DNA from: Panorpa germanica
Lineage: Eukaryota; Arthropoda; Insecta; Mecoptera; Panorpidae
Assembly: GCA_963678705.1 (NCBI GenBank)
Contig: OY783208.1
Location: 6,200,001-6,264,000 of the forward strand
Length of the DNA: 64,000 nucleotides
Reading direction: 5' to 3'
Shown here: positions 1-64,000 of the stretch, piece by piece
Numbering within the stretch: position 1 is the first letter of the stretch
Layout of the letters: every line of letters starts with the position of its first letter
Program-made: the position numbers and the translations under genes
The notes under the pieces: generated by a model
Databases searched by the model: none
What the model was told of the DNA's origin: nothing
The model's input: the letters and a program-made list of their open reading frames with translations, nothing else

Positions 1-640
1 ATGTATTTAACAGTTTTTGTTCATTAACTTTAAAATGATAGTAAATCAAGAGTCCTACTTTTTGAATAATAAATTGATATATGGGTTAATAAACGTATAT
101 TTTCGTTTTTATTTTACCTTTAGATAGCCTGGTAACACAATATTTTTAGATAAAATACAATAATTTGTAGCGCTATTGTTTAATCATTTCAATGAACTGT
201 CAAAATGAATATTTCAGTTGTGGACTTATTAAATACTTTCAAGGATGTACCGTCAATGCAAAAAGTTTATCTCTCGGTAAATCGAATTACTAAATAAATG
301 ACGTACAAATATTGAGACTGTACCTTTGAAAAATGAAAGTTTCAGTTCTCAATTAAATTGCTTCTGGCCTGTTAAAATTATTTTTTATTCATATAAAAGT
401 ATAATAATTAGAATATTAACTATAATTAATGTGAAGTTTATATTAATTCAATTCAAATTACATATCTGTAAAAAAGTAATAATAAATTTGACAACGTTGT
501 TATAATAAGTGTATGATTTATTCATTCTTGGAGTTTAATTTCGTTTTTATTGAATTTTTCTCTACACTTGCCATTCATATCCTCAAGGTATCCTTTTAAT
601 AATTTTCTTCTTCCAATAGTTTCAAAAAAGATTTTTTTTA
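1..640 (-). promoter_or_regulatory. 5' flank and non-coding exon 1 of a ZNF gene lying left of the window
   Basis: This stretch matches the sequence upstream of the minus-strand ZNF genes at 11743-12500, 17959-18600, 32133-32820 and 37890-38510. On the minus strand a 5' splice-site-like CTAAAG/GTAAAAT lies at about 117-118. The presumed non-coding exon 1 would extend rightward to about 230, and its gene would lie beyond the left edge. No coding sequence is seen here. The role as a promoter is inferred only from conservation among paralogues. Confidence 0.4.
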
Positions 641-779
641 TATACACTTAGTTTTTGAAAACTGTGTCACCATTTTTCCATAATCAAAAGTTATGATATG
701 TGGTGAAATTGATCTAGAAATTTTGATGTTTATGTAAATTATCTTGTCTAAATAATTTCTAAAAAGAAAACTGTTGATT

Positions 780-1157
780 GTTGATTGAAATAGATATTTA
801 TAAATGTGTATTGGTGTTTTTATTTTATTTAATCCTGCTAAGGCCGACATAGTATTGAAACTTTATTATTCTTTGAAATAGCTGTAAATAATATATGATA
901 TTTTGATATGTAAATACATATAGCAGAGATTTATGAGCTGTAAGGTTGGCAGCGGTTGTGATATCACATGCATTTGGAATGTGTACAACGTTGGATCCCT
1001 TTAATAATTAAAGAGTCAAAATGACTTTTTTAATTGTTAATATATCTTAACATATAAGGAATTATTAAAAAATAATTGAACATTTGAGGTTCTAGTAACC
1101 CACTTTATCAATATATAGTACGCTTCTATAGAAATTAAGACATTAGACACAAGCCCA
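780..1157 (+). mobile_element. MITE-1 copy, internally shortened
   Basis: This is a member of the recurrent non-autonomous DNA element here called MITE-1. It has the TTGATTGAAAT head, the CCTGCTAAGG block, the CACATGCA..GGAATGTGTACAACG block and the tail ACACAAGCCCA. Compared with its duplicate at 23261-23826 it lacks the internal segment between the ATTTTATTTAA and CCTGC blocks. No protein is encoded. Confidence 0.7.
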
Positions 1158-1194
1158 ATCAAGAACAATGGGTTTGTGAACTTTGTTTTAAAAA

Positions 1195-1345
1195 GTTGAC
1201 TGAATTAGTGGACCAGTAATTGTCTTATCAACAAAAGTTGAATAATACCTGAATCTGTTTTGGTACATTCATAGAATGTGTGGCTTTAAATCTGTTTCAA
1301 CTAATATTCAACTTTTGTTGAACACACAATTACTGATCAACTCAA
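1195..1345. mobile_element. Hairpin MITE-2, copy 1
   Basis: About 150 bp with long inverted arms. The left arm (about 1213-1247) reads CAGTAATTGT..TCAACAAAAGTTGAAT. The right arm (about 1304-1345) is its complement, ATTCAACTTTTGTTGA..ACAATTACTGATC. It is non-coding and recurs at 23907-24042 and 60205-60360. Confidence 0.75.
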
Positions 1346-3659
1346 CTCGCCCCGGGTTAAAGCTTCATAACTATAAGGCCCTAAGCACACGACGCGACTT
1401 GCTGCAAACCTTAGCCCCGAATCTGCCCAAACCGAATGTCATTACAACTGTGTTGTTAGTAAAAGAACGAAAGTGTTTACGAGTGAGATAAAACACACGG
1501 CACGAACGTAACTAAACTGATTTTAAACTGGTTTTGAGCATATATTCAGCGACTAGATTTATCGGTCGCTGGGCATTGTTGGTTTCAAGATGACATCATC
1601 AACAGCGATGTATACGAAAAGTATTTAAATGCATACATACAATCTAAAATAACACAATAGAATCCCCTGTTTTGCTATTGTTAAAAAATCTATAGAGTCA
1701 CGATACACTGCTCGTGCTCGTTTTCGTTAAAAACTTTGTTTCGCGTTTAATTTACAATCAGCCGACTCGTGTGCTTTTCTCGTGTTTTATCTCATATCTC
1801 GATCTCTCACTAACAACAGTTGTAATCACTTTCGCTTCGTGCTGGACGCATATAAGTAACAACAAATTGAGATTAATTAATGTAAATAAAACAAATGGGG
1901 AACTTCTCATCACAGCAATAGATAATTCGAAAAAACCTTCTTCAGACTACGAACACGACATACGAGATTGGCGCATCTTCATTTAATCAGTAAAACAACA
2001 GCTCCGCAGTGCAGCAATGTCATACGCAAATAACAGTCCATCATCTACTAGTAACCTGCCCACAATATCAAACGCAAATAACAAAACACAACTTCAGTAG
2101 TGAACTAAAGGACATACTTCCAAACAATATAAAAAAAATTATCAATTCTCAAATTCTAAAATAAAAAAAAAACATTTAAGTGTCTATAAATATTATATTT
2201 CATTAATGTTACCTTTACTAAATTCACCCTACACCTTTTATTTACTCCAAATAAGCACTGTATTGGACAATGTCTAGTGCCCCGCCCGTGACCGCTACCT
2301 ATCACCGCCTATAAGTTCTATCATTCCCGCACTTTCAATTTAATGCCCCTACACCTCCGCTACTCATCATTCACTTCCAGCACCACGGCACATGCTCAGT
2401 AGCCCTGTATCACTCTTTCCTTGAGCACCGTTATCCTTTCAAGTACATTCTCCGAGCCACCGTGCCAATGCTATGAATAAAAAATTCTGCGTTTCGGCCC
2501 CCCCTGCGTACTAACCTTTTTTTAAATATTTTCAAAATTAATACTTTATTATTATACTAAATGCTTGATTTATATTTGCACTCATTTCACTCTAAACTCA
2601 CCAATTATTACAATTAATTTCTTTTTTTAACAATGCCAAGCACCTGGCTCCTAATCATCTCTAACCCTAGCGCCTTCGCTATTTACCACTATAGCCCATA
2701 TCGTTCCTGTTCTTGCACTTTCGACTTAATTCCCTGTGCACAATTCCAGCACCACGGTACATGTTTTGCAGCGCGGCTGCCTCCCAGAGCGTCTATCCTT
2801 TCATCCCCGCTACTTTAAGCGTCGCCGTCCTCCCTCCCCCCCTTCTTATTACAGCACTTCATTTGCATAATTAACACTGTACTGTAAACTTACATTCTAA
2901 TTTCATATTTATATTTACGATATAATATTAGTCTTCCCTTTTACCCCCACTATTGAAGCATAGCTGTTAAATTTTAGTAATAGCAATTTATTTTGCTCGT
3001 ACCAAATATTCTCTCTACCTTTTATAAATGACAGATAAGAAGGATAAGAGGAATATAAGAGGAAACACGAATAAGAGTGGGAGGAAACAAAGAAACGGGA
3101 AAATTCAAATCAGAAATAGAAGTGAAACAGGGAAGAACTATTTTGTTTTTGTTTAAAATGTTAATTATTCAAAACAAAAGACATATTTTCAATATTTATT
3201 GCATATGTATCCAGCGCTCGGCTATAGTTTTATTAATTAGTAGGAAAGAGACCTATGTCGTAAGCATACGGAACATAAAACATTCACATTTCTAACGTGT
3301 AGCGGGTTAAGACAAAAAGGCATCCGCGAGAAATTTAAATCAACCGGTTAAACGATATCAGGAATACAAACACTTGTTTATATAACGTAAATTTAAATCG
3401 ACACCAAAGCTCAGACAGTATCTACACTCACTATCAGTCAATCACTCAAATAACTTTATTACAACTATAAAACAATTACACAAATTAATAATTAAATGTC
3501 ACGAGTTGGCACTAGCGAAGTAAAACTCGCGAATCGGAAGTAATGGTTTAACGAAAAATCGCGGTATTTGAATGTTTATTAACAATGAATATATGTTGTG
3601 AAGCCGCGGGGCGCTCAGGAATTCGGAACCTGATAATCGACAACCTTCAAGATGTATCT
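1346..3659. repeat. Non-coding segment of duplicated block A
   Basis: There is no convincing gene here; the short open frames are not supported. The segment is repeated at 24043-26386. Within it, imperfect inverted arms of about 60-75 bp lie near 1437-1505 and 1760-1830, sharing AGATAAAACAC and TTGTTAGT in opposite orientation. A piece CCAGCACCACGG(C/T)ACATG occurs at about 2377 and again at about 2742. A G/C-richer stretch (3300-3650) holds GAAGCCGCGGGGCGC. The origin is unknown, possibly old transposon sequence. Confidence 0.5.
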
Positions 3660-4684
3660 CGGTTGATGTACATGTAATTTAATTATCAGATGCCGTCTTC
3701 TAGATAAACCTAAACCTAAAGTACAAGTTTACAGTGTATAGAATATTTAGTGTATGTTTATTTAATGTTTAACAATGTAGACTAATGTTATATTAACAAT
3801 TGATCACAAATAATGCTGTAAATATATTAATTTTAATAAAATATTATATTGCAAAATATAAATAGAATATTTGCATAAACTTATTGTTTTTTTTTTTATT
3901 ATAAATTTATTTTATAATTAAAATCGATTACATTTTTCAAAAGGGTATAGTCTGTTTAAACTTCCCACTTCATTTTAATATAAAATCTCATTCTAATCAT
4001 AACAGGCCATAAATGATAAACCGGATTCACTTTGATTCAACAGTGTGTAGTCGTTGTTCCATCTGTAGCTCATAAAAAGACATTCCATGTGAACGACTGA
4101 ATAGAAAACAAACGCGTTCATGTCAAAAAACTCTTAAAAAGTAATAGATATGAAATAGAATTGACTCCAAAATGTTTACTGGGATATTAGGGTGGTCGAT
4201 CACATTGAATTTGTATCTCGCTTACTCTGCTAGTTTGTAATAGGTTCGTTTCAAATACAAACAACGGATATTCTTAATTACTTTAGTTTTATTACTTAAA
4301 TACAATAGGGCCTTATACTATGCTTATTCTAAGGTTCTTAATACAATAGGTCCAATTAATGAAACAATTTTTTAAACAAATTGGATACGCTAAAAAATTT
4401 ATTAATTTCTTCTTAGCGAGAATTGAACCTAGGAACATAAGAGGCATCTACATATTTTAACATAAATCATGGAATGTGGTAGAAAAAGTTGCTTACAAAT
4501 TCATGAGTTCGTCATATTTATTAAACACACGCCATAAAGTAAAACTCCAGCGAATACAAACAGTTTAGATCACATGCAGAACACACCTAGACAGTTTTAT
4601 TTAAATGAGTTTTTTGATTTCACTTTAAGGAACCAACTTGTGCGTAAGATTTATGACATAAATTAGAAGAAAATGGTTTTAAAG
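3660..4684. repeat. 3' flank of ZNF unit 1
   Basis: This downstream (3') flank of the minus-strand ZNF gene is repeated, with small differences, at 10236-11007, 16798-17307, 26387-27886, 36370-37029, 57255-58217 and 62962-63470. It starts near GTACATGTAATTT and contains AGGGTGGTCGATCA and TTGAACCTAGGAACATAAG. No gene is seen. Its repetition marks the boundaries of the duplicated ZNF unit. Confidence 0.7.
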
Positions 4685-5323
4685 CTAAATGTGTATTTTA
4701 TGTCGTTTTAAAGAAGATGATAGACTAAACGTTTTATTACATTCATCGCAGGAAAATGGTTTCAAACCTAAATGTGTGTTTTTATGTTGTTTTAAATGTG
4801 ATGGATATTTAAATATTTTAGTACACTCACTACAAGAATACAAATTCTTTATTGAATGCACCCGCATATGTTTTATAATATCCAACTTGTCTACAAACGA
4901 TTTGTTACATACTTCACAAACAAAATGTTTCAGTCTCGATTTTAATTTTCCACTTTGCAGTTGTTCGTTATTCAGAGGTTCGGCTGGTTTTTCAACTGTG
5001 GACTTCTCATGTCCCCCACAAATAGGTGGTGCATCCAGGTGTTCCTGTAATTTAGTTCCATCCAGGAACATATCATTGCAATAATCAGAGGGCTCATGAC
5101 ACGGCTCAAGTTTAATGAAGTACTGATTGTCCCGTGGTAAAATTGCATTTTCTTCTGGACAGTCTGGTTCTTCCTTAATTTCATCACATGACTCTACATC
5201 TTTGACCACACGTTCTTCCTTTATTTCCATTTTTATATCTTCGTTTATATTTCCTGTTTCCTTTGGTTCATTTAACTCTACGGCAATTTCCAGTTTTATG
5301 TTCTGTGATTTATAATCCTCCAT
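4685..5323 (-). CDS. C2H2 zinc-finger protein, unit 1 (212 aa)
   Basis: Likely nuclear DNA-binding protein of the local MEDYKS family. Residues 1-90 are acidic and carry psi-K-x-E motifs (IKLE, IKEE, IKEE, IKLE). The finger-like piece CNDMFLDGTKLQEHL near residue 83 lacks its first cysteine. Fingers follow: FVCEVCNKSF, YSCSECTKIF and FSCDECNKTF. The last finger ends HKIHI instead of HKNTHLALK, consistent with a single-base loss compared with the copy at 63471, so it may be non-functional. The ATG is shared by all paralogues and lies just after an intron-acceptor-like TTTCAG. The 5' flank is of type I, shared with the gene at 58218. The IKEEPD.P motif has Cys where most paralogues have Ser. 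DNA target and function are unknown. Confidence 0.75.
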   Translation of the reverse strand: MEDYKSQNIKLEIAVELNEPKETGNINEDIKMEIKEERVVKDVESCDEIKEEPDCPEENAILPRDNQYFIKLEPCHEPSDYCNDMFLDGTKLQEHLDAPPICGGHEKSTVEKPAEPLNNEQLQSGKLKSRLKHFVCEVCNKSFVDKLDIIKHMRVHSIKNLYSCSECTKIFKYPSHLKQHKNTHLGLKPFSCDECNKTFSLSSSLKRHKIHI

Positions 5324-6509
5324 TTTATTACAACAGTTTTATCGTTCTCTGAAACTAATTAACAATTTATTACTATTCGAAGTAAATAGGAGCAACCTGT
5401 TAATAGAAAATTTAAAATATAAATGATTGATAAACAAAATCATTCGACGGAAGATTCGACATTGATAAATAAATGAAGTTAGGTTGAATTAATTTAAACC
5501 TTTGTTGTAATAAATTGTTATATTATAAAATGCATAGAAAATAAATAAACCTAAAGTAGAAAGCAAGGTGCTAGCTATTCGAATACTGTTGTTGTTTGTC
5601 ATTTGTTAAAAATTTGCCCATTCTTAATTAACATATTTTGATCAGTACTGTTAAAATAGGTATAAATCAATTTCAACAAAAGAAGCATTAATTATGAAAA
5701 AGTTAAAATACCTTTATATAACTAAAAAAATTAATTATTCTTGGTTATCCGCTTCAGTTGCTTTTTACAAATTATTAACTAAGTGAGAAACAATAAAATA
5801 CATTAATTTGTAGTCATCTAGCTCAACCTTTTCAATGATCTGTCAAAAGGAATATTCCAGTGTCTATTTTATAGATAAGTTACTAGATGTACAAATATTT
5901 TGGCGCGTTTTTTAAAATAAATCTACAACGAAGAAATGATTCCTAGTTTAATAACTCGATAATAAAGGCAAAGGGTGTGCTGATGGCGTAGGGTTAGATA
6001 TTTTATGGACAACAATTTTTTAGTAAAACATTTTAATAAATATTTGATTAAATCCAAATGCATTTATACATCCTAATACCCTATACATATTCTTATTTTT
6101 TCATATTCATGTACACAATATGTATATTTAGTATTTATATTTAAGTATGATTGCTTTCTGGAAATCAAATTATATTTTTCTTCTCTCTTTTTTATGATTA
6201 ATTTTTTTAATTTTTGATTGTAATATAGATTGTATTTATACTGTTGCTTCAGTACAATGAAACAAATCGGACAAGTACTTACGATTAGTACCGGTTGTTT
6301 TAATAGCTATAAAACGATACTCTAGATAGAATCAGCTATCAGGACCTTAAGTATCCAATTATATTTTAATGACTTAAAGAGATAATAACAATGGGCTTTT
6401 GAACCCAATTTTTTCGGGTTGCTTTTCTCATTTTTGATTGAAATGTAGGTTATTATATTTACATCTGCCTTAATATTAATAGAGATCTGACTTGTCGCTG
6501 TTTTGTTTT
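5324..6509 (-). promoter_or_regulatory. Type I upstream region of ZNF unit 1
   Basis: This upstream flank matches 58803-59690, with the same CCGCTTCAGTTGC block and TTTTCAATGATCTGTCAAAA. It resembles the type II flank of the other units only in short blocks, such as the TCAATGA..CTGTCAAAA motif. It probably holds the intron, non-coding exon 1 and promoter. No open frame is supported. From about 6250 to 6510 the sequence is no longer shared with the 59 kb copy. Confidence 0.4.
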
Positions 6510-7384
6510 TGAATAATGTAAATGAAATACAGATGTGACATCCCTGATTGCGAAAAATACAAAATATCTTTACAATTAATATTATGCTAATTAATTATAC
6601 TTACACTTCGATACACTGTTAATTCATTCAATGTTTATTCTATACACTTAGTTTAGTCTGTGCTATACACTGTAAAATTGATAATTCATTATTATACAAA
6701 ATGCTTAGTTTAAAAATTTTTTTTAAATAGATTCAATTTGCATGAAAACGCATTAATTTCTTCTTAACGAAAATTGAAACTAGAAACATAAATGACAACA
6801 CATTTTCGAGTTAAAAAAGGCAACTATTTTATTGTTTGTTTTTCTTTAAATATAGTTTGAAGTTAATGTAAAGAAGTGAAATTATTCGATACAGCAACAC
6901 TAGAAAAGTTTAAAGGAAGAGTTGGAGAAGAATAAGACAATCCCGGAGAACTAGGCGGGCTTTAATAAAGGAAGTCAACGATGGATAACATATACATCCT
7001 AGATTATAAACACAGAAAGAATCGGCAAGACAAGGAGGTAAAGTATTGTTACCAGTTTGCGAACGTGTGAACATAGGAAAATTGCAATTGGGAATTATTG
7101 AGCAGAAATGGTCACTCCGATTGTACTTCGGCTAAATGTAAACATAAGAGAAACTCGAAAACATGTCATAGATAAAACTCATAATAACTTTTGTACAACT
7201 CATTGCGCGATCCTTAGAAATAATAATACCGACCTACTGAGGACTACGTCATAGAAGAAGCGCGGCGATTCATCTAGAATTAAGTATGCGTCATGCTATA
7301 AGGAAATAAATAAAATGATTCTAGGCAGTTACCTACTCCTGGAAATAATTACGTCGTTAGAATATTCTGGAAACAATTCGCTAG
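6510..7384. repeat. Duplicated non-coding segment preceding P relic 1
   Basis: Collinear with 27887-28781 at high similarity, including AAGGAAGTC(A/G)ACGATGG and TACTTCGGCTAAATG. No gene is recognised. It belongs to the block A/B duplication. Confidence 0.6.
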
Positions 7385-8930
7385 TTAAGTGCTGGGATAT
7401 ACCATACGCAAATTGTTTTTGTCATATTCTTTTGCTAGAATGGCTGAATTTAATCTACTTGTTGCGAGTCCATTAAGTTCGTTGCTGCACACACAACAGT
7501 TGATATTTTTCAATGTTTTAGCAACAAACCCTGTAACGTAAGCTAACGGTAAACCTTCAAACTCGTCGTATTCATAAACGTCTATCAAGTTATCATCTAA
7601 TTCAGAGGATTCCTTGTTTTCTCACCTTCACAGTTATTTTCTAATATACTACTTCCCTCAATAATTTCTTTTAAATCAATTAGGACATCATAGTCGTCCT
7701 TTTCATAATTTACTTCTACTACATGTGATGTTATACCATTTATTGCTCTAATAAATTAATTACATTTTGGCATTATATTACCAAAAACAAATTGACGGAT
7801 ATTGCAAAAAAGATTTTCTAAAGAATCTTCATTAAATGTACTTGAGACAAAATCTAAAAATTCTTCACTTTTTATTATATTTGAAATTTCTATCATTCCT
7901 TTTACCGTTAAAACACAACCCAGAATACAATGCGGATTTGCAATTTTTTTAATAGCCTTATAAAGTTACCATTTGGCAATATTTTGTACCATTTGTGTCC
8001 AATATTGAATATGGATAATATATATTCACTGTTTGTATCTTCATTTACATTTAAATTTACTGCACGTCCATTATCCATAAATCTAGCTTCTTCAGGAAGT
8101 AGAGTAGGACCGCCGGGGTCCTTGCTCGGCTCTGCAAAAGAATTTATTGTTGCCGAAACCATACGGCTTAATTGTCTGGCTGCTATTCCTACACGCATTT
8201 TTAAATAATTATTCTTATTGTGTAATCCAGTAAAATCTTCTGGTTTCAGTTTAACCAAAAAACTAAACAAAGTCTGACGGTCGAAGTTAAAAAAAGGGGG
8301 TCATTATTCACTGGGACTGTTGGTTTAATATTGCAGAACGCATTTATAGCACTTCCTGCTGTTGGACCTTGATCACAAAGAACAGCAATAACCTTTAAAG
8401 TAACTTTTTGAAGTTCTTCAACAGTTATTCTTTTCGTTGCTTCAGCAGGAGCACAACCGTTTGTAAAATAAAAAAAAAAGTGGTTGTTTTCACTTTGAAA
8501 ATATACTTTTGATTTGGAAAACTAAAGCTTGATTCGCTAATTTCACTGTTTGTTCCCCATCACACAGATCTAAATATCACAAATGTTTTTTGCTGTGTCA
8601 ACAAAACGTCAAACCTTGCTTTAAATGTATTTCTTCATGAATTAACACACAGTACGCATCATTTTTACACAATTTAGCAACTGTTTTTTTAAAGTGTCAA
8701 ATATAAATTTATTTATACCTAGTGTCATTGAAACTTTTTCTAATAATCTTAATAAGTTGAATTGGAAGGCATGGGTTGTAACCCTGATAAAATACGATAG
8801 CATCTAGGCCCTCGTTTATAAATTGCTAATGCCATTATTTCGTCATCAAATGTCCATTTTCTGCCATTAGGTTTATTATGACAATTTTTAAATATTGACT
8901 ATACAAATGGTTAGTGTACAAATTTACCTT
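7385..8930 (-). pseudogene. P-element-type transposase relic, copy A
   Basis: The minus strand carries pieces of a P/THAP9-type transposase in several frames. In order they are: the GRKWTFDDEIMALAIYKRGP region (about 8800-8870); TNGCAPAEATKRI followed by VIAVLCDQGPTAGSAINAF (about 8330-8460), corresponding to the family's CDQG block; then MRVGIAARQLSRMVSATINSF in the 120-aa open piece 7908-8270; and a C-terminal piece GLPLAYVTGFVAKTLKNINC with CVCSN (7385-7588). Many stops and frame changes separate them, so it cannot encode a working enzyme. The THAP DNA-binding domain and terminal inverted repeats were not found. Its duplicate is at 28782-30300. Confidence 0.7.
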
Positions 8931-9414
8931 CTTCATAATATAAGGGAAGGGAAATAAGGGAATTTCAAATATATTGATTCAAATTGAATTTGCTAAAGAT
9001 AAAATCATCAAAGTAATACTAGTAATTGAGAGGAATCGCATTAAAACAAGTAATTGGAATAAAACCGCGTACTGAAGTCCTGCGGATTAGACAGACATTT
9101 TTATGAATTTACATGATTTTCTTTTTCATTACAAAAGCAGATTTCAATTCATCTACACTAGTTCGGAAAATTTCTCTAAAATAAAGAAAACTAAAAAAGA
9201 AGCAAATTCTTATTCACTTGTCTACCAATAATTAAGAAATATGAAAGGCTGAGTCTAGTATTCATTTAATACACTGTTAAATCTTCCCGTAAATATTTTA
9301 CACATTGTTAATCAAAAATTGATTTCAAGAATAGGTTTATTACAAATTCATGAGTAAGACATATTTATTAAACTTGTGCATAAGATTTATGACATAAATC
9401 ACGAGAATATTATT
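8931..9414. repeat. Duplicated AT-rich segment
   Basis: Non-coding and homologous to 30950-31390, including AAAACCGCGTACTGAAGTCC and TTTTTCATTACAAAAGCAG. No gene is seen. The paralogous block contains about 0.65 kb more sequence at its left end (30303-30949). Confidence 0.5.
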
Positions 9415-9508
9415 TTAAAGGTAAATGTGTGTTTTTATGTTGTTTTAAAAGTGATGGGCATGTAAATGTTTTGTATTTTGCATTTTAGTACACTCATTAG
9501 AAGAATAA
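9415..9508 (-). pseudogene. ZNF relic: remains of one finger
   Basis: Minus-strand sequence matches the finger and tail of the family: SNECTK, then H-K-N-T-H-L, then the terminal K and stop. It occupies the place of the intact gene 31398-32132 in block B. Left of the finger it is followed by the usual 3' flank; right of it the gene is replaced by an unrelated dispersed repeat (from about 9520). The reading frame also contains a small insertion or shift near TTTGTATTTTGCATTTTAG. This is a truncated dead copy. Confidence 0.6.
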
Positions 9509-9519
9509 GGCAGAGGTTT

Positions 9520-9745
9520 TACACCTAATGCAGACCTACCGATTGTAGGCCCTTGAAAGACCAAAACAATGTAAAAAACTAATACAACGAGTATTGTAAA
9601 AGATGAATAATATTCATCAAACAATGCACTAGCCGTACTGAAGTTTACGTCTGTTTATTTCTTAATTTACGTAATTATATTTTACAGACTCTAAAAAGTA
9701 GAATTCCATTTAGTTCTATACCCCTGACCATCACTGACGAGTGGA
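9520..9745. repeat. Dispersed repeat, copy 1
   Basis: About 225 bp shared with 54915-55140: GCAGAGGTTTTA.ACCTAA, then CCAAAACAATGTAAAAAACTAAT, then GACTCTAAAAAGTAGAATTC. No terminal inverted repeat or open frame was recognised. The family is unknown. Confidence 0.55.
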
Positions 9746-10235
9746 GCAACACCACCAACTCTTAAAGAATGCTCGTGTAGCGTCAGTAATTGGTTAGTTT
9801 CTTGCAGTTTCCTTATTGTAATATTTTGACAGTTTTATGAAATAATATATGTTCTTTGATTTAATCAGTTTTAATACTGCATTAAAAAAACAATAATATA
9901 AAATAGTGTTCAATGAAATGATAATTTTTTTTTTAATCTGCATAGTAATCTTTACTGATGTAGTGAAATGTTAGTAAGTTATATATTTATATATATAGTC
10001 GCTATTTTATTAAGCATTTTATATACATACATATGTTTCATCATCTTTCATTCAAAAAGTTGTTTTAAATTTTACCTTTTATTTCTGACACAAAATTAGA
10101 CGGTACCCCAAAATTGTTATAAGGAGAAATAGGAAGAACTTAATTACAATCAAGATTTTAAGTACTTGTAAATAAAATATTATCCTTACAAAATATTATT
10201 TATAAGAGGTATTGCTATATTAATATCTAAAGTAC
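9746..10235. other. AT-rich region without recognised feature
   Basis: Mostly A+T with TATATATA runs near 9980-10000. No gene, repeat family or RNA is recognised. The right edge at about 10236 is where similarity to the ZNF-unit 3' flank begins abruptly. Confidence 0.4.
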
Positions 10236-11007
10236 ATGTAATTTCATTTTCCGATGTCGTCTTCTAGATAAAACTAAACCTAAAGTACAAGTTTACAGTG
10301 TATAGAATATTTAGTGTATGTTTATTTAATGTTTAATAATGTAGACTAATGTTATATTAACAATTGATCACAAATAATGCCGTAAATATATTAATTTTAA
10401 TAAAATATTTTATTGGAAATTATAAATAATATACCCCCATAAACTTATTGTTTTTTTTTGTTATAAATTTATTTTCCAATTAAAATCGATTATATTTTTC
10501 AAAATAGTATAGTCTGTTTAAAGTTCCCACTTCATTTTAATATAAAATCTCATTCTAATCACAACAGGCCATAAACGATAAACGGATTCACTTTGATTCA
10601 ACAGTGTGTAGTTTTTATTTACTTTAGTTTTATTACTTAAATACAATAGGGCCTTATACTATGGTCTTAATACTAAAAGGAAATGCTTATTCTAAGGTTC
10701 TTAATACAATAGGTCCAATTAATGTAACAATTTTTTAAACAAATTGGATACGCTTAAAAATTTATTAATTTCTTCTTAGCGAGAATTGAACCTAGGAACA
10801 TAAGAGGCATCTATATATTTTAACATAAATCGTGAAATGTGGTCGTCATATTTATTAAACACACGCCATAAAGTAAAACTCCAGCGAATACAAACAGTTT
10901 AGATCACATACCGAACACACCTAGACAGTTTTATTTAAATGAGTTTTTTGATTTCGCTTTATGGAACCAACTTGTGCGTAAGATTTTTGACATAAATTAC
11001 AAGAATA
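10236..11007. repeat. 3' flank of ZNF unit 2
   Basis: A copy of the ZNF-unit downstream flank described at 3660-4684, with an internal shortening near 10610 compared with unit 1. No gene is seen. Confidence 0.6.
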
Positions 11008-11742
11008 TTATGTTATAGCTAAATGTGTGTTTTTATGTCGTTTTAAATTTGATAACTGACTAAACGTTTTATTACATTCCTGGCAAGAGAAAGGTTTTAT
11101 AGCTAAATGTGTGTTTTTATGTCTTTTTAAATGTGATGATTGACTAAACGATTTATTACATTCGTTGCAAGAGAATGGTTTTAAAGCTAAATGTGTGTTT
11201 TTATGTACTTTTAAATGTGATGGATATTGAAACGTCTTCGTACACTCAGTACAAGAATACAAATTCTTTGTTGAATGCACCCGCATATGTTTTATAATAT
11301 CCACCTTGTCTACAAACGATTTGTTACATACATCACAAATAAAATGTTTCAGCTTCGATTTTAATTTTCCACTTTGCAGATGTTCGCTATTTAGAGGTTC
11401 TGCTGGTTTTGTAACCGTGGACTTCTCATGACCCCCACAAATAGGTGGTGCATCCAGGTGTTCCTGTAATTTAGTTCCATCCAGGAACATATCATTGCAA
11501 TAATCAGAGGGCTCATGACACGGCTCAAGTTTAATGAAGTACTGATTGTCCCGTGGTGAAATTGCATTTTCTTCTGGACTGTCTGGTTCTTCCTTAATTT
11601 CATCACATGACTCTACATCTTTGACCACGCGTTCTTCCTTTATATCTATTTTTATATCTTCGTTTATATTTCCTGTTTCCATTGGTTCATTTGAGTCTAC
11701 GTCAATTTCCAGTTTTATGTTCTGTGATTTATAATCCTCCAT
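11008..11742 (-). CDS. C2H2 zinc-finger protein, unit 2 (244 aa)
   Basis: Likely nuclear DNA-binding protein. The acidic N-terminus (residues 1-90) has IKLE, IKEE, IKEEPDSP and IKLE motifs. IKEEPDSP fits the phosphorylation-dependent SUMO consensus psi-K-x-E-x-x-S-P. A degenerate finger (CNDMF..HL) is followed by four complete C2H2 fingers: CDVCNKSF, CTECTKTF, CNECNKSF and CQECNKTF, ending HKNTH. Linkers are of L(A/G)(L/I)KPF type. The frame is intact from the family ATG to a stop just after the last linker. The inferred intron runs from about 12132 (GTAAAAT) to an acceptor TTTCAG at about 11765, so the CDS is one exon. The target is unknown. Confidence 0.82.
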   Translation of the reverse strand: MEDYKSQNIKLEIDVDSNEPMETGNINEDIKIDIKEERVVKDVESCDEIKEEPDSPEENAISPRDNQYFIKLEPCHEPSDYCNDMFLDGTKLQEHLDAPPICGGHEKSTVTKPAEPLNSEHLQSGKLKSKLKHFICDVCNKSFVDKVDIIKHMRVHSTKNLYSCTECTKTFQYPSHLKVHKNTHLALKPFSCNECNKSFSQSSHLKRHKNTHLAIKPFSCQECNKTFSQLSNLKRHKNTHLAIT

Positions 11743-12598
11743 TTTTTTACAGTTTTATCGTTTTCTGAAACTAATTAACAATTTATTACTATTCTAAGTA
11801 AATAGGGGCACCCTGTCGGAAAAACTTTAAATATAAGTGATTTAATAACAAAATCATTTCATAGCAATATTGTTGAATAAATGAGGTTAAGTTGAATTTA
11901 TGTAAAGCCTTTAATAAATCTGAAGTAAATTAATTTATTGTAAACGCAAAGAAAATAAATAAATCTAAAGTGAAAACCAACGTTCAAACCATTGGAATAA
12001 AGTTGTAGATGAATTATGTAATTAACAGTTTTTGTTCATTAACGTTAAAATGAGAGTAAAGCAAGAGCCCTATTTTTTTAATAATTAATTGATAAATAAG
12101 TTAATAAACGTATATTTTCGTTTTTATTTTACCTTTAGATAGCCTGGTAACACAATATTTTCTGATAAAATGCAATAATTTGTAGTGCTGTTGTTTAACC
12201 GTTTCAATGAACTGTCAAAATGAATATTTTTTTATTTGTCGTCTTCTTATATGCATTTAAGGAGGTACCGTCAATGCAAAAAGTTTATCTCTTGGTAAAT
12301 CGAATTACGATATAAACGATGAACAAATATTGAGACTGTACCTTTGAAAGTGAAAGGTTTAATTCCTTATTAAATAGCTTCTAACTTATTAAAATAATTT
12401 TTTTATGCATATAATAGTATAATAAATAAAATATTAACTATAATTAATGTGAAATTTATTTTAATTCAATTCAAATTCAAATTACATATCTGTAAAAAAG
12501 TAATAATAAATTTGTCAACGTTGTCATAATAAGTGTATGATTTATTAATTCTTGGAGTTAAATTTAATTTTCATTAGAATTGTTTATGCAGTTTAACT
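11743..12598 (-). promoter_or_regulatory. Type II upstream region, intron and exon 1 of ZNF unit 2
   Basis: Shared with the flanks at 1-540, 17959-18605, 32133-32840 and 37890-38515. On the minus strand the block CAGGCTATCTAAAG/GTAAAAT (about 12131-12150) looks like exon 1 ending at a 5' splice site, with the acceptor TTTCAG at 11765-11770. The transcription start would lie right of about 12140. Evidence is limited to conservation and the splice-like motifs. Confidence 0.4.
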
Positions 12599-12599
12599 T

Positions 12600-14566
12600 T
12601 GGTAGCTAATTTACAAATCAAAAAAAAAATCCCAAATTTCGAAAAAAAAGTTGGTCAAATTCCGAATAAATTGATAATATTTTTTATTTTGTTGAAAAAA
12701 ATATATTTTTTATATGAAAAATTATTTGTTTTTATATATAAAATTTATATTAGTGCAGGCGCTATTGGTAGTTCAGTATGCAAAATGAGAGGACCGGCAA
12801 CTATGGTCGGATTCTTATACCTGGGACTCCAAATAATAACAAAAAGACATCTTGCCACCAGCTGTGATGATCCCTTCCCGCTCCCTTCACATCCTGAAGA
12901 ATCATCTTCGCGATGCTTACTTAGTGTTAAAGAAAATGCGGAGACTCTATTAAATACATACGAAAATGAAAGAGTGTTCAAGAAAACTAAAAAATTATCG
13001 GATCCTATTTTACACAATGACCTAAATTTTACAACTTTGAAGATACTCCTGCGAGAACAAACAAAAATACTTCCAACAAAAAATTACAAGACGTAACAGA
13101 CACAACAATTTTCCAAAAATCATTCATGGTGGCTTCTCAACGTATATTTGATACAAAGATATTAGCATCGTATGAAGTATTGAATTACTGCAAGTATCTC
13201 TTTGATAATGACGGATTTTATAGGAAGTCACCAAAATCATAACTAGTTGAAATTCAAAAAAACTATAACTGTGGTACGAGCACTCAGCAAGATATTATAA
13301 ATTTAAATACTTTCAAAATTTATATAGTTGATGGTATGGCACTTGTTCACAAAATTCAGTTAAATAAGTTCAATACTTTTGGTGATTTTGCCGAGGCATT
13401 CTTTAAAAAAATAATGCAATTTTTATGCAATAATGCAACGTATTATTCGACAGATATGACGATATTTCTATAAAGTTTTTGGAGTCAAAGTTACGCAGTA
13501 AAGCCCAAATTATTAAAAATGTCATAATTTCAAGTCATTCAACAAAAATTCCTGCTGATTGTAAAGCTTTTCTTGCAAACATTCAAAATAAATTACAACT
13601 TGTTCGATTTCTTTGCACTAAAGCTTAAAAATATGCACAAGTTAAAGAAGACTGCGAGATGTACATTTGTGAAGGATTCGACGATCCAACTAAATGTTTC
13701 AAGTTACAAGGGTCGTTATTTTGTGAGGTACTTGAATTACATTCAAACCACTTAGAAACTGATTCAAGAATGTTTTGCCATATGTTCCATGTAGTTAGTA
13801 TTCATTCTGCTCATATTATTATAATCAGCGCTGATACATTGTACAGATGTATTCATATTGGGAATATATTTCTGGAAATACTTAGCAAATATCGGGTGTC
13901 TTGGTCTATGGTTCGATGGTTCTCATGCAAAGAAACATTTTCTGGGGTGCCATTGAATCAGAATCAGCTGGTGAATCACTAGGTGAAAGGATATGCGATT
14001 TTTTGCCAGCGTTACATGCTATAAGTGGTTGCGACACTACTAGCAGATTTGGCAGTAAAATGCAATGTTTGAAAGCAGCGTCTGAAGATTTTGTACAAAC
14101 AGCCCTTATATCTTTGGGAAACCTTGACCTAAATAATGAACAATTGAAACAGTTAGAAATAGTTTGCACTTATTTCTTTTAAAAAAAATTTATTTGCTGA
14201 TGAACTCAGATATAAACTGATTTCACAAAACATAGGTTTGGATTTTAATTTGATGAAAGTGTTATGCACATCAGATGCTTTGCATTTGCATTTATTAAGG
14301 GCTACAGTACACACATTTATTTGGAAAAATTCTTATCAAACACAATTACACCCCATCGATTATTGTTTGTACGGTTATGAAAAGTTGAATGGTGACTTAC
14401 GTCCACGACAAATGACTAAGCCTCCTTTACCAGAGTTATTAATTCAACCTTGTAAATGTACTACAAATTGTCGTACAATGACTTGCAGTTGCGAAAAATC
14501 AAAATTATTTTGTATTTCTCTATGTAAATGTATTAATAACAATTGTCTAAATATAAATGAGTAATT
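12600..14566 (+). pseudogene. GCDTTS/CXC-motif multicopy gene, broken copy 1
   Basis: A fossil of a multicopy gene whose products carry a conserved HAISGCDTTSRFGSK block (about 14002-14058) and a cysteine-rich, tesmin/TSO1-like CXC C-terminus (about 14448-14556, with CKCTTNC and CSCEKSK). An upstream part with PFPLPSHPEESSSRCLLS lies near 12880-12930. Coding-like pieces in different frames are interrupted by several breaks. A 3' splice-site-like TTAGTGCAG/GCG near 12758 is preserved in the second copy (38516-39265), so this spread as DNA rather than as processed RNA. The GCDTTS block recalls the GCDY helical motif of FEN1/XPG nucleases, but that relation is inference. Whether the family is cellular or element-derived is unclear. 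Confidence 0.5.
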
Positions 14567-15204
14567 GTTTGCCTACTTTATGTATATTTTTATTTAAATT
14601 TACTGTTTTTTTTTAATATATAATCTTTTTTATTAATAAAAAAGATTTTATTACTATTATTCTTATTTTATTTTTTCATTTTACAATCCATCCTCAGTGA
14701 AATAATCATTAAAATGATTTTATAGATTGTACTCAATACATTTTCTTTACAAATAAGAGTAGAGCGGTAAAAAAAAAATGGACCAAATATTTGACCGGCA
14801 AGATCCGCAGTATTAATTTTTGACCTTTTCTTAACTTAAATCCATTGATGGAATTCGGTCCTCACATTTTGCATACTCACTTACCTATATAGAACGATCT
14901 ATATAGAACGAGTTAAATATTTCAATTTAAAAATGGAATTAAAATTTGCGATGAGAATTTCAATTAACACACAAAATACAGTCGTCGCTTTCGAGGGGGG
15001 TAAAGTCTAGTATAATCTCTCTTATTCTATTTATTAATAAAATATTAAATTCTATTTCTTAATAAGTGGTAAAATAATTATTACTTAGTGATTTTGACAT
15101 GTTTTGAGTATACAATAAGCATAATAAAATATACAAAAATGCAGTAGTTTTTTTACAAAGTGAAAAAGAAAAGGTGTAGCTGAAATAAATAATTATTAAA
15201 CTCA
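14567..15204. other. AT-rich region with a short dispersed repeat
   Basis: No gene is supported. The piece 14900-15015 (GAGTTAAATATTTCAATTT.., ending AA.TCTAGTATA) resembles 34215-34340, so part of this is an old repeat. A tandem CTATATAGAACGA lies at about 14884-14905. Confidence 0.4.
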
Positions 15205-15487
15205 AATGAAACATTGTAACAAATTGTTTAGATATTAAAACCATTATGACAAACATGTTAATATACAATCAGATAAAAAGAAGTTCACTTGTGGTGAATG
15301 TAAAAAAGTCTTTCCATATGTAGACATGTTAAAAAGACATGAGGCTTCACACAAACCAAGACATTTAACTTGTAAATGCAATAAGACTTTTACAACTTTA
15401 CACAAACTAAAACGTCATAATAGAAAAAAACATTTAGAAAAGTCACCTCTATATGTTGCTAACTTGTTTTCAGACTTAGCTATTTAG
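15205..15487 (+). pseudogene. Second-family zinc-finger gene, 3' fragment
   Basis: The plus strand encodes finger pieces CNKLFRY, then FTCGECKKVFPYVDMLKRH, then a finger lacking normal cysteine spacing (LTCKCNKTFTTLHKLKRH), ending LFSDLAI and a stop. A stop follows RY near the start. Only the C-terminal half is present. The longer copy is at 61011-61636. This family lacks the LGLKP linker and is distinct from the MEDYKS family. It is probably dead. Confidence 0.6.
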
Positions 15488-15659
15488 AAGCAAGCTCAAA
15501 ATAGGAACAAGCTCTTTACTAATATGGTAAAACTCTTACAATAATTGTTTCAATAAAGCATTGTTGTTTTAAATTACTGTGTTTCAATTTATTTTACCTG
15601 TTGTTCCTGGTTTCATCGAGATACGTAGCTCGAAATGTTTAAGGTGTCAATGACTCTGC
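15488..15659. repeat. Duplicated 3' flank of second-family ZNF
   Basis: Collinear with 61637-61826, including TTGTTTCAATAAAGCATTG, which holds an AATAAA polyadenylation-type signal in the plus orientation soon after the stop. It probably represents the old 3' UTR. Confidence 0.5.
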
Positions 15660-16060
15660 GAACTCATTTCCTGTTGATTGAAATAGATGTTAATGAATTT
15701 ATATTAGTGTTTTCATTTTATTAAATATCGACGGAGATATAGCAAGTAAATATTTGAATTGTAATTTTAGAGCTACAGGTCAAAATATTTATGAGAATGA
15801 GTTATTTGTTATATGGATAAGAGTTCTGTGTTAAGTATGTTGTCTCTTTTACGCTCTATTGAATAAAAGAGATAGCAACTGAGCAGACTTGACGTTACAT
15901 GGCTTGGAATGTTCTATAACGTTGAATCCCTTTAATAATTAAAGAAACAAATATTCTATTTCAATTATTAATATCTTCTAAAATATAACGAGTTATTGAA
16001 ATACAATTTTACATTTGAGGTCCTGGTAGACAACTTTATCAATATAATGCACTGCTTTAT
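15660..16060 (+). mobile_element. MITE-1 related copy (subfamily b)
   Basis: It shares with MITE-1 the TTGATTGAAAT..GTTAATGAA head, the GACGGAGATATAGCAA core, CTTTAATAATTAAAG and the TTTGAGGTCCTGGTA tail. It differs in the middle, having AAGAGATAGCAACT and GACTTGACGTTACATGG blocks. Its duplicate is at 61827-62215. Non-coding. Confidence 0.6.
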
Positions 16061-16797
16061 TGCCCAGTAATTTGAAGAATTCAATCCAATTCATTAATTG
16101 TTCTTAATTTAATGTAAATTGTATATCATTATATCATTCCCTGTATCCGTTTTAATTTAAAATTTTAGGTTTAGACGTCCTTTTAGAATCTTACAACAAC
16201 CCAGTTTTCAAACTTAAGGAACTAAAATGTTATCCATCGTTATAACGTACGTACAAATGTAATTTACAATTTGTCACAATCTCTACTTTCTCTATTCTAC
16301 TTCATGGATTCTACTTTTGAATTTACAACGTTATCAGTGGTGTCAAACAATTCTGATCAAGGGTTCTCAATGTGATACAGATTTTTAACTTAGCTTTACG
16401 CCGTCTCTTGTATAGGTGATCTGCAACGTCCTTCGATACTCTGACGGGTGCTCTGGTCCAGGGGGCTGATCTAGTCGGCCTGTAAAGGCAGAGATAAGGT
16501 CTAGGCTAACAGGAAACACTTAGTATAAAGTTTAATAATTACTTATTGACATCGCAATTTCGGTTTACAGAAATTTAATTCTGAACACTGTTTTAACTAA
16601 AAATCTAACATGTCTAAGTTCTAAAACCCGCAACGCGCATAAGTCCTAGTAACGAAAATGAACTTAGACACGAGATGAGGCTACAGAATAGACTAATTTT
16701 AATTTGAATAAACCAGAAGGGTTTAGCTGATAGTGCCCCACCCCTTTTAAAATGACATCATCCGCGTTCTTTGTTCAAAACAATGCGGAATCAGCAT
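16061..16797. repeat. Duplicated non-coding segment
   Basis: Highly similar to 62216-62961. It contains GTGATCTGCAACGTCC, AGTCCTAGTAACGAAAATG and CCCCACCCCTTTTAAAAT. No gene is seen. The right edge, just before TTAGGGTGGTCGATC, is a sharp junction with the ZNF-unit flank, seen at the same place in both copies, so it predates their duplication. It resembles old LTR or UTR material, but nothing decisive was found. Confidence 0.45.
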
Positions 16798-17307
16798 TAT
16801 TAGGGTGGTCGATCATATTGAATTTGTATCTCGCTACTCTGCTAGTTTCTAATAGGTTCGTTTCAAATCTAAACAACGGATATTCTTAATTACTTTAGTT
16901 TTATTACTTAAATACAATAGGGCCTTATACTATGGTCTTAATACTAAAAGGAAATGCTTATTCTAAGGTTCTTAATACAATAGGTCCAATTAATGTAACA
17001 ATTTTTTAAACAAATTGGATGCGCTTAAAAATTTATTAATTTCTTCTTAGCGAGAATTGAACCTAGGAACATAAGAGGCAACTACATATTTTAACATAAA
17101 TCGTGGAATGTGGTAGAAAAAGTTGCTTACAAATTCATGAGTTCGTCATATTTATTAAACACACGCCATAAAGTAAAACTCCAGCGAATACAAACAGTTT
17201 AGATCACATACAGAACACACCTAGACAGTTTTATTTAAATGAGTTTTTTGATTTCGCTTTATGGAACCAACTTGTGCGTAAGATTTATGACATAAATTAC
17301 AAGAATA
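16798..17307. repeat. 3' flank of ZNF unit 3
   Basis: Shortened copy of the unit flank, starting at the AGGGTGGTCGATCA block. No gene. Confidence 0.6.
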
Positions 17308-17958
17308 TTATTTTAAACCTAAATGTGTGTTTTTATGTAGTTTTAAATTTGATAACTGACTAAACGATTTATTACATTCGTTGCAAGAAAATGGTTTTAC
17401 AACTAAATGTGTGTTTTTATGTTGCTTTAAAAATGATGGATATTTAAACGTTTTAGTACACTCATTACAAGAATACAAATTCTTTGTTGAATGCACCCGC
17501 ATATGTTTTATAATATCCACCTTGTCTACAAACGATTTGTTACATTCTTCACAAATAAAATGTTTCAGCTTCGATTTTAATTTTCCACTTTGCAGTTGTT
17601 CGTTATTCAGAGGTTCGGCTGGTTTTTCAACTGTGGACTTCTCATGTCCCCCACAACTAGGTGGTGCATCTAGGTGTTCCTGTAATTTAGTTCCATCCAG
17701 GAACATATCATTGCAATAATCAGAGAGCTCATAACACGGCTCAAGTTTAATGAAGTATTGATTGTATAGTGTTAAAATGGCATTTTCTTCTGGACTGTCT
17801 ATTTCTTCCTTAATTTCATCACATGACACTACATCTTTGACCACACGTTCTTCCTTTATATCTATTTTTATCTCTTCGTTTAAATTTCCTGTTTCCATTG
17901 GTTCATTTAACTCTAGATCAATTTTAAGTTTTATGTTCTGTGATTTATAATCCTCCAT
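17308..17958 (-). CDS. C2H2 zinc-finger protein, unit 3 (216 aa)
   Basis: Intact frame from the family ATG. The N-terminus has IKLK (first motif altered from IKLE), IKEE, IKEEIDSP and IKLE. The IKEEIDSP motif still fits psi-K-x-E-x-x-S-P. The degenerate finger piece CNDMF precedes three C2H2 fingers: FICEECNKSF, YSCNECTKTFKYPSFL and FSCNECNKSFSQLSNL, ending HKNTHLGLK. Three fingers is short for this family; neighbours have up to six or more. An acceptor-like motif (TTTGTTTCAG) precedes the ATG. It is collinear with the gene at 63471 in the second large duplication pair. Presumably a nuclear DNA-binding protein; function unknown. Confidence 0.8.
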   Translation of the reverse strand: MEDYKSQNIKLKIDLELNEPMETGNLNEEIKIDIKEERVVKDVVSCDEIKEEIDSPEENAILTLYNQYFIKLEPCYELSDYCNDMFLDGTKLQEHLDAPPSCGGHEKSTVEKPAEPLNNEQLQSGKLKSKLKHFICEECNKSFVDKVDIIKHMRVHSTKNLYSCNECTKTFKYPSFLKQHKNTHLVVKPFSCNECNKSFSQLSNLKLHKNTHLGLK

Positions 17959-18605
17959 TTTTTTACAGTTTTATCCTTTTCTGAAACAAATTAACAATTT
18001 ATTACTATTCGAAGTAAAAAATTTTCCCTGTCGGAAAAACTTTAAATATAAGTGATTTAATAACAAAATCATTTCATAGCAATATTGTTGAATAATCAGG
18101 TTTAGTTGAACTTATGTAAAGCCTTTAATAAACGCAAAGAAAATAAATAAATCTAAAGTGAAAAGCAACGTTCAAACCATTGGAATAAAGTTGAAATTTA
18201 ATTAATTAATAAACAGTTTTTGTTCATTAACGTTAAAATGAGAGTAAAGTAAGCCCTATTTTGTAAATAATTAATTGATATATGAGTTAATAAACGTATA
18301 TTTTCGTTTTTATTTTACCTTTAGATAGCCTGGTAACACAATATTTTCAGATAAAATACAATAATTTGTAGTGCTATTGTTTAATCGTTTCAATGAACTG
18401 TCAAAATGAATAATTCAGTTGTGGACTTATGAAATACATTTAAGGAGGTACCGTCAATGCAAAAAGTTTATCTCTCGGTAATACGAATTACGAAATAAAC
18501 GACGAGCAAATATTGAGACTGTACCTTTGAAAATGAAAGTTTCAGTTCCCTATTGAATAGCTTCTGGCCTGTTAAAATTATTTTTTATTCATATAATAGT
18601 ATAGT
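17959..18605 (-). promoter_or_regulatory. Type II upstream region of ZNF unit 3
   Basis: Matches the type II flanks of the other units, including the TAACACAATATTTTCAGATAAAA block. It is interrupted at 18605 by the Copia element. The interrupted sequence resumes at 22893, as shown by the uninterrupted paralogue at about 395-420. Confidence 0.45.
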
Positions 18606-18814
18606 TGTTATATTTAGCAGAGATAAACTATTAATTTATATTAATCAGGTTTATTATTTAATTAAAATGTACACATGTGTTATGGAGTCACAGAGTATAG
18701 AATTACATAGTAGGACGGTATTACAGAGTATAGTATTAACTACAGTATTACCGAGTGTAGAAAGAAAGATATAATAGTGTCAATACCGAGAGGGCGCTAA
18801 ATTTAAATCCAACA
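18606..18814 (-). repeat. Copia-1 left LTR (3' LTR)
   Basis: TG..CA-bounded direct repeat of 22678-22892. As the element reads on the minus strand, this is its 3' LTR. Confidence 0.9.
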
Positions 18815-21800
18815 CTCCCTCTAAATTTAGACATTCTAACAACAAATTATGATTAATTGAGTGTCAAAAAAAACATGAAAATATTAATCAAGTTATACTA
18901 CAAGATATTCTAACATATCACTTAACAAAAGAGTTGTAGTTAAACATACCAAGTTTAGATCTTAAGAATTGGAATTTATCTTTTGACAATGCTTTAGTTA
19001 ATATATCAGCATATTGATCAGCAGTGCTTACAGATTTAAGATCTATAATCTTTTGAGAATATTTTTCTTTTATGAAGTGATACTTAATATCAATATGTTT
19101 ACATCTTTTATGAAAATTTATATTTATATTAATTACACTGATGGCACTTTGATTGTCCAAATGTAAACACATAGTGTCTTGTTTATATTCACCAATATCA
19201 CTTAACACTTGCTTTATCCACATAGCTTCTTTTGTTGCAGCACAGGCGGCCATAAATTCAGCTTCTGTTGTTGACAGAGCAACCGTCTGTTGGCGTTGGC
19301 TTGACCATGTTACAGCAGCACCATTCTTTATGAAGACGTAGCCAGTAACTGAGCGTCTTGTATCAATATCGTTTGCATAATCAGCATCACTATAACCAGT
19401 AACAGCTGGTGGCTCTGATGTTGATGAGTAGTTCAGGCCATAATCTTTAGTATCCTTCAGGTACTTGAAGATCTTCGTGACAGCATTCCAGTGTGATTTG
19501 TTATAGCAACTTAAAAATCGACTTACCAGGCTTACGGCAAACATAATTTCTGGTCGACTGACTGTAGCCAGATGCATAAGAGAACCTACAGCTTCTCTAT
19601 AAGGATAGTTTTTCTCTGGTTCTCCATCTTCCTTTTGTAGCTTGACATGGGGGTCCACTGGAACAGTGTTTGGGTTAGCGTCAGTCATGTTAAACTTCTC
19701 TAACAGTTGTTCCACATACTTGGTCTGATGTATAAAAATACCGTTGCTAAATATCTCAATTTGCATGCTGCTTTCACAGGATAGACCTTCAGGCGGAGAC
19801 ATAAATATGGTCTCTTCAAGTTCACCATATAAGAATGCAGTTTTTACATCAAGTTGTAAGATTTTAAGTTTATTTTGAACAGCCATGGAAAGTAATAAAC
19901 GTATTGAATCATACCTTACAGTCGGAGCGAAGGTTTCTGTGTAGTCAATACCTGCGGTTTGTGCAAATCCCTTAGCACAAAGTCTTGATTTGAACCGTGG
20001 ACCCGTTGACTCTTCTTTTATTCGGAACACCCATTTACTACCGATCACTTTGGCATTTGGAGGTTTTTCTATCAATGTCCAGGTTTCATTTTTCTTATGT
20101 GCATCAAGTTCTTCATTGATTGACTTTATCCATTCATTTTTATTTGTTGAATGTACTGCTTCTTCATATGTTTCAGGAACACAGGATGAGAATAAACACA
20201 GATGAGTATGTCCTTCAGTACATGGACAGTTGAAATTCTTATTTTTTCTTTTATTTCTAGGTCTCAATGTTACATTACTGACGGGAGGAGAATCAATTCT
20301 GGTGTTAGGTAAGTATTCACTGTCGGATGTTGACCTGTTTCCTTTCTCTGTTTCATATGAACTTTCTGAATTTGTGTCGTTGTCAATCAAGCTGTCCTCT
20401 TCCGTTGTTGCATTTTCTCTTACATCTTCTTTTCTTGTATTTGTTTTGTCATTTTCAGTTTCTGTCTCATTCAATTCTACCGAAACAGAATCTCTTTTCA
20501 CTGAGGATTCAAGAAATGTAGCATCTCTGCTCTTTATTACCTTTCTAGTATTTGGTAATGTGAATCTGTATCCTTTTGTATTGTCGCAGTATCCGATGAA
20601 GATCATTCTTTGAGCCTTTGGATCCCATTTTCTGCGTTTTTCTTTAGGTAGATGAACCATTGCTTCGCAGCCAAATATACGCATATGATTAACATTTGGT
20701 TTGCGTCCAGACCAGATTTCCATAGGAGTCTTGAAAGCTAAGGATTTGGTTGGGGAACGATTGATGATGTAAGCAGCAGTGTGTATTGCATCTGCCCAAT
20801 ACAACTTCGGCAGACCAGCGTTGAGTAGCATGCGCTTCGCTTTTTCAACCAGTGTCCGATTCATACGTTCCGCAGTCCCATTCTGTTCAGGCGTGTATGG
20901 TGTGGTGGTCTGATGAATGATTCCGGCACCTTTCAGGTAATCAGAGAAGGCTTTGTTATCGTATTCAAGTCCGTTGTCTGTACGAAGAACCTTTATACGA
21001 GCATCCAATTGATTTTCAACTTCTTGCTTGAATTCTTTGAATTTACTGAGCACTTCAGACTTGTTGTGAAGAAAGTATACTGAAATCTTCTTGGAATATT
21101 CATCTAGGAAGGTTAAAAAATATTTGCTCCCACCGAGAGACTGGGTTTCCATTGGTCCACATACGTCAGAATGAACCAGTTCTAGGTGTTTGGTGACTCT
21201 TAATCCATCACTTTTAAAAGGTAACCGTGTCTGCTTTCCTTCTTTACAAGTTATGCATTTCAGATTTTTTGTATTTCCTGAGAAAGTTAAATGCTCTGTG
21301 TTATCAGACAATTTTTTCAAAGCTTGGAAATTAAGAGTTCCCATCCTCTGGTGCCAGCAAAAAGCATCTTTTTCATGTTCAACACTAGACATGTGCGCAA
21401 GGCTTCCAGGCATGTTCAGTCGGTACATGTTGTTTACAATGCTCGCAGTTGCTATAATTTGATTCTTGCTGTTCATGATCACACAGCCTGAGGTATCAAA
21501 TTTCACTTGGCCTCCATTTTTAATAATTTGGCTTACAGATATCAGATTAGTTGCCAATTCAGGAACATATAAGACATTTGTGAACAGAATCTTATTCTCT
21601 TGTCCGTTTTGGTCATAAATGTTTAAGCTGACATCTCCTGAGCTTTGCACAGATAACACTTTGTTATCAGCAACACGAATGTTCTTTGTTTTAGGGGTAG
21701 TTTCCTTTACAATTATATTCTTGGTCTTAGTCATATGTGCCGAAGCACCGGAGTCTATGTACCAAGCATCATCATAGTGGGATGATATAACAAACACAGC

Positions 21801-22677
21801 AGCATAAGAAGAGCTAGGTTTCTGAGTCTTGTTCATGAGTTTGTATTTGTTGCATTCAGAGCGTTTATGTCCATATCGATTGCAGGAATAACATCTCGGA
21901 CCCTTGTAGAACTTCTTGTTTACAGAGTTGTTATGAAACTTCTTGTTGACAGCAAAAGCCGTTGTTTTGTTGTCTGAATTTCTAACATCTTGCAATAGTT
22001 TTGCTTTAACACTGTCTGCAGTTATTTTTGTGCCTGAGCTTTCGATCGCAATAATCATTGGTTGATATGATTCGGGCAGACCGGAGAGCAGCAATGTCCC
22101 GAGCCACTCGTCGTCCACTTTAAAGCCAATGTTGCGCAGCTTGTGAGCAGTTGACATAATTTTGCTCACATACTCTTCTATACTTTGACATCCACTTAAC
22201 GATGTGTTACATAAATCACGTAGCAGACCAACTCGGCGTGTAAGTCCTGAGTCGTCGAACACTGCAGCCAATTTGTCCCAAACTCCTTTGGCCGTGTTTT
22301 CCTCTTGGATATGAACGTAATTGATCGGATCAACCAGAAGAATTAACTTTGTTTTCGCTTTTGTATCACGTTTTGAGTCTGTGGGTGACGCCGGGTTAAC
22401 CTCAATACAATCCCATAATTCTTCGTGTTGTAGGTATGTTTTCACTGCGAATTGCCAAGTCGAATAATTTTCACGACCGGTTAACTTCTCGATTAATGCC
22501 AGTGAATTATTCGATGCCATTTTTATTCGTTGAGAACACTTTAAACACAAAAAAGAACAGAAACAGTTTCAACAGCCACGTTTTTTTTTTAAGGTTATGT
22601 TCACCACACTAAAGTCTTTATCCACTTTTCCGAAAAACACTCACTAAACGTCTCTAGGTTTATCTGGGCCGATAACC

Positions 22678-22892
22678 TGTTATATTTAGCAGAGATAAAC
22701 TATTAATTTATATTAATCAGGTTTATTATATTTAATTAGATGTACACATGAGTTATGATGTCACTGAGTATAGAATTACATAGTAGGACGGTATTACAGA
22801 GTATAGTATTAACTCGGTAACAGTATTACCGAGTGTAGAAAGAAAGATATAATAGTGTCAATACCGAGAGGGCGCTAAATTTAAATCCAACA
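22678..22892 (-). repeat. Copia-1 right LTR (5' LTR)
   Basis: Direct repeat of 18606-18814. The primer-binding-site region lies immediately to its left. Confidence 0.9.
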
Positions 22893-23260
22893 ATAATAAT
22901 TAGAATATTAGCTATATTTAATGTGAAGTTTATATTAATTCAATTCTGTAAAAAAGTAATAATAGTAATAAATTTGGCAACGTTGTTATAATAAGTGTAT
23001 GATTTATTCATTCTTCGAGTTTAATTTCGTTTTAATTAAATTTTTCTCTACACTTGCCATTCCTATCCTTAAGGTATCCTTTTAATAATTTTCTTCTTTC
23101 AATAGTTTCAAAAAAGATTTTTTTATATACACGTAGTTTTTAAAAACTGTGTCACCATTTTTCCACAGTCAAAAGTTATGATATGTGGTGAAATTGATCT
23201 AGAAATTATGATATTTATGAAAATTATCTTGTCTAAATCATTTCTAAAAAGAAAACTGTT
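22893..23260. repeat. Block B continuation of ZNF upstream flank
   Basis: Resumes the sequence cut at 18605 and matches about 405-780 of block A, including AGTGTATGATTTATTCATTCTT. No gene. Confidence 0.6.
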
Positions 23261-23826
23261 GATTGTTGATTGAAATAGATATTTATAAATGTATATTAGT
23301 GTTTTTATTTTATTAAATATCTAAATGCTGTCGGAGATATAGCAATTAAAAACTCAAATTGTAGCTTTAGAAACTTTTGTATGACGTGAAAATTTATTGT
23401 ATACGTGTTGATTAGGTCAGTGCTGTGGTCATGTTTTGTAACTGTTGGTAGTCAAAATAATCAAGTCAAGTCATAGAATAATAAGTTTTTATTTTATTTA
23501 ACCCTGCTCAGGCAGACATAATATTGAAATTTAATTTTTCCTTGAAATAGCTGTAAATATTATATAATATTTTGATATGTAAATGCATATAGCAGCGATT
23601 TATGAGCTGTAAGGTTGGCAGCGGTTGTGATGTCACATGCATTTGGATTGTGTACAACGTTGAATCCCTTTAATAATTAAAGAGACAAAATGACTTTTTT
23701 AATTGTTAATATCTCTTAACATGTAAGGAGTTATTAAAAAATAATTGAACATTTAATTTAAGTAATTCACTTTATCAATATATAGTACATTTATATAGAA
23801 ATTAAGACATAGGACAAAAGCCCAAT
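23261..23826 (+). mobile_element. MITE-1 copy in block B
   Basis: Longer version of the copy at 780-1157, retaining the internal AAATATCTAAATGCTGTCGG and TGTAACTGTTGGTAGTC blocks. The tail reads AGGACAAAAGCCCA. Non-coding. Confidence 0.7.
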
Positions 23827-23906
23827 AAAGAACAATGGATTTGTGAACTTTGTTTTACAAAAGTTGACTGAATTATGCGGGGTTCTCCCATAGCGAATTG
23901 AGTGTA

Positions 23907-24042
23907 CTAGTAATTGTGTTATCAACAAAACTTGAATGTTACCTGAATCTGTTTTGGTACACTCATGAAATGTCTAGCTTTAAATATGTTTCAACTAATA
24001 TTCAACTTTTGTTGAACTCACAATTACTGATCAACTCAACTC
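23907..24042. mobile_element. Hairpin MITE-2, copy 2
   Basis: Inverted arms TAGTAATTGTGTTATCAACA.. and ..TTTTGTTGAACTCACAATTA flank a central CTGAATCTGTTTTGG. It is the duplicate of 1195-1345. Confidence 0.7.
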
Positions 24043-26386
24043 GCCCCGGGCTAAAGCTTCTTAACTATAAGGCCCTAAGCACACGACGCCACTGGTTGCA
24101 AACCTTAGCTCTGAATCTGCTCGAACCGAATGTCATTACAACTGTGTTGTTAGTAAAAGAACGAACGTGTTTACGAGTGAGATAAAACACACGGCACGAA
24201 CGTAACTAAACTGATTTTAAACTGGTTTTGAACATATATTCAGCGACTAGATCTCTCGGTCGCAGGGCATTGTTGGTTTCATGATGGCATCATCGACAGA
24301 AATGTTTACGAAAAGTATTTAAATACATACATACAATCAAATATAACACAACAGAATCCCCTGTTTTGCTATTGTTAAAAATTCTATAGGGTCACGATAC
24401 ACTGCTCGTGCTCGTTTTCGTTGAAAAGTTCGTTTCGCGTTTAGTTTGCAATCAGCCGACTCGTGTGCCTTTCTCGTGTTTTATCTCATATCTCGATCTC
24501 TCACTAACAACAGTTGTAAATAACATTCCCTTAGTGCTGGACGCATATAAGTAACAACAATTTGAGATTAATTAATGTAAATATAAACAAATGGGAAACT
24601 TCTTATCACAACAATAGGCAGTTCGAAAAAAACATCTTCAGACTACGAACAGGACATACGAGATCAACATTTAATCAGTAAAACAACAGCTCTGCAGCGC
24701 AGCAATGTCAGACGCAAATAACAGTCCATCATCTACTAGTAACCTGCCCACAATATCAAACTCAAAGAACAAAACACAACTTCACTGGTGAACTAAAGGA
24801 CATACTGTCAAACAATACAGAAAAAGTTCAAAATGTGCTGGAATTCCTTAATGATATAAATATAATAAACCAAATTTAATTAAAATAAATTTCCTTCTGG
24901 CGATATGACAATGTTGTTAGAATCGTCTCAAATTCTAAAAAAAAAAAACAGTTAAGTTTTTCTAAATAATATATTTCCTTAATGTTACCTTTACTTAATT
25001 CACTTTACACCTTTCATTTACTCTAAATAGGCACTGTATTGGACAATGTCTAGTGCCCCGCCAGTGACCGCTACTCAACACTCACTTCCAGCACCACGGC
25101 ACATGCTCAGTAGCCCTGTATCACTTCTTCCCTGAGCACCGTTAGCCGTTAAAGTACATTCTCCGCACCACCGTGCCAATGCTATGATTAAAAAATTCTG
25201 CGTTTCCGCTCCCCCTGTGTACTAACCTTTTTTTTAATGATTTTCAAAATTAATACTTTGTTATTATACTAAATGCATGGTATATATTTGCACTCATTTC
25301 ACTCTAAACCCACCAATTATTTTAATTAATTTCTGTTTTTAACAATGCCAAGCACCTCGCTCCTAATCATCCCTAACCCCAGCGCCTTCGCTATTTACCA
25401 CTCTAGCCCATATCGTTCCTGTTTTTGCACTTTCGATTTAATCCCCTGTGCACAATTCCAGCACCATGGTACATGTTCTGCAGCGCGGCTGCCACCCAGA
25501 GCACCTATCCTTTCATCCCCGCTACTTCAATCGTCACCGTCCCCCTCCCCTAACTTATTACAGCACTTAATTTGCATTATTAACACTGTACTGTAAACTT
25601 ACATTCTAATTTTCATATTCATATTTACGATCCATATTTAGTCTTCCCTTTTACCCCCACTACTGAAGTGTAGCTGTTAAATTTTAGTAATAGCAATTTA
25701 TTTTGCTCGTACCAAATATTCTCTCTACCTTTTATAAGTGACAGATAAGAAGGATAAGAGGAAAGGAAGAGGACACGAATAAGAGTGGGAGGAAACAAAG
25801 AAACGGGAAAATTCAAGTCAGAAATAGAAGTGAAACAGGGAAGAACTATTTTGTTTTTGTATAAAATGTTAATTATTCAAAACAAAAGACATATTTTCAA
25901 TATTTATTGCATATGTATCCAGCACTCGGCTATAGTTTTATTAATTAGTAGGAAAGAGACCTATGTCGTAACCATAAGAAACATAAAACATTCATATTTC
26001 TAACGTGTAGCGGGTTAAGACAAAAAGGCATCTGCGGGAAATTTAAATCAACCGGTTAAACGATATCAGGAATACAAACACTTATTTTAATAACGTAAAT
26101 TTAAATCGACACCAAAGCTCAGACAGTATCTACACTCACTATCAGTCAATCACTCAAATAACTTAATTACAACTATAAAACAATTACACAAATTAATAAT
26201 TAAATGTCCCGAGTTGGCACTAGCGAAGTAAAACTCGCGAATCGGAAGTAATGGTTTAACGAAAAATCGCGGTATTTGAATGTTTATTAACAATGAATAT
26301 ATGTTGTGAAGCCGCGGGGCGCTCAGGAATTCGGAACCTGATAATCGACAACCTTCAAGATGTATCTCGATTGATGCACATGTAAT
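24043..26386. repeat. Non-coding segment of duplicated block B
   Basis: Paralogue of 1346-3659, with the same inverted arms (about 24130-24200 and 24455-24520) and CCAGCACCA.GG(C/T)ACATG pieces. It differs by small indels, including extra sequence near 24830-24900. No gene is supported. Confidence 0.5.
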
Positions 26387-27886
26387 TCAATTTTCAGATG
26401 CCGTCTTCTAGATAAAACTAAACCTAAAGTTCAAGTATGCAGTGTATAGAATATTTATTGTATGTTTATTTAATGTTTAACAATGTACACTGATGTTATA
26501 TTAACAATTGATCACAAATAATGCTGTAAATATATTAATTTTAATAAAATATTATATTGCAAAATATAAATAGAATATTTGCATAAACTTATTGTTTTTT
26601 TTTTATTATAAATTTATTTTATAATTAAAATCGATTATATTTTTTTTATATTTATTCACTTATTTGCCTTGACTTTCTTTCGTCATAGCCACCAACAATC
26701 TTTTTAAATACATCTTTTATAATTTATAATTTAATTTTACAAATTTATAAATATTTTAATATTTCACTAATTAATTTCCGTCCGTTCCACTGTATAATAT
26801 CAATTTCTAGAAACCTTATTTACGAATAGACGCTATTTAATAATTATAATTTTATATGTTACTCTAATATGTATGCTCTTATATTATATTATTTTTATAA
26901 TTTCGCTATTTTTTTCTTCCTCTTTCTATATTTTCAAATATAGAAAATTTATTTGAATCCGCCATGAATTTATTTCTTTCTTCATTTTTATTTTCACTAA
27001 AATTTTGTGATACTAATAATTTAGAGTTGGATTGAATTTTTGGTACTTTTATGGACCTCTGAGAATTATTTTCTGTTTGTTCCTCGTTATTATCTTGTTC
27101 ATTTTTTCTGTAATTGTTCCTTGTATTATAAGTTCTAGGTGTAGAATTTGTAATATAATTAATGAAACTTTGTTCTTTCTCATTCTGTTTAGTTTCAATT
27201 TTATTATCATTTATATTATTTTGTTTTTTAATATTTAAAATCGATTATATTTTTCAAAAGGGTATAGTCTGTTTAAACTTCCCACTTCATTTTAATATAA
27301 AATCTCATTCTAATCATAACAGGCCATAAATGATAAACCGGATTCACTTTGATTCAACAGTGTGTAGTCGTTGTTCCATCTGTAGCTCATAAAAAGACAT
27401 TCCATGTGAACGACTGAATAGAAAACAAACGCGTTCATCTCAAAAAACTTATAAAAAGTAATAGATATGAAATAGAATTGACTCCAAAATGTTTACTGGG
27501 ATATTAGGGTGGTCGATCATATTGAATTTGTATCTCACTTACTCTGCTAGTTTCTAATAGGTTCGTTTTAAATCTAAACAACCGATATTCTTAATTACTT
27601 TAGTTTTATTACTTAAATACAATAGGGCCTTATACTATGGTCTTAATACTAAAAGGAAATGCTTATTCTAAGGTTCTTAATACAATAGGTCCAATTAATG
27701 TAACAATTTTTTAAACAAATTGGATGCGCTTAAAAATTTATTAATTTCTTCTTAGCGAGAATTGAACCTAGGAACATAAGAGGCATCTACATATTTTAAC
27801 ATAAATCGTGGAATGTGGTAGAAAAAGTTGCTTACAAATTCATGAGTTCGTCATATTTATTAAACTCACGCCAAGTAAAACTCCAG
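26387..27886. repeat. ZNF-unit 3' flank with insertion; ZNF gene missing
   Basis: Matches 3670-4555 of unit 1, interrupted by the retroposed insert 26645-27234. At about 27886 it passes from CCAGCGAT directly into sequence equivalent to about 6510 of block A, so the ZNF gene and its upstream region are absent here. Confidence 0.65.
26645..27234 (-). mobile_element. Retroposed 590-bp insert with poly(A) and long TSD
   Basis: Flanked by direct repeats of about 19-20 bp, TTAAAATCGATTATATTTT (26625-26644 and 27235-27254). Paralogous units at 3930, 10480 and 57420 have the empty site. The left end is T-rich, that is, a poly(A) tail on the minus strand preceded by AATAAATAT. The minus strand is open for about 90 codons at its 5' end, asparagine-rich and ending ENIERGRKK then stop, followed by about 280 bp of AT-rich 3' UTR. 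This is the signature of LINE-mediated retroposition of a 5'-truncated transcript. Whether the source is a host mRNA or a LINE-related transcript is not known. Confidence 0.65.
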
Positions 27887-28781
27887 CGATATTGAATAAT
27901 GTAAATGAAATACAGATGTGACATACCTGATTGCGAAAAATACAAAATATATTTACTATTAATATTATGCTAATTAATTATACTTACACTTCGATACACT
28001 GTTAATTCATTCAATGTTTATTCTATACACTTAGTTTAGTCTGTGTTATACACTGTAAAATTGATAATTCATTATTATACAAAATGCTTAGTTTAACATT
28101 TTTATTTAAATAGATTCAATTTACATGAAAATGCATTAATTTCTTCTTAACGAAAACTGAAACTAGAAACATAAATGACAACACATTTTCGAGGTAAAAA
28201 AGGCAACTATTTTATTGTTTGTTTTTTTTAAAATATAGTTTGAACTTTATATAATCACAAAGCATATTATATAAAAGTGAAATTATTCGATACAGCAACA
28301 CTAGAAAAGTTTAAAGGAAGAGTTAGAGAAGAATAAGACAATCCCGGAGAACTAGGCGGGCTTTAATAAAGGAAGTCGACGATGGATAACATATACATAC
28401 TAGATTATAAACACAGAAAGAATCGGCAAGACAAGGAGGTAAAGTATTGTTACCAGTTTGCGAACGTGTGAACATAGGAAAATTGCAATTGGGAATTATT
28501 GAGCAGAAATGGTCACTCCGATTGTACTTCGGCTAAATGTAAACATAAGAGAAACTCGAAAACATGTCATAGATAAAACTCATAATAACTTTTGTACAAC
28601 TCATTGCGCGATCCTTAGAAATAATAATACCGACCTACTGAGGACTGCGTCATAGAAAAAGCGCGGCGATTCATCTAGAATTAAGTATGCGTCAAGCTAT
28701 AAGGAAATAAATAAAATGATTCTAGGCAGTCACATACTCCTGGAAATATTTACGTCGTTAGAATATTCTGGAAACAATTCG
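27887..28781. repeat. Duplicated non-coding segment preceding P relic 2
   Basis: Paralogue of 6510-7384. No gene. Confidence 0.6.
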
Positions 28782-30300
28782 CTAGTTTAGTGCTGGGATA
28801 TACCATACGCAAATTGTTTTGTCATATTCTTTTGCTAGAATGGCTGAATTTAATCTACTTGTTGCGAGTCCATTAAGTTCGTTGCTGCACACTAAACAGT
28901 TGATATTTTTCAATGTTTTAGCAACAATCCCTGTTACGTAAGCTAATGGTAAACCTTTAAACTCATCGTATTCGTAAACGTCTATCAAGTTATCATCTAA
29001 TTCAGAGGATTCCTTGTTTTCTCACCTTCATAGCTATTTTCTAATATACTACTGCCCTCAATAAATTCTTTTAAACCAATTAGGACACCATTGTCGTCCT
29101 TTTCATAATTTACTCCTACTACATGTGATGGTATACCATTTAATGCTCTAATAAATTAATTACATTTTGGCATTATATTAAAAAAACCAAATTAACGGTT
29201 TTTCAATTAATATTTCAAAAAAGATTTTCTAAAGAATCTTGAAAATCGTTCACTTTTTATTATATTTGATATTTCTATCATTCTCTTTACCGTTAAAACA
29301 CAACCCAGGATACAATGCGGGTTTGCAACTTTTTAATAGCCTTATAAGGTTACCATTTGGCAATATTTTGTACCATTTGTGTCCAATATTGAATATGGAT
29401 AATATATATTCACTCTTTGCATCTTCATTTACATTTAAATTTACTGCACGTCCATTATCCATAAATCTAGATTCTTCAAGAAGAAGAGTAGGACCGCCGG
29501 AGTCCTTGCTCGGCTCTGCAAAAGAATTTATTGTGGCCGAAACCATACGGCTTAATTGTCTAGCTGCTATTCCTACACGCATTTTTAAATAATTATTCTT
29601 ATGGTGTAATCCAGTAAAATCTTCTGGTTTCAGTTTAACCAAAAAACTAAACAAAGTCTGACGGTCCAAGTTGAAAAAAGGGGGTCATTCACTGGGACTG
29701 TTGGTTCAATATTGCAGAACGCATTCATAGCACTTCCTGCTCTTGGACCTTGATCAAAAAGAACAGCAATGGTCCTTTAAATTAACTTTTTGAAGTTCTT
29801 CAACAGTTATTCTTTTCATTGCTTCAGCAGGAGCACAACCGTTTGTAAAATAAAAAGAAACTGGTTGTTTCCACTTTGAAAATATACTTTTGACTTAGAA
29901 AACTAAAGCTTGATTCGCTAATTTCACTATTTGTTCCCCATCACCCAGATCTAAATATCACAAATGTTTTTTTGCTGTGTCTACAAAACGTCAAACCTTG
30001 CTTTAAATCTATTTCGTCATGCATTAACACACAGTACGCATCATTTTTAACCAATTTAGCAACTGTTTTGTTTAAAGGGTCAAAGATAAATTTATTTATA
30101 CCTAGTGTCATAATCTTAATAAGTTGATTTGGAAGGCATAGGTTGTAACCCTGATAAAATACGATAGCATCTAGGCCCTCGTTTATAAATTGGTAAAGAC
30201 ACTATTTCGTCATCAATTGTCCATTTTCTGCCATTAGGTTTATTATGACAATTTTTAAATATTGACAATACAAATGGTTAGTGTACAAATTTACCTTCTT
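28782..30300 (-). pseudogene. P-element-type transposase relic, copy B
   Basis: Duplicate of 7385-8930. Pieces in order on the minus strand: GRKWTIDDEI-like sequence (about 30200-30240); FTNGCAPAEAMKRI (about 29810-29855); the 139-aa open piece 29250-29669 with MRVGIAARQLSRMVSATINSF and FNIGHKWYKILPNGN; and 28782-28988 with GLPLAYVTGIVAKTLKNINC. Several frame changes remain, some shared with copy A and some private, so the element was already degenerate, at least in part, when the block was duplicated. No terminal inverted repeats or THAP domain were seen. Confidence 0.7.
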
Positions 30301-31397
30301 CATACTTAATTAGCTTAATAATATAGGTACATCGAACAAATGCGTGGCATATACATCGAATGTTTAAATGTGTACTGCGACACTTATCCATCTTGCCAAT
30401 AATATCTATTTTAAATTTACATCATGCTAATTATTATATTAACGAGATATTACTGCATAAATAAGCTATAACAAACCACCAGTAAATGATTTTTAAAGAG
30501 AGTATTTATTTATTTGTAATGATGCATTTAAGAGGTTGGCCCACATTGAGATTTTCATTTAAGCGTATTCTCTTTTGTTGTGATATTTTAAAAAGTCTGA
30601 CGTCAAATGTAATAATCAAGTTAAGTGTCTTGTAGTTTTCACTTTAGCTTGATGACATTATTTTTTGTGAAAATATGTGAATAAATTATCTGTGATTTAC
30701 AAAAACTTTAGCAATCAGTCATATAATTACAATTATATATATATAAAATAAAAAATTGTATTTTCTATTAATTTGTAAAACGATTTAACGACTGATACGA
30801 TATTTTGTGATACATATCTTGTGATGTACTTATAATGAAAATTCAGCAATATTAAGTAATTAATAAAAAGAAATGTAATAATTAAATGTATGCATATTTA
30901 TTTATTACAAAATTATAATCCAACATAAATATAAATCATTAAGTGAGGGAATTTCAAATATATTGATTCAAATTGAATTTGCTAAAGATAAAATCATCAA
31001 AGTAATACTAGGAATTGTGAGGAATCGCATTGAAACAAGTAATTGGAATAAAACCGCGTACTGAAGTCCTGCGGATTAGACAGACATTTTTATGAATTTA
31101 CATGATTTTCTTTTTCATTACAAAAGCAGATTTCAATTCATCTACACTAGTTAGGAAAATTTCTTCGAAAATAAAGAAATCTGAAAAAAAGGCAAATTCT
31201 TATTCACTAGTCTACCAATAAATAAGAAATGTGAAAGGATGAGTCTAGTATTCATTTACTACACTGTTAAATCTTCCCGTAAATATTTTACACATTGTTA
31301 ATCAAAAATTGATTTCAAGAAAAGATTGATTACAAATTCGTGAGTTAGATATATATTAAACTTGTGCATAAGATTTATGACATAAATTACTAGAATA
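30301..31397. other. AT-rich region; left 0.65 kb absent from block A
   Basis: 30303-30949 has no counterpart in block A, where TTCTTCATA runs directly to GGGAAATAAGGGAATTTC. It holds no recognised gene. 30950-31390 matches 8945-9414. Confidence 0.45.
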
Positions 31398-32132
31398 TTA
31401 TTTTAAAGCTAAATGCGTGTTTTTATAACGTTTTAAATTTGATGATGAACTAAACGTTTTATTACATACGTCGCAAGAAAATGGTTTCAAACCTGAATGT
31501 GCGTTTTTATGTTCTTTTAAATGTGACGAAAATCTAAACGTTTTAATACATTCGTCGCAAGAAAATGGTTTCAAACCGGTATGTGTGTTTTTATGTTGCT
31601 TTAAAAGTGATGGGTATTTAAACGCCTTAGTACACTTATTACAAGAATATAAATTCTTTGTTGAATGCACCCGCATATGTTTTATAATATCCACCTTGTC
31701 TACAAACGATTTGTTACATACATCACAAATAAAATGTTTCAGCTTCGATTTTAGTTTTCCACTTTGCAGTTGTTCGTTATTCAGAGGTTCGGCTGGTTTT
31801 TCAACTGTGGACTTCTCATGTCCCCCATAACTAGGTGGTGCATCCAGGTGTTCCTGTAATTTAGTTACATCCAGGAACATATCATTGCAATAATCAGAGG
31901 GCTCATGACACGGCTCAAGTTTAATGAAGTACTGATTGTCCCGTGGTGAAATTGCATTTTCTTCTGGACTGTCTGGTTCTTCCTTAATTTCATCACATGA
32001 CAATACATCTTTGACCACACGTTCTTCCTTTATATCTATTTTTATATCTTCGTTTATATTTCCTGTTTCCAGTGGTTCATTTAACTCTACGTCAATTTCC
32101 AGTTTTATGTTCTGTGATTTATAATCCTCCAT
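31398..32132 (-). CDS. C2H2 zinc-finger protein, unit 5 (244 aa)
   Basis: Intact frame. The N-terminus has IKLE, IKEE, IKEEPDSP and IKLE. After the degenerate CNDMF piece come four fingers: FICDVCNKSF, YSCNKCTKAF, FSCDECIKTFRFSSHLKEH and FSCDVCNKTFSSSSNLKRY. In the last finger the first zinc-ligand histidine is replaced by tyrosine (RYKNTH), so it probably folds poorly. One linker is HTGLKPF, closer to canonical TGEKP than elsewhere. The upstream region is type II. In block A the same locus is reduced to the relic at 9415-9508. A nuclear DNA-binding role is inferred from the family. Confidence 0.8.
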   Translation of the reverse strand: MEDYKSQNIKLEIDVELNEPLETGNINEDIKIDIKEERVVKDVLSCDEIKEEPDSPEENAISPRDNQYFIKLEPCHEPSDYCNDMFLDVTKLQEHLDAPPSYGGHEKSTVEKPAEPLNNEQLQSGKLKSKLKHFICDVCNKSFVDKVDIIKHMRVHSTKNLYSCNKCTKAFKYPSLLKQHKNTHTGLKPFSCDECIKTFRFSSHLKEHKNAHSGLKPFSCDVCNKTFSSSSNLKRYKNTHLALK

Positions 32133-32845
32133 TTTATTACGACAGTTTTATCGTTTTCTGAAACTAATTAACAATTTATTACTATTCGAAGTAAATAGGG
32201 GCACCCTGTCGAAAAAACCTAAAATATAAGTGATTTAATAACAAAATCATTTCTTAGCAATATTGTTGAATAAATGAGGTTAAGTTGAACTTATGTACAG
32301 CCTTTAATAAATCTGTAGTAAATTAATTTATTGTAAACGCATAGAAAATAAATAAATCTAAAGTGAAAAGCAACGTTCAATCCATTGGAATAAAGTTGTA
32401 GACTGATTAATAAATTAACAGTTTTTATTCATTAACTTTAACCAGTAAACCAAGAGTCCTATTCTTTGAATAATAAATTGATATATGGGTTAATAAACGT
32501 ATATTTTCGTTTTTATTTTACCTTTAAATAGTCTAGTAACACAATATTTTCAGATAAAATACAATAATTTGTAGTGCTATTGTTTAACCATTTCGATGAA
32601 CTGTCAAAATGAATATTTCAGTTGTGGACTTATGAAATAAATTTAAGGAGGTACCGTCAATGCAAAAAGTTTAATGCAATGCAATATATTGACATTTGAA
32701 AAATGAAAGTTTCAATTCCTAATTAAATGGCCTGTGAAAATAGTTTTTTTTATTCATATAATAGTATAATAATTAAAATGTTAACTATAAATAATGTGAA
32801 ATTTATATTAATTCAATTTAAATTACATTTCTATAAAAACGATAT
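32133..32845 (-). promoter_or_regulatory. Type II upstream region of ZNF unit 5
   Basis: Matches other type II flanks, including the CTTTAAATAGTCTAGTAACAC variant of the exon 1/5' splice-site block near 32521-32540. It ends where MITE-1 begins. Confidence 0.4.
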
Positions 32846-32847
32846 AA

Positions 32848-33441
32848 TGGGCTTATGTCCTCATTTTTTAGTGGTCGATTTTTCAATTATTGATTGAAAT
32901 TGATTTTAATAAATATGTTTTGGCGTGTCTATTTTATTAAACATCTAAATATTGACGGAGATATAGCAATTAAAAGTATGAATTGTAGTTTTAGCGCTAC
33001 AAATGGTATGACGTCAATTATTTGTTGAGTAGGTCAGTGTTGCGGTAATGTTTTGTAGCTGTTGGTAGTCAAATAATTAAGTCAAATCAAAGATTAATAA
33101 GTTTTTATTTTATTTAACCCTGTTACGGCAGACATAATATTGAAATTTGATTGTTCCTTGAAATAGCTGTAAATAATATTTAATATTTGAATACATTAAT
33201 ACATATAGCAGAGATTTATGATCTGTACGGTTGGTAACCTTACACAAGGATTGTGATGTCACATGCACTTGGAATGTGTACAACGTTGATAATTAAACAG
33301 ACAAAATAACTTTTTTAATTGTCAATATCTCCTAACATAAAAGGAGTTATTAACAAATAATTGATCATTTGAGGTTGTAGTAACCCACTTTATCAATTTA
33401 TAGTACACTTTTAAAGAAAATGAGACATAGGAAAAGCCTAT
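32848..33441 (+). mobile_element. MITE-1 copy with both termini
   Basis: Starts TGGGCTTATGTCCTCA and ends GACATAGGAAAAGCCTA. The ends are imperfect inverted repeats of each other. It carries the internal GACGGAGATATAGCAATTAAAAG and CACATGCACTTGGAATGTG blocks. Non-coding, about 594 bp. Confidence 0.75.
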
Positions 33442-34479
33442 TTACATAAAACTGCAATGTACTTTGATTAAGTTGGCCATAAAAATCACAAAAACCGAAT
33501 TATTTCATTTAATTTTCTATAATAAAAAAGTTATTAACGATTAAAATAGTCATTTTTTTCCTTTTATAATTTAAGGGGTAAAAAAATATAAAAATTGTTT
33601 CACTGGTTGATGTCCCTTCCTTTTGGATCGACATTATATTGTCATTTCCCTCTTACAACAGGGTGGAAAAGAGACGACATATTTATATAGTATAGTGTTA
33701 TCCTCCTATATTATAATGTTCCAAGTGTATATTTATATGTTTGTTTGTTGCTGAAATTCGTATGGTAGAATGAAAACGGCTGAGACAATGTTTTTGAAAG
33801 TTTGTGTTTCGTAGAGAAAAAAATTACGTAAAATTAGTATTACGCTGTTCAATGCTAACATTTTTTGAAAATTAGATATTGAGAATTTGGAAAAGAGAAC
33901 GTTGAGAAAATTAAAGGGCCCGGTAGGAAACTTTGGCAAAAACTCAAATTTTGTATTACTTAATAATGAAACATGTTATTAAAAAAATAAATTCAAAATT
34001 AAAAGAAATTATTTTGTGGTACGGGGGCGGTTTTTACCGAATGTAAAAATTGGGCTAGAATGTTGAAATTTGATATATGGGCTAACTTTGGTACCTAATT
34101 TACGAATCGAAAAAAAAATCCCAAATTTTAAAAAAGAGTTGTTCAATAAGAAATAAATTGAAACTATCTTATATTTTTTGGTCAATTTATATGAAAAATT
34201 ATTTTATTACTGGGCGAGTTAAATATTTCAATTTGGAAATAGAATTAAATATGAAATGTAATTACGAATTATTTTGTTGGATTCAAATCATACACACTAA
34301 AAAGACGTCGCTTGGGACAGGGATAAACTCTAGTATAGTTAAATGGCCGAAAGGGTGTCACCTTACTGAAATAAACAAAATAAAATGTAAAAGTCATAAC
34401 AGTGACTTTGAGTTAGTAAACATTGTTTTTTCACAAATGTAAGTACTGCACGTGCTACAATCTAGAATTTGACTACGGA
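33442..34479. other. AT-rich region with short repeat to the GCDTTS gene 5' end
   Basis: No gene is supported. 34082-34200 (CTAACTTTGGTACCTAATTTAC..) resembles 12592-12735 at the start of the GCDTTS/CXC fossil, and 34215-34340 resembles 14900-15015. These may be scattered ends of one element. The 94-codon open frame 34158-34442 has no recognisable domain. Confidence 0.35.
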
Positions 34480-35760
34480 TTTTATTTATTTGTAATAATA
34501 ATGAATACAAACTAAACTACAAATAATAGGAATACAGGATCTCTTCCTAAAGTGGACACATACATGTTTTGTATACAAGAGATTCTAGATTTAGTTCCAT
34601 CGAAACAAGTGGCATTACAGGGCAAAAGTAATTACATAAATATTAGCTGATTTTTTTTTTTAATATATTGTTCTTCATACTCTGTGGTTTAGAACAACTT
34701 AACCTCAAAATATGAATATCTCGTATGGAATGTTATACTAAACTTAAAATATTTAATCATAAACTGTATTCTAAAATACGAAACATCTATTTATTTACAG
34801 TTTTCACGTGACAGTTATGGAGATTCTGCCATTGTATGTGTAAAACTCCAGCGAGAAGGTAATAAATGTATCGTTAATGCTGAAATATGTCCAGAACATC
34901 GTATAAACAATAAACATTATGTGGTGGAACGAACTGCTGTTGTACTGCAGCTTTAGGTGAGAATATTCAATTAGAAATAATAAATACAAACATTGTTTAT
35001 ATTTCTAATTTTTATTTATTGTTATTTAAGGAGGATGTTAACATTCATTGGCTCTTCTGTTTTGGATCCATTGCAAAAGAGAACAATCTTCCCTTAAGAA
35101 ATTGAGTGTTACTTGGTTAAACCAGGATTAGTTTCTGTTGGTTCACAAAATTTTAGTCTTGAGAAAGATATAGTTAGTAGAGAATCCCATGTAGTAGACA
35201 TAGGAAGACATACGACGTATCTGGCTATGTAGAGGATTTATTGGGACGTATTGAAGATGAGGGTGGTTATAACACCCTCTATTTTAACATAGAATTGATC
35301 TAGTGACACATTTAAATTGTCACTACATCAATTAATAATTGAATTTAGAAAAAATAATAATTTGATTGTGGATAATTTCCACAGGCAGCCTTGCCATGAC
35401 CAAAGTAATAGCCCATTGTTGGTTGAATCAAAAATATATGTGAGGCAGCTCGCTGCAAAACACCTGGTGGAGCATTAGTTAATCAACTGATAAATCATAA
35501 ATCAATTAGTAAATCAACTGATAGGTTGTACAAAAATTAGAGACACGGAAGCAATGAAGAGTGGCCGTAATTTGGAGAAACAGGTTTCCATAACCTAAGT
35601 TGTTTCCAAAATATTTAAAATAGAAGTTCAGATCCTTCCTTCCACTATTTGTATTCCACTTCCGCTTTTTCTACAGACTTTGAGAAGATAGAAAAAGTAA
35701 CTGCATTTGTTATTGACATAGGGGAGGAGAAATACATACAAGACTTAACAGATTCTTAAT
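34480..35760 (+). pseudogene. YqaJ-type multicopy gene, broken copy
   Basis: A fossil of the insect multicopy family whose products combine a SWIM-like Cys/His region with a YqaJ-type exonuclease domain. Short pieces seen in order are LPKVDTYM (about 34535), SRDSYGDSA and ICPEHRI (about 34803-34915), a LFWIHCKRE piece (about 35050), CKTPGGALV (about 35455) and AMKSGRNLE (about 35550). Intron-like gaps with TTTACAG and TTTAAG acceptors remain, so it is a DNA-level copy. It has several breaks and cannot make a working protein. Family origin, host or element, is not settled. Confidence 0.55.
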
Positions 35761-36369
35761 AAAGTAATTATTATATTAAATATAGAATTTAAATAATTCA
35801 ATAATATTGTGTTTTTGTACGAAAAATGTAACTGAACATTTTGTATACATAATTTATTGAACTGAACTGGAGGGTACTGCAAATTCATTAAATTATTATT
35901 AACAAAACCAATTAAATAAATTTTATTTTTTTACTCAAACTTTTAATCACATATCACAAAGAATTAGAATTAATAAGTAATCAATATAAGAAAGAACTTA
36001 CTAGCAATATTAATTCAATTAATAGTAATGACACATTTAAATTTCAGGTAATTTATTATTATTTATTTTGTACAAAGAATAAAAGTAATTAAAATAACAC
36101 GTACAAACTATTTATTTATAGAGCACGTAACAGACTTTATTAAGGGGTATTGAACATCAGTCAACAGAGGAAAGCAAATTGTGATGTATCGTCAAATGGG
36201 GTTCTAAAATTGTCTTATATTTCTTTCTATATGCACTCACAAAGCAGCAATTTGATTGTTGTCAAAACGTCTTCCTTGCTCATTTTCTTCATTATCTTTG
36301 GCACTAGGTGGTCTAGCTTTTAATTCCGTCTCAAAAGGGTCAGGTGAATCCTTAACATGTTTTTAATTA
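35761..36369. other. AT-rich region with a minus-strand coding-like scrap
   Basis: Mostly AT-rich. About 36235-36357 on the minus strand stays open and has coding-like composition (FETELKARPPSAKDNEEN, then RRFDNNQIAAL and a stop), but the family is not recognised. It may be the 3' end of another element. Confidence 0.3.
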
Positions 36370-37029
36370 GGTTGGCAGCTCATAAAAAAGACATTCCATG
36401 TGAACGACTGAATAGAAAACAAACTCATAAAAAGTAATAGAAATGAAATAGAAATGACTCCAAAATGTTTACTGGGATGTTAGGGTGGTCGATCACATTG
36501 AATTTGTATCTCACTTACTCTGCTAGTTTCTAATAGGTTCGTTTCAAATCTAAACAACGGATATTCTTAATTTACTTCAGTTTTATTACTTAAACACAAT
36601 TGGGCCTTATACTATGGTCTTAATACTAAAAGGAAATGCTTATTCTAAGGATCTTAATACAATAGGTCCAATTATTGAAACATTTTTATAAATAAATTGG
36701 ATACGCTTAAAAATTTATTAATTTCTTCTTAGCGAGAATTGAGCCTAGGAACATAAGAGGCATCTATCTATTTTAACATAAATCGTGGAATGTGGTAGAA
36801 AAAGTTGCTTATAAATTCATGGGTTCGTCATATTTATTAAACACACGCCATAAAGTAAAACTCCAGCGAATACAAACAGTTTAGATCACATACAGAACAC
36901 ACCTAGACAGTTTTATTTAAATGAGTTTTTTGATTTCGCTTTATGGAACCAACTTGTGCGTAAGATTTATGACATAAATTACAAGAATATTATTTTAATG
37001 CTAAATGTATGTTTTTATGTCGTTTTAAA
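36370..37029. repeat. 3' flank of ZNF unit 6
   Basis: Copy of the ZNF-unit downstream flank. No gene. Confidence 0.6.
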
Positions 37030-37889
37030 TTAGATGATTGACAACCTTTTATTACATTTATCGCAGGAAAATGGTTTCAAACCTAAATGTGTGTTTTTGT
37101 GTACTTTTAAATGAGATGAAGAGCTAAACATTTTATTACATTCGTCGCAAGAAAATGGTTTCACAGCTAAATGTGTGTTTTTATGTACATTTAAATGTGA
37201 TGATTGACTAAACGTTTTATTACATTCGTCGCAAGAAAATGGTTTCAAACCTAAATGTATGTTTTTATGTAATTTTAAATGTAATGCTTGACTAAACGTT
37301 TTATTACATTCGTTGCAAGAGAATGGTTTTAAAGCTAAATGTGTGTTTTTATGTCGCTTTAAATCTGATGGATATTTAAACGTTTTAGTACACTCATTAC
37401 AAGAATACAAATTCTTTGTTGAATGCACCCGCATATGTTTTATAATATCCACCTTGTCTACAAACGATTTGTTACATACATCACAAATAAAATGTTTCAG
37501 CTTCGATTTTATTTTTCCACTTTGCAGTTGTTCGTTATTCAGAGGTTCGGCTAGTTTTCAACTGTTGACTTCTCATGTCCCGTACAACTAGGTGGTGCAT
37601 CTAGGTGTTCCTGTAATTTAGTTCCATCCAGGAACATATCATTGCAATAATCAGAGGGCTCATGACACGGCTCAAGTTTAATGAAGTACTGATTGTCCCG
37701 TGGTGAAATTGCATTTTCTTCTGGACTGTCTGGTTCTTCCTTAATTTCATCACATGACAATACATCTTTGACCACGCGTTCTTCCTTTATATCTATTTTT
37801 ATATCTTCGTTTATATTTACTGTTTCCATTGGTTCATTTAACTCTACGTCAATTTCAAGTTTTATGTTCTGTGATTTATAATCCTCCAT
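37030..37889 (-). pseudogene. C2H2 zinc-finger gene, unit 6, frame-shifted
   Basis: The family N-terminus (37551-37889, with IKLE, IKEE, IKEEPDSP, IKLE) and the finger array (37030-about 37545) lie in different frames. Compared with intact paralogues, a T is missing in the run near 37553-37557 (GCTAGTTTTCAAC versus GGTTTTTCAAC), so translation would stop after KSTVEN. The array holds the FICDVC finger and four more complete fingers (TFKYPSDLKR, TFSQALHLKL, TFSQSSHLNV, MFSSSSHLKV), then a sixth cut after CNKR by a second small deletion near 37040. With two independent lesions this is probably a recent pseudogene, unless the N-terminal fragment is still expressed. Confidence 0.75.
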
Positions 37890-38515
37890 TTTTTTAAAAC
37901 AGTTTTATCGCTTTCTGAAACTAATTAACAATTTATTACCGTTCGAAGTAAATAGGGGCAACCTGTCGATAAAACTTCAAATATAAGTGATTTAATAACA
38001 AAATCATTTCATAGCAATATTGTTGAATAAATGAGGTTAAGTTGAACAACTTATGTACAGTCTTTAATAAATCTGTAGTAAATTAATATATTGTAAACGC
38101 AAAGAAAATAAATAAATCTAAAGTGAAAAGAAACGTTCAAACCATTGGAATAAAGTTGTAGATGAATTATGTAATTAACAGTTCATTAACGTTAAAATGA
38201 GAGTAAAGCAAGAGCCCTATTTTTTTAATAATTAATTAATAAATGAGTTAATAAACGTATATTTTCGTTTTTATTTTACCTTTAGATAGCTTGGTAACAC
38301 AATATTTTCTGATAAAATACAATAACTTGTAGTGCTGTTGTTTAACCGTTTCAATGAACTGTCAAAATGAATATTTTTTCATTTGTCGTCTTCTTATATG
38401 CATTTAAGGAGGTACCGTCAATTCAAAAAGTTTATCTCTTGGTAAATCGAATTACGAAATAAACGATGAACAAATATTGAGACTGTACCTTTGAAAATGA
38501 AAGGTTTAATTCAAG
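37890..38515 (-). promoter_or_regulatory. Type II upstream region of ZNF unit 6
   Basis: Closest to the flank of unit 2 (shared TTTTTTCATTTGTCGTCTTC variant). It ends at about 38516, where the GCDTTS-gene fragment begins. Confidence 0.4.
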
Positions 38516-39346
38516 TTGGTCAAATTCCGAATAAATTGAAAATATTTTTTACTTTGTTGAAAAAAAAATATTTTTTATATGAAAAATTATTTGTTTTTAT
38601 ATATAAAATTTATATTTGTGCAGGCGCTATTGGTAGTTGAGTATGCAAAATGTGAGGACCGGCAACTATGGTCGGATTCTTATACCTGGGACCCCAAGAA
38701 TAACAAAACACATCTTGCCACCAGCTGTGATGGTCCCTTCCCGCTCCCTTCACATCCTGAAGAATCATCTTCGCGATGCTTACTTAGTGTTAAAGAAAAT
38801 GCGGAGACTCTATTAAATACATACGAAAATGAAAGATTGTTCAAGGAAACTAAAAAATTATCGGATCCTATACAAAAAACTAAATTTTACAACTTTGAAG
38901 ATACTCCTGCGAGAACAAACAAAAATACTTCCAACAAAAAATTACAAGACGTAACAGACATAACAATTCTCCAAAAATCATTCATGGTGGCTTCTCAATG
39001 TAGATTTGATACAAAGATATTAGCATCGTATGAAGTATTGAATTACTGCAAGTATCTCTTTGATAATGACGGATTTTATAGGAAGTTACCAAAATCACAA
39101 CTAGTCGTTGAAATTCAGAAAAACTATAACTGTAGGACTAGCTTTCAGCAAGATATAATAAATTTAAATACTTTCAAAATTTATATAGTTGTTGGTATGG
39201 CACTTGTTCACAAAATTCAGTTAAATAAGTTCAATACTTTTGGTGATTTTGCCGAGGCTTTCTTTACATACATACGTCTTTACATACCAAATAACACACT
39301 GTACTCAGTTATCCGATGCAGTTTCTTATCGTACAAAATTAACTAA
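38516..39346 (+). pseudogene. GCDTTS/CXC-motif gene, 5' part only (copy 2)
   Basis: Corresponds to about 12655-13405 of the other copy. A continuous open frame from an acceptor-like TTGTGCAG/GCG (about 38615-38625) includes PFPLPSHPEESSSRCLLS and KNYNCRTSFQQD. Similarity ends near 39265, and an unrelated tail continues to a stop at 39344-39346. The GCDTTS block and CXC C-terminus are absent, so this is a truncated fossil. The 255-aa conceptual product has no identified function. Confidence 0.5.
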
Positions 39347-39621
39347 ATAAAACTTATATGCAATTTGTTGTACTTTTGTGCTATCACTTCAAAAACTGTT
39401 AAATGAAAGTATTTTAGGTGCTGTCAACTTGAAGCACAACTCAGACTGTGAACTGTGAACAAATCATTCCAATATATTTTATTGGTTTTCCGCAGGGTGA
39501 GGGGAAACACGAAAAAGATATACTTTCATCTCTTTCAACCCAAACCACCTTGACCATGTATTAAAACCTAAATATTATTATTTTACAAAATTTGACATAA
39601 CCATGTGTGTTTTTGTATTTA
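39347..39621. other. Short unique spacer
   Basis: AT-rich and non-coding, with GGTTTTCCGCAGGGTGAGGG. No family recognised. Confidence 0.35.
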
Positions 39622-40255
39622 ATGGGCTTGTGTCCTCATTTTTTATTGGTCGATTTTTTAATTGTTGATTGAAATTGATGTTAATAAATGTGTATTGGCG
39701 TGTCTACTTTATTAAATATCTAAATGTTGATGGAGATGTAGCAATTAAAAGTTTGAATTATAGTTTTAGCGCTAGAAATGGTCGGCCATATTTTTATGAC
39801 TTGAAATGCATTTTAACGTCAGTTATTTGTTGAGTAGGTCAGTGCTGTGGTAATGTTTTGTAGCTGTTGGTAGTCAAAATATTCAAGTAAAAGCAAGGAA
39901 TAATAAGTTTTTATTTTATTTAACCCTGCTAAGGCAGACATAATATTGGAATTTGATTGTTCCTTGAAATAGCTATAAATAATATTTGATATTTTGATAT
40001 ATAAATACATATAGCAGATATTTATGAGCTGTAAGGTTGGCAACCTTACACAAGGATTGTGATGTCACATGCACTTGGAATGTGTACAACGTTGAAGCCC
40101 TTTAATAATTAAAGAGACAAAATAACTATTTTAATTGTTAATATCTCTTGACATATAAGGAGTTATTAAAAAATAATTGAACATTTGAGGTTCTAGTAAC
40201 CCACTTTATCAATATATAGTATATAGAAATTAAGACATATGACACATTCCCATTC
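39622..40255 (+). mobile_element. MITE-1 copy with both termini
   Basis: Starts ATGGGCTTGTGTCCTCA and ends GACACATTCCCAT, with all the internal blocks of the family. About 630 bp, non-coding. Confidence 0.75.
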
Positions 40256-40264
40256 TTTTAAGAA

Positions 40265-40566
40265 CGTGTCTCTGGTCGATATAGCTCTCTCTGGCACTGA
40301 TAAAGGCGCTGCATGAATGTTCGCGTTGAACAAATTCGCTATTTCTTAATACTAAAAAATATACAGTACTTTTCTAAAATTATTACATATATTAGGAATA
40401 TTTATAAAAAATGTACTGCATTCCTAAGAAGTAAAACATATTTCAAGGACACAACGATATCCCTAGACCCAATGTATTTAAGATGGCGGGTACTGAAATA
40501 CCTACTTTGCTTTTGACAGTTCTATCATAAGTACAAGTAAAACACTACGGCTATTTGTTTATTACT
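40265..40566 (+). promoter_or_regulatory. Promoter and non-coding exon 1 of the 41405 ZNF gene
   Basis: A strong 5' splice site (ACT/GTAAGTAA) at 40566-40567 and an acceptor (TTTGTTTTTAG) at 41381-41382 suggest an 816-bp intron in the 5' UTR. An inverted copy of this segment lies at 56130-56640. The transcription start was not located. Confidence 0.45.
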
Positions 40567-41382
40567 GTAAGTAATATTTCACGAAAAGAAACTGCAGTGG
40601 ACATTCGAATAATATAGTGTGTTAATTAATATACAAAGGTATTTTTAATTGTATTTTATTATAGATTTAATGATAATTATTTAGTTCAGCTTTATTAAAT
40701 GTTTTGAAACTTGTAAAAAGACAATTGCACTTTATGTTTTATGGAGCTTGTTCTGTACTCAAAACATGTACTTTAACATTACAAAACATTACTTAATAGT
40801 CATTATACCAATTTCAATTAAAAAATAGACTTTTAGATTTAAAGGTGAAATTTATAATATGAGGTTAGAAATAATACGACGTTGTTCCACATAAATGACA
40901 TCTATTTTACATTCATTAGTCAACTTTTATTATGAATATTCTCTATTTCTTAATTTATAGTGGTATAATGATTATTACGTAATCATTTGTACGTCTCTTG
41001 ACTATATTAAAAGGACATTAAACGTACAAAAGGGCAATAGTTCATTTAAAACTTTCAAAACAAAAAATGTAGCCTAACTAAATAAAGGCCGATTTAATTA
41101 ATTACTTCATTTTCTTAATTATAATGGATACAAACGGCAGTTAATTCCATACAAACTAATTATTAACAACATCATTGAAATTGCTGAAATCATGCTATAA
41201 CATTATCACTAATCACATTTATTTATTTTTGTTATGTTTTACAAAGGAATAATTCCTTATAATACAGTTTTACATTAAATTAACTTAATCTTACTTAGTT
41301 TTCTTAATTATGTCACGCGGTTTCTTTCGACTTTAAGATTATACTCTTTATGGTGGTAATAAATTGATTTCTTTGTTTTTAG
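40567..41382 (+). other. Inferred 5' UTR intron
   Basis: GTAAGT..TTTTTAG boundaries, AT-rich interior, no gene. Confidence 0.4.
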
Positions 41383-41404
41383 TATACTTTAAAGTAGTAC
41401 TACA

Positions 41405-42664
41405 ATGGAGGATTACAAATCCAAGCAAATAAAACTAGAAATTGATGTGGGGTTAAATGAACCTATGGAAACAGCAGATGTAAACGAAGATATCAAAATA
41501 GAAATAAACGAAGGACGCCGCGTTGTTAAAGATGCAGAGCAATGTCCTGTAATTAAAGCAGAAATTAAAGAAGAACCAGGCAATAGTTCAGGGGAAACTA
41601 CTACTGGAAGTTATTTTATCAAATTAGAGCCCATGGATGATTCATCAGTTTTAGTGTGTGATTATTGTAAGGACGAATTTTCAGACGCTACTAAATTGCA
41701 AGACCACATAAAACACTCTCCTGGTTGTAAGGAAAATGTGGAGGTCACCGTTGAAAAACCCAACGCTTCGCTGAATAGTGAACGACTACAGACTGACAAA
41801 GTAAAAACGAAACTGAATCCTTACATCTGTGACGTATGTAGCAAATCGTTTAAGAATAAGGCAGAAATTACAAAACATTTGCAAATGCATTCAACAATGA
41901 AACTACATTCTTGTAACGAGTGTAATAAAACGTTTAAATGGCTATCTGATTTAAAACGACATAGAAACATACATTTAGGTTTAAAACCATTTTCTTGTGA
42001 TGTCTGTAATAAAACGTTTAGTCATTCATCTGCTTTAAAACAACATAAAAACATACATTTAGGTTTGAAACCATTTTCTTGTGATGTCTGTAATAAAACG
42101 TTTAGTCAGTCATCTACTTTAAAACAACATAAAAACACACATTTAGGTTTGAAACCATTTTCTTGCAATGTATGTAATAAAACGTTTAGTCATTCATCAA
42201 ATTTAAAAGTACATAAAAACAGACATTTAGGTTTGAAACCATTTTCTTGTGATGTATGTAATAAAACGTTTTGTCAATTATATACTTTAAAAGAACATAA
42301 AAACACACATTTAGGTTTAAAACCTTTTTCTTGTGATGTCTGTAATAAAACGTTTAGTCAGTCATCTACTTTGAAACAACATAAAAACATACATTTAGGT
42401 TTGAAACCTTTTTCTTGTGATGTATGTAATAAAACGTTTAGAGATCCATCTACTTTAAGACAACATAAAAAAACACATTTAGGTTTAAAACCATTTTCTT
42501 GTGATGTCTGTAATAAAACGTTTTGTCAATCATATACTTTAAAAGTACATAAAAACAGACATTTAGGTTTAAAGCCATTTTCTTGTGATGTATGTAACAA
42601 ATCGTTTAGTACAGCATCTAACTTAAAACAACATAAAAATAAACATAGCGAAGAATATAAATAG
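41405..42664 (+). CDS. C2H2 zinc-finger protein with ten fingers (419 aa)
   Basis: The longest intact family member. Residues 1-80 hold five psi-K-x-E motifs (IKLE, IKIE, IKAE, IKEE, IKLE), typical SUMO consensus sites. A C2HC-type piece (VCDYCKDEFSDATKLQDH..C, about residues 89-115) keeps the cysteines lost in the minus-strand paralogues. Ten C2H2 fingers follow from about residue 139, with linkers HLGLKPF. Fingers 4 and 7 share the contact set Q-S-T-Q at -1/2/3/6. Others differ mainly there (for example H-S-N-V, D-S-T-Q), whereas the scaffold CDVCNKTF is almost constant. The ATG lies 22 nt after a splice acceptor. Probably nuclear and sequence-specific; the target is unknown. It is the best candidate for a functional founder-like gene. 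Confidence 0.88.
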   Translation: MEDYKSKQIKLEIDVGLNEPMETADVNEDIKIEINEGRRVVKDAEQCPVIKAEIKEEPGNSSGETTTGSYFIKLEPMDDSSVLVCDYCKDEFSDATKLQDHIKHSPGCKENVEVTVEKPNASLNSERLQTDKVKTKLNPYICDVCSKSFKNKAEITKHLQMHSTMKLHSCNECNKTFKWLSDLKRHRNIHLGLKPFSCDVCNKTFSHSSALKQHKNIHLGLKPFSCDVCNKTFSQSSTLKQHKNTHLGLKPFSCNVCNKTFSHSSNLKVHKNRHLGLKPFSCDVCNKTFCQLYTLKEHKNTHLGLKPFSCDVCNKTFSQSSTLKQHKNIHLGLKPFSCDVCNKTFRDPSTLRQHKKTHLGLKPFSCDVCNKTFCQSYTLKVHKNRHLGLKPFSCDVCNKSFSTASNLKQHKNKHSEEYK

Positions 42665-43136
42665 ATTTGACATGGTGATGAACTCATAAATTTTGTTTGT
42701 AAATTCTTCTATCCTACTAATATGTATATCTATTAAAATAAGTACTCTTTAAGAGTTTAATAATTGGTCATTTAAGAAAAGAAAATAATATAAACTATAT
42801 TAACAACAAAAAAGATGTTCCTCCTGATCTTTAAGTTGGGGCGTAGTTGTCTTCAGTTTCTTTAATGTTATTAGATGAGGCAAGGAGTGTTGACATGACA
42901 CTGACATATGGACCTGCTCAGTCAAGTAATTAGTACTCGTATAAAAGAATTTATCGATTTTTTAAGTTCAATGTTTAATTTCTAATATAATTTTTATTAA
43001 TTCGAATTTATTACGTTACAATGAAGAATAAAACAGACGTTCTTCTTCTTAGAAAGTTGAAGCAAAAAGAATAAAGTGTCTTAAATAATTAACTAATATC
43101 TTAACATGAAATTAAAAATCCGGTTTTCATGCGTCC
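42665..43136. other. 3' region of the 41405 gene
   Basis: AT-rich, no further gene. AATAAA occurs at about 43026 as a possible polyadenylation signal. Confidence 0.35.
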
Positions 43137-43600
43137 AGTATAAATATCTAAATGTTGACGGAGATTTAGGCATTAAAAATTTGAATTGTACTTTTAGCGC
43201 TAGAAATAGTCGGCCATATTTATGACGTAACATGTCGCACTATTCAGGAGTAGGTCAGTTATTTGTTATATGGATAACTGTTTTGTGTTAAGTATGCCAT
43301 TTTTTACGCTCTGTTGTATAAATGAGATGGCAACTTAGTGGATATACAAAGTTAGATGTGCTTAATAATTAAAGTGAACAAATGATTATAGTTGAAATTA
43401 CGAGAGTTCGGCGGTGATATATTTGAAAAGCACTGACTCACTTATTTTTCTATATTTATTATTATTATAAGATGAAATTCATTATCGTATTATAGATTTA
43501 TACCGCTCTTATAACCTCTTTTAAGTATAAGTCGCCGCCAAACTATCGTGATTTGGACTATATTTAATTGTTAATATCTCCTTAAATTTTAATATCTAAA
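43137..43600 (+). mobile_element. MITE-1 related fragment (subfamily b)
   Basis: Contains AAATATCTAAATGTTGACGGAG, TAGTCGGCCATATTTATGACG and ATGAGATGGCAACTTAG blocks, as in 59715-60168. The 3' end is diverged or replaced after about 43400. Confidence 0.5.
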
Positions 43601-43785
43601 AACATTTGCAACATTAACGTATTTAAAACAGCATTATAATATTCACTTAGGTGTCCTGTAATAAAAGTAAAAATTGTATATCTTCATATGTTTCGTTTAT
43701 TTTGACGTGAGTTATGAAATGTTTTGTGAAAGTTGTGTTGTGAATCATTTATTTATGGTTTTTTGGCATTTGTTTTTCTAGTTTC

Positions 43786-44355
43786 CTTAATTGAAATTGA
43801 TGTTAATAAATGTTTAATGGCGTATCTATTTTATTAAATATCTAAATGTTGACGGAGATATAGTAATTAAAAGTTTGAATTGTAGTTGTTTATTTGTATG
43901 ACGTGATTTTAACGTCAGTTATTTGTTGAGTAGGTCAGTAATGTGGTAATATTTTGTAACTGTTGGTAGTCAAATAATCAAGTCAAGTTAAAGAATAATA
44001 AGTTTTTATTTCATTTAACACTGTTACGGCAGATATAATATTGTAATTTGAGTGTTCCTTGAAATAGCTGTAAATAATATTTGATATTTTGATATATAAA
44101 TACATATAGCAGAGATTTATGCCCTGTAAGGTTGGTAAACTTACACAAGGATTGTGATGTCACATGCACTTGGAATGTGTACAACGTTGAAGCCCTTTAA
44201 TAATTAAAGAGACAAAATAACTATTTTAATTGTTAAAATCTCTTGACATATAAGGAGTTATTAAAAAATAATTGAACATTTGAGGTTCTAGTAACCCTCT
44301 TTATCAATATATAGAACACTTCTATAGAAATTAAGACATAGGACACAAGCCCATT
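43786..44355 (+). mobile_element. MITE-1 copy, 5' end lacking
   Basis: Begins at the TTGAAATTGATGTTAATAAATG block and ends GACATAGGACACAAGCCCAT, the canonical right terminus. Non-coding. Confidence 0.7.
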
Positions 44356-44435
44356 CTCATTCAGTTTGGGCGTATTCGGAACTAAGCTTTGCATCCAGTC
44401 GCCTCGTGTGCGGAGGGCCTAAGAGCACAAAATGT
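44356..44435 (-). repeat. Dispersed repeat related to 1376-1446, inverted
   Basis: Read on the minus strand it gives AGGCCCTCCGCACACGAGGC, then GATGCAAAGCTTAG and CCGAATACGCCCAAACTGAATG. This matches the plus-strand AGGCCCTAAGCACACGACGC..GCAAACCTTAG.. at 1376-1446 and 24068-24135. The family is unknown. Confidence 0.5.
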
Positions 44436-44859
44436 CTGCTGACTAAGCACTTAAATACGTCAAACTTTTAAATATAGATTGCTCATTGTATTCAATTTAA
44501 TCTCTAATGTTGTAAAGTATTTCTAGGAGTATCAAGTTTTGATTAATAAACGACAATCTTTAATTGAGATTTTAGTAAATATTTTTGTTACTTAGTTTTA
44601 GGTTAGTACATATTTTTATATTCGTATTTATATAGTGAACCTTCGGCTCTTAAAATTAAAATAATATAATTCTATAATTTTCTGGTGTTTTATTGTGCTT
44701 TTAATATACGTGTAGTTCACGCATATCAATTATTGAATACGAAAATTGTAAAACAAAAATGCTGCATTATTATGTTTTATGTCAGTATGCAAGTAGTTAT
44801 TTAACAACTGTCAAACCATTTTCTTTAAATTTTTTAGTAACATTAGTTTTCGTTTCTAG
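44436..44859 (+). promoter_or_regulatory. Upstream region of the 44878 ZNF gene
   Basis: AT-rich. It ends in a splice acceptor (TTTTCGTTTCTAG at about 44859), 18 nt before the ATG. Exon 1 was not located. Confidence 0.35.
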
Positions 44860-44877
44860 TGAACTTTTTACATTAAA

Positions 44878-46074
44878 ATGGAGAATTACAAATCAAAGCA
44901 AATAAAATTGGAAAAAGAAATAAGACCAAATGGATCAATGGAAACAGAAAATATTAACGAAGATTTAACATTGGAAGTAAAGGATGAACAAGTTGACAAA
45001 GTAGCATTGCTGTGTGATGAAATAAAGACAAACTTTAAAGAAGAGCCAATCAACAGTTCAGAGGAGGTTGCAATTTTGCCACGGGACAATAAATTAGAGC
45101 TAAATTTTGATTTACCTGTTTCCGAACAACAAAATAATGCACTGAAGCGTCATATCTGTGAAGTATGTAACAAATCGTTCGACAATAGTCCGGAATTCAT
45201 AAAACACTTCAGAGTACATTCAAGAAAAAAAGTACGGTCCTGTAATGAATGCAATAAAATGTTTGAATATCCTTCGTCCTTGAATCAACATGAAAACACA
45301 TATTTAGGTTTAAAACCTTTGTATTGCGATAAATGTAATAAAACATTTATTCAATCGCAAGAGTTTAATCTACATAAGAACACAGACTTAGGTTTCAAAA
45401 TATCGTCAGAACTAAAAGACCATATGAAGACACATTTAGGTTTAAAACAATTTCCTTGTAACGAATGTAATAAAATGTTTAGCAGATCGTCAGAATTGAA
45501 ACGACATAAAAACACACATTTAGTTTTAAAGCCATTTTCTTGTGACGAATACAGTAAAACGTTTAGCCAGTCGCATCAATTAAAACTACATAAGAACACA
45601 CATTTAGGTTTAAGACCATTTTCTTGTAGTGACTGTAATAAAACATATAGTAGATCGTCAGAGTTAAAACGACATAAAAACACACACTTAGGTTTAAAAC
45701 CATTTTCTTGCGATGAATGTATTAAAGCGTTTAGTCAATCCCAACAATTACAACGACACAAAAAGACACATTTAGGTTTAAAACCTTTCACTTGCAATGA
45801 ATGTAATAAAACATTCAGTCAAGAAATTCATTTAAAACAACATGTTAATACGCATTTAGGTATTAAATTATTTTCTTTTAGTGTATGTAATAAATCGTTT
45901 AGCGGATCGTCAGATTTAAAACGTCATAAAAACATACATTTAGGTATAAAATCATTTTCTTGTAATGAATGTAATAAAACGTTTGGCGGATCGTCTGAAT
46001 TAAAGCGACATAAAAAGACACATTTAGGTTTAAAACCATATTCTTGCACTTACTGTAATAAACAATTTAGTTAA
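44878..46074 (+). CDS. C2H2 zinc-finger protein, subfamily B, with degenerate fingers (398 aa)
   Basis: Starts MENYKSKQIKLE. It lacks the IKLEP block and the CNDMF piece, and keeps only IKLE and FKEEP motifs. The array begins HICEVCNKSFDNSPEFIKH and has about nine recognisable fingers with HLGLKPF linkers. Several are damaged: one lost its cysteine half (..HKNTDLGFKISSELKDH), one reads CDEYSKTF (second Cys to Tyr), and one reads FSFSVCNKSF (first Cys to Phe). The frame stops at TAA inside the last finger (CTYCNKQFS, stop), where paralogy predicts a CAA. The remainder (IHLKQH) is still readable downstream. The gene may be active with fewer fingers, or decaying. Immediately downstream is a truncated MITE-1. 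Confidence 0.75.
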   Translation: MENYKSKQIKLEKEIRPNGSMETENINEDLTLEVKDEQVDKVALLCDEIKTNFKEEPINSSEEVAILPRDNKLELNFDLPVSEQQNNALKRHICEVCNKSFDNSPEFIKHFRVHSRKKVRSCNECNKMFEYPSSLNQHENTYLGLKPLYCDKCNKTFIQSQEFNLHKNTDLGFKISSELKDHMKTHLGLKQFPCNECNKMFSRSSELKRHKNTHLVLKPFSCDEYSKTFSQSHQLKLHKNTHLGLRPFSCSDCNKTYSRSSELKRHKNTHLGLKPFSCDECIKAFSQSQQLQRHKKTHLGLKPFTCNECNKTFSQEIHLKQHVNTHLGIKLFSFSVCNKSFSGSSDLKRHKNIHLGIKSFSCNECNKTFGGSSELKRHKKTHLGLKPYSCTYCNKQFS

Positions 46075-46102
46075 GCAATTCATTTAAAACAACATATAAA
46101 TA

Positions 46103-46871
46103 CGTGTAAAACATATAAAAACATTACCACAGCACTGACCTACTCAACAAATAACTGACGTTAAAATGCATTTCATGTCATACAAATATGGGTGACCATT
46201 TCTAGCGCTAAAACTACAATTCAAACTTTTAATTGCTATATCTCCGTCAATATTTAGATATTTAATAAAATAGACACGCTGTTAATAATCAGGATCGTGC
46301 GCATTTTCAGCACTACGCTTGGTTGAGAATTCTTGAGGGCAAGCACAGGAAATTGAATATCTTTACTTAAATTTTAATTTAACAATTCACTTGTTTATTT
46401 AATCATATGAAATTCACAAGTTTTGAATAATAGTAAATAATGATTAACACTTAAAATAACTAATAATAAAATAAATATAACTAAATATAGCTAATAATAA
46501 AGTAGTAACAAAGTAACAAGTAGCTAAGAGACGTAAGTACTATAAGAACTGTAAGAACTGCTCTGATAACAGCGCAGTCACTTATATAGGCCAGGAAAAG
46601 GAGAAGGGATTGTGGCCAGCTGTATTCTGGTTGATCTGGTTGAATTGGGGTAACATTTGTTGAACAAAGAACTTATTAAAATTAAATTACAAAAATTATA
46701 ACGAAATAATAAATTAAGGACAACAAAATACTTTACAACAAGAAAGACGAAACACGGTTTGTCTAAAGACAAAATTTGTTAAAGTCGTTCTTCTCCACAC
46801 GCCAATACACATTTATTAACATCAATTTCAATCAACAATTGAAAAATCGAAAAAATAAGAACATAAGCCCA
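46103..46871 (-). mobile_element. MITE-1 copy, inverted, split by a solo LTR
   Basis: The left part 46103-46279 (ACATTACCACAGCACTGACC.. to ..AAATAGACACGC) and the right part 46798-46871 (CACGCCAATACACATTT.. to ..ATAAGCCCAT) together form an inverted MITE-1 lacking one end. The break is the insertion at 46280-46797. The truncated end abuts the 3' end of the ZNF gene. Confidence 0.75.
46280..46797. mobile_element. Solo LTR (518 bp) nested in MITE-1
   Basis: Bounded by TGTTAATAATC.. and ..GTTCTTCTCCA, flanked by a perfect 5-bp duplication CACGC (46275-46279 and 46798-46802). The interrupted MITE sequence is known from other copies. A TATATAGG motif near 46583 could be the old LTR promoter on the plus strand. 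No internal region is present. The family (Gypsy, BEL or other) is not determined, but it is not the Copia of this window. It is a fossil. Confidence 0.75.
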
Positions 46872-47214
46872 TTAGTCGTCGCTTAAATAAAAACGCTTGC
46901 AGTGTGCCTACGTGTCTTAAGTAGCAGAGACCCCAACCGTTTACATGAAGTGTGCGTCTTGGATATTAGTACGATTAGTTCCACATAGATGGCAGTATGA
47001 AACCTTTAATTTTATTAATTTTTAAATAACAAATTATTCAATTATTTCATTTTAGAATTTATTAAAGATAATTATTGCATTTAAATAACAGGTAATTATA
47101 TCATATTAGTTATAGTTCTTCTTGTAAAATAATGTAAGTAAAGTGAATTTAACACTCGCTAATTTGTACACTGATGTCTTTGACTATATATACAATTTTG
47201 AAGAAGTTCTTTTT
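46872..47214 (+). promoter_or_regulatory. Upstream region of the U6 snRNA gene
   Basis: TATATATA at 47185-47192 lies about 23-30 bp before the RNA start, the spacing of insect U6 TATA boxes. A proximal sequence element is expected just upstream (about 47150-47175), but its consensus cannot be confirmed here. Confidence 0.55.
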
Positions 47215-47318
47215 GTCTTGCTTCGGTAGAACATATACTAAATTTGGAACGATGCAGAGAAGATTAGCATGGCCCCTGCGCAAGGATGACACGCAAACTC
47301 GTGAAGCGTTCCACTTTT
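47215..47318 (+). ncRNA. U6: U6 spliceosomal snRNA gene (variant copy)
   Basis: A near-complete match to the conserved U6 RNA: GCTTCGG 5' hairpin, GAACATATACTAAA, AGAAGATTAGCATGGCCCC (including the AGC triad), GCGCAAGGATGACACGCAAA, CTCGTGAAGCGTTCCAC, and a run of T at 47315-47320 as the Pol III terminator. The upstream TATA box argues against a retroposed pseudogene. Differences from the insect consensus, recalled rather than aligned by program: one T missing in the 5' hairpin, GGTAGAAC for GGCAGAAC, and GCAGAGA for the ACAGAGA box that pairs with the 5' splice site. It could be a variant or decaying U6 locus. Confidence 0.85.
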
Positions 47319-47472
47319 TTTAGCTCTCCTTTTCTGCTTACTTTAATTATTAATATCCACCTAACCATTATCCCCCTTCCATTGTATCACCACCCACTAA
47401 ACCACCCACACACCAAGCAAGTTCCAACTTGCGAACCAATCAAATATTTCTTTAAATTCAAATAAATGCCAA

Positions 47473-47760
47473 TTATTTTGTTAGACTGATCTGGAAACTA
47501 TATCCATCTCTTTCCTTCAATAGGTAATCATGCTGTCGAACGAAATGTCTCAAGCTCGTCTTTATCTGTAACACATCCACCGACATAACCCTAACACTAA
47601 ATTCAATTGTACACTTTATAAATATTTTTAAAACAATATTACTGTCTCTTTCTTTTACATATAAAAATCTTATGTACTGCTCTAACACATTGTAATAATT
47701 TTTCTCTAAAATGAAACATTGCAAAATAATGAACAGAACTTGTTATGACTTACCGGTCAT
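47473..47760 (-). CDS. Possible small two-exon gene (about 79 aa)
   Basis: A minus-strand frame open from about 47705 to the stop at 47473 encodes ..KNYYNVLEQYIRFLYVKERD.., ending YSFQISLTK, with balanced codon use and no similarity to the repeats around it. It lacks an in-frame ATG at its start. A splice-like junction supplies one: ATGACCG/GTAAGT at 47760-47753 joined to TTTTAG/AG at about 47706. The implied intron is 48 nt, very short but possible. The predicted product is a charged, helix-rich protein without a recognised domain. It converges on U6. It could also be a relic of a larger gene or chance. Confidence 0.4.
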
Positions 47761-48780
47761 TGATCTCGGTGCAGGTGTGCGAACATAAACAAAACACAAT
47801 GCGTTGTTGCCATATCTACATAATTAAAATTAAAGTTAATTTGAATTAATTTACAATGTTGCACGATCGAAATATTTAAAGATAAATACTTTTGATTCTT
47901 GGTTATACTCTGTGGTGTAAAGGAGATGGCAACTCATAGAAGGGAAGAGGGAAAGAAATAATAATAATAACATATACTCGTGAGCGCCGTAGGGATAACT
48001 GCCAATACAGTTGATATTTGGAGTGGACAGAACTCACGTTTTTATTTATATTTATACATATCTACATTATTCTACATCAATATAATGTCATATTTAACAA
48101 CTGTCACGTATTATATCTAGACAGCTCTGACTTGACAATGGAAAAATATTTTTTTAAATTAATCTTTTTTTCTAAATGTAATGTCACCCGCCTCATCTGA
48201 ACACCCTGCTGCGCCCCAATTACCCCACCAGCGTTCCCTTACTTTACTGAGTCCAAGTATATCATCTTAAATATGGAGAACAATCTGTTCTGGTCCAAAA
48301 TAACAATTTTCCAACAAACAACCTTAATAGTGAAAGTTGCCAAAAATGTTATTTAACTGGAAATATATAAAGTAAACTCCAACAAAATAAATTTTCAACT
48401 TTTATTAAATAAATTCTTCACGAATTAACATAATTTTGTCATTGCTTAAGAAATAGTTTTTACTTAAGCTTTAAACTAAAACAAATCGCAAAACATGTGA
48501 GGAAAATAAAGAAATTAATTGTAGGTTAAATAATATGTGGGTAATTATTCGATTCAACCACACTTTTTGTTTGGATTCTTATAAAAAAAACTATTGGATT
48601 TTCGTACGTTTTATAGGGCCTTTTGTACAGTCAAAACATGTATAAATCAACACGTAATATTTATTATACCAGTTATTATTATATTACAGACAGTAATCAT
48701 TGTTAAAGTTGACCAACTAATGTGAAATATGACGTCACTTATATTAGGTACAATGTCATTTTATTTCTAACCTCAATTTG
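47761..48780. other. Intergenic region
   Basis: AT-rich. No gene, MITE or LTR recognised. Short (AAT)n run near 47960. The 48600-48740 part has blocks loosely like 40740-40930 (CAAAACATGTA, ATAAATGACATC), perhaps old ZNF-flank sequence. Confidence 0.35.
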
Positions 48781-48992
48781 GATATTTCAACTTTAACCGT
48801 TAATATTGTTCTACGGTTACATTCGTTACAAGAGAATGGTTTCACACCTAAATGTGTGGTCTCATGTTGTTTTAAGGCGGATGGGTATTCAAACATTTTA
48901 TTACATTCATTACAAGGAAATAAATTTAAACCTAAATGTGTATATTTATGTATATTTAATTGTGACGATCGACTAAACGTCTTATTACATTT

Positions 48993-49202
48993 TGTTATAT
49001 TTAGCAGAGATAAACTATTAATTTATATTAATCAGGTTTATTATATTTAATTAGATGTACACATGCGTTATGATGTCACAGAGTATAGAATACATAGTAG
49101 AACGGTATTACAGAGTATAGTATTACCTACAGTATTACCGTGTGTAAAAAGAAAAGATAGAATAGTGTCAATCCCTAGAGGGCGCTAAATTTAAATCCAA
49201 CA
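48993..49202 (-). repeat. Copia-2 left LTR (3' LTR)
   Basis: TG..CA-bounded direct repeat of 53327-53536. Confidence 0.9.
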
Positions 49203-49304
49203 CTCCCTCTAAATTTAGACATTCTAACAACAAATTATAATTAATTGAGTGTCAAAAAAACATGAAAATATTAATCAAGTTATACTACAAGATATTCTAA
49301 CATA

Positions 49305-52300
49305 TCACTTAACAAAAGAGTTGTAGTTAAACATACCAAGTTTAGATCTTAAGAATTGGAATTTATCTTTTGACAATGCTTTAGTTAATATATCTGCATA
49401 TTGATCAGCAGTGCTTACAGATTTAAGATCTATAATCTTTTGAGAATATTTTTCTTTTATGAAGTGATACTTAATATCAATATGTTTACATCTTTTATGA
49501 AAATTTATATTCTTAATTACACTGATGGCACTTTGATTGTCCAAATGTAAACACATAGTGTCTTGTTTATATTCACCAATATCACTTAACACTTGCTTTA
49601 TCCACATAGCTTCTTTTGTTGCAGCACAGGCGGCCATAAATTCAGCTTCTGTTGTTGACAGAGCAACCGTCTGTTGGCTTGACCATGTTACAGCAGCACC
49701 ATTCTTTATGAAGACGTAGCCAGTAACTGAGCGTCTTGTATCAATATCGTTTGCATAATCAGCATCACTATAACCAGTAACAGCTGGTGGCTCTGATGTT
49801 GATGAGTAGTTCAGGCCATAATCTTTAGTATCCTTCAGGTACTTGAAGATCTTCGTGACAGGATTCCAGTGTGATTTGTTATAGCAACTTAAAAATCGAC
49901 TTACCAGGCTTACGGCAAACATAATTTCTGGTCGACTGACTGTAGCCAGATGCATAAGAGAACCTACAGCTTCTCTATAAGGATAGTTTTTCTCTGGTTC
50001 GCCATCTTCCTTTTGTAGCTTGACATGGGGGTCCACTGGAACAGTGTTCGGGTTAGCATCAGTCATGTTAAACTTCTCTAACAGTTGTTCAACATACTTG
50101 GTCTGATGTATAAAAATACCGTTGCTAAATATCTCAATTTGCATGCCCACAAAATTACTTGGTGTGTTCAATATTTTTACTTCCAGCACAGATTGTAGTT
50201 CTTTAGTTATTTCTTTCAGAGTGGATTCAGTTTTAGAAAATAGTAGGCCATCATCCACATACAGGCAAAGATAACATTTCTCATTCTTGACATGACCAAC
50301 ATACACACATTGATCAGCTTTGCTGTTGATGAAACCAAATTTCTTTAATATTGAGTCAAATTTCTTATTCCAGCTTCTGGGGGCTTGCTTTAAACCATAC
50401 AGCGACTTGTTGAGCTTGCATTCACAGGATAGACCTTCAGGCGGAGTCATAAATATAGTCTCTTCAAGTTCACCATATAAAAATGCAGTTTTTACATCAA
50501 GTTGTAAGATTTTAAGTTTATTTTGAACAGCCATGGAAAGTAATAAACGTATTGAATCATACCTTACAGTCGGAGCGAAGGTTTCTGTGTAGTCAATACC
50601 TGCGGTTTGTGCAAATCCCTTAGCACAAAGTCTTGATTTGAACCGTGGACCCGTTGACTCTTCCTTTATTCGGAACACCCATTTACTACCGATCACTTTG
50701 GCATTTGGAGGTTTTTCTATCAATGTCCAGGTTTCATTTTTCTTATGAGCATCAAGTTCTTCATTGATTGACTTTATCCATTCATTTTTATTTGTTGAAT
50801 GTACTGCTTCTTCATATGTTACAGGAACACAGGATGAGAATAAACACAGATGAGTATGTTCTTCAGTACATGGACAGTTGAAATTCTTCTTTTTTGTTTT
50901 ATTTCTTGGTCTCAATGTCACGTTACTGACAGAAGGAGAATCAATACTGGTGTTAGGTAAGTATTCACTGTCGGATGTTGACCTGTTTCCTTTCTCTGTC
51001 TCATATGAACTTTCTGAATTTGTGTCGTTGTCAATCAAGCTGTCCTCTTCCGTTGTTGCTTTTTCTCTTACATCTTCTTCTTTTGTATTTGTTTTGTCAT
51101 TTTCAGTGTCTGTCTCATACAATTCTACCGAAACAAAGTCTCGCTTCACTGAGGATTCAAGAAATGTAGCATCTCTGCTCTTTATTACCTTTTTAGTATT
51201 TAATAATGTGAATCTGTATCTTTTTGTATGGTCGCAGTATCCGATGAAGATCATTTTGTGAGCCTTTGGATCCCATTTTCTGCGTTTTTCTTTAGGTAGA
51301 TGAACCATTGCCTCGCAGCTAAATATACGCATATGATTAACATTTGGTTTGCGTCCAGACCACATTTCCATAGGAGTCTTGAAAGCTAAGGATCTGGTTG
51401 GGGAACGATTGATGATGTAAGCAGCAGTGTGTATTGCATCTGCCCAATACAACTTCGGCAGACCAGCGTTGAGTAGCATGCACTTCGCTTTTTCAACCAG
51501 TGTCCGATTCATACGTTCCGCAGTTCCATTCTGTTCAGGCGTGTATGGTGTGGTGGTTTGATGGATGATTCCGGCACCTTTCAGGTAATCAGAGAAGGCT
51601 TTGTTATCGTATTCAAGTCCGTTGTCTGTACGAAGAACCTTTATACGAGCATCCAATTGATTTTCAACTTCTTGCTTGAATTCTTTGAATTTACTGAGCA
51701 CTTCAGATTTGTTGTGAAGAAAGTATACTGAAATCTTCTTGGAATATTCATCTAGGAAGGTTAAAAAATATCTGCTCCCACCGAGAGACTGGGTTTCCAT
51801 TGGTCCACATACGTCAGAATGAACCAATTCTAGGGGTTTGGTGACTCTTAATCCATCACTTTTAAAAGGTAACCGTGTCTGCTTTCCTTCTTTACAAGTT
51901 ATGCATTTCCGATTTTCTGTTTTTCCTGAGAAAGTTAAATGCTCTGTGTTATCAGACAATTTTTTCAAAGTTTGGAAATTAAGATGTCCCATCCTCTGGT
52001 GCCAGCAAAAAGCATCTTGTTCATGTTCAACACTGGACATGTGCGCTAGGCTTTCAGGCATGTTCAGTCGGTACATGTTATTTACAATGCTCGCAGTTGC
52101 TATAATTTGATTCTTGCTGTTCATGATCACACAGCCTGAGGTATCAAATTTCACCTGGCCTCCATTTTTAATAATTTGGCTTACAGATATCAGATTAGTT
52201 GCCAATTCAGGAACATATAAGACATTTGTGAACAGAATCTTATTCTCTTGTCCGTTTTGGTCATAAATGTTTAAGCTGACATCTCCTGAGCTTTGCACAG

Positions 52301-53168
52301 ATAACACTTTGTTATCAGCAACACGAATGTTCTTTGTTATAGGGGTAGTTTCCTTTACAATTATATTCTTGGTCTTAGTCATATGTGCCGAAGCACCGGA
52401 GTCTATGTACCAAGCATCACCATAGTGGGATGATGCAACAAACACAGCAGCATAAGAAGAGCTAGGTTTCTGTGTCTTGTTCATGGTTTTGTATTTGTTG
52501 CATTCAGAGCGTTTATGTCCATATTGATTGCAGGAATAACATCTCGGACCCTTGTAGAACTTCTTGTTTACAGAGTTGTTATGAAACTTCTTGTTGACAG
52601 CAAAAGCCGTTGTTTTGTTGTCTGAATTTCTAACATCTTGCAATAGTTTTGCTTTAATACCGTCTGCAGTTATTTTTGTGCCTGAGCTTTCGATCGCAAT
52701 AATCATTGGTTGATATGATTCGGGCAGACCGGAGAGCAGCAATGTCCCGAGCCACTCGTCGTCCACTTTAAAGCCAATGTTGCGCAGCTTGTGAGCAGTT
52801 GACATAATTTTGCTCACATACTCTTCTATACTTTGACATCCACTGAGCGATGTGTTACATAAATCACATAGCAGACCAACTCGGCGTGTAAGTCCTGAGT
52901 CATCAAACGCTGCAGCCAATTTGTCCCAAACTCCTTTGGCCGTGTTTTCCTCTTGGATATGAACGTAATTGATCGGATCAACCAGAAGAATTAACTTTGT
53001 TTTCGCTTTTGTATCACGTTTTGAATCTGCGGGTGACGCCGGATTACCCTCAATACAATCCCATAATTCTTCGTGTTGTAGGTATGTTTTCACTGTGAAT
53101 TGCCCAGTCGAATAGTTTTCACGGCCGGTTAACTTCTCGATTAATGCCAGTGAATTATTCGATGCCAT
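49305..53168 (-). CDS. Copia gag-pol polyprotein (1287 aa)
   Basis: Retrotransposon polyprotein, read from MASNNSLALIEKLTG. An upstream in-frame TTG extension is not used. Approximate domains: gag 1-230 with zinc knuckle CYSCNQYGHKRSEC at 208-222; aspartic protease WYIDSGASAH near 255; GAG-pre-integrase with HQRMGHLNF and CITCKEGK near 390-435; integrase core with HSD, RTDNG and PEQNGTAER near 445-555; reverse transcriptase with FAPTVRYDSIR, LDVKTAFLYG and YVDD near 850-975; RNase H with YSDADYAND, TTEAEF and LDNQSA near 1130-1230. All are typical Ty1/Copia signatures in the Copia order (IN before RT). Length is normal for the family. It looks whole as a fossil; whether it is transcribed is unknown. 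Confidence 0.92.
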   Translation of the reverse strand: MASNNSLALIEKLTGRENYSTGQFTVKTYLQHEELWDCIEGNPASPADSKRDTKAKTKLILLVDPINYVHIQEENTAKGVWDKLAAAFDDSGLTRRVGLLCDLCNTSLSGCQSIEEYVSKIMSTAHKLRNIGFKVDDEWLGTLLLSGLPESYQPMIIAIESSGTKITADGIKAKLLQDVRNSDNKTTAFAVNKKFHNNSVNKKFYKGPRCYSCNQYGHKRSECNKYKTMNKTQKPSSSYAAVFVASSHYGDAWYIDSGASAHMTKTKNIIVKETTPITKNIRVADNKVLSVQSSGDVSLNIYDQNGQENKILFTNVLYVPELATNLISVSQIIKNGGQVKFDTSGCVIMNSKNQIIATASIVNNMYRLNMPESLAHMSSVEHEQDAFCWHQRMGHLNFQTLKKLSDNTEHLTFSGKTENRKCITCKEGKQTRLPFKSDGLRVTKPLELVHSDVCGPMETQSLGGSRYFLTFLDEYSKKISVYFLHNKSEVLSKFKEFKQEVENQLDARIKVLRTDNGLEYDNKAFSDYLKGAGIIHQTTTPYTPEQNGTAERMNRTLVEKAKCMLLNAGLPKLYWADAIHTAAYIINRSPTRSLAFKTPMEMWSGRKPNVNHMRIFSCEAMVHLPKEKRRKWDPKAHKMIFIGYCDHTKRYRFTLLNTKKVIKSRDATFLESSVKRDFVSVELYETDTENDKTNTKEEDVREKATTEEDSLIDNDTNSESSYETEKGNRSTSDSEYLPNTSIDSPSVSNVTLRPRNKTKKKNFNCPCTEEHTHLCLFSSCVPVTYEEAVHSTNKNEWIKSINEELDAHKKNETWTLIEKPPNAKVIGSKWVFRIKEESTGPRFKSRLCAKGFAQTAGIDYTETFAPTVRYDSIRLLLSMAVQNKLKILQLDVKTAFLYGELEETIFMTPPEGLSCECKLNKSLYGLKQAPRSWNKKFDSILKKFGFINSKADQCVYVGHVKNEKCYLCLYVDDGLLFSKTESTLKEITKELQSVLEVKILNTPSNFVGMQIEIFSNGIFIHQTKYVEQLLEKFNMTDANPNTVPVDPHVKLQKEDGEPEKNYPYREAVGSLMHLATVSRPEIMFAVSLVSRFLSCYNKSHWNPVTKIFKYLKDTKDYGLNYSSTSEPPAVTGYSDADYANDIDTRRSVTGYVFIKNGAAVTWSSQQTVALSTTEAEFMAACAATKEAMWIKQVLSDIGEYKQDTMCLHLDNQSAISVIKNINFHKRCKHIDIKYHFIKEKYSQKIIDLKSVSTADQYADILTKALSKDKFQFLRSKLGMFNYNSFVK

Positions 53169-53326
53169 TTTTATTCGTTGAGAACACTTTATACACAAAA
53201 AAGAACAGAAACAGTTTCAACAGCCACGTTTTTTTTTTAAGGTTATGTTCACCACACTAAAAGTCTTTATCCACTTTTCCGAAAAACACACATTAAACGT
53301 CTCTAGGTTTATCTGGGCCCATAACC

Positions 53327-53536
53327 TGTTATATTTAGCATAGATAAACTATTAATTTATATTAATCAGGTTTATTATATTTAATTAGATGTACACATGC
53401 GTTATGATGTCACAGAGTATAGAATACATAGTAGGACGGTATTACCTGGTATAGTATTACCTACAGTATTACCGTGTGTAAAAAGAAAAGATAGAATAGT
53501 GTCAATCCCTAGAGGGCGCTAAATTTAAATCCAACA
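53327..53536 (-). repeat. Copia-2 right LTR (5' LTR)
   Basis: Direct repeat of 48993-49202, with the primer-binding site on its left. Confidence 0.9.
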
Positions 53537-53856
53537 CATTTAAAGCAAGAAAATGGTTTTAGGTCTAAATGCGTGTATTTATGTTGTTTTAGATAAGATA
53601 ATCGACTAAATGTTTTATTACATTTATCGCAAGAAAATGGTTTTAAACCTGAATGTGTCTCTTCATCTAAAACTGCAGCATCCTCTGAACCATCGTCTGG
53701 TCTTCTTTAATTTCTATTTTTATTTCATCACATAACACTGCTCCTTTGTCGTCTTGTTCTTTTGTTCTTTTAGATGTCAAATCTTCGTTTACATTTGCTG
53801 TTTCAATTGCTTCATTTCTTTCCAGTTTTATTTGGTTTGAACTGTAATCCTCCATT

Positions 53857-54914
53857 TTGATGTAAAAATAACTAATGCGCCTAAGAAAATAAAACAAAAT
53901 CATGTAAGTAATTCTGTATAACATTATTACTAAGTTGTCAAACGTGAAACAAAAATAAATTCAAACCATTTATGATAATTATTTAGCTCATTGAATCTCA
54001 ATAAAGTTACAATAAAATGTTAAAATACCGTTATAATCATGTATTAATTTACAACCTCTTCCAAGATATTCACTGCAGCATTTATTTTGAAAAATATTTA
54101 CTTTACTAATAAAAAGTATAGGAAATAATAAATAATAATTACTAATATTTTTGAAAGAGTTTTTATTCAATTTATTACTGAATAGTCTAGGTTGCCATAT
54201 TTGTCAAAGAATGTGCGTAGTACTTCGAGCATAGCTAAATCAATCGGAATTTTTGAGGTGTGTTAGTTACCGACACTACTTGGAAAACATTCGTGTTCGG
54301 GTAAGAATATTTTGCTTTTGTGTATGAAGACGTATATGTGAACAAAAGGTTCGTGCTCATTCGGACACATTTGGTAATTACTATGATATATAGCTCGTAG
54401 GCCATTATTTATTATTATAATATGTATGTATGGCTCATATAAGTCATATGTATATATGAATTATATCCCAGTAAACAATTTGGTGAAGTGCCCTATTTGG
54501 TGAAGTTCGAGTCACTCGTACAATTCTATTCTAACGCTTTACAAGTTCGAAGCAACAACACAGAAATATTTTAGTTCAAATTCATTCTCTACCTGTCACA
54601 GATTTTGTGTTAGTTGTTAGAATTTTTTCATAATAATATTCTTTCTTTTTCCAACATCATTCATTAAGTAGCAGTGGTTTCTTTCATATTTTTCTTAGTT
54701 CACTTTCATTCCGAAGTGAGAGAGAAACGAGATGCGGTTAGACAAGTAAAATATATTTTTCACCGTTACACTTGTATAGTGTTCGTTCAGTACAGTATGT
54801 TTAAAGTATATGCTATCCATTTTCAACAAATATTTCTTTAATGGTAATAGGCAGACGCTATTTCCCTCAATCCCCGAATATAATGTATTTAAACGAAGAT
54901 AGTATCCAGCGATG
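53857..54914. other. Upstream region of the split ZNF gene and intergenic sequence
   Basis: 53857-53900 holds the intron acceptor. The rest is AT-rich without a recognised gene or repeat. Confidence 0.4.
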
Positions 54915-55140
54915 GTAAGACAGAGGTTTTAAACCTAACGCAGACCTGCCGATCGTGAATTTTTAAATCACCAAAACAATGTAAAAAACTAATATAACGA
55001 GTATTGTTGAAGATGAATAATATTCATTAAAAAAATCACGATCCGTACTAAAGATTACATCTATTTATTTCTTCATTTAAATATTTATATTTTGCAGACT
55101 CTAAAAAGTAGAATTCTATTAAGTTGTATACCCCTGCTAT
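54915..55140. repeat. Dispersed repeat, copy 2
   Basis: Paralogue of 9520-9745 (GACAGAGGTTTTAAACCTAA.. to ..GACTCTAAAAAGTAGAATTC). Family unknown. Confidence 0.55.
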
Positions 55141-55365
55141 CCCTGCTAGTGTCACGTTTATAACTCCGGTCTTAAATCATAAACCGACTCCGCTTTTAAT
55201 TCAGCAGTGAACTGTCGTTGTAATGTCTGTAGCTCATAAAAAGGACCTTTCCTATGAACGACTGAATAGAAAACGAACACGTTCCAGACAAAAAACTCAT
55301 GATATGTAATAGAAATTAAGTAGAATTTACTCCAAAATGTTTACTGGGATATTATAGGCCATTAG
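55141..55365. repeat. Diverged piece of ZNF-unit 3' flank
   Basis: ATAAACCGACTCCGCTTT..TGTCTGTAGCTCATAAAAAGG..CCAAAATGTTTACTGGGATATTA matches 4015-4190 of unit 1 more weakly than the other copies do. No gene. Confidence 0.5.
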
Positions 55366-55966
55366 TAATGCGCTTGAGTCCTCATTTTTTAGGCGTCCAT
55401 TTTTCAATTGTTGATTGAAATTCATGTTAATAAATGTGTATTGGCGTGTCTATTTTATTAAATATCTAAATGTTGACGGAGATATAGCAATTAAGAGTTT
55501 GAATTGTAGTTTTAGCGCTAGAAATGGTCGGCCATATTTGTATGACGTGAAATGCATTTTAACGTCAGTTATTTGTTGAGTAGGTCAGTGCTGTGGTTAT
55601 GTTTTGTAGCTGTTGGTAGTCTAATAATCAAGTAAAGTCAAAGAAGAATAAGTTTTTATTTTATTTAACCCTGTTACGATAGACATGATATTTAAATTTT
55701 ATTGTTCCTTGAAATAGCTGTAAATAATATATGATATATAAATACATATAGCAGAGATTTATGAGCTGTAAGGTTGGTAACCTTACACAAGGATTGTGAT
55801 GTCACATGCACTTGGAATGTGTACAACGTTGAATCCCTTTAATAATTAAAGAGACAAAATGACTTTTTTAATTGTTAATATCTCTTAACATTTGAGGTTC
55901 TAGTAACCCACTTTATCAATATATAGTACACTTTTAAAGAAATTAAGATATAGGACACAAGCCCAT
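55366..55966 (+). mobile_element. MITE-1 copy with both termini
   Basis: Starts TAATGCGCTTGAGTCCTCA and ends TAGGACACAAGCCCAT. All internal blocks are present (GTTGACGGAGATATAGCAATT, CACATGCACTTGGAATGTG). It inserted into the ZNF-flank sequence at about 55365. Confidence 0.75.
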
Positions 55967-56129
55967 TCTCTATTAAATAATGAAATCATAAAACACGCCA
56001 GAGGAGCACAGGAAAGCAGCCTGAACAAAACATATATGCCATTGATGATATCGATATCAGATTATTTTAACAGTTCAATGACAAGATAAGATACTTTTAC
56101 ATAATAGTTATTGCTTTATACTTTTACAT
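55967..56129. other. Short spacer
   Basis: AT-rich, with a tandem ACTTTTACATAATAGT (about 56092-56142). No gene. Confidence 0.3.
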
Positions 56130-56640
56130 AATAGTGTATGTTTTGAACACAGAACAAGCTCCATAAAACAAAAAAAGTACAATAGTTTTTTTACAAGTTT
56201 CAAAACAAAAAATAAAAGTGACCTAAATAAATACAATTAAATCTATAATAAAATATAATTAAAAATACCTTTGTATATTAATTAACACACTATTTTGAAT
56301 GTCTACTGCAGTTTCTTTTCGTGAAATATTACTTACAGTAATAAACGAATGGCCGTTGTGTTTTACTTGTACTTATGATAGAACTGTCAAAAGCAAAACA
56401 GGTATTTCAGTTACCGACATCTTAAATACATCGGGTCTATCGATATCTTACGTAAAAATATGTTTTATTTCTTAGGAATGCAGCACTTTTAATTAATATT
56501 CCTAATATACTCGTAGTTAATAATTTTAGAAAAGTTCTGTATATTTTTTCGTATTAAAAAATAACGAATTTGTTCCGCACGAACATCCGTGTAGCGTCTT
56601 GATCCGTGCCAGAGAAAGCTATATAGATCAGAGTCATGTT
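56130..56640 (-). promoter_or_regulatory. Orphan inverted copy of the 41405-gene promoter/exon 1
   Basis: Reverse complement of about 40265-40770, including TGATAGAACTGTCAAAAGCA and the splice-donor block (TTACTTACAGTAATAAACG on the plus strand reads as ..ACT/GTAAGTAA on the minus strand). No ZNF coding exon follows on its downstream (left) side within several kb, so it is a promoter without its gene. Confidence 0.55.
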
Positions 56641-56775
56641 GCTAAAAGAATTTAACATATTTCCAACACTGTCGTGAAATGTGAAATTAAAATGTTTGTA
56701 AGTATCGAAATTACAGCACTTTTAGCTTGTAACACTTCGAGAGACAACTTGTGCAAAGGTAGGTATAAAGAACAA
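56641..56775. other. Short spacer
   Basis: No recognised feature. Confidence 0.3.
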
Positions 56776-57252
56776 TAGAATGGACTTGTCTCCTATGTCT
56801 TAATTTCTATAAAAGTGTACTATATATTGATAAAGTGGGTTACTAGAACCTCAAATGTTCAATTATTTTTTAATAACTTCTTATATGTTAAGAGATATTA
56901 ACAATTAAAAAAGTCATTGTGTCTCTTTTATTATTAAAGGGATTCAACGTTGTACACATTACAAGTGCATGTGACATCACAATCCTTGTGTAAGGTTACA
57001 AACTTTACAGCTCATAAATCTCTGCTATATGAATATATATATCAAAATATCAAATATTATTTACAACTGTTTCAAGGAACAATGAAATTTAAATATTATG
57101 TCTGCCTTAGCAGGGTTAAATAAAAAAAAAACTTATTATTCTTTGACTTGACTTGATTATTTGACGACCAACAGCTACAAAACATTACCACAGCACTGAC
57201 CAACTCAACAAATAACTGACGTTAAAATGCATTTCACGTCATACAAATATGG
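56776..57252 (-). mobile_element. MITE-1 copy, inverted, truncated
   Basis: Begins at its terminus (GGACTTGTCTCCTATGTC) and is cut after CATACAAATATGG, where ZNF-unit flank sequence follows. Confidence 0.7.
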
Positions 57253-57254
57253 CA

Positions 57255-58217
57255 AATATTATTTAATGTTTAACAATGTAGACTAATGTTATATTAACAA
57301 TTGAGCACAAGTAATTCCGTAAATATATTAATCTTAATACAATATTATATTGGAAAATATTAGTAAAATATTGGCATAAAGTTATTGTTTTTTTTTTCAT
57401 TATGAATTTGTTTTTTAATTAAAATCGATTTAATTTTTTATTATAATACAGTCTGTTTAAACTTCCCACTTCATTTTAATATAATGTCTCTGTCTAATCA
57501 CAACAGGCCATAAATGATAAACCGGATTCACTTTGATTCAACAGTGTGTAGTCATTGTTCCATCTGTAGCTCATAAAAAGACATTCCATGTGAACGACTG
57601 AATAGAAAACAAACGCGTTCATGTCAAAAAACTCTTAAAAAGTAATAGATAGGAAATAGAATTGACTCCAAAATGTTTACTGGGATATTAAGGTGGTCGA
57701 TCACATTGTATTTGTATCTCGCTTACTCTGCTAGTTTAAACAACGGATATTCTTAATTACTTTAGTTTTATTATTTTAATACATTAGGGCCTTAAACTAT
57801 GGTCTTAATACTAAAATGAAATGCTTATTCTAAGGTTCTAAATACAATAGGTCCAATTATTGTAACACCTCTTTTAAACAAATTGAATACGCTTAAAAAT
57901 TTTTGAACCTAGGAATATAAGAGGCATCTACATATTTTAACATAAATCGTGGAATGTGGTAGAAAAAGTTGCTTACAAATTCATGAGTTCGTCATATTTA
58001 TTAAACTCACGCCAAGTAAAAGTCCAGCGAATACCAACAGTTTAGATCACATACAGAACACACCTAGACAGTTTTATTTAAATGAGTTTTTTTAATTAAG
58101 CTTTATAGAACCAACTTGTGCGTAAGATTTATGACATAAATTACAAGAATATTATTTTAAAGCTAAATGTGTGTTTTTATGTCGTTTTAAATTAGATGAA
58201 TGACTAAACGTTTTATT
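57255..58217. repeat. 3' flank of ZNF unit 7
   Basis: Copy of the ZNF-unit downstream flank, shortened near 57735 and 57900. It shares the CACGCCAAGTAAAA variant with 27870. It also includes the unread remainder of the last finger (58140-58217). Confidence 0.6.
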
Positions 58218-58802
58218 TCATTCGTTGCAACAAAATGGCTTCAAACCTAAATGTGTGTTTTTATGTCGTTTTAAATTTGATGATAGACTAAACGTTTTAG
58301 CACACTCATTACAAGAATACAAATTCTTTGTTGAATGCACCCGCATATGTTTTATAATATCCACCTTGTCTACAAACGATTTGTTACATACATCACAAAT
58401 AAAATGTTTCAGCTTCGATTTTAATTTTCCACTTTGCAGTTGTTCATTAATCAGAGGTTCGGCTAGTTTTTCAACTGTGGACTTCTCATGTCCCCTACAA
58501 CTAGGTGGTGCATCAAGGTGTTTCTGTAATTTAGTTCCATCCAGGAACATATCTTTGCAATAATCAGAGGGCTCATGACAGGGTTCAAGTTTAATGAAGT
58601 ACTGATTGTCCCGTGGTAAAATTGCATTTTCTTCTGGACTGTCTGGTTCTTTCTTAATTTCATCACATGACTCTATATCTTTGACCACGCGTTCTTCCTT
58701 TATTTCCATTTTTATATCTTCGTTTATATTTCCTTTTTCCATTGGTTCATTTAACTCTACGTCAATTTCCAGTTTTATGTTCTGTGATTTATAATCCTCC
58801 AT
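58218..58802 (-). CDS. C2H2 zinc-finger protein, unit 7, cut short (194 aa)
   Basis: Family N-terminus with IKLE, IKEE, IKKEPDSP and IKLE. A degenerate CKDMF piece precedes two complete fingers, FICDVCNKSF and YSCNECAKTFSLSSNLKRH. The third finger stops at FCCNE: the codon for its second cysteine is TGA where paralogues have TGT (58218-58220). The frame beyond (NKTFSHSSNLKRHKNTHLALK) remains open, so the stop is a single recent change. Two fingers may be too few for specific DNA binding, so the product is doubtful. The upstream region is type I, as for unit 1. Confidence 0.65.
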   Translation of the reverse strand: MEDYKSQNIKLEIDVELNEPMEKGNINEDIKMEIKEERVVKDIESCDEIKKEPDSPEENAILPRDNQYFIKLEPCHEPSDYCKDMFLDGTKLQKHLDAPPSCRGHEKSTVEKLAEPLINEQLQSGKLKSKLKHFICDVCNKSFVDKVDIIKHMRVHSTKNLYSCNECAKTFSLSSNLKRHKNTHLGLKPFCCNE

Positions 58803-59714
58803 TTTATTACTACAGTTTTATCCTTCTCTGAAACTAATTGGCAATTTATTGGCTATTCGAAGTAAATAGGGGCAACCTGTCTATAGAAAATTTATAATAT
58901 AAATGATTGAAAAACAAAACCATTCGATTGAAGCATTGGTAAATAAATGAGGTTATGTTGAATTAATGTAAAACGTTTGTTGTAATAAATTGTTATTTTA
59001 TAAAATGCATACAAAATAAATAAACCTAAAGTAAAAAGCAAGGTACTAGGAATAATGTTGTAAAAAATTTGCCCATTCACAAGTTTTTGATCAGTGCCGT
59101 TAAAATAGGTATAAATCAATTTCAACAAAAGAAGCAATAAATTATGAAAAAGTTAAAATACCTTTATATAACTAAAAAAAAAGATTATTCTTTGTTATCC
59201 GCTTCAGTTGCTTTTTACAAATTATTAACTAAGTGAGAAACAATAAAATACATAAATTTGTAGCGATCTTGCTCAACCTTTTCAATGATCTGTCAAAATG
59301 AATATTTCAGGGTCTATTTCATAGATTAGATACTAGAAGTACAAATATTTTGGCGCGTTTTTTTAAATAAATGTATAACTTAGAAATGATTCCTAGTTTA
59401 ATAACTCGATAAAAGAGGCTAAGGGATGTGATGATGACGTAGTGATAAATTTTAAGAACAACTTCTTTTTAGAAAAACGTTTTTAAAAAATATTTTATTC
59501 ATTCCTAATCCATTTATACATCCTAATACCCTATTGATATTCTTATTTTCTCATATTCATGTACACAATATGTATCTTTAGTATTCAAATTTAAATATAA
59601 TTGCTTTCCGGAAAACAATATATATCTTTCTTCTCTCATTTTTATGATTTATTTTTTAATTTTTGATTGTAATAATAGATTGTATGTAAGTTGTTATTTC
59701 TCTTTACGTAAGTA
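58803..59714 (-). promoter_or_regulatory. Type I upstream region of ZNF unit 7
   Basis: Matches 5324-6240 upstream of unit 1, including the CCGCTTCAGTTGC block and the TTTTCAATGATCTGTCAAAATG block. Probable intron, exon 1 and promoter. No gene. Confidence 0.4.
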
Positions 59715-60168
59715 AAACGGGATTGTGCATTAGTTTTTTGGCGGACGATTTTTCAAATGTTAATTGAAGTTGATCTTAATAAATGTAAATTAGCGTTTTT
59801 ATTTTACTAAATATCTAATGTTAGCGCTGTAGATGTCGGCCATGTTTATGACGTAACATGTCTGTACTGTTAAATGTAGGTCAGTTATTTTTTCAATGAA
59901 TAAGAATTATCTGTAGAATAAGCTATCTCTTTTACATTGTGTTGTATAAATGAGATAGCAACTTTGCGGACATGACGTTACATGTATTGGAATGTTCGAA
60001 TAACGTTGGATCCCTTTAATAATTAGAGCGTTTAAATTACTATTTCAATTGGTAATATCTCGTAACATATAAGTAGTTATGAAAAAATAATTGAACATTT
60101 GAGGTCCTAGTAACCCACTTTATTATTATATAGTACAGTTTTATAGAAATTAAGATACAAGCCCATTC
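59715..60168 (+). mobile_element. MITE-1 related copy (subfamily b)
   Basis: Starts GGGATTGTGCATTAGTTTTTT. It contains GTCGGCCATGTTTATGACG, AATGAGATAGCAACTT and CTTTAATAATTAGAGCG, and ends AAGATACAAGCCCAT. Non-coding. Confidence 0.65.
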
Positions 60169-60204
60169 AAGATCAATAGGTTTGCGAACCTTGTTTTACC
60201 CAAG

Positions 60205-60360
60205 TTGACTGAGTTGAGTGGATCAGTAATTGTGTAATCAACAAAAGTTGAATAATAAACTTAATCTGTGCTGGTACACTCATAGAATGTGTGTCTTTAA
60301 ATCTGTTTCAACTAATATTCAACATTTGTTGAACACACGATTACTGATCAACTCAAATCG
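60205..60360. mobile_element. Hairpin MITE-2, copy 3
   Basis: Arms TCAGTAATTGTGTAATCAAC.. (about 60223-60255) and ..AACATTTGTTGAACACACGA (about 60320-60340) with the common centre. It again lies just downstream of a MITE-1, as at 1195 and 23907. Confidence 0.75.
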
Positions 60361-61010
60361 CCCCGCGTTAACGCTGCTTAACTAAAACAGCATTGTATTT
60401 AATTATTTTTATTCAAGTCGCAATATTAAAAATGTTATTAACGATTGAAATAGTCATTTTGGTCTCTTTAATAATTAAAAGGGTAAAAATTTACATAAAT
60501 ACCAGCTACGGGACGTAATTGCTTCCTTACCTTATCCCAATACCATTTTTCAATTTTTACAATCAGTGTTAAACAAGAGAAGTGAAAAAGAGATGCAGGA
60601 TTAAACGTCAAAGCAGCTGTTGAGTCGACCCATAATGTTTAAATATAAAGTCGTGATATAAAAGGAAAAATAAATTACATTACTTATTATTCTTTAACGT
60701 GTAAGTGACGTCTTCAACTACTGGTATGACAACAGGAATATTACGCAGTAAAACAAAATACAATCTTGAAATAGATATATACTCTTTAGTTTTTAGATAT
60801 TTAATAAATTAAAAACGCCACTATGCGTTTATTAACGAATATTTCAAATAAGAATTAGAAAATCAACCCCAAAAATGAGTTCACTACAAATTTGTGCACT
60901 TTTCGCACTTGCCATCATGTGTGTTTGTCGGTGGTGCCTTTTCCGTCCAAAATTTGTGCACATGTATTAATTTTAATGTTTTTTTTATTTTAAGTTATTA
61001 TCGAATTAAG
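60361..61010. other. AT-rich upstream region of the second-family ZNF
   Basis: No gene is supported. The part up to about 61010 may be the promoter or an intron of the gene that follows. Confidence 0.35.
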
Positions 61011-61636
61011 ATGGCGATCAAATGCTTTCAGAGTATGAAAATAGATACTGACGAGGTTATGGGAAAGATGGTGGAATGTCTAAAAATAGTTGCTGAACAT
61101 AAACACATTGTTAAACATCTTGGTGTAAAGGCAGGTGCTCATGAACAACTAGAAAGTAAGGCTACTACTATGGAGCCTTTAGATAAAAAGACGCAGTAGT
61201 GTTGTAGTGAATCTATTCCGTGCTTAAGTTGTTAACAAAAGAAAGTGAAACAATTCAGAAAAGTGAAATCGTTATTTTGTGATGTATGTGATAGAACGTT
61301 TACAGACGATCATTTATTTAAACAACATTTAAACATGCACGCAGGTAACAAACAAATCTATTGTTAACAATGTAACAAATTGTTTAGATATTAACACCAT
61401 TATGACAAACATTTAATATACATTCAGTTAAAAAGAAGTTCACTTGTTGTGAATGTAATAAAGTCTTTCCATATGTAGACATGTTAAAAAGACATGAGGC
61501 TTCACACAAACCAAGACATTTAACTTGTGAATGCAATAAGACTTTCACAACTTTACATAAACTAAAACGTCATAATAGAAAAAAACATTTAGAAAAGTCA
61601 CTTCTATATGTTGCTAACTTGTTTTCAAACTTAGCT
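61011..61636 (+). pseudogene. Second-family zinc-finger gene, broken
   Basis: An open piece MAIKCFQSMKIDTDEVMGK.., ending MEPLDKKTQ and a stop (61011-61199), is followed in other frames by a good finger, LFCDVCDRTFTDDHLFKQH (about 61273-61330), then CNKLFRY, then CCECNKVFPYVDMLKRH and a final finger with abnormal spacing, ending at LFSNLAI. Several stops and at least one frame change interrupt it, so it is a pseudogene. It is distinct from the MEDYKS family because it lacks the LGLKP linker and psi-K-x-E cluster. The 3' half is duplicated at 15205-15487. Confidence 0.6.
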
Positions 61637-61826
61637 ATTTAGAAGCAAGCTCAAAATAGGAACAAGCTCCTTACTAATATGTTAAAACTCTTACAATAAT
61701 TGTTTCAATAAAGCATTGTTGTTTTAAATCACTGTGTTTCTATTTATTTTACCTGTTGTTCCTGGTTTCATCGAGATACGTACCTCGAAATGTTTAAGGT
61801 GTCAATGACCCTGCGAACTCATTTCC
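61637..61826. repeat. Duplicated 3' flank of second-family ZNF
   Basis: Paralogue of 15488-15659, with the same AATAAAGC signal. Confidence 0.5.
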
Positions 61827-62215
61827 TGTTGATTGAAATAGATGTTAATGAATGTATATTAGTGTTTTTATTTTACTAAATATCTAAATGTTGACGGAGA
61901 TATAGCAAGTAAATATTTGAATTGTAGTTTTAGAGCTACAGGTCAAAATATTTATGACAATCAGTTATTTGTTATATGGATAATAGTTCTGTGTTAAGTA
62001 TGTTGTCTCTTTTACGCTCTATTGAATAAAAGAGATAGCAACTTAGCGGACTTGACGTTACATGGCTTGGAATGTTCTATAACGTTGAATCCCTTTAATA
62101 ATTAAAGAAACAAATATTCTATTTCAATTATTAATATCTTTTAAAATATAACGAGTTATTGAAATACAATTTTACATTTGAGGTCCTGGTAACCAACTTT
62201 ATCAATATAATGCAC
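61827..62215 (+). mobile_element. MITE-1 related copy (subfamily b)
   Basis: Duplicate of 15660-16060, here with the GTTGACGGAGATATAGC core intact. Confidence 0.6.
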
Positions 62216-62961
62216 TGCTTTATTGCCCAGTGATTTGAAGAATTCATTCCAATTCATTAATTGTTCTTAATTTAATATAAAGTGTATATCATTATATCAT
62301 TCCCTGTATCCGTTTTAATATTAAATTTTAGGTTTAGGCGTCCTTTTAGAATCCAGCAACAACCCAGCTTTCAAACTTAAAGAACTAAAATATTATCCAT
62401 CGTTATAACGTACGTACAAATGTAACTTACAATTTGTCACAATCTCTACTTTCTCTATTCTACTTAATGGATTCTACTTATGAATTTACAACGTTATCAG
62501 TGGTGTCAAACAATTCTTATCAAGGGTTCTCAATGTGATACAGATTTTTAACTTAGCTTTACTCCGTCTCTTGTATAGGTGATCTGCAACGTCCTTCGAT
62601 ACTCTGACTAGTGCTCTGGTCCATGGGGCTGATCTAGTCGGTCTGTAAAGGCAGAGACAAGGTCTAGGCTAACAGGAAACACTTGGTTTAAAGTTTAATA
62701 ATTATTTATTCACGTCAGAATTTCGGTTTACAGAAATTTAAATCTGAACACTGTTTTAACTAAAAATCTAACATGTCTTAGTTCTAAAACCGCAACGCGC
62801 ATAAGTCCTAGTAACGAAAATGGACTTAGACACGAGATGAGGCAACAGAACAGACTGATTTTAATTCGAATAAACCAGAAGGGTTTAGCTGATAGGGCCC
62901 CACCCCTTTTAAAATAACATCATCCGCGTTCTTTGTTCAAAACAATGCGGAATCAGCATTA
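62216..62961. repeat. Duplicated non-coding segment
   Basis: Paralogue of 16061-16797. No gene. Confidence 0.45.
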
Positions 62962-63470
62962 TTAGGATGGTCGATCATATTGAATTTGTATCTCACTTAC
63001 TCTGCTAGTTTCTAATAGGTTCGTTTTAAATCTAAACAACGGATATTCTTAATTACTTTAGTTTTATTACTTAAATACAATAGGGCCTTATACTATGGTC
63101 TTAATACTAAAAGGAAATGCTTATTCTAAGATTCTTAATACAATAGGTCCAATTATTGGAACAATTTTTTAAACAAATTGGATACGCTTAAAAATTTATT
63201 AATTTCTTCATAGTGAGAATTGAACCTAGGAACATAAGAGGCATCTACATATTTCAACATAAATCGTGGAATGTGGTAGAAAAAGTTGCTTACAAATTCA
63301 TGAGTTCGTCATATTTATTAAACACACGCCATAAAGTAAAACTCCAGCGAATACAAACAGTTTAGATCACATACAGAACACACCTAGACAGTTTTATTTA
63401 AATGAGTTTTTTGATTTCGCTTTAAGGAACCAACTTGTGCGTAAGATTTATGACATAAATTATAAGAATA
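62962..63470. repeat. 3' flank of ZNF unit 8
   Basis: Copy of the unit flank, collinear with 16798-17307. Confidence 0.6.
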
Positions 63471-64000
63471 TTATTTTAAAGCTAAATGTGTGTTTTTATG
63501 TCGTTTTAAAGAAGATGATAGACTAAACGTTTTATTACATTCATCGCACGAAAATGGTTTCAAACCTAAATGTGTGTTTTTATGTCGTTTTAAATGTGAT
63601 GAGCGACCATACGATTTATTACATTTATCGCAAGAAAATGGGTTTACGAGTAAATGTGTGTTTTTATGTACTTTTAAATTTGATGAAAAACTAAATGTTT
63701 TATTACATTCATCGCAGGAAAATGGTTTCAAATCTAAATGTGTGTTTCTATGTACTTTTAAATATGATAACTGACTAAACGTTTTATTACATTTGTTGCA
63801 AGAAAATGGATTTAAACCTAAATGTGTGTTTTTATGTACTTTTAAATGTGATAACTGACTAAACGTTTTATTACATTCGTCACAAGAAAATGGTTTTAAA
63901 GCTAAATGTGTGTTTTTATGTACTTCTAAATGAGATGATCGACTAAACGTTTTATTACATTCGTCACAAGAAAATGGTTTCAAACCTAAATGTGTGTTTT
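63471..64000 (-). CDS. C2H2 zinc-finger protein, unit 8, partial at window edge
   Basis: The C-terminal part of a family member whose start lies beyond the right edge; the frame runs unbroken to base 64000. Six complete fingers are visible (TFSRSSHLEV, TFSQLSHLKV, TFSQLSYLKV, TFSFSSNLKV, SYGRSSHLKR, TFSLSSSLKR), joined by HL(A/G)LKPF-type linkers, two with LNP or VNP instead of LKP. The array is longer than that of its duplication partner at 17308 (three fingers), showing finger gain or loss after the duplication. The last finger is nearly identical to the last finger of unit 1, but here it is intact (HKNTHLALK, stop). Confidence 0.8.
   Translation of the reverse strand, partial: NTHLGLKPFSCDECNKTFSRSSHLEVHKNTHLALKPFSCDECNKTFSQLSHLKVHKNTHLGLNPFSCNKCNKTFSQLSYLKVHRNTHLDLKPFSCDECNKTFSFSSNLKVHKNTHLLVNPFSCDKCNKSYGRSSHLKRHKNTHLGLKPFSCDECNKTFSLSSSLKRHKNTHLALK

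Follow-up and report, generated by a model that had tools for sequence, protein, structure and literature searches.

The 64,000-nucleotide stretch of Panorpa germanica DNA analysed here (the window) carries a birth-and-death family of C2H2 zinc-finger genes. Sequence comparison revealed an N-terminus common to nine loci, extensive duplication, variability at DNA-contact positions, purifying selection between clades and enrichment of SUMO-acceptor-type motifs. The family members may be sequence-specific repressors with SUMO-dependent silencing, a reading whose chances we judge to be evenly balanced; we infer their expression, SUMOylation and repressive activity.

Layout and gene plan of the cluster

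The sequence-only reading had proposed a local C2H2 cluster in minus, plus and minus blocks with at least eleven related loci, and the per-locus strand map bears out both points (Table 1). The first minus block contains m5323, the relic m9472, m11742, m17958, m32132 and m37889, the plus block p41405 and p44878, and the second minus block m53855 with m48992 (a single gene split by a Copia element), m58802 and m63998. These eleven comprise nine loci with the common N-terminus, one edge-cut array and one relic. Beyond them, another copy lies off the left edge with only its 5′ flank in the window: positions 1–559, which contain an exon-1 block, are 87% identical to 12016–12584, the 5′ flank of m11742. 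The cluster thus reaches base 1 of the window and does not start at 4685, as had been supposed. Frames are intact in four of the nine N-terminal loci, one locus is eroded and one is split by the Copia insertion; frameshifts or stops occur in m5323, m37889, m58802, p44878 and m53855. The intact genes carry 3, 4, 4 and 10 fingers in tandem, the count for p41405 having been corrected to set its N-terminal C2HC finger apart. Readthrough of the common terminal TAA into a degenerate finger was considered and set aside; the first His of that finger is lost, and no support was found.

The exon-1 block with its donor is present in all five group-1 5′ flanks, and its five occurrences in the window stand against 0.00 expected from shuffles. 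Because pairwise matches among the full-length A N-termini also have E values of 4e-75 to 2e-81, chance similarity is of no concern. A splice-acceptor-like site lies 18–25 nt upstream of the ATG in 9/9 N-terminal loci, and an in-frame stop occurs within the 45 nt preceding the ATG in eight of them (the exception is m53855). Each gene presumably has a non-coding first exon. The arrays consist of tandem C-x2-C-x12-H-x3-H fingers; a PF00096 match was obtained in all six proteins scanned (p41405: E 3.3e-55, 11 stretches), while five other ORFs of the window gave no Pfam match at E up to 0.01, and a tRNA search of the window with bacterial settings found none. No confirmed relative emerged from viral contigs, which say little about insects, whether the query was p41405, the Copia ORF or profile A1 of the N-terminus, nor from prokaryotic genome contigs, a non-animal collection uninformative for insects, when queried with A1.

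Table 1. Features of the zinc-finger cluster, in window coordinates.
Feature	Position	Strand	Description
Candidate non-coding exon 1 + donor, A-type gene	94..207	-	coding exon off left edge; 95.6% to group-1 query; donor AAAG|GTAAAA
m5323	4685..5323	-	N-terminus + 2 fingers; finger 3 loses frame; 5′-flank lineage 2
m5323 conserved 5′ block (lineage 2)	5793..5848	-	83.9% over 56 nt to group-1 query; TTTTGACAG element
m9472 relic	9374..9472	-	one-finger remnant; 8957–9472 92.7% to 30946–31460
m11742	11008..11742	-	244 aa, 4 fingers, intact
m11742 candidate exon 1 + donor	12109..12222	-	
m17958	17308..17958	-	216 aa, 3 fingers, intact
m17958 candidate exon 1 + donor	18295..18408	-	
Copia element 1	18606..22892	-	LTRs 94.0% alike; ~200 bp upstream of m17958 exon-1 block
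Junction	27889..27892	.	paralogous segment without stretch 4554–6508 (m5323 coding exon + 5′ flank)
m32132	31398..32132	-	244 aa, frame intact, 4 fingers; last finger: first His to Tyr
m32132 candidate exon 1 + donor	32498..32611	-	
m37889	36990..37889	-	N-terminus, then two frameshifts with 5 canonical fingers between
m37889 candidate exon 1 + donor	38256..38369	-	
p41405 weak candidate 5′ exon	40511..40582	+	GTAAGT inside; 64.9%, E 0.016, no better than accompanying chance matches; putative
p41405	41405..42664	+	419 aa, intact; N-terminal C2HC finger + 10 tandem fingers
p44878 (sub-B)	44878..46074	+	open 398 aa; several fingers without ligands; last finger has stop
Split sub-B gene, 3′ part (m48992)	48810..48992	-	2 fingers
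Copia element 2	48993..53536	-	LTRs 97.6% alike; splits sub-B gene
Split sub-B gene, 5′ part (m53855)	53537..53855	-	N-terminus, broken frame, 1 finger
m58802	58218..58802	-	N-terminus + 2 fingers; finger 3 has stop; 5′-flank lineage 2
m58802 conserved 5′ block (lineage 2)	59243..59300	-	84.5% over 58 nt; TTTTGACAG element
m63998	63471..64000	-	six fingers; truncated by right edge

Duplication, exchange and selection

Copies of at least 100 bp elsewhere inside the window were found for 77.5% of it. Around the junction, 3893–4553 matches 27210–27889 and 6509–8937 matches 27892–30304. By visual inspection, Copia element 2 has the 5-bp target-site duplication CATTT on both sides. A nearly identical coding exon stands behind two unlike 5′-flank lineages, a pattern suggestive of gene conversion among the copies. 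Mean divergence was 17.0% upstream and 5.3% in the N-terminus (15 pairs) and 4.8% downstream (10 pairs), and the pooled synonymous divergence was 7.4%. The 330 nt of N-terminal coding sequence contain zero indels in 15/15 A pairs, against 2–9 in the 300 nt upstream; the first frameshift of m37889 sits just beyond this indel-free part. Strong coding constraint (23.9% divergence upstream against 5.3% in the coding sequence) was considered and dropped; the 3′ flank is as similar as the coding sequence and synonymous divergence is low, and therefore exchange between copies is the better explanation.

Selection among the six recent A copies was not significant in the N-terminus (P 0.34), where the single-base changes comprised 13 synonymous (8.9 expected), 32 non-synonymous (33.7 expected) and 1 stop-type (3.5 expected). 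The F1+F2 ratio of the A copies was 1.00, or 0.87 without m58802. For p41405 compared with five A copies, dS was 0.76–0.89, dN 0.28–0.30 and pN/pS 0.46–0.51, with bootstrap upper limits of at most 0.69; these values indicate purifying selection between clades, at a pN/pS of about 0.5.

The shared N-terminus and the variable fingers

The earlier description of an N-terminal domain shared by all but the sub-B and edge members holds for the common domain itself and fails for the exclusion of sub-B, in which the first ~55–60 residues are shared (against p41405, E 1.3e-15 for p44878 and 3e-8 for m53855). Its statement that no KRAB or ZAD is visible was confirmed: KRAB, ZAD and BTB profiles (PF01352, PF07776 and PF00651) had no match in 9/9 N-termini at E up to 10, a scan limited by HMMER filters that discard most matches above about 0.1. 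Comparison of the N-termini with NCBIfam gave weak matches only, far under the displayed cut-offs. The N-termini are acidic, with net charges of −7 to −18, and the N-terminus is modelled as disordered, residues 1–80 of p41405 having a pLDDT below 50 in the structure model.

The SUMO-type motif psi-K-x-E occurs 2–5 times per N-terminus against 0.20–0.62 in 2000 composition-preserving shuffles of each (P at most 0.0165 each, 9/9); the motif is short and the copies are kin, so that the counts are not independent. Between p41405 and the A copies, 14–15 of 16 motif residues are kept against 58–61 of 111 elsewhere (P 0.001–0.009), in five comparisons that rest on one ancestral comparison in common and in which IKAE, one of the five p41405 motifs and absent from A, was treated as a gap. 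With m11742 as the reference, P was 0.013. Moreover, p44878 retains motifs in altered letters (VKDE, FKEE).

Across 28 positions of 32 array fingers, entropy peaks at +3 (2.96 bits), −1 (2.78) and +6 (1.97), the top three of 24 non-pattern positions (under exchangeability of positions, P is about 0.0005); +6 lies barely above the non-contact position preceding −1 (1.93), and contact position +2 is not variable (0.93 bits). The zinc ligands are set by the search pattern and were excluded from the scaffold-conservation argument. When finger 2 was compared among five A copies, six non-synonymous changes fell in the 4 contact codons, all of them at +3 and +6, against six in the other 17 codons (P 0.015). 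The contact residues Thr +3 and Val +6 are not known to be well covered by recognition codes. The linkers are of the form Leu-x-Leu-Lys-Pro, with Leu at the first position in 30/32 array fingers, and the TGEKP linker was found in 0/40 fingers.

Possible function and related systems

In the mechanism proposed here, a young lineage-specific C2H2 family would expand by multi-kilobase duplication and inter-copy exchange. In each gene, a non-coding first exon would precede a single coding exon, which encodes an acidic, disordered N-terminus bearing several SUMO-acceptor-type motifs and then, in intact genes, 3 to 10 fingers. The variable fingers would select the DNA site, and the N-terminus, when SUMOylated, would recruit SUMO-reading co-repressors, leading to repression of the target. 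The likeness to KRAB-ZNF logic seen in the sequence-only reading is supported by local duplication, turnover, variable contact residues and the conserved acidic N-terminus. The SUMO step may be extended to this family by analogy with fly Bonus, whose silencing and SetDB1 interaction reportedly depend importantly on its SUMOylation; in the same study, Bonus depletion did not activate transposons (PMC10672805). Transposon targets of the Panorpa family are speculative, and we rather doubt them. The members may be developmental or architectural regulators with no transposon role, which is compatible with SUMO-dependent repression and falls a little short of an even chance; the ZF271-like expansion of Hemiptera is reported as uncorrelated with repeat content (PMC6444547), whereas a general ZNF–transposon copy-number correlation is reported across animals (PMC10547256), and nothing specific against this reading comes from the window.

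The cluster may also be decaying, in which case one or two genes, p41405 foremost, would be useful and the A copies would have been carried along neutrally by segmental duplication. The non-significant selection among these copies, the five loci with broken frames and the internally duplicated share of the window agree with decay, but acceptor-like sites are retained in all nine loci, N-terminal coding sequence stays free of indels beside indel-bearing flanks, and scaffold positions are conserved while contact positions vary; we regard decay as plausible yet lean away from it. That the N-terminus is an activation or generic acidic tail, its SUMO-type motifs being a by-product of Ile/Lys/Glu-rich composition, would suit its charge and its want of a known domain. 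This is rather unlikely, given motif counts above those of composition-preserving shuffles, the better retention of motif residues between clades and the re-lettered motifs of p44878. Highly improbable, in our view, is an independently evolved silencing family of KRAB-like type, whose disordered tail of SUMO acceptors would take the place of the KRAB/KAP-1 step and whose Ser/Thr-less linkers could keep the proteins on transposon or satellite targets through division. In human cells, linker Ser/Thr are reported to be phosphorylated in mitosis, and C2H2 proteins consequently leave condensing chromatin (PMC4359306); retention through division would be possible because the Leu-x-Leu-Lys-Pro linkers lack such residues.

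Clusters of this type are already known (hemipteran ZF271/APEZ, FiNZ, KRAB-ZNF), and the SUMO-motif tail together with the Leu-x-Leu-Lys-Pro linkers makes the present one a variant. The ZF271-like/APEZ description (3–45 finger repeats, penta-peptide linkers, pseudogenes) fits at the level of description: that report gives tandem clusters (4–8 genes) of KRAB-less proteins in which numerous fingers are joined by a penta-peptide linker, with variable finger arrays and with pseudogenes of disrupted frame, but reports no domain besides those arrays, whereas here nine loci share a conserved acidic N-terminus (PMC6444547). Cyprinid FiNZ-ZNF genes likewise form a large clustered family with variable contact residues and, at the N-terminus, a short, conserved sequence that is rich in Glu and has no known homology; by description they are set apart by its 28 residues in an exon of its own, in contrast to ~130 residues with SUMO-type motifs that share the finger exon and a single open frame here (PMC10547256). 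Mammalian KRAB-ZNF clusters are alike in local duplication, finger-number change, contact-residue turnover and transposon-rich setting (in part from PMC6444547), and insect ZAD-ZNFs in being an insect C2H2 expansion, some members reportedly having chromatin functions (PMC7655104; PMC9531945), but 9/9 N-termini here match neither KRAB nor ZAD.

Insects are described as being without KRAB-ZNFs (PMC10672805), and the Oncopeltus authors urge that the partners with which expanded insect C2H2 families interact be investigated (PMC6444547). The conserved SUMO-motif tail is a concrete and cheaply testable candidate for the missing partner step in such families, and the locus shows a coding exon staying alike behind two differing 5′ flanks as contact residues diverge.

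Composition of the cluster and structure of its genes

The common N-terminus (MEDYKS or MENYKS, followed by IKLE) opens nine loci, named here by strand (m, minus; p, plus) and window position: six type A copies, p41405 and two sub-B genes. The sequence-only reading had assigned it to all but the sub-B and edge members; this is true of type A and p41405, but the sub-B genes p44878 and m53855 carry it as well. Together with the edge array m63998 and the relic m9472, these nine bear out the earlier estimate of at least eleven related loci. Multi-finger C2H2 genes, Copia elements and a full-length U6 snRNA match mark the DNA as eukaryotic, and the style of the genes suggests that it is probably from an insect. 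The G+C content is about 30%, and self-comparison of the window showed that 77.5% of it has at least one other copy of at least 100 bp within it. Finger number varies among the copies, and a paralogous segment at 27.9 kb lacks both the coding exon and the 5' flank. The sub-B gene m53855/m48992 is interrupted by a Copia element (LTRs 97.6% identical, CATTT duplication); before this insertion its frame had already been disrupted, at a point separating the N-terminus from finger 1.

A splice-acceptor-like site lies 18-25 nt 5' of the ATG in all nine N-terminus loci, and in eight an in-frame stop falls inside the 45 nt preceding the ATG. All five group-1 5' flanks (left edge, m11742, m17958, m32132, m37889) contain a conserved block ending with the same AAAG/GTAAAA donor; the first 56-58 nt of this block are 84% conserved in both lineage-2 flanks (m5323, m58802). 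The gene is thus inferred from sequence to comprise a non-coding first exon and a single coding exon.

Directly past the array, a degenerate finger (C-N-L-C-H-K-S-Y-A-Q-V...) is present in 8/8 A-type ends examined, behind a common stop in all except m5323; in m9472 and m32132 it is truncated following SYAQV. Probably the A-type arrays have become shorter by at least one finger.

Several other features were observed. TATATATA is located 23-30 nt 5' of a full-length U6 snRNA match, in which, by eye, G replaces the first A of the ACAGAGA box; this U6 may be a variant or a pseudogene. A repeat reaching about 600 bp in length is present many times, in either orientation, and several copies lie 5' of zinc-finger genes. 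Neither of two ORF pairs has a Pfam match at E 0.01; the minus-strand pair resembles a transposase fragment.

Features of the window
Feature	Position	Strand	Remarks
m5323	5323	minus	type A; broken inside finger region
m9472	9472	minus	relic, one finger
m11742	11742	minus	type A; frame intact; 4 fingers
m17958	17958	minus	type A; frame intact; 3 fingers
m32132	32132	minus	type A; frame intact; 4 fingers, ligand lost in last
m37889	37889	minus	type A; broken, first break just ahead of finger region
p41405	41405	plus	frame intact; 10 fingers and separate N-terminal C2HC finger
p44878	44878	plus	sub-B; open 398 aa; ligands lost in several fingers, last finger cut by stop
m53855/m48992	53855	minus	sub-B; N-terminus starts MEDYSS
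m58802	58802	minus	type A; broken inside finger region
m63998	63998	minus	six fingers; array cut by right window edge
5' flank of further A gene beyond left edge	1-559		
Degenerate finger at A-copy 3' ends	e.g. 10992, 17292, 36974, 58136, 63455	minus	
Candidate p41405 counterpart of exon-1 block	40511-40582		weak match, E 0.016; several unrelated matches as good
U6 snRNA match	47215-47320	plus	104.4 bits
Second, distinct broken C2H2 gene	15215-15450 and 61263-61600	plus	finger CxECxKVFPYVDMLKRHEASH; duplicated with flank (15210-17438 vs 61366-63601, 95.0%)
~600-bp repeat copies	816-1151, 23259-23816, 32842-33405, 39617-40256, 43787-44357, 55366-55969, 56774-57253	both	plus shorter pieces
Duplicated ORF	7908-8300 and 29250-29684	minus	
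Related ORFs	12578-13096 and 38561-39346	plus	5' of m11742 and m37889, respectively; within duplicated units (12648-13413 vs 38513-39274, 94.5%)

SUMO-type motifs and finger variability

As the sequence-only reading had seen for KRAB and ZAD, profile searches at E up to 10 gave no KRAB, ZAD or BTB match in any of the nine N-termini. Seven other families match one N-terminus each, none reaching its cut-off where one is shown, and these matches arise partly via the C2HC finger of p41405. The predicted structure of p41405, a rough guide only (7-sequence alignment, mean pLDDT 57.8), places one finger at about residues 83-104 and ten finger helices after it, with pLDDT below 50 at residues 1-80 and 108-137. 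Each N-terminus contains 2-5 SUMO-acceptor-type psi-K-x-E motifs, compared with 0.20-0.62 in 2000 shuffles. The form psi-K-x-E-x-x-S-P, that of the phosphorylation-dependent SUMO motif, is present in five of the six A copies and absent from the N-termini of p41405, p44878 and m53855. When p41405 is compared with five A copies one by one, 14-15 of the 16 motif residues agree, as do 58-61 of the 111 remaining residues (P 0.001-0.009, or P 0.013 if the motifs of m11742 serve as reference); one p41405 motif opposite a gap was left out, and the five tests rest on one common ancestral comparison. In p44878 the motifs are kept with altered letters (VKDE, FKEE).

The strict finger pattern with seven following residues yielded 40 fingers in 11 stretches; it does not capture the last fingers of m11742, m17958 and p41405, fingers that have lost ligands, or the distinct family at 15.2 and 61.4 kb. 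With eight first fingers removed, variability among the remaining 32, the array fingers, peaks at helix positions +3 (2.96 bits), -1 (2.78) and +6 (1.97); the residue preceding -1 (1.93) and +1 (1.68) come close behind. Position +2 is mainly Ser (0.93 bits), the Lys and Leu of the scaffold never vary, and the zinc ligands are invariant by construction, being fixed by the search pattern. The linkers are Leu-x-Leu-Lys-Pro-like, with Leu at the first position in 30 of the 32; TGEKP occurs in none of the 40 strict-pattern fingers.

Probable exchange between copies, constraint and possible decay

The 5' flanks of m5323 and m58802 are unlike those of m11742, m17958, m32132 and m37889. Across the eight pairs that combine the two lineages, the 300 nt immediately upstream show 21-27% difference and 6-9 indels, and beyond them another 300 nt cannot be aligned (42-45% mismatch), whereas the N-terminal coding sequence differs by 3.3-8.8% without indels. 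The 400 nt 3' of the array differ by 2.1-8.1% in six of these pairs, m32132 being excluded because its 3' flank differs. Pooled over all 15 A pairs, divergence is 7.4% at synonymous and 4.7% at non-synonymous sites. Since synonymous sites and the 3' flank are also alike, selection on the protein is insufficient as an explanation; gene conversion or unequal exchange that carries the coding exon together with the 3' end from one flank lineage to another can account for the pattern.

The copies need not all be useful: one or two genes, p41405 above all, may matter, with the A copies as neutral passengers of segmental duplication. The low pN/pS of p41405 against five A copies (0.46-0.51, bootstrap upper limits at most 0.69) and of p44878 in three comparisons (0.49-0.61, upper limits 0.70-0.85) indicates longer-term constraint on the protein. 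The six A copies give a weak, non-significant selection signal in the N-terminus (46 changes, ratio 0.65, P 0.34), which leaves room for such decay; over fingers 1 and 2 the ratio is 1.00, or 0.87 without m58802. Finger 2, compared among five A copies (m58802, whose finger 2 resembles another finger, being excluded), has six non-synonymous changes in its four contact codons vs six in the 17 others (P 0.015).

Relation to known families and proposed function

Annotated beetle C2H2 proteins often have similar N-termini rich in I-K-x-E-P, and therefore the family may already be in databases under generic names. An expanded C2H2 cluster is, as a kind, already known, the KRAB family of mammals being a comparable case. 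Hemiptera have expanded C2H2 families whose clusters hold 4-8 genes and include pseudogenes (PMC6444547), thrips have rapidly expanded ones (PMC7570057), and cyprinids have the comparable FiNZ family (PMC10547256). Among the titles and abstract openings listed by literature searches, which were aimed at related topics and lay mostly outside subscription papers, none presented an expanded insect C2H2 family whose N-terminus has SUMO motifs or whose linkers are of the Leu-x-Leu-Lys-Pro type.

That the targets are transposons is speculative. A ZNF-transposon correlation is reported across animals (PMC10547256), whereas no transposon correlation accompanies the ZF271-like expansion in Hemiptera (PMC6444547). 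In the fly, the repression exerted by Bonus and its interaction with SetDB1 depend importantly on its SUMOylation, but depleting Bonus does not activate transposons (PMC10672805). Summarizing, the best-supported reading is that the family consists of sequence-specific repressors with a SUMO-acceptor tail, in which the fingers would select the DNA site and the tail would recruit co-repressors.
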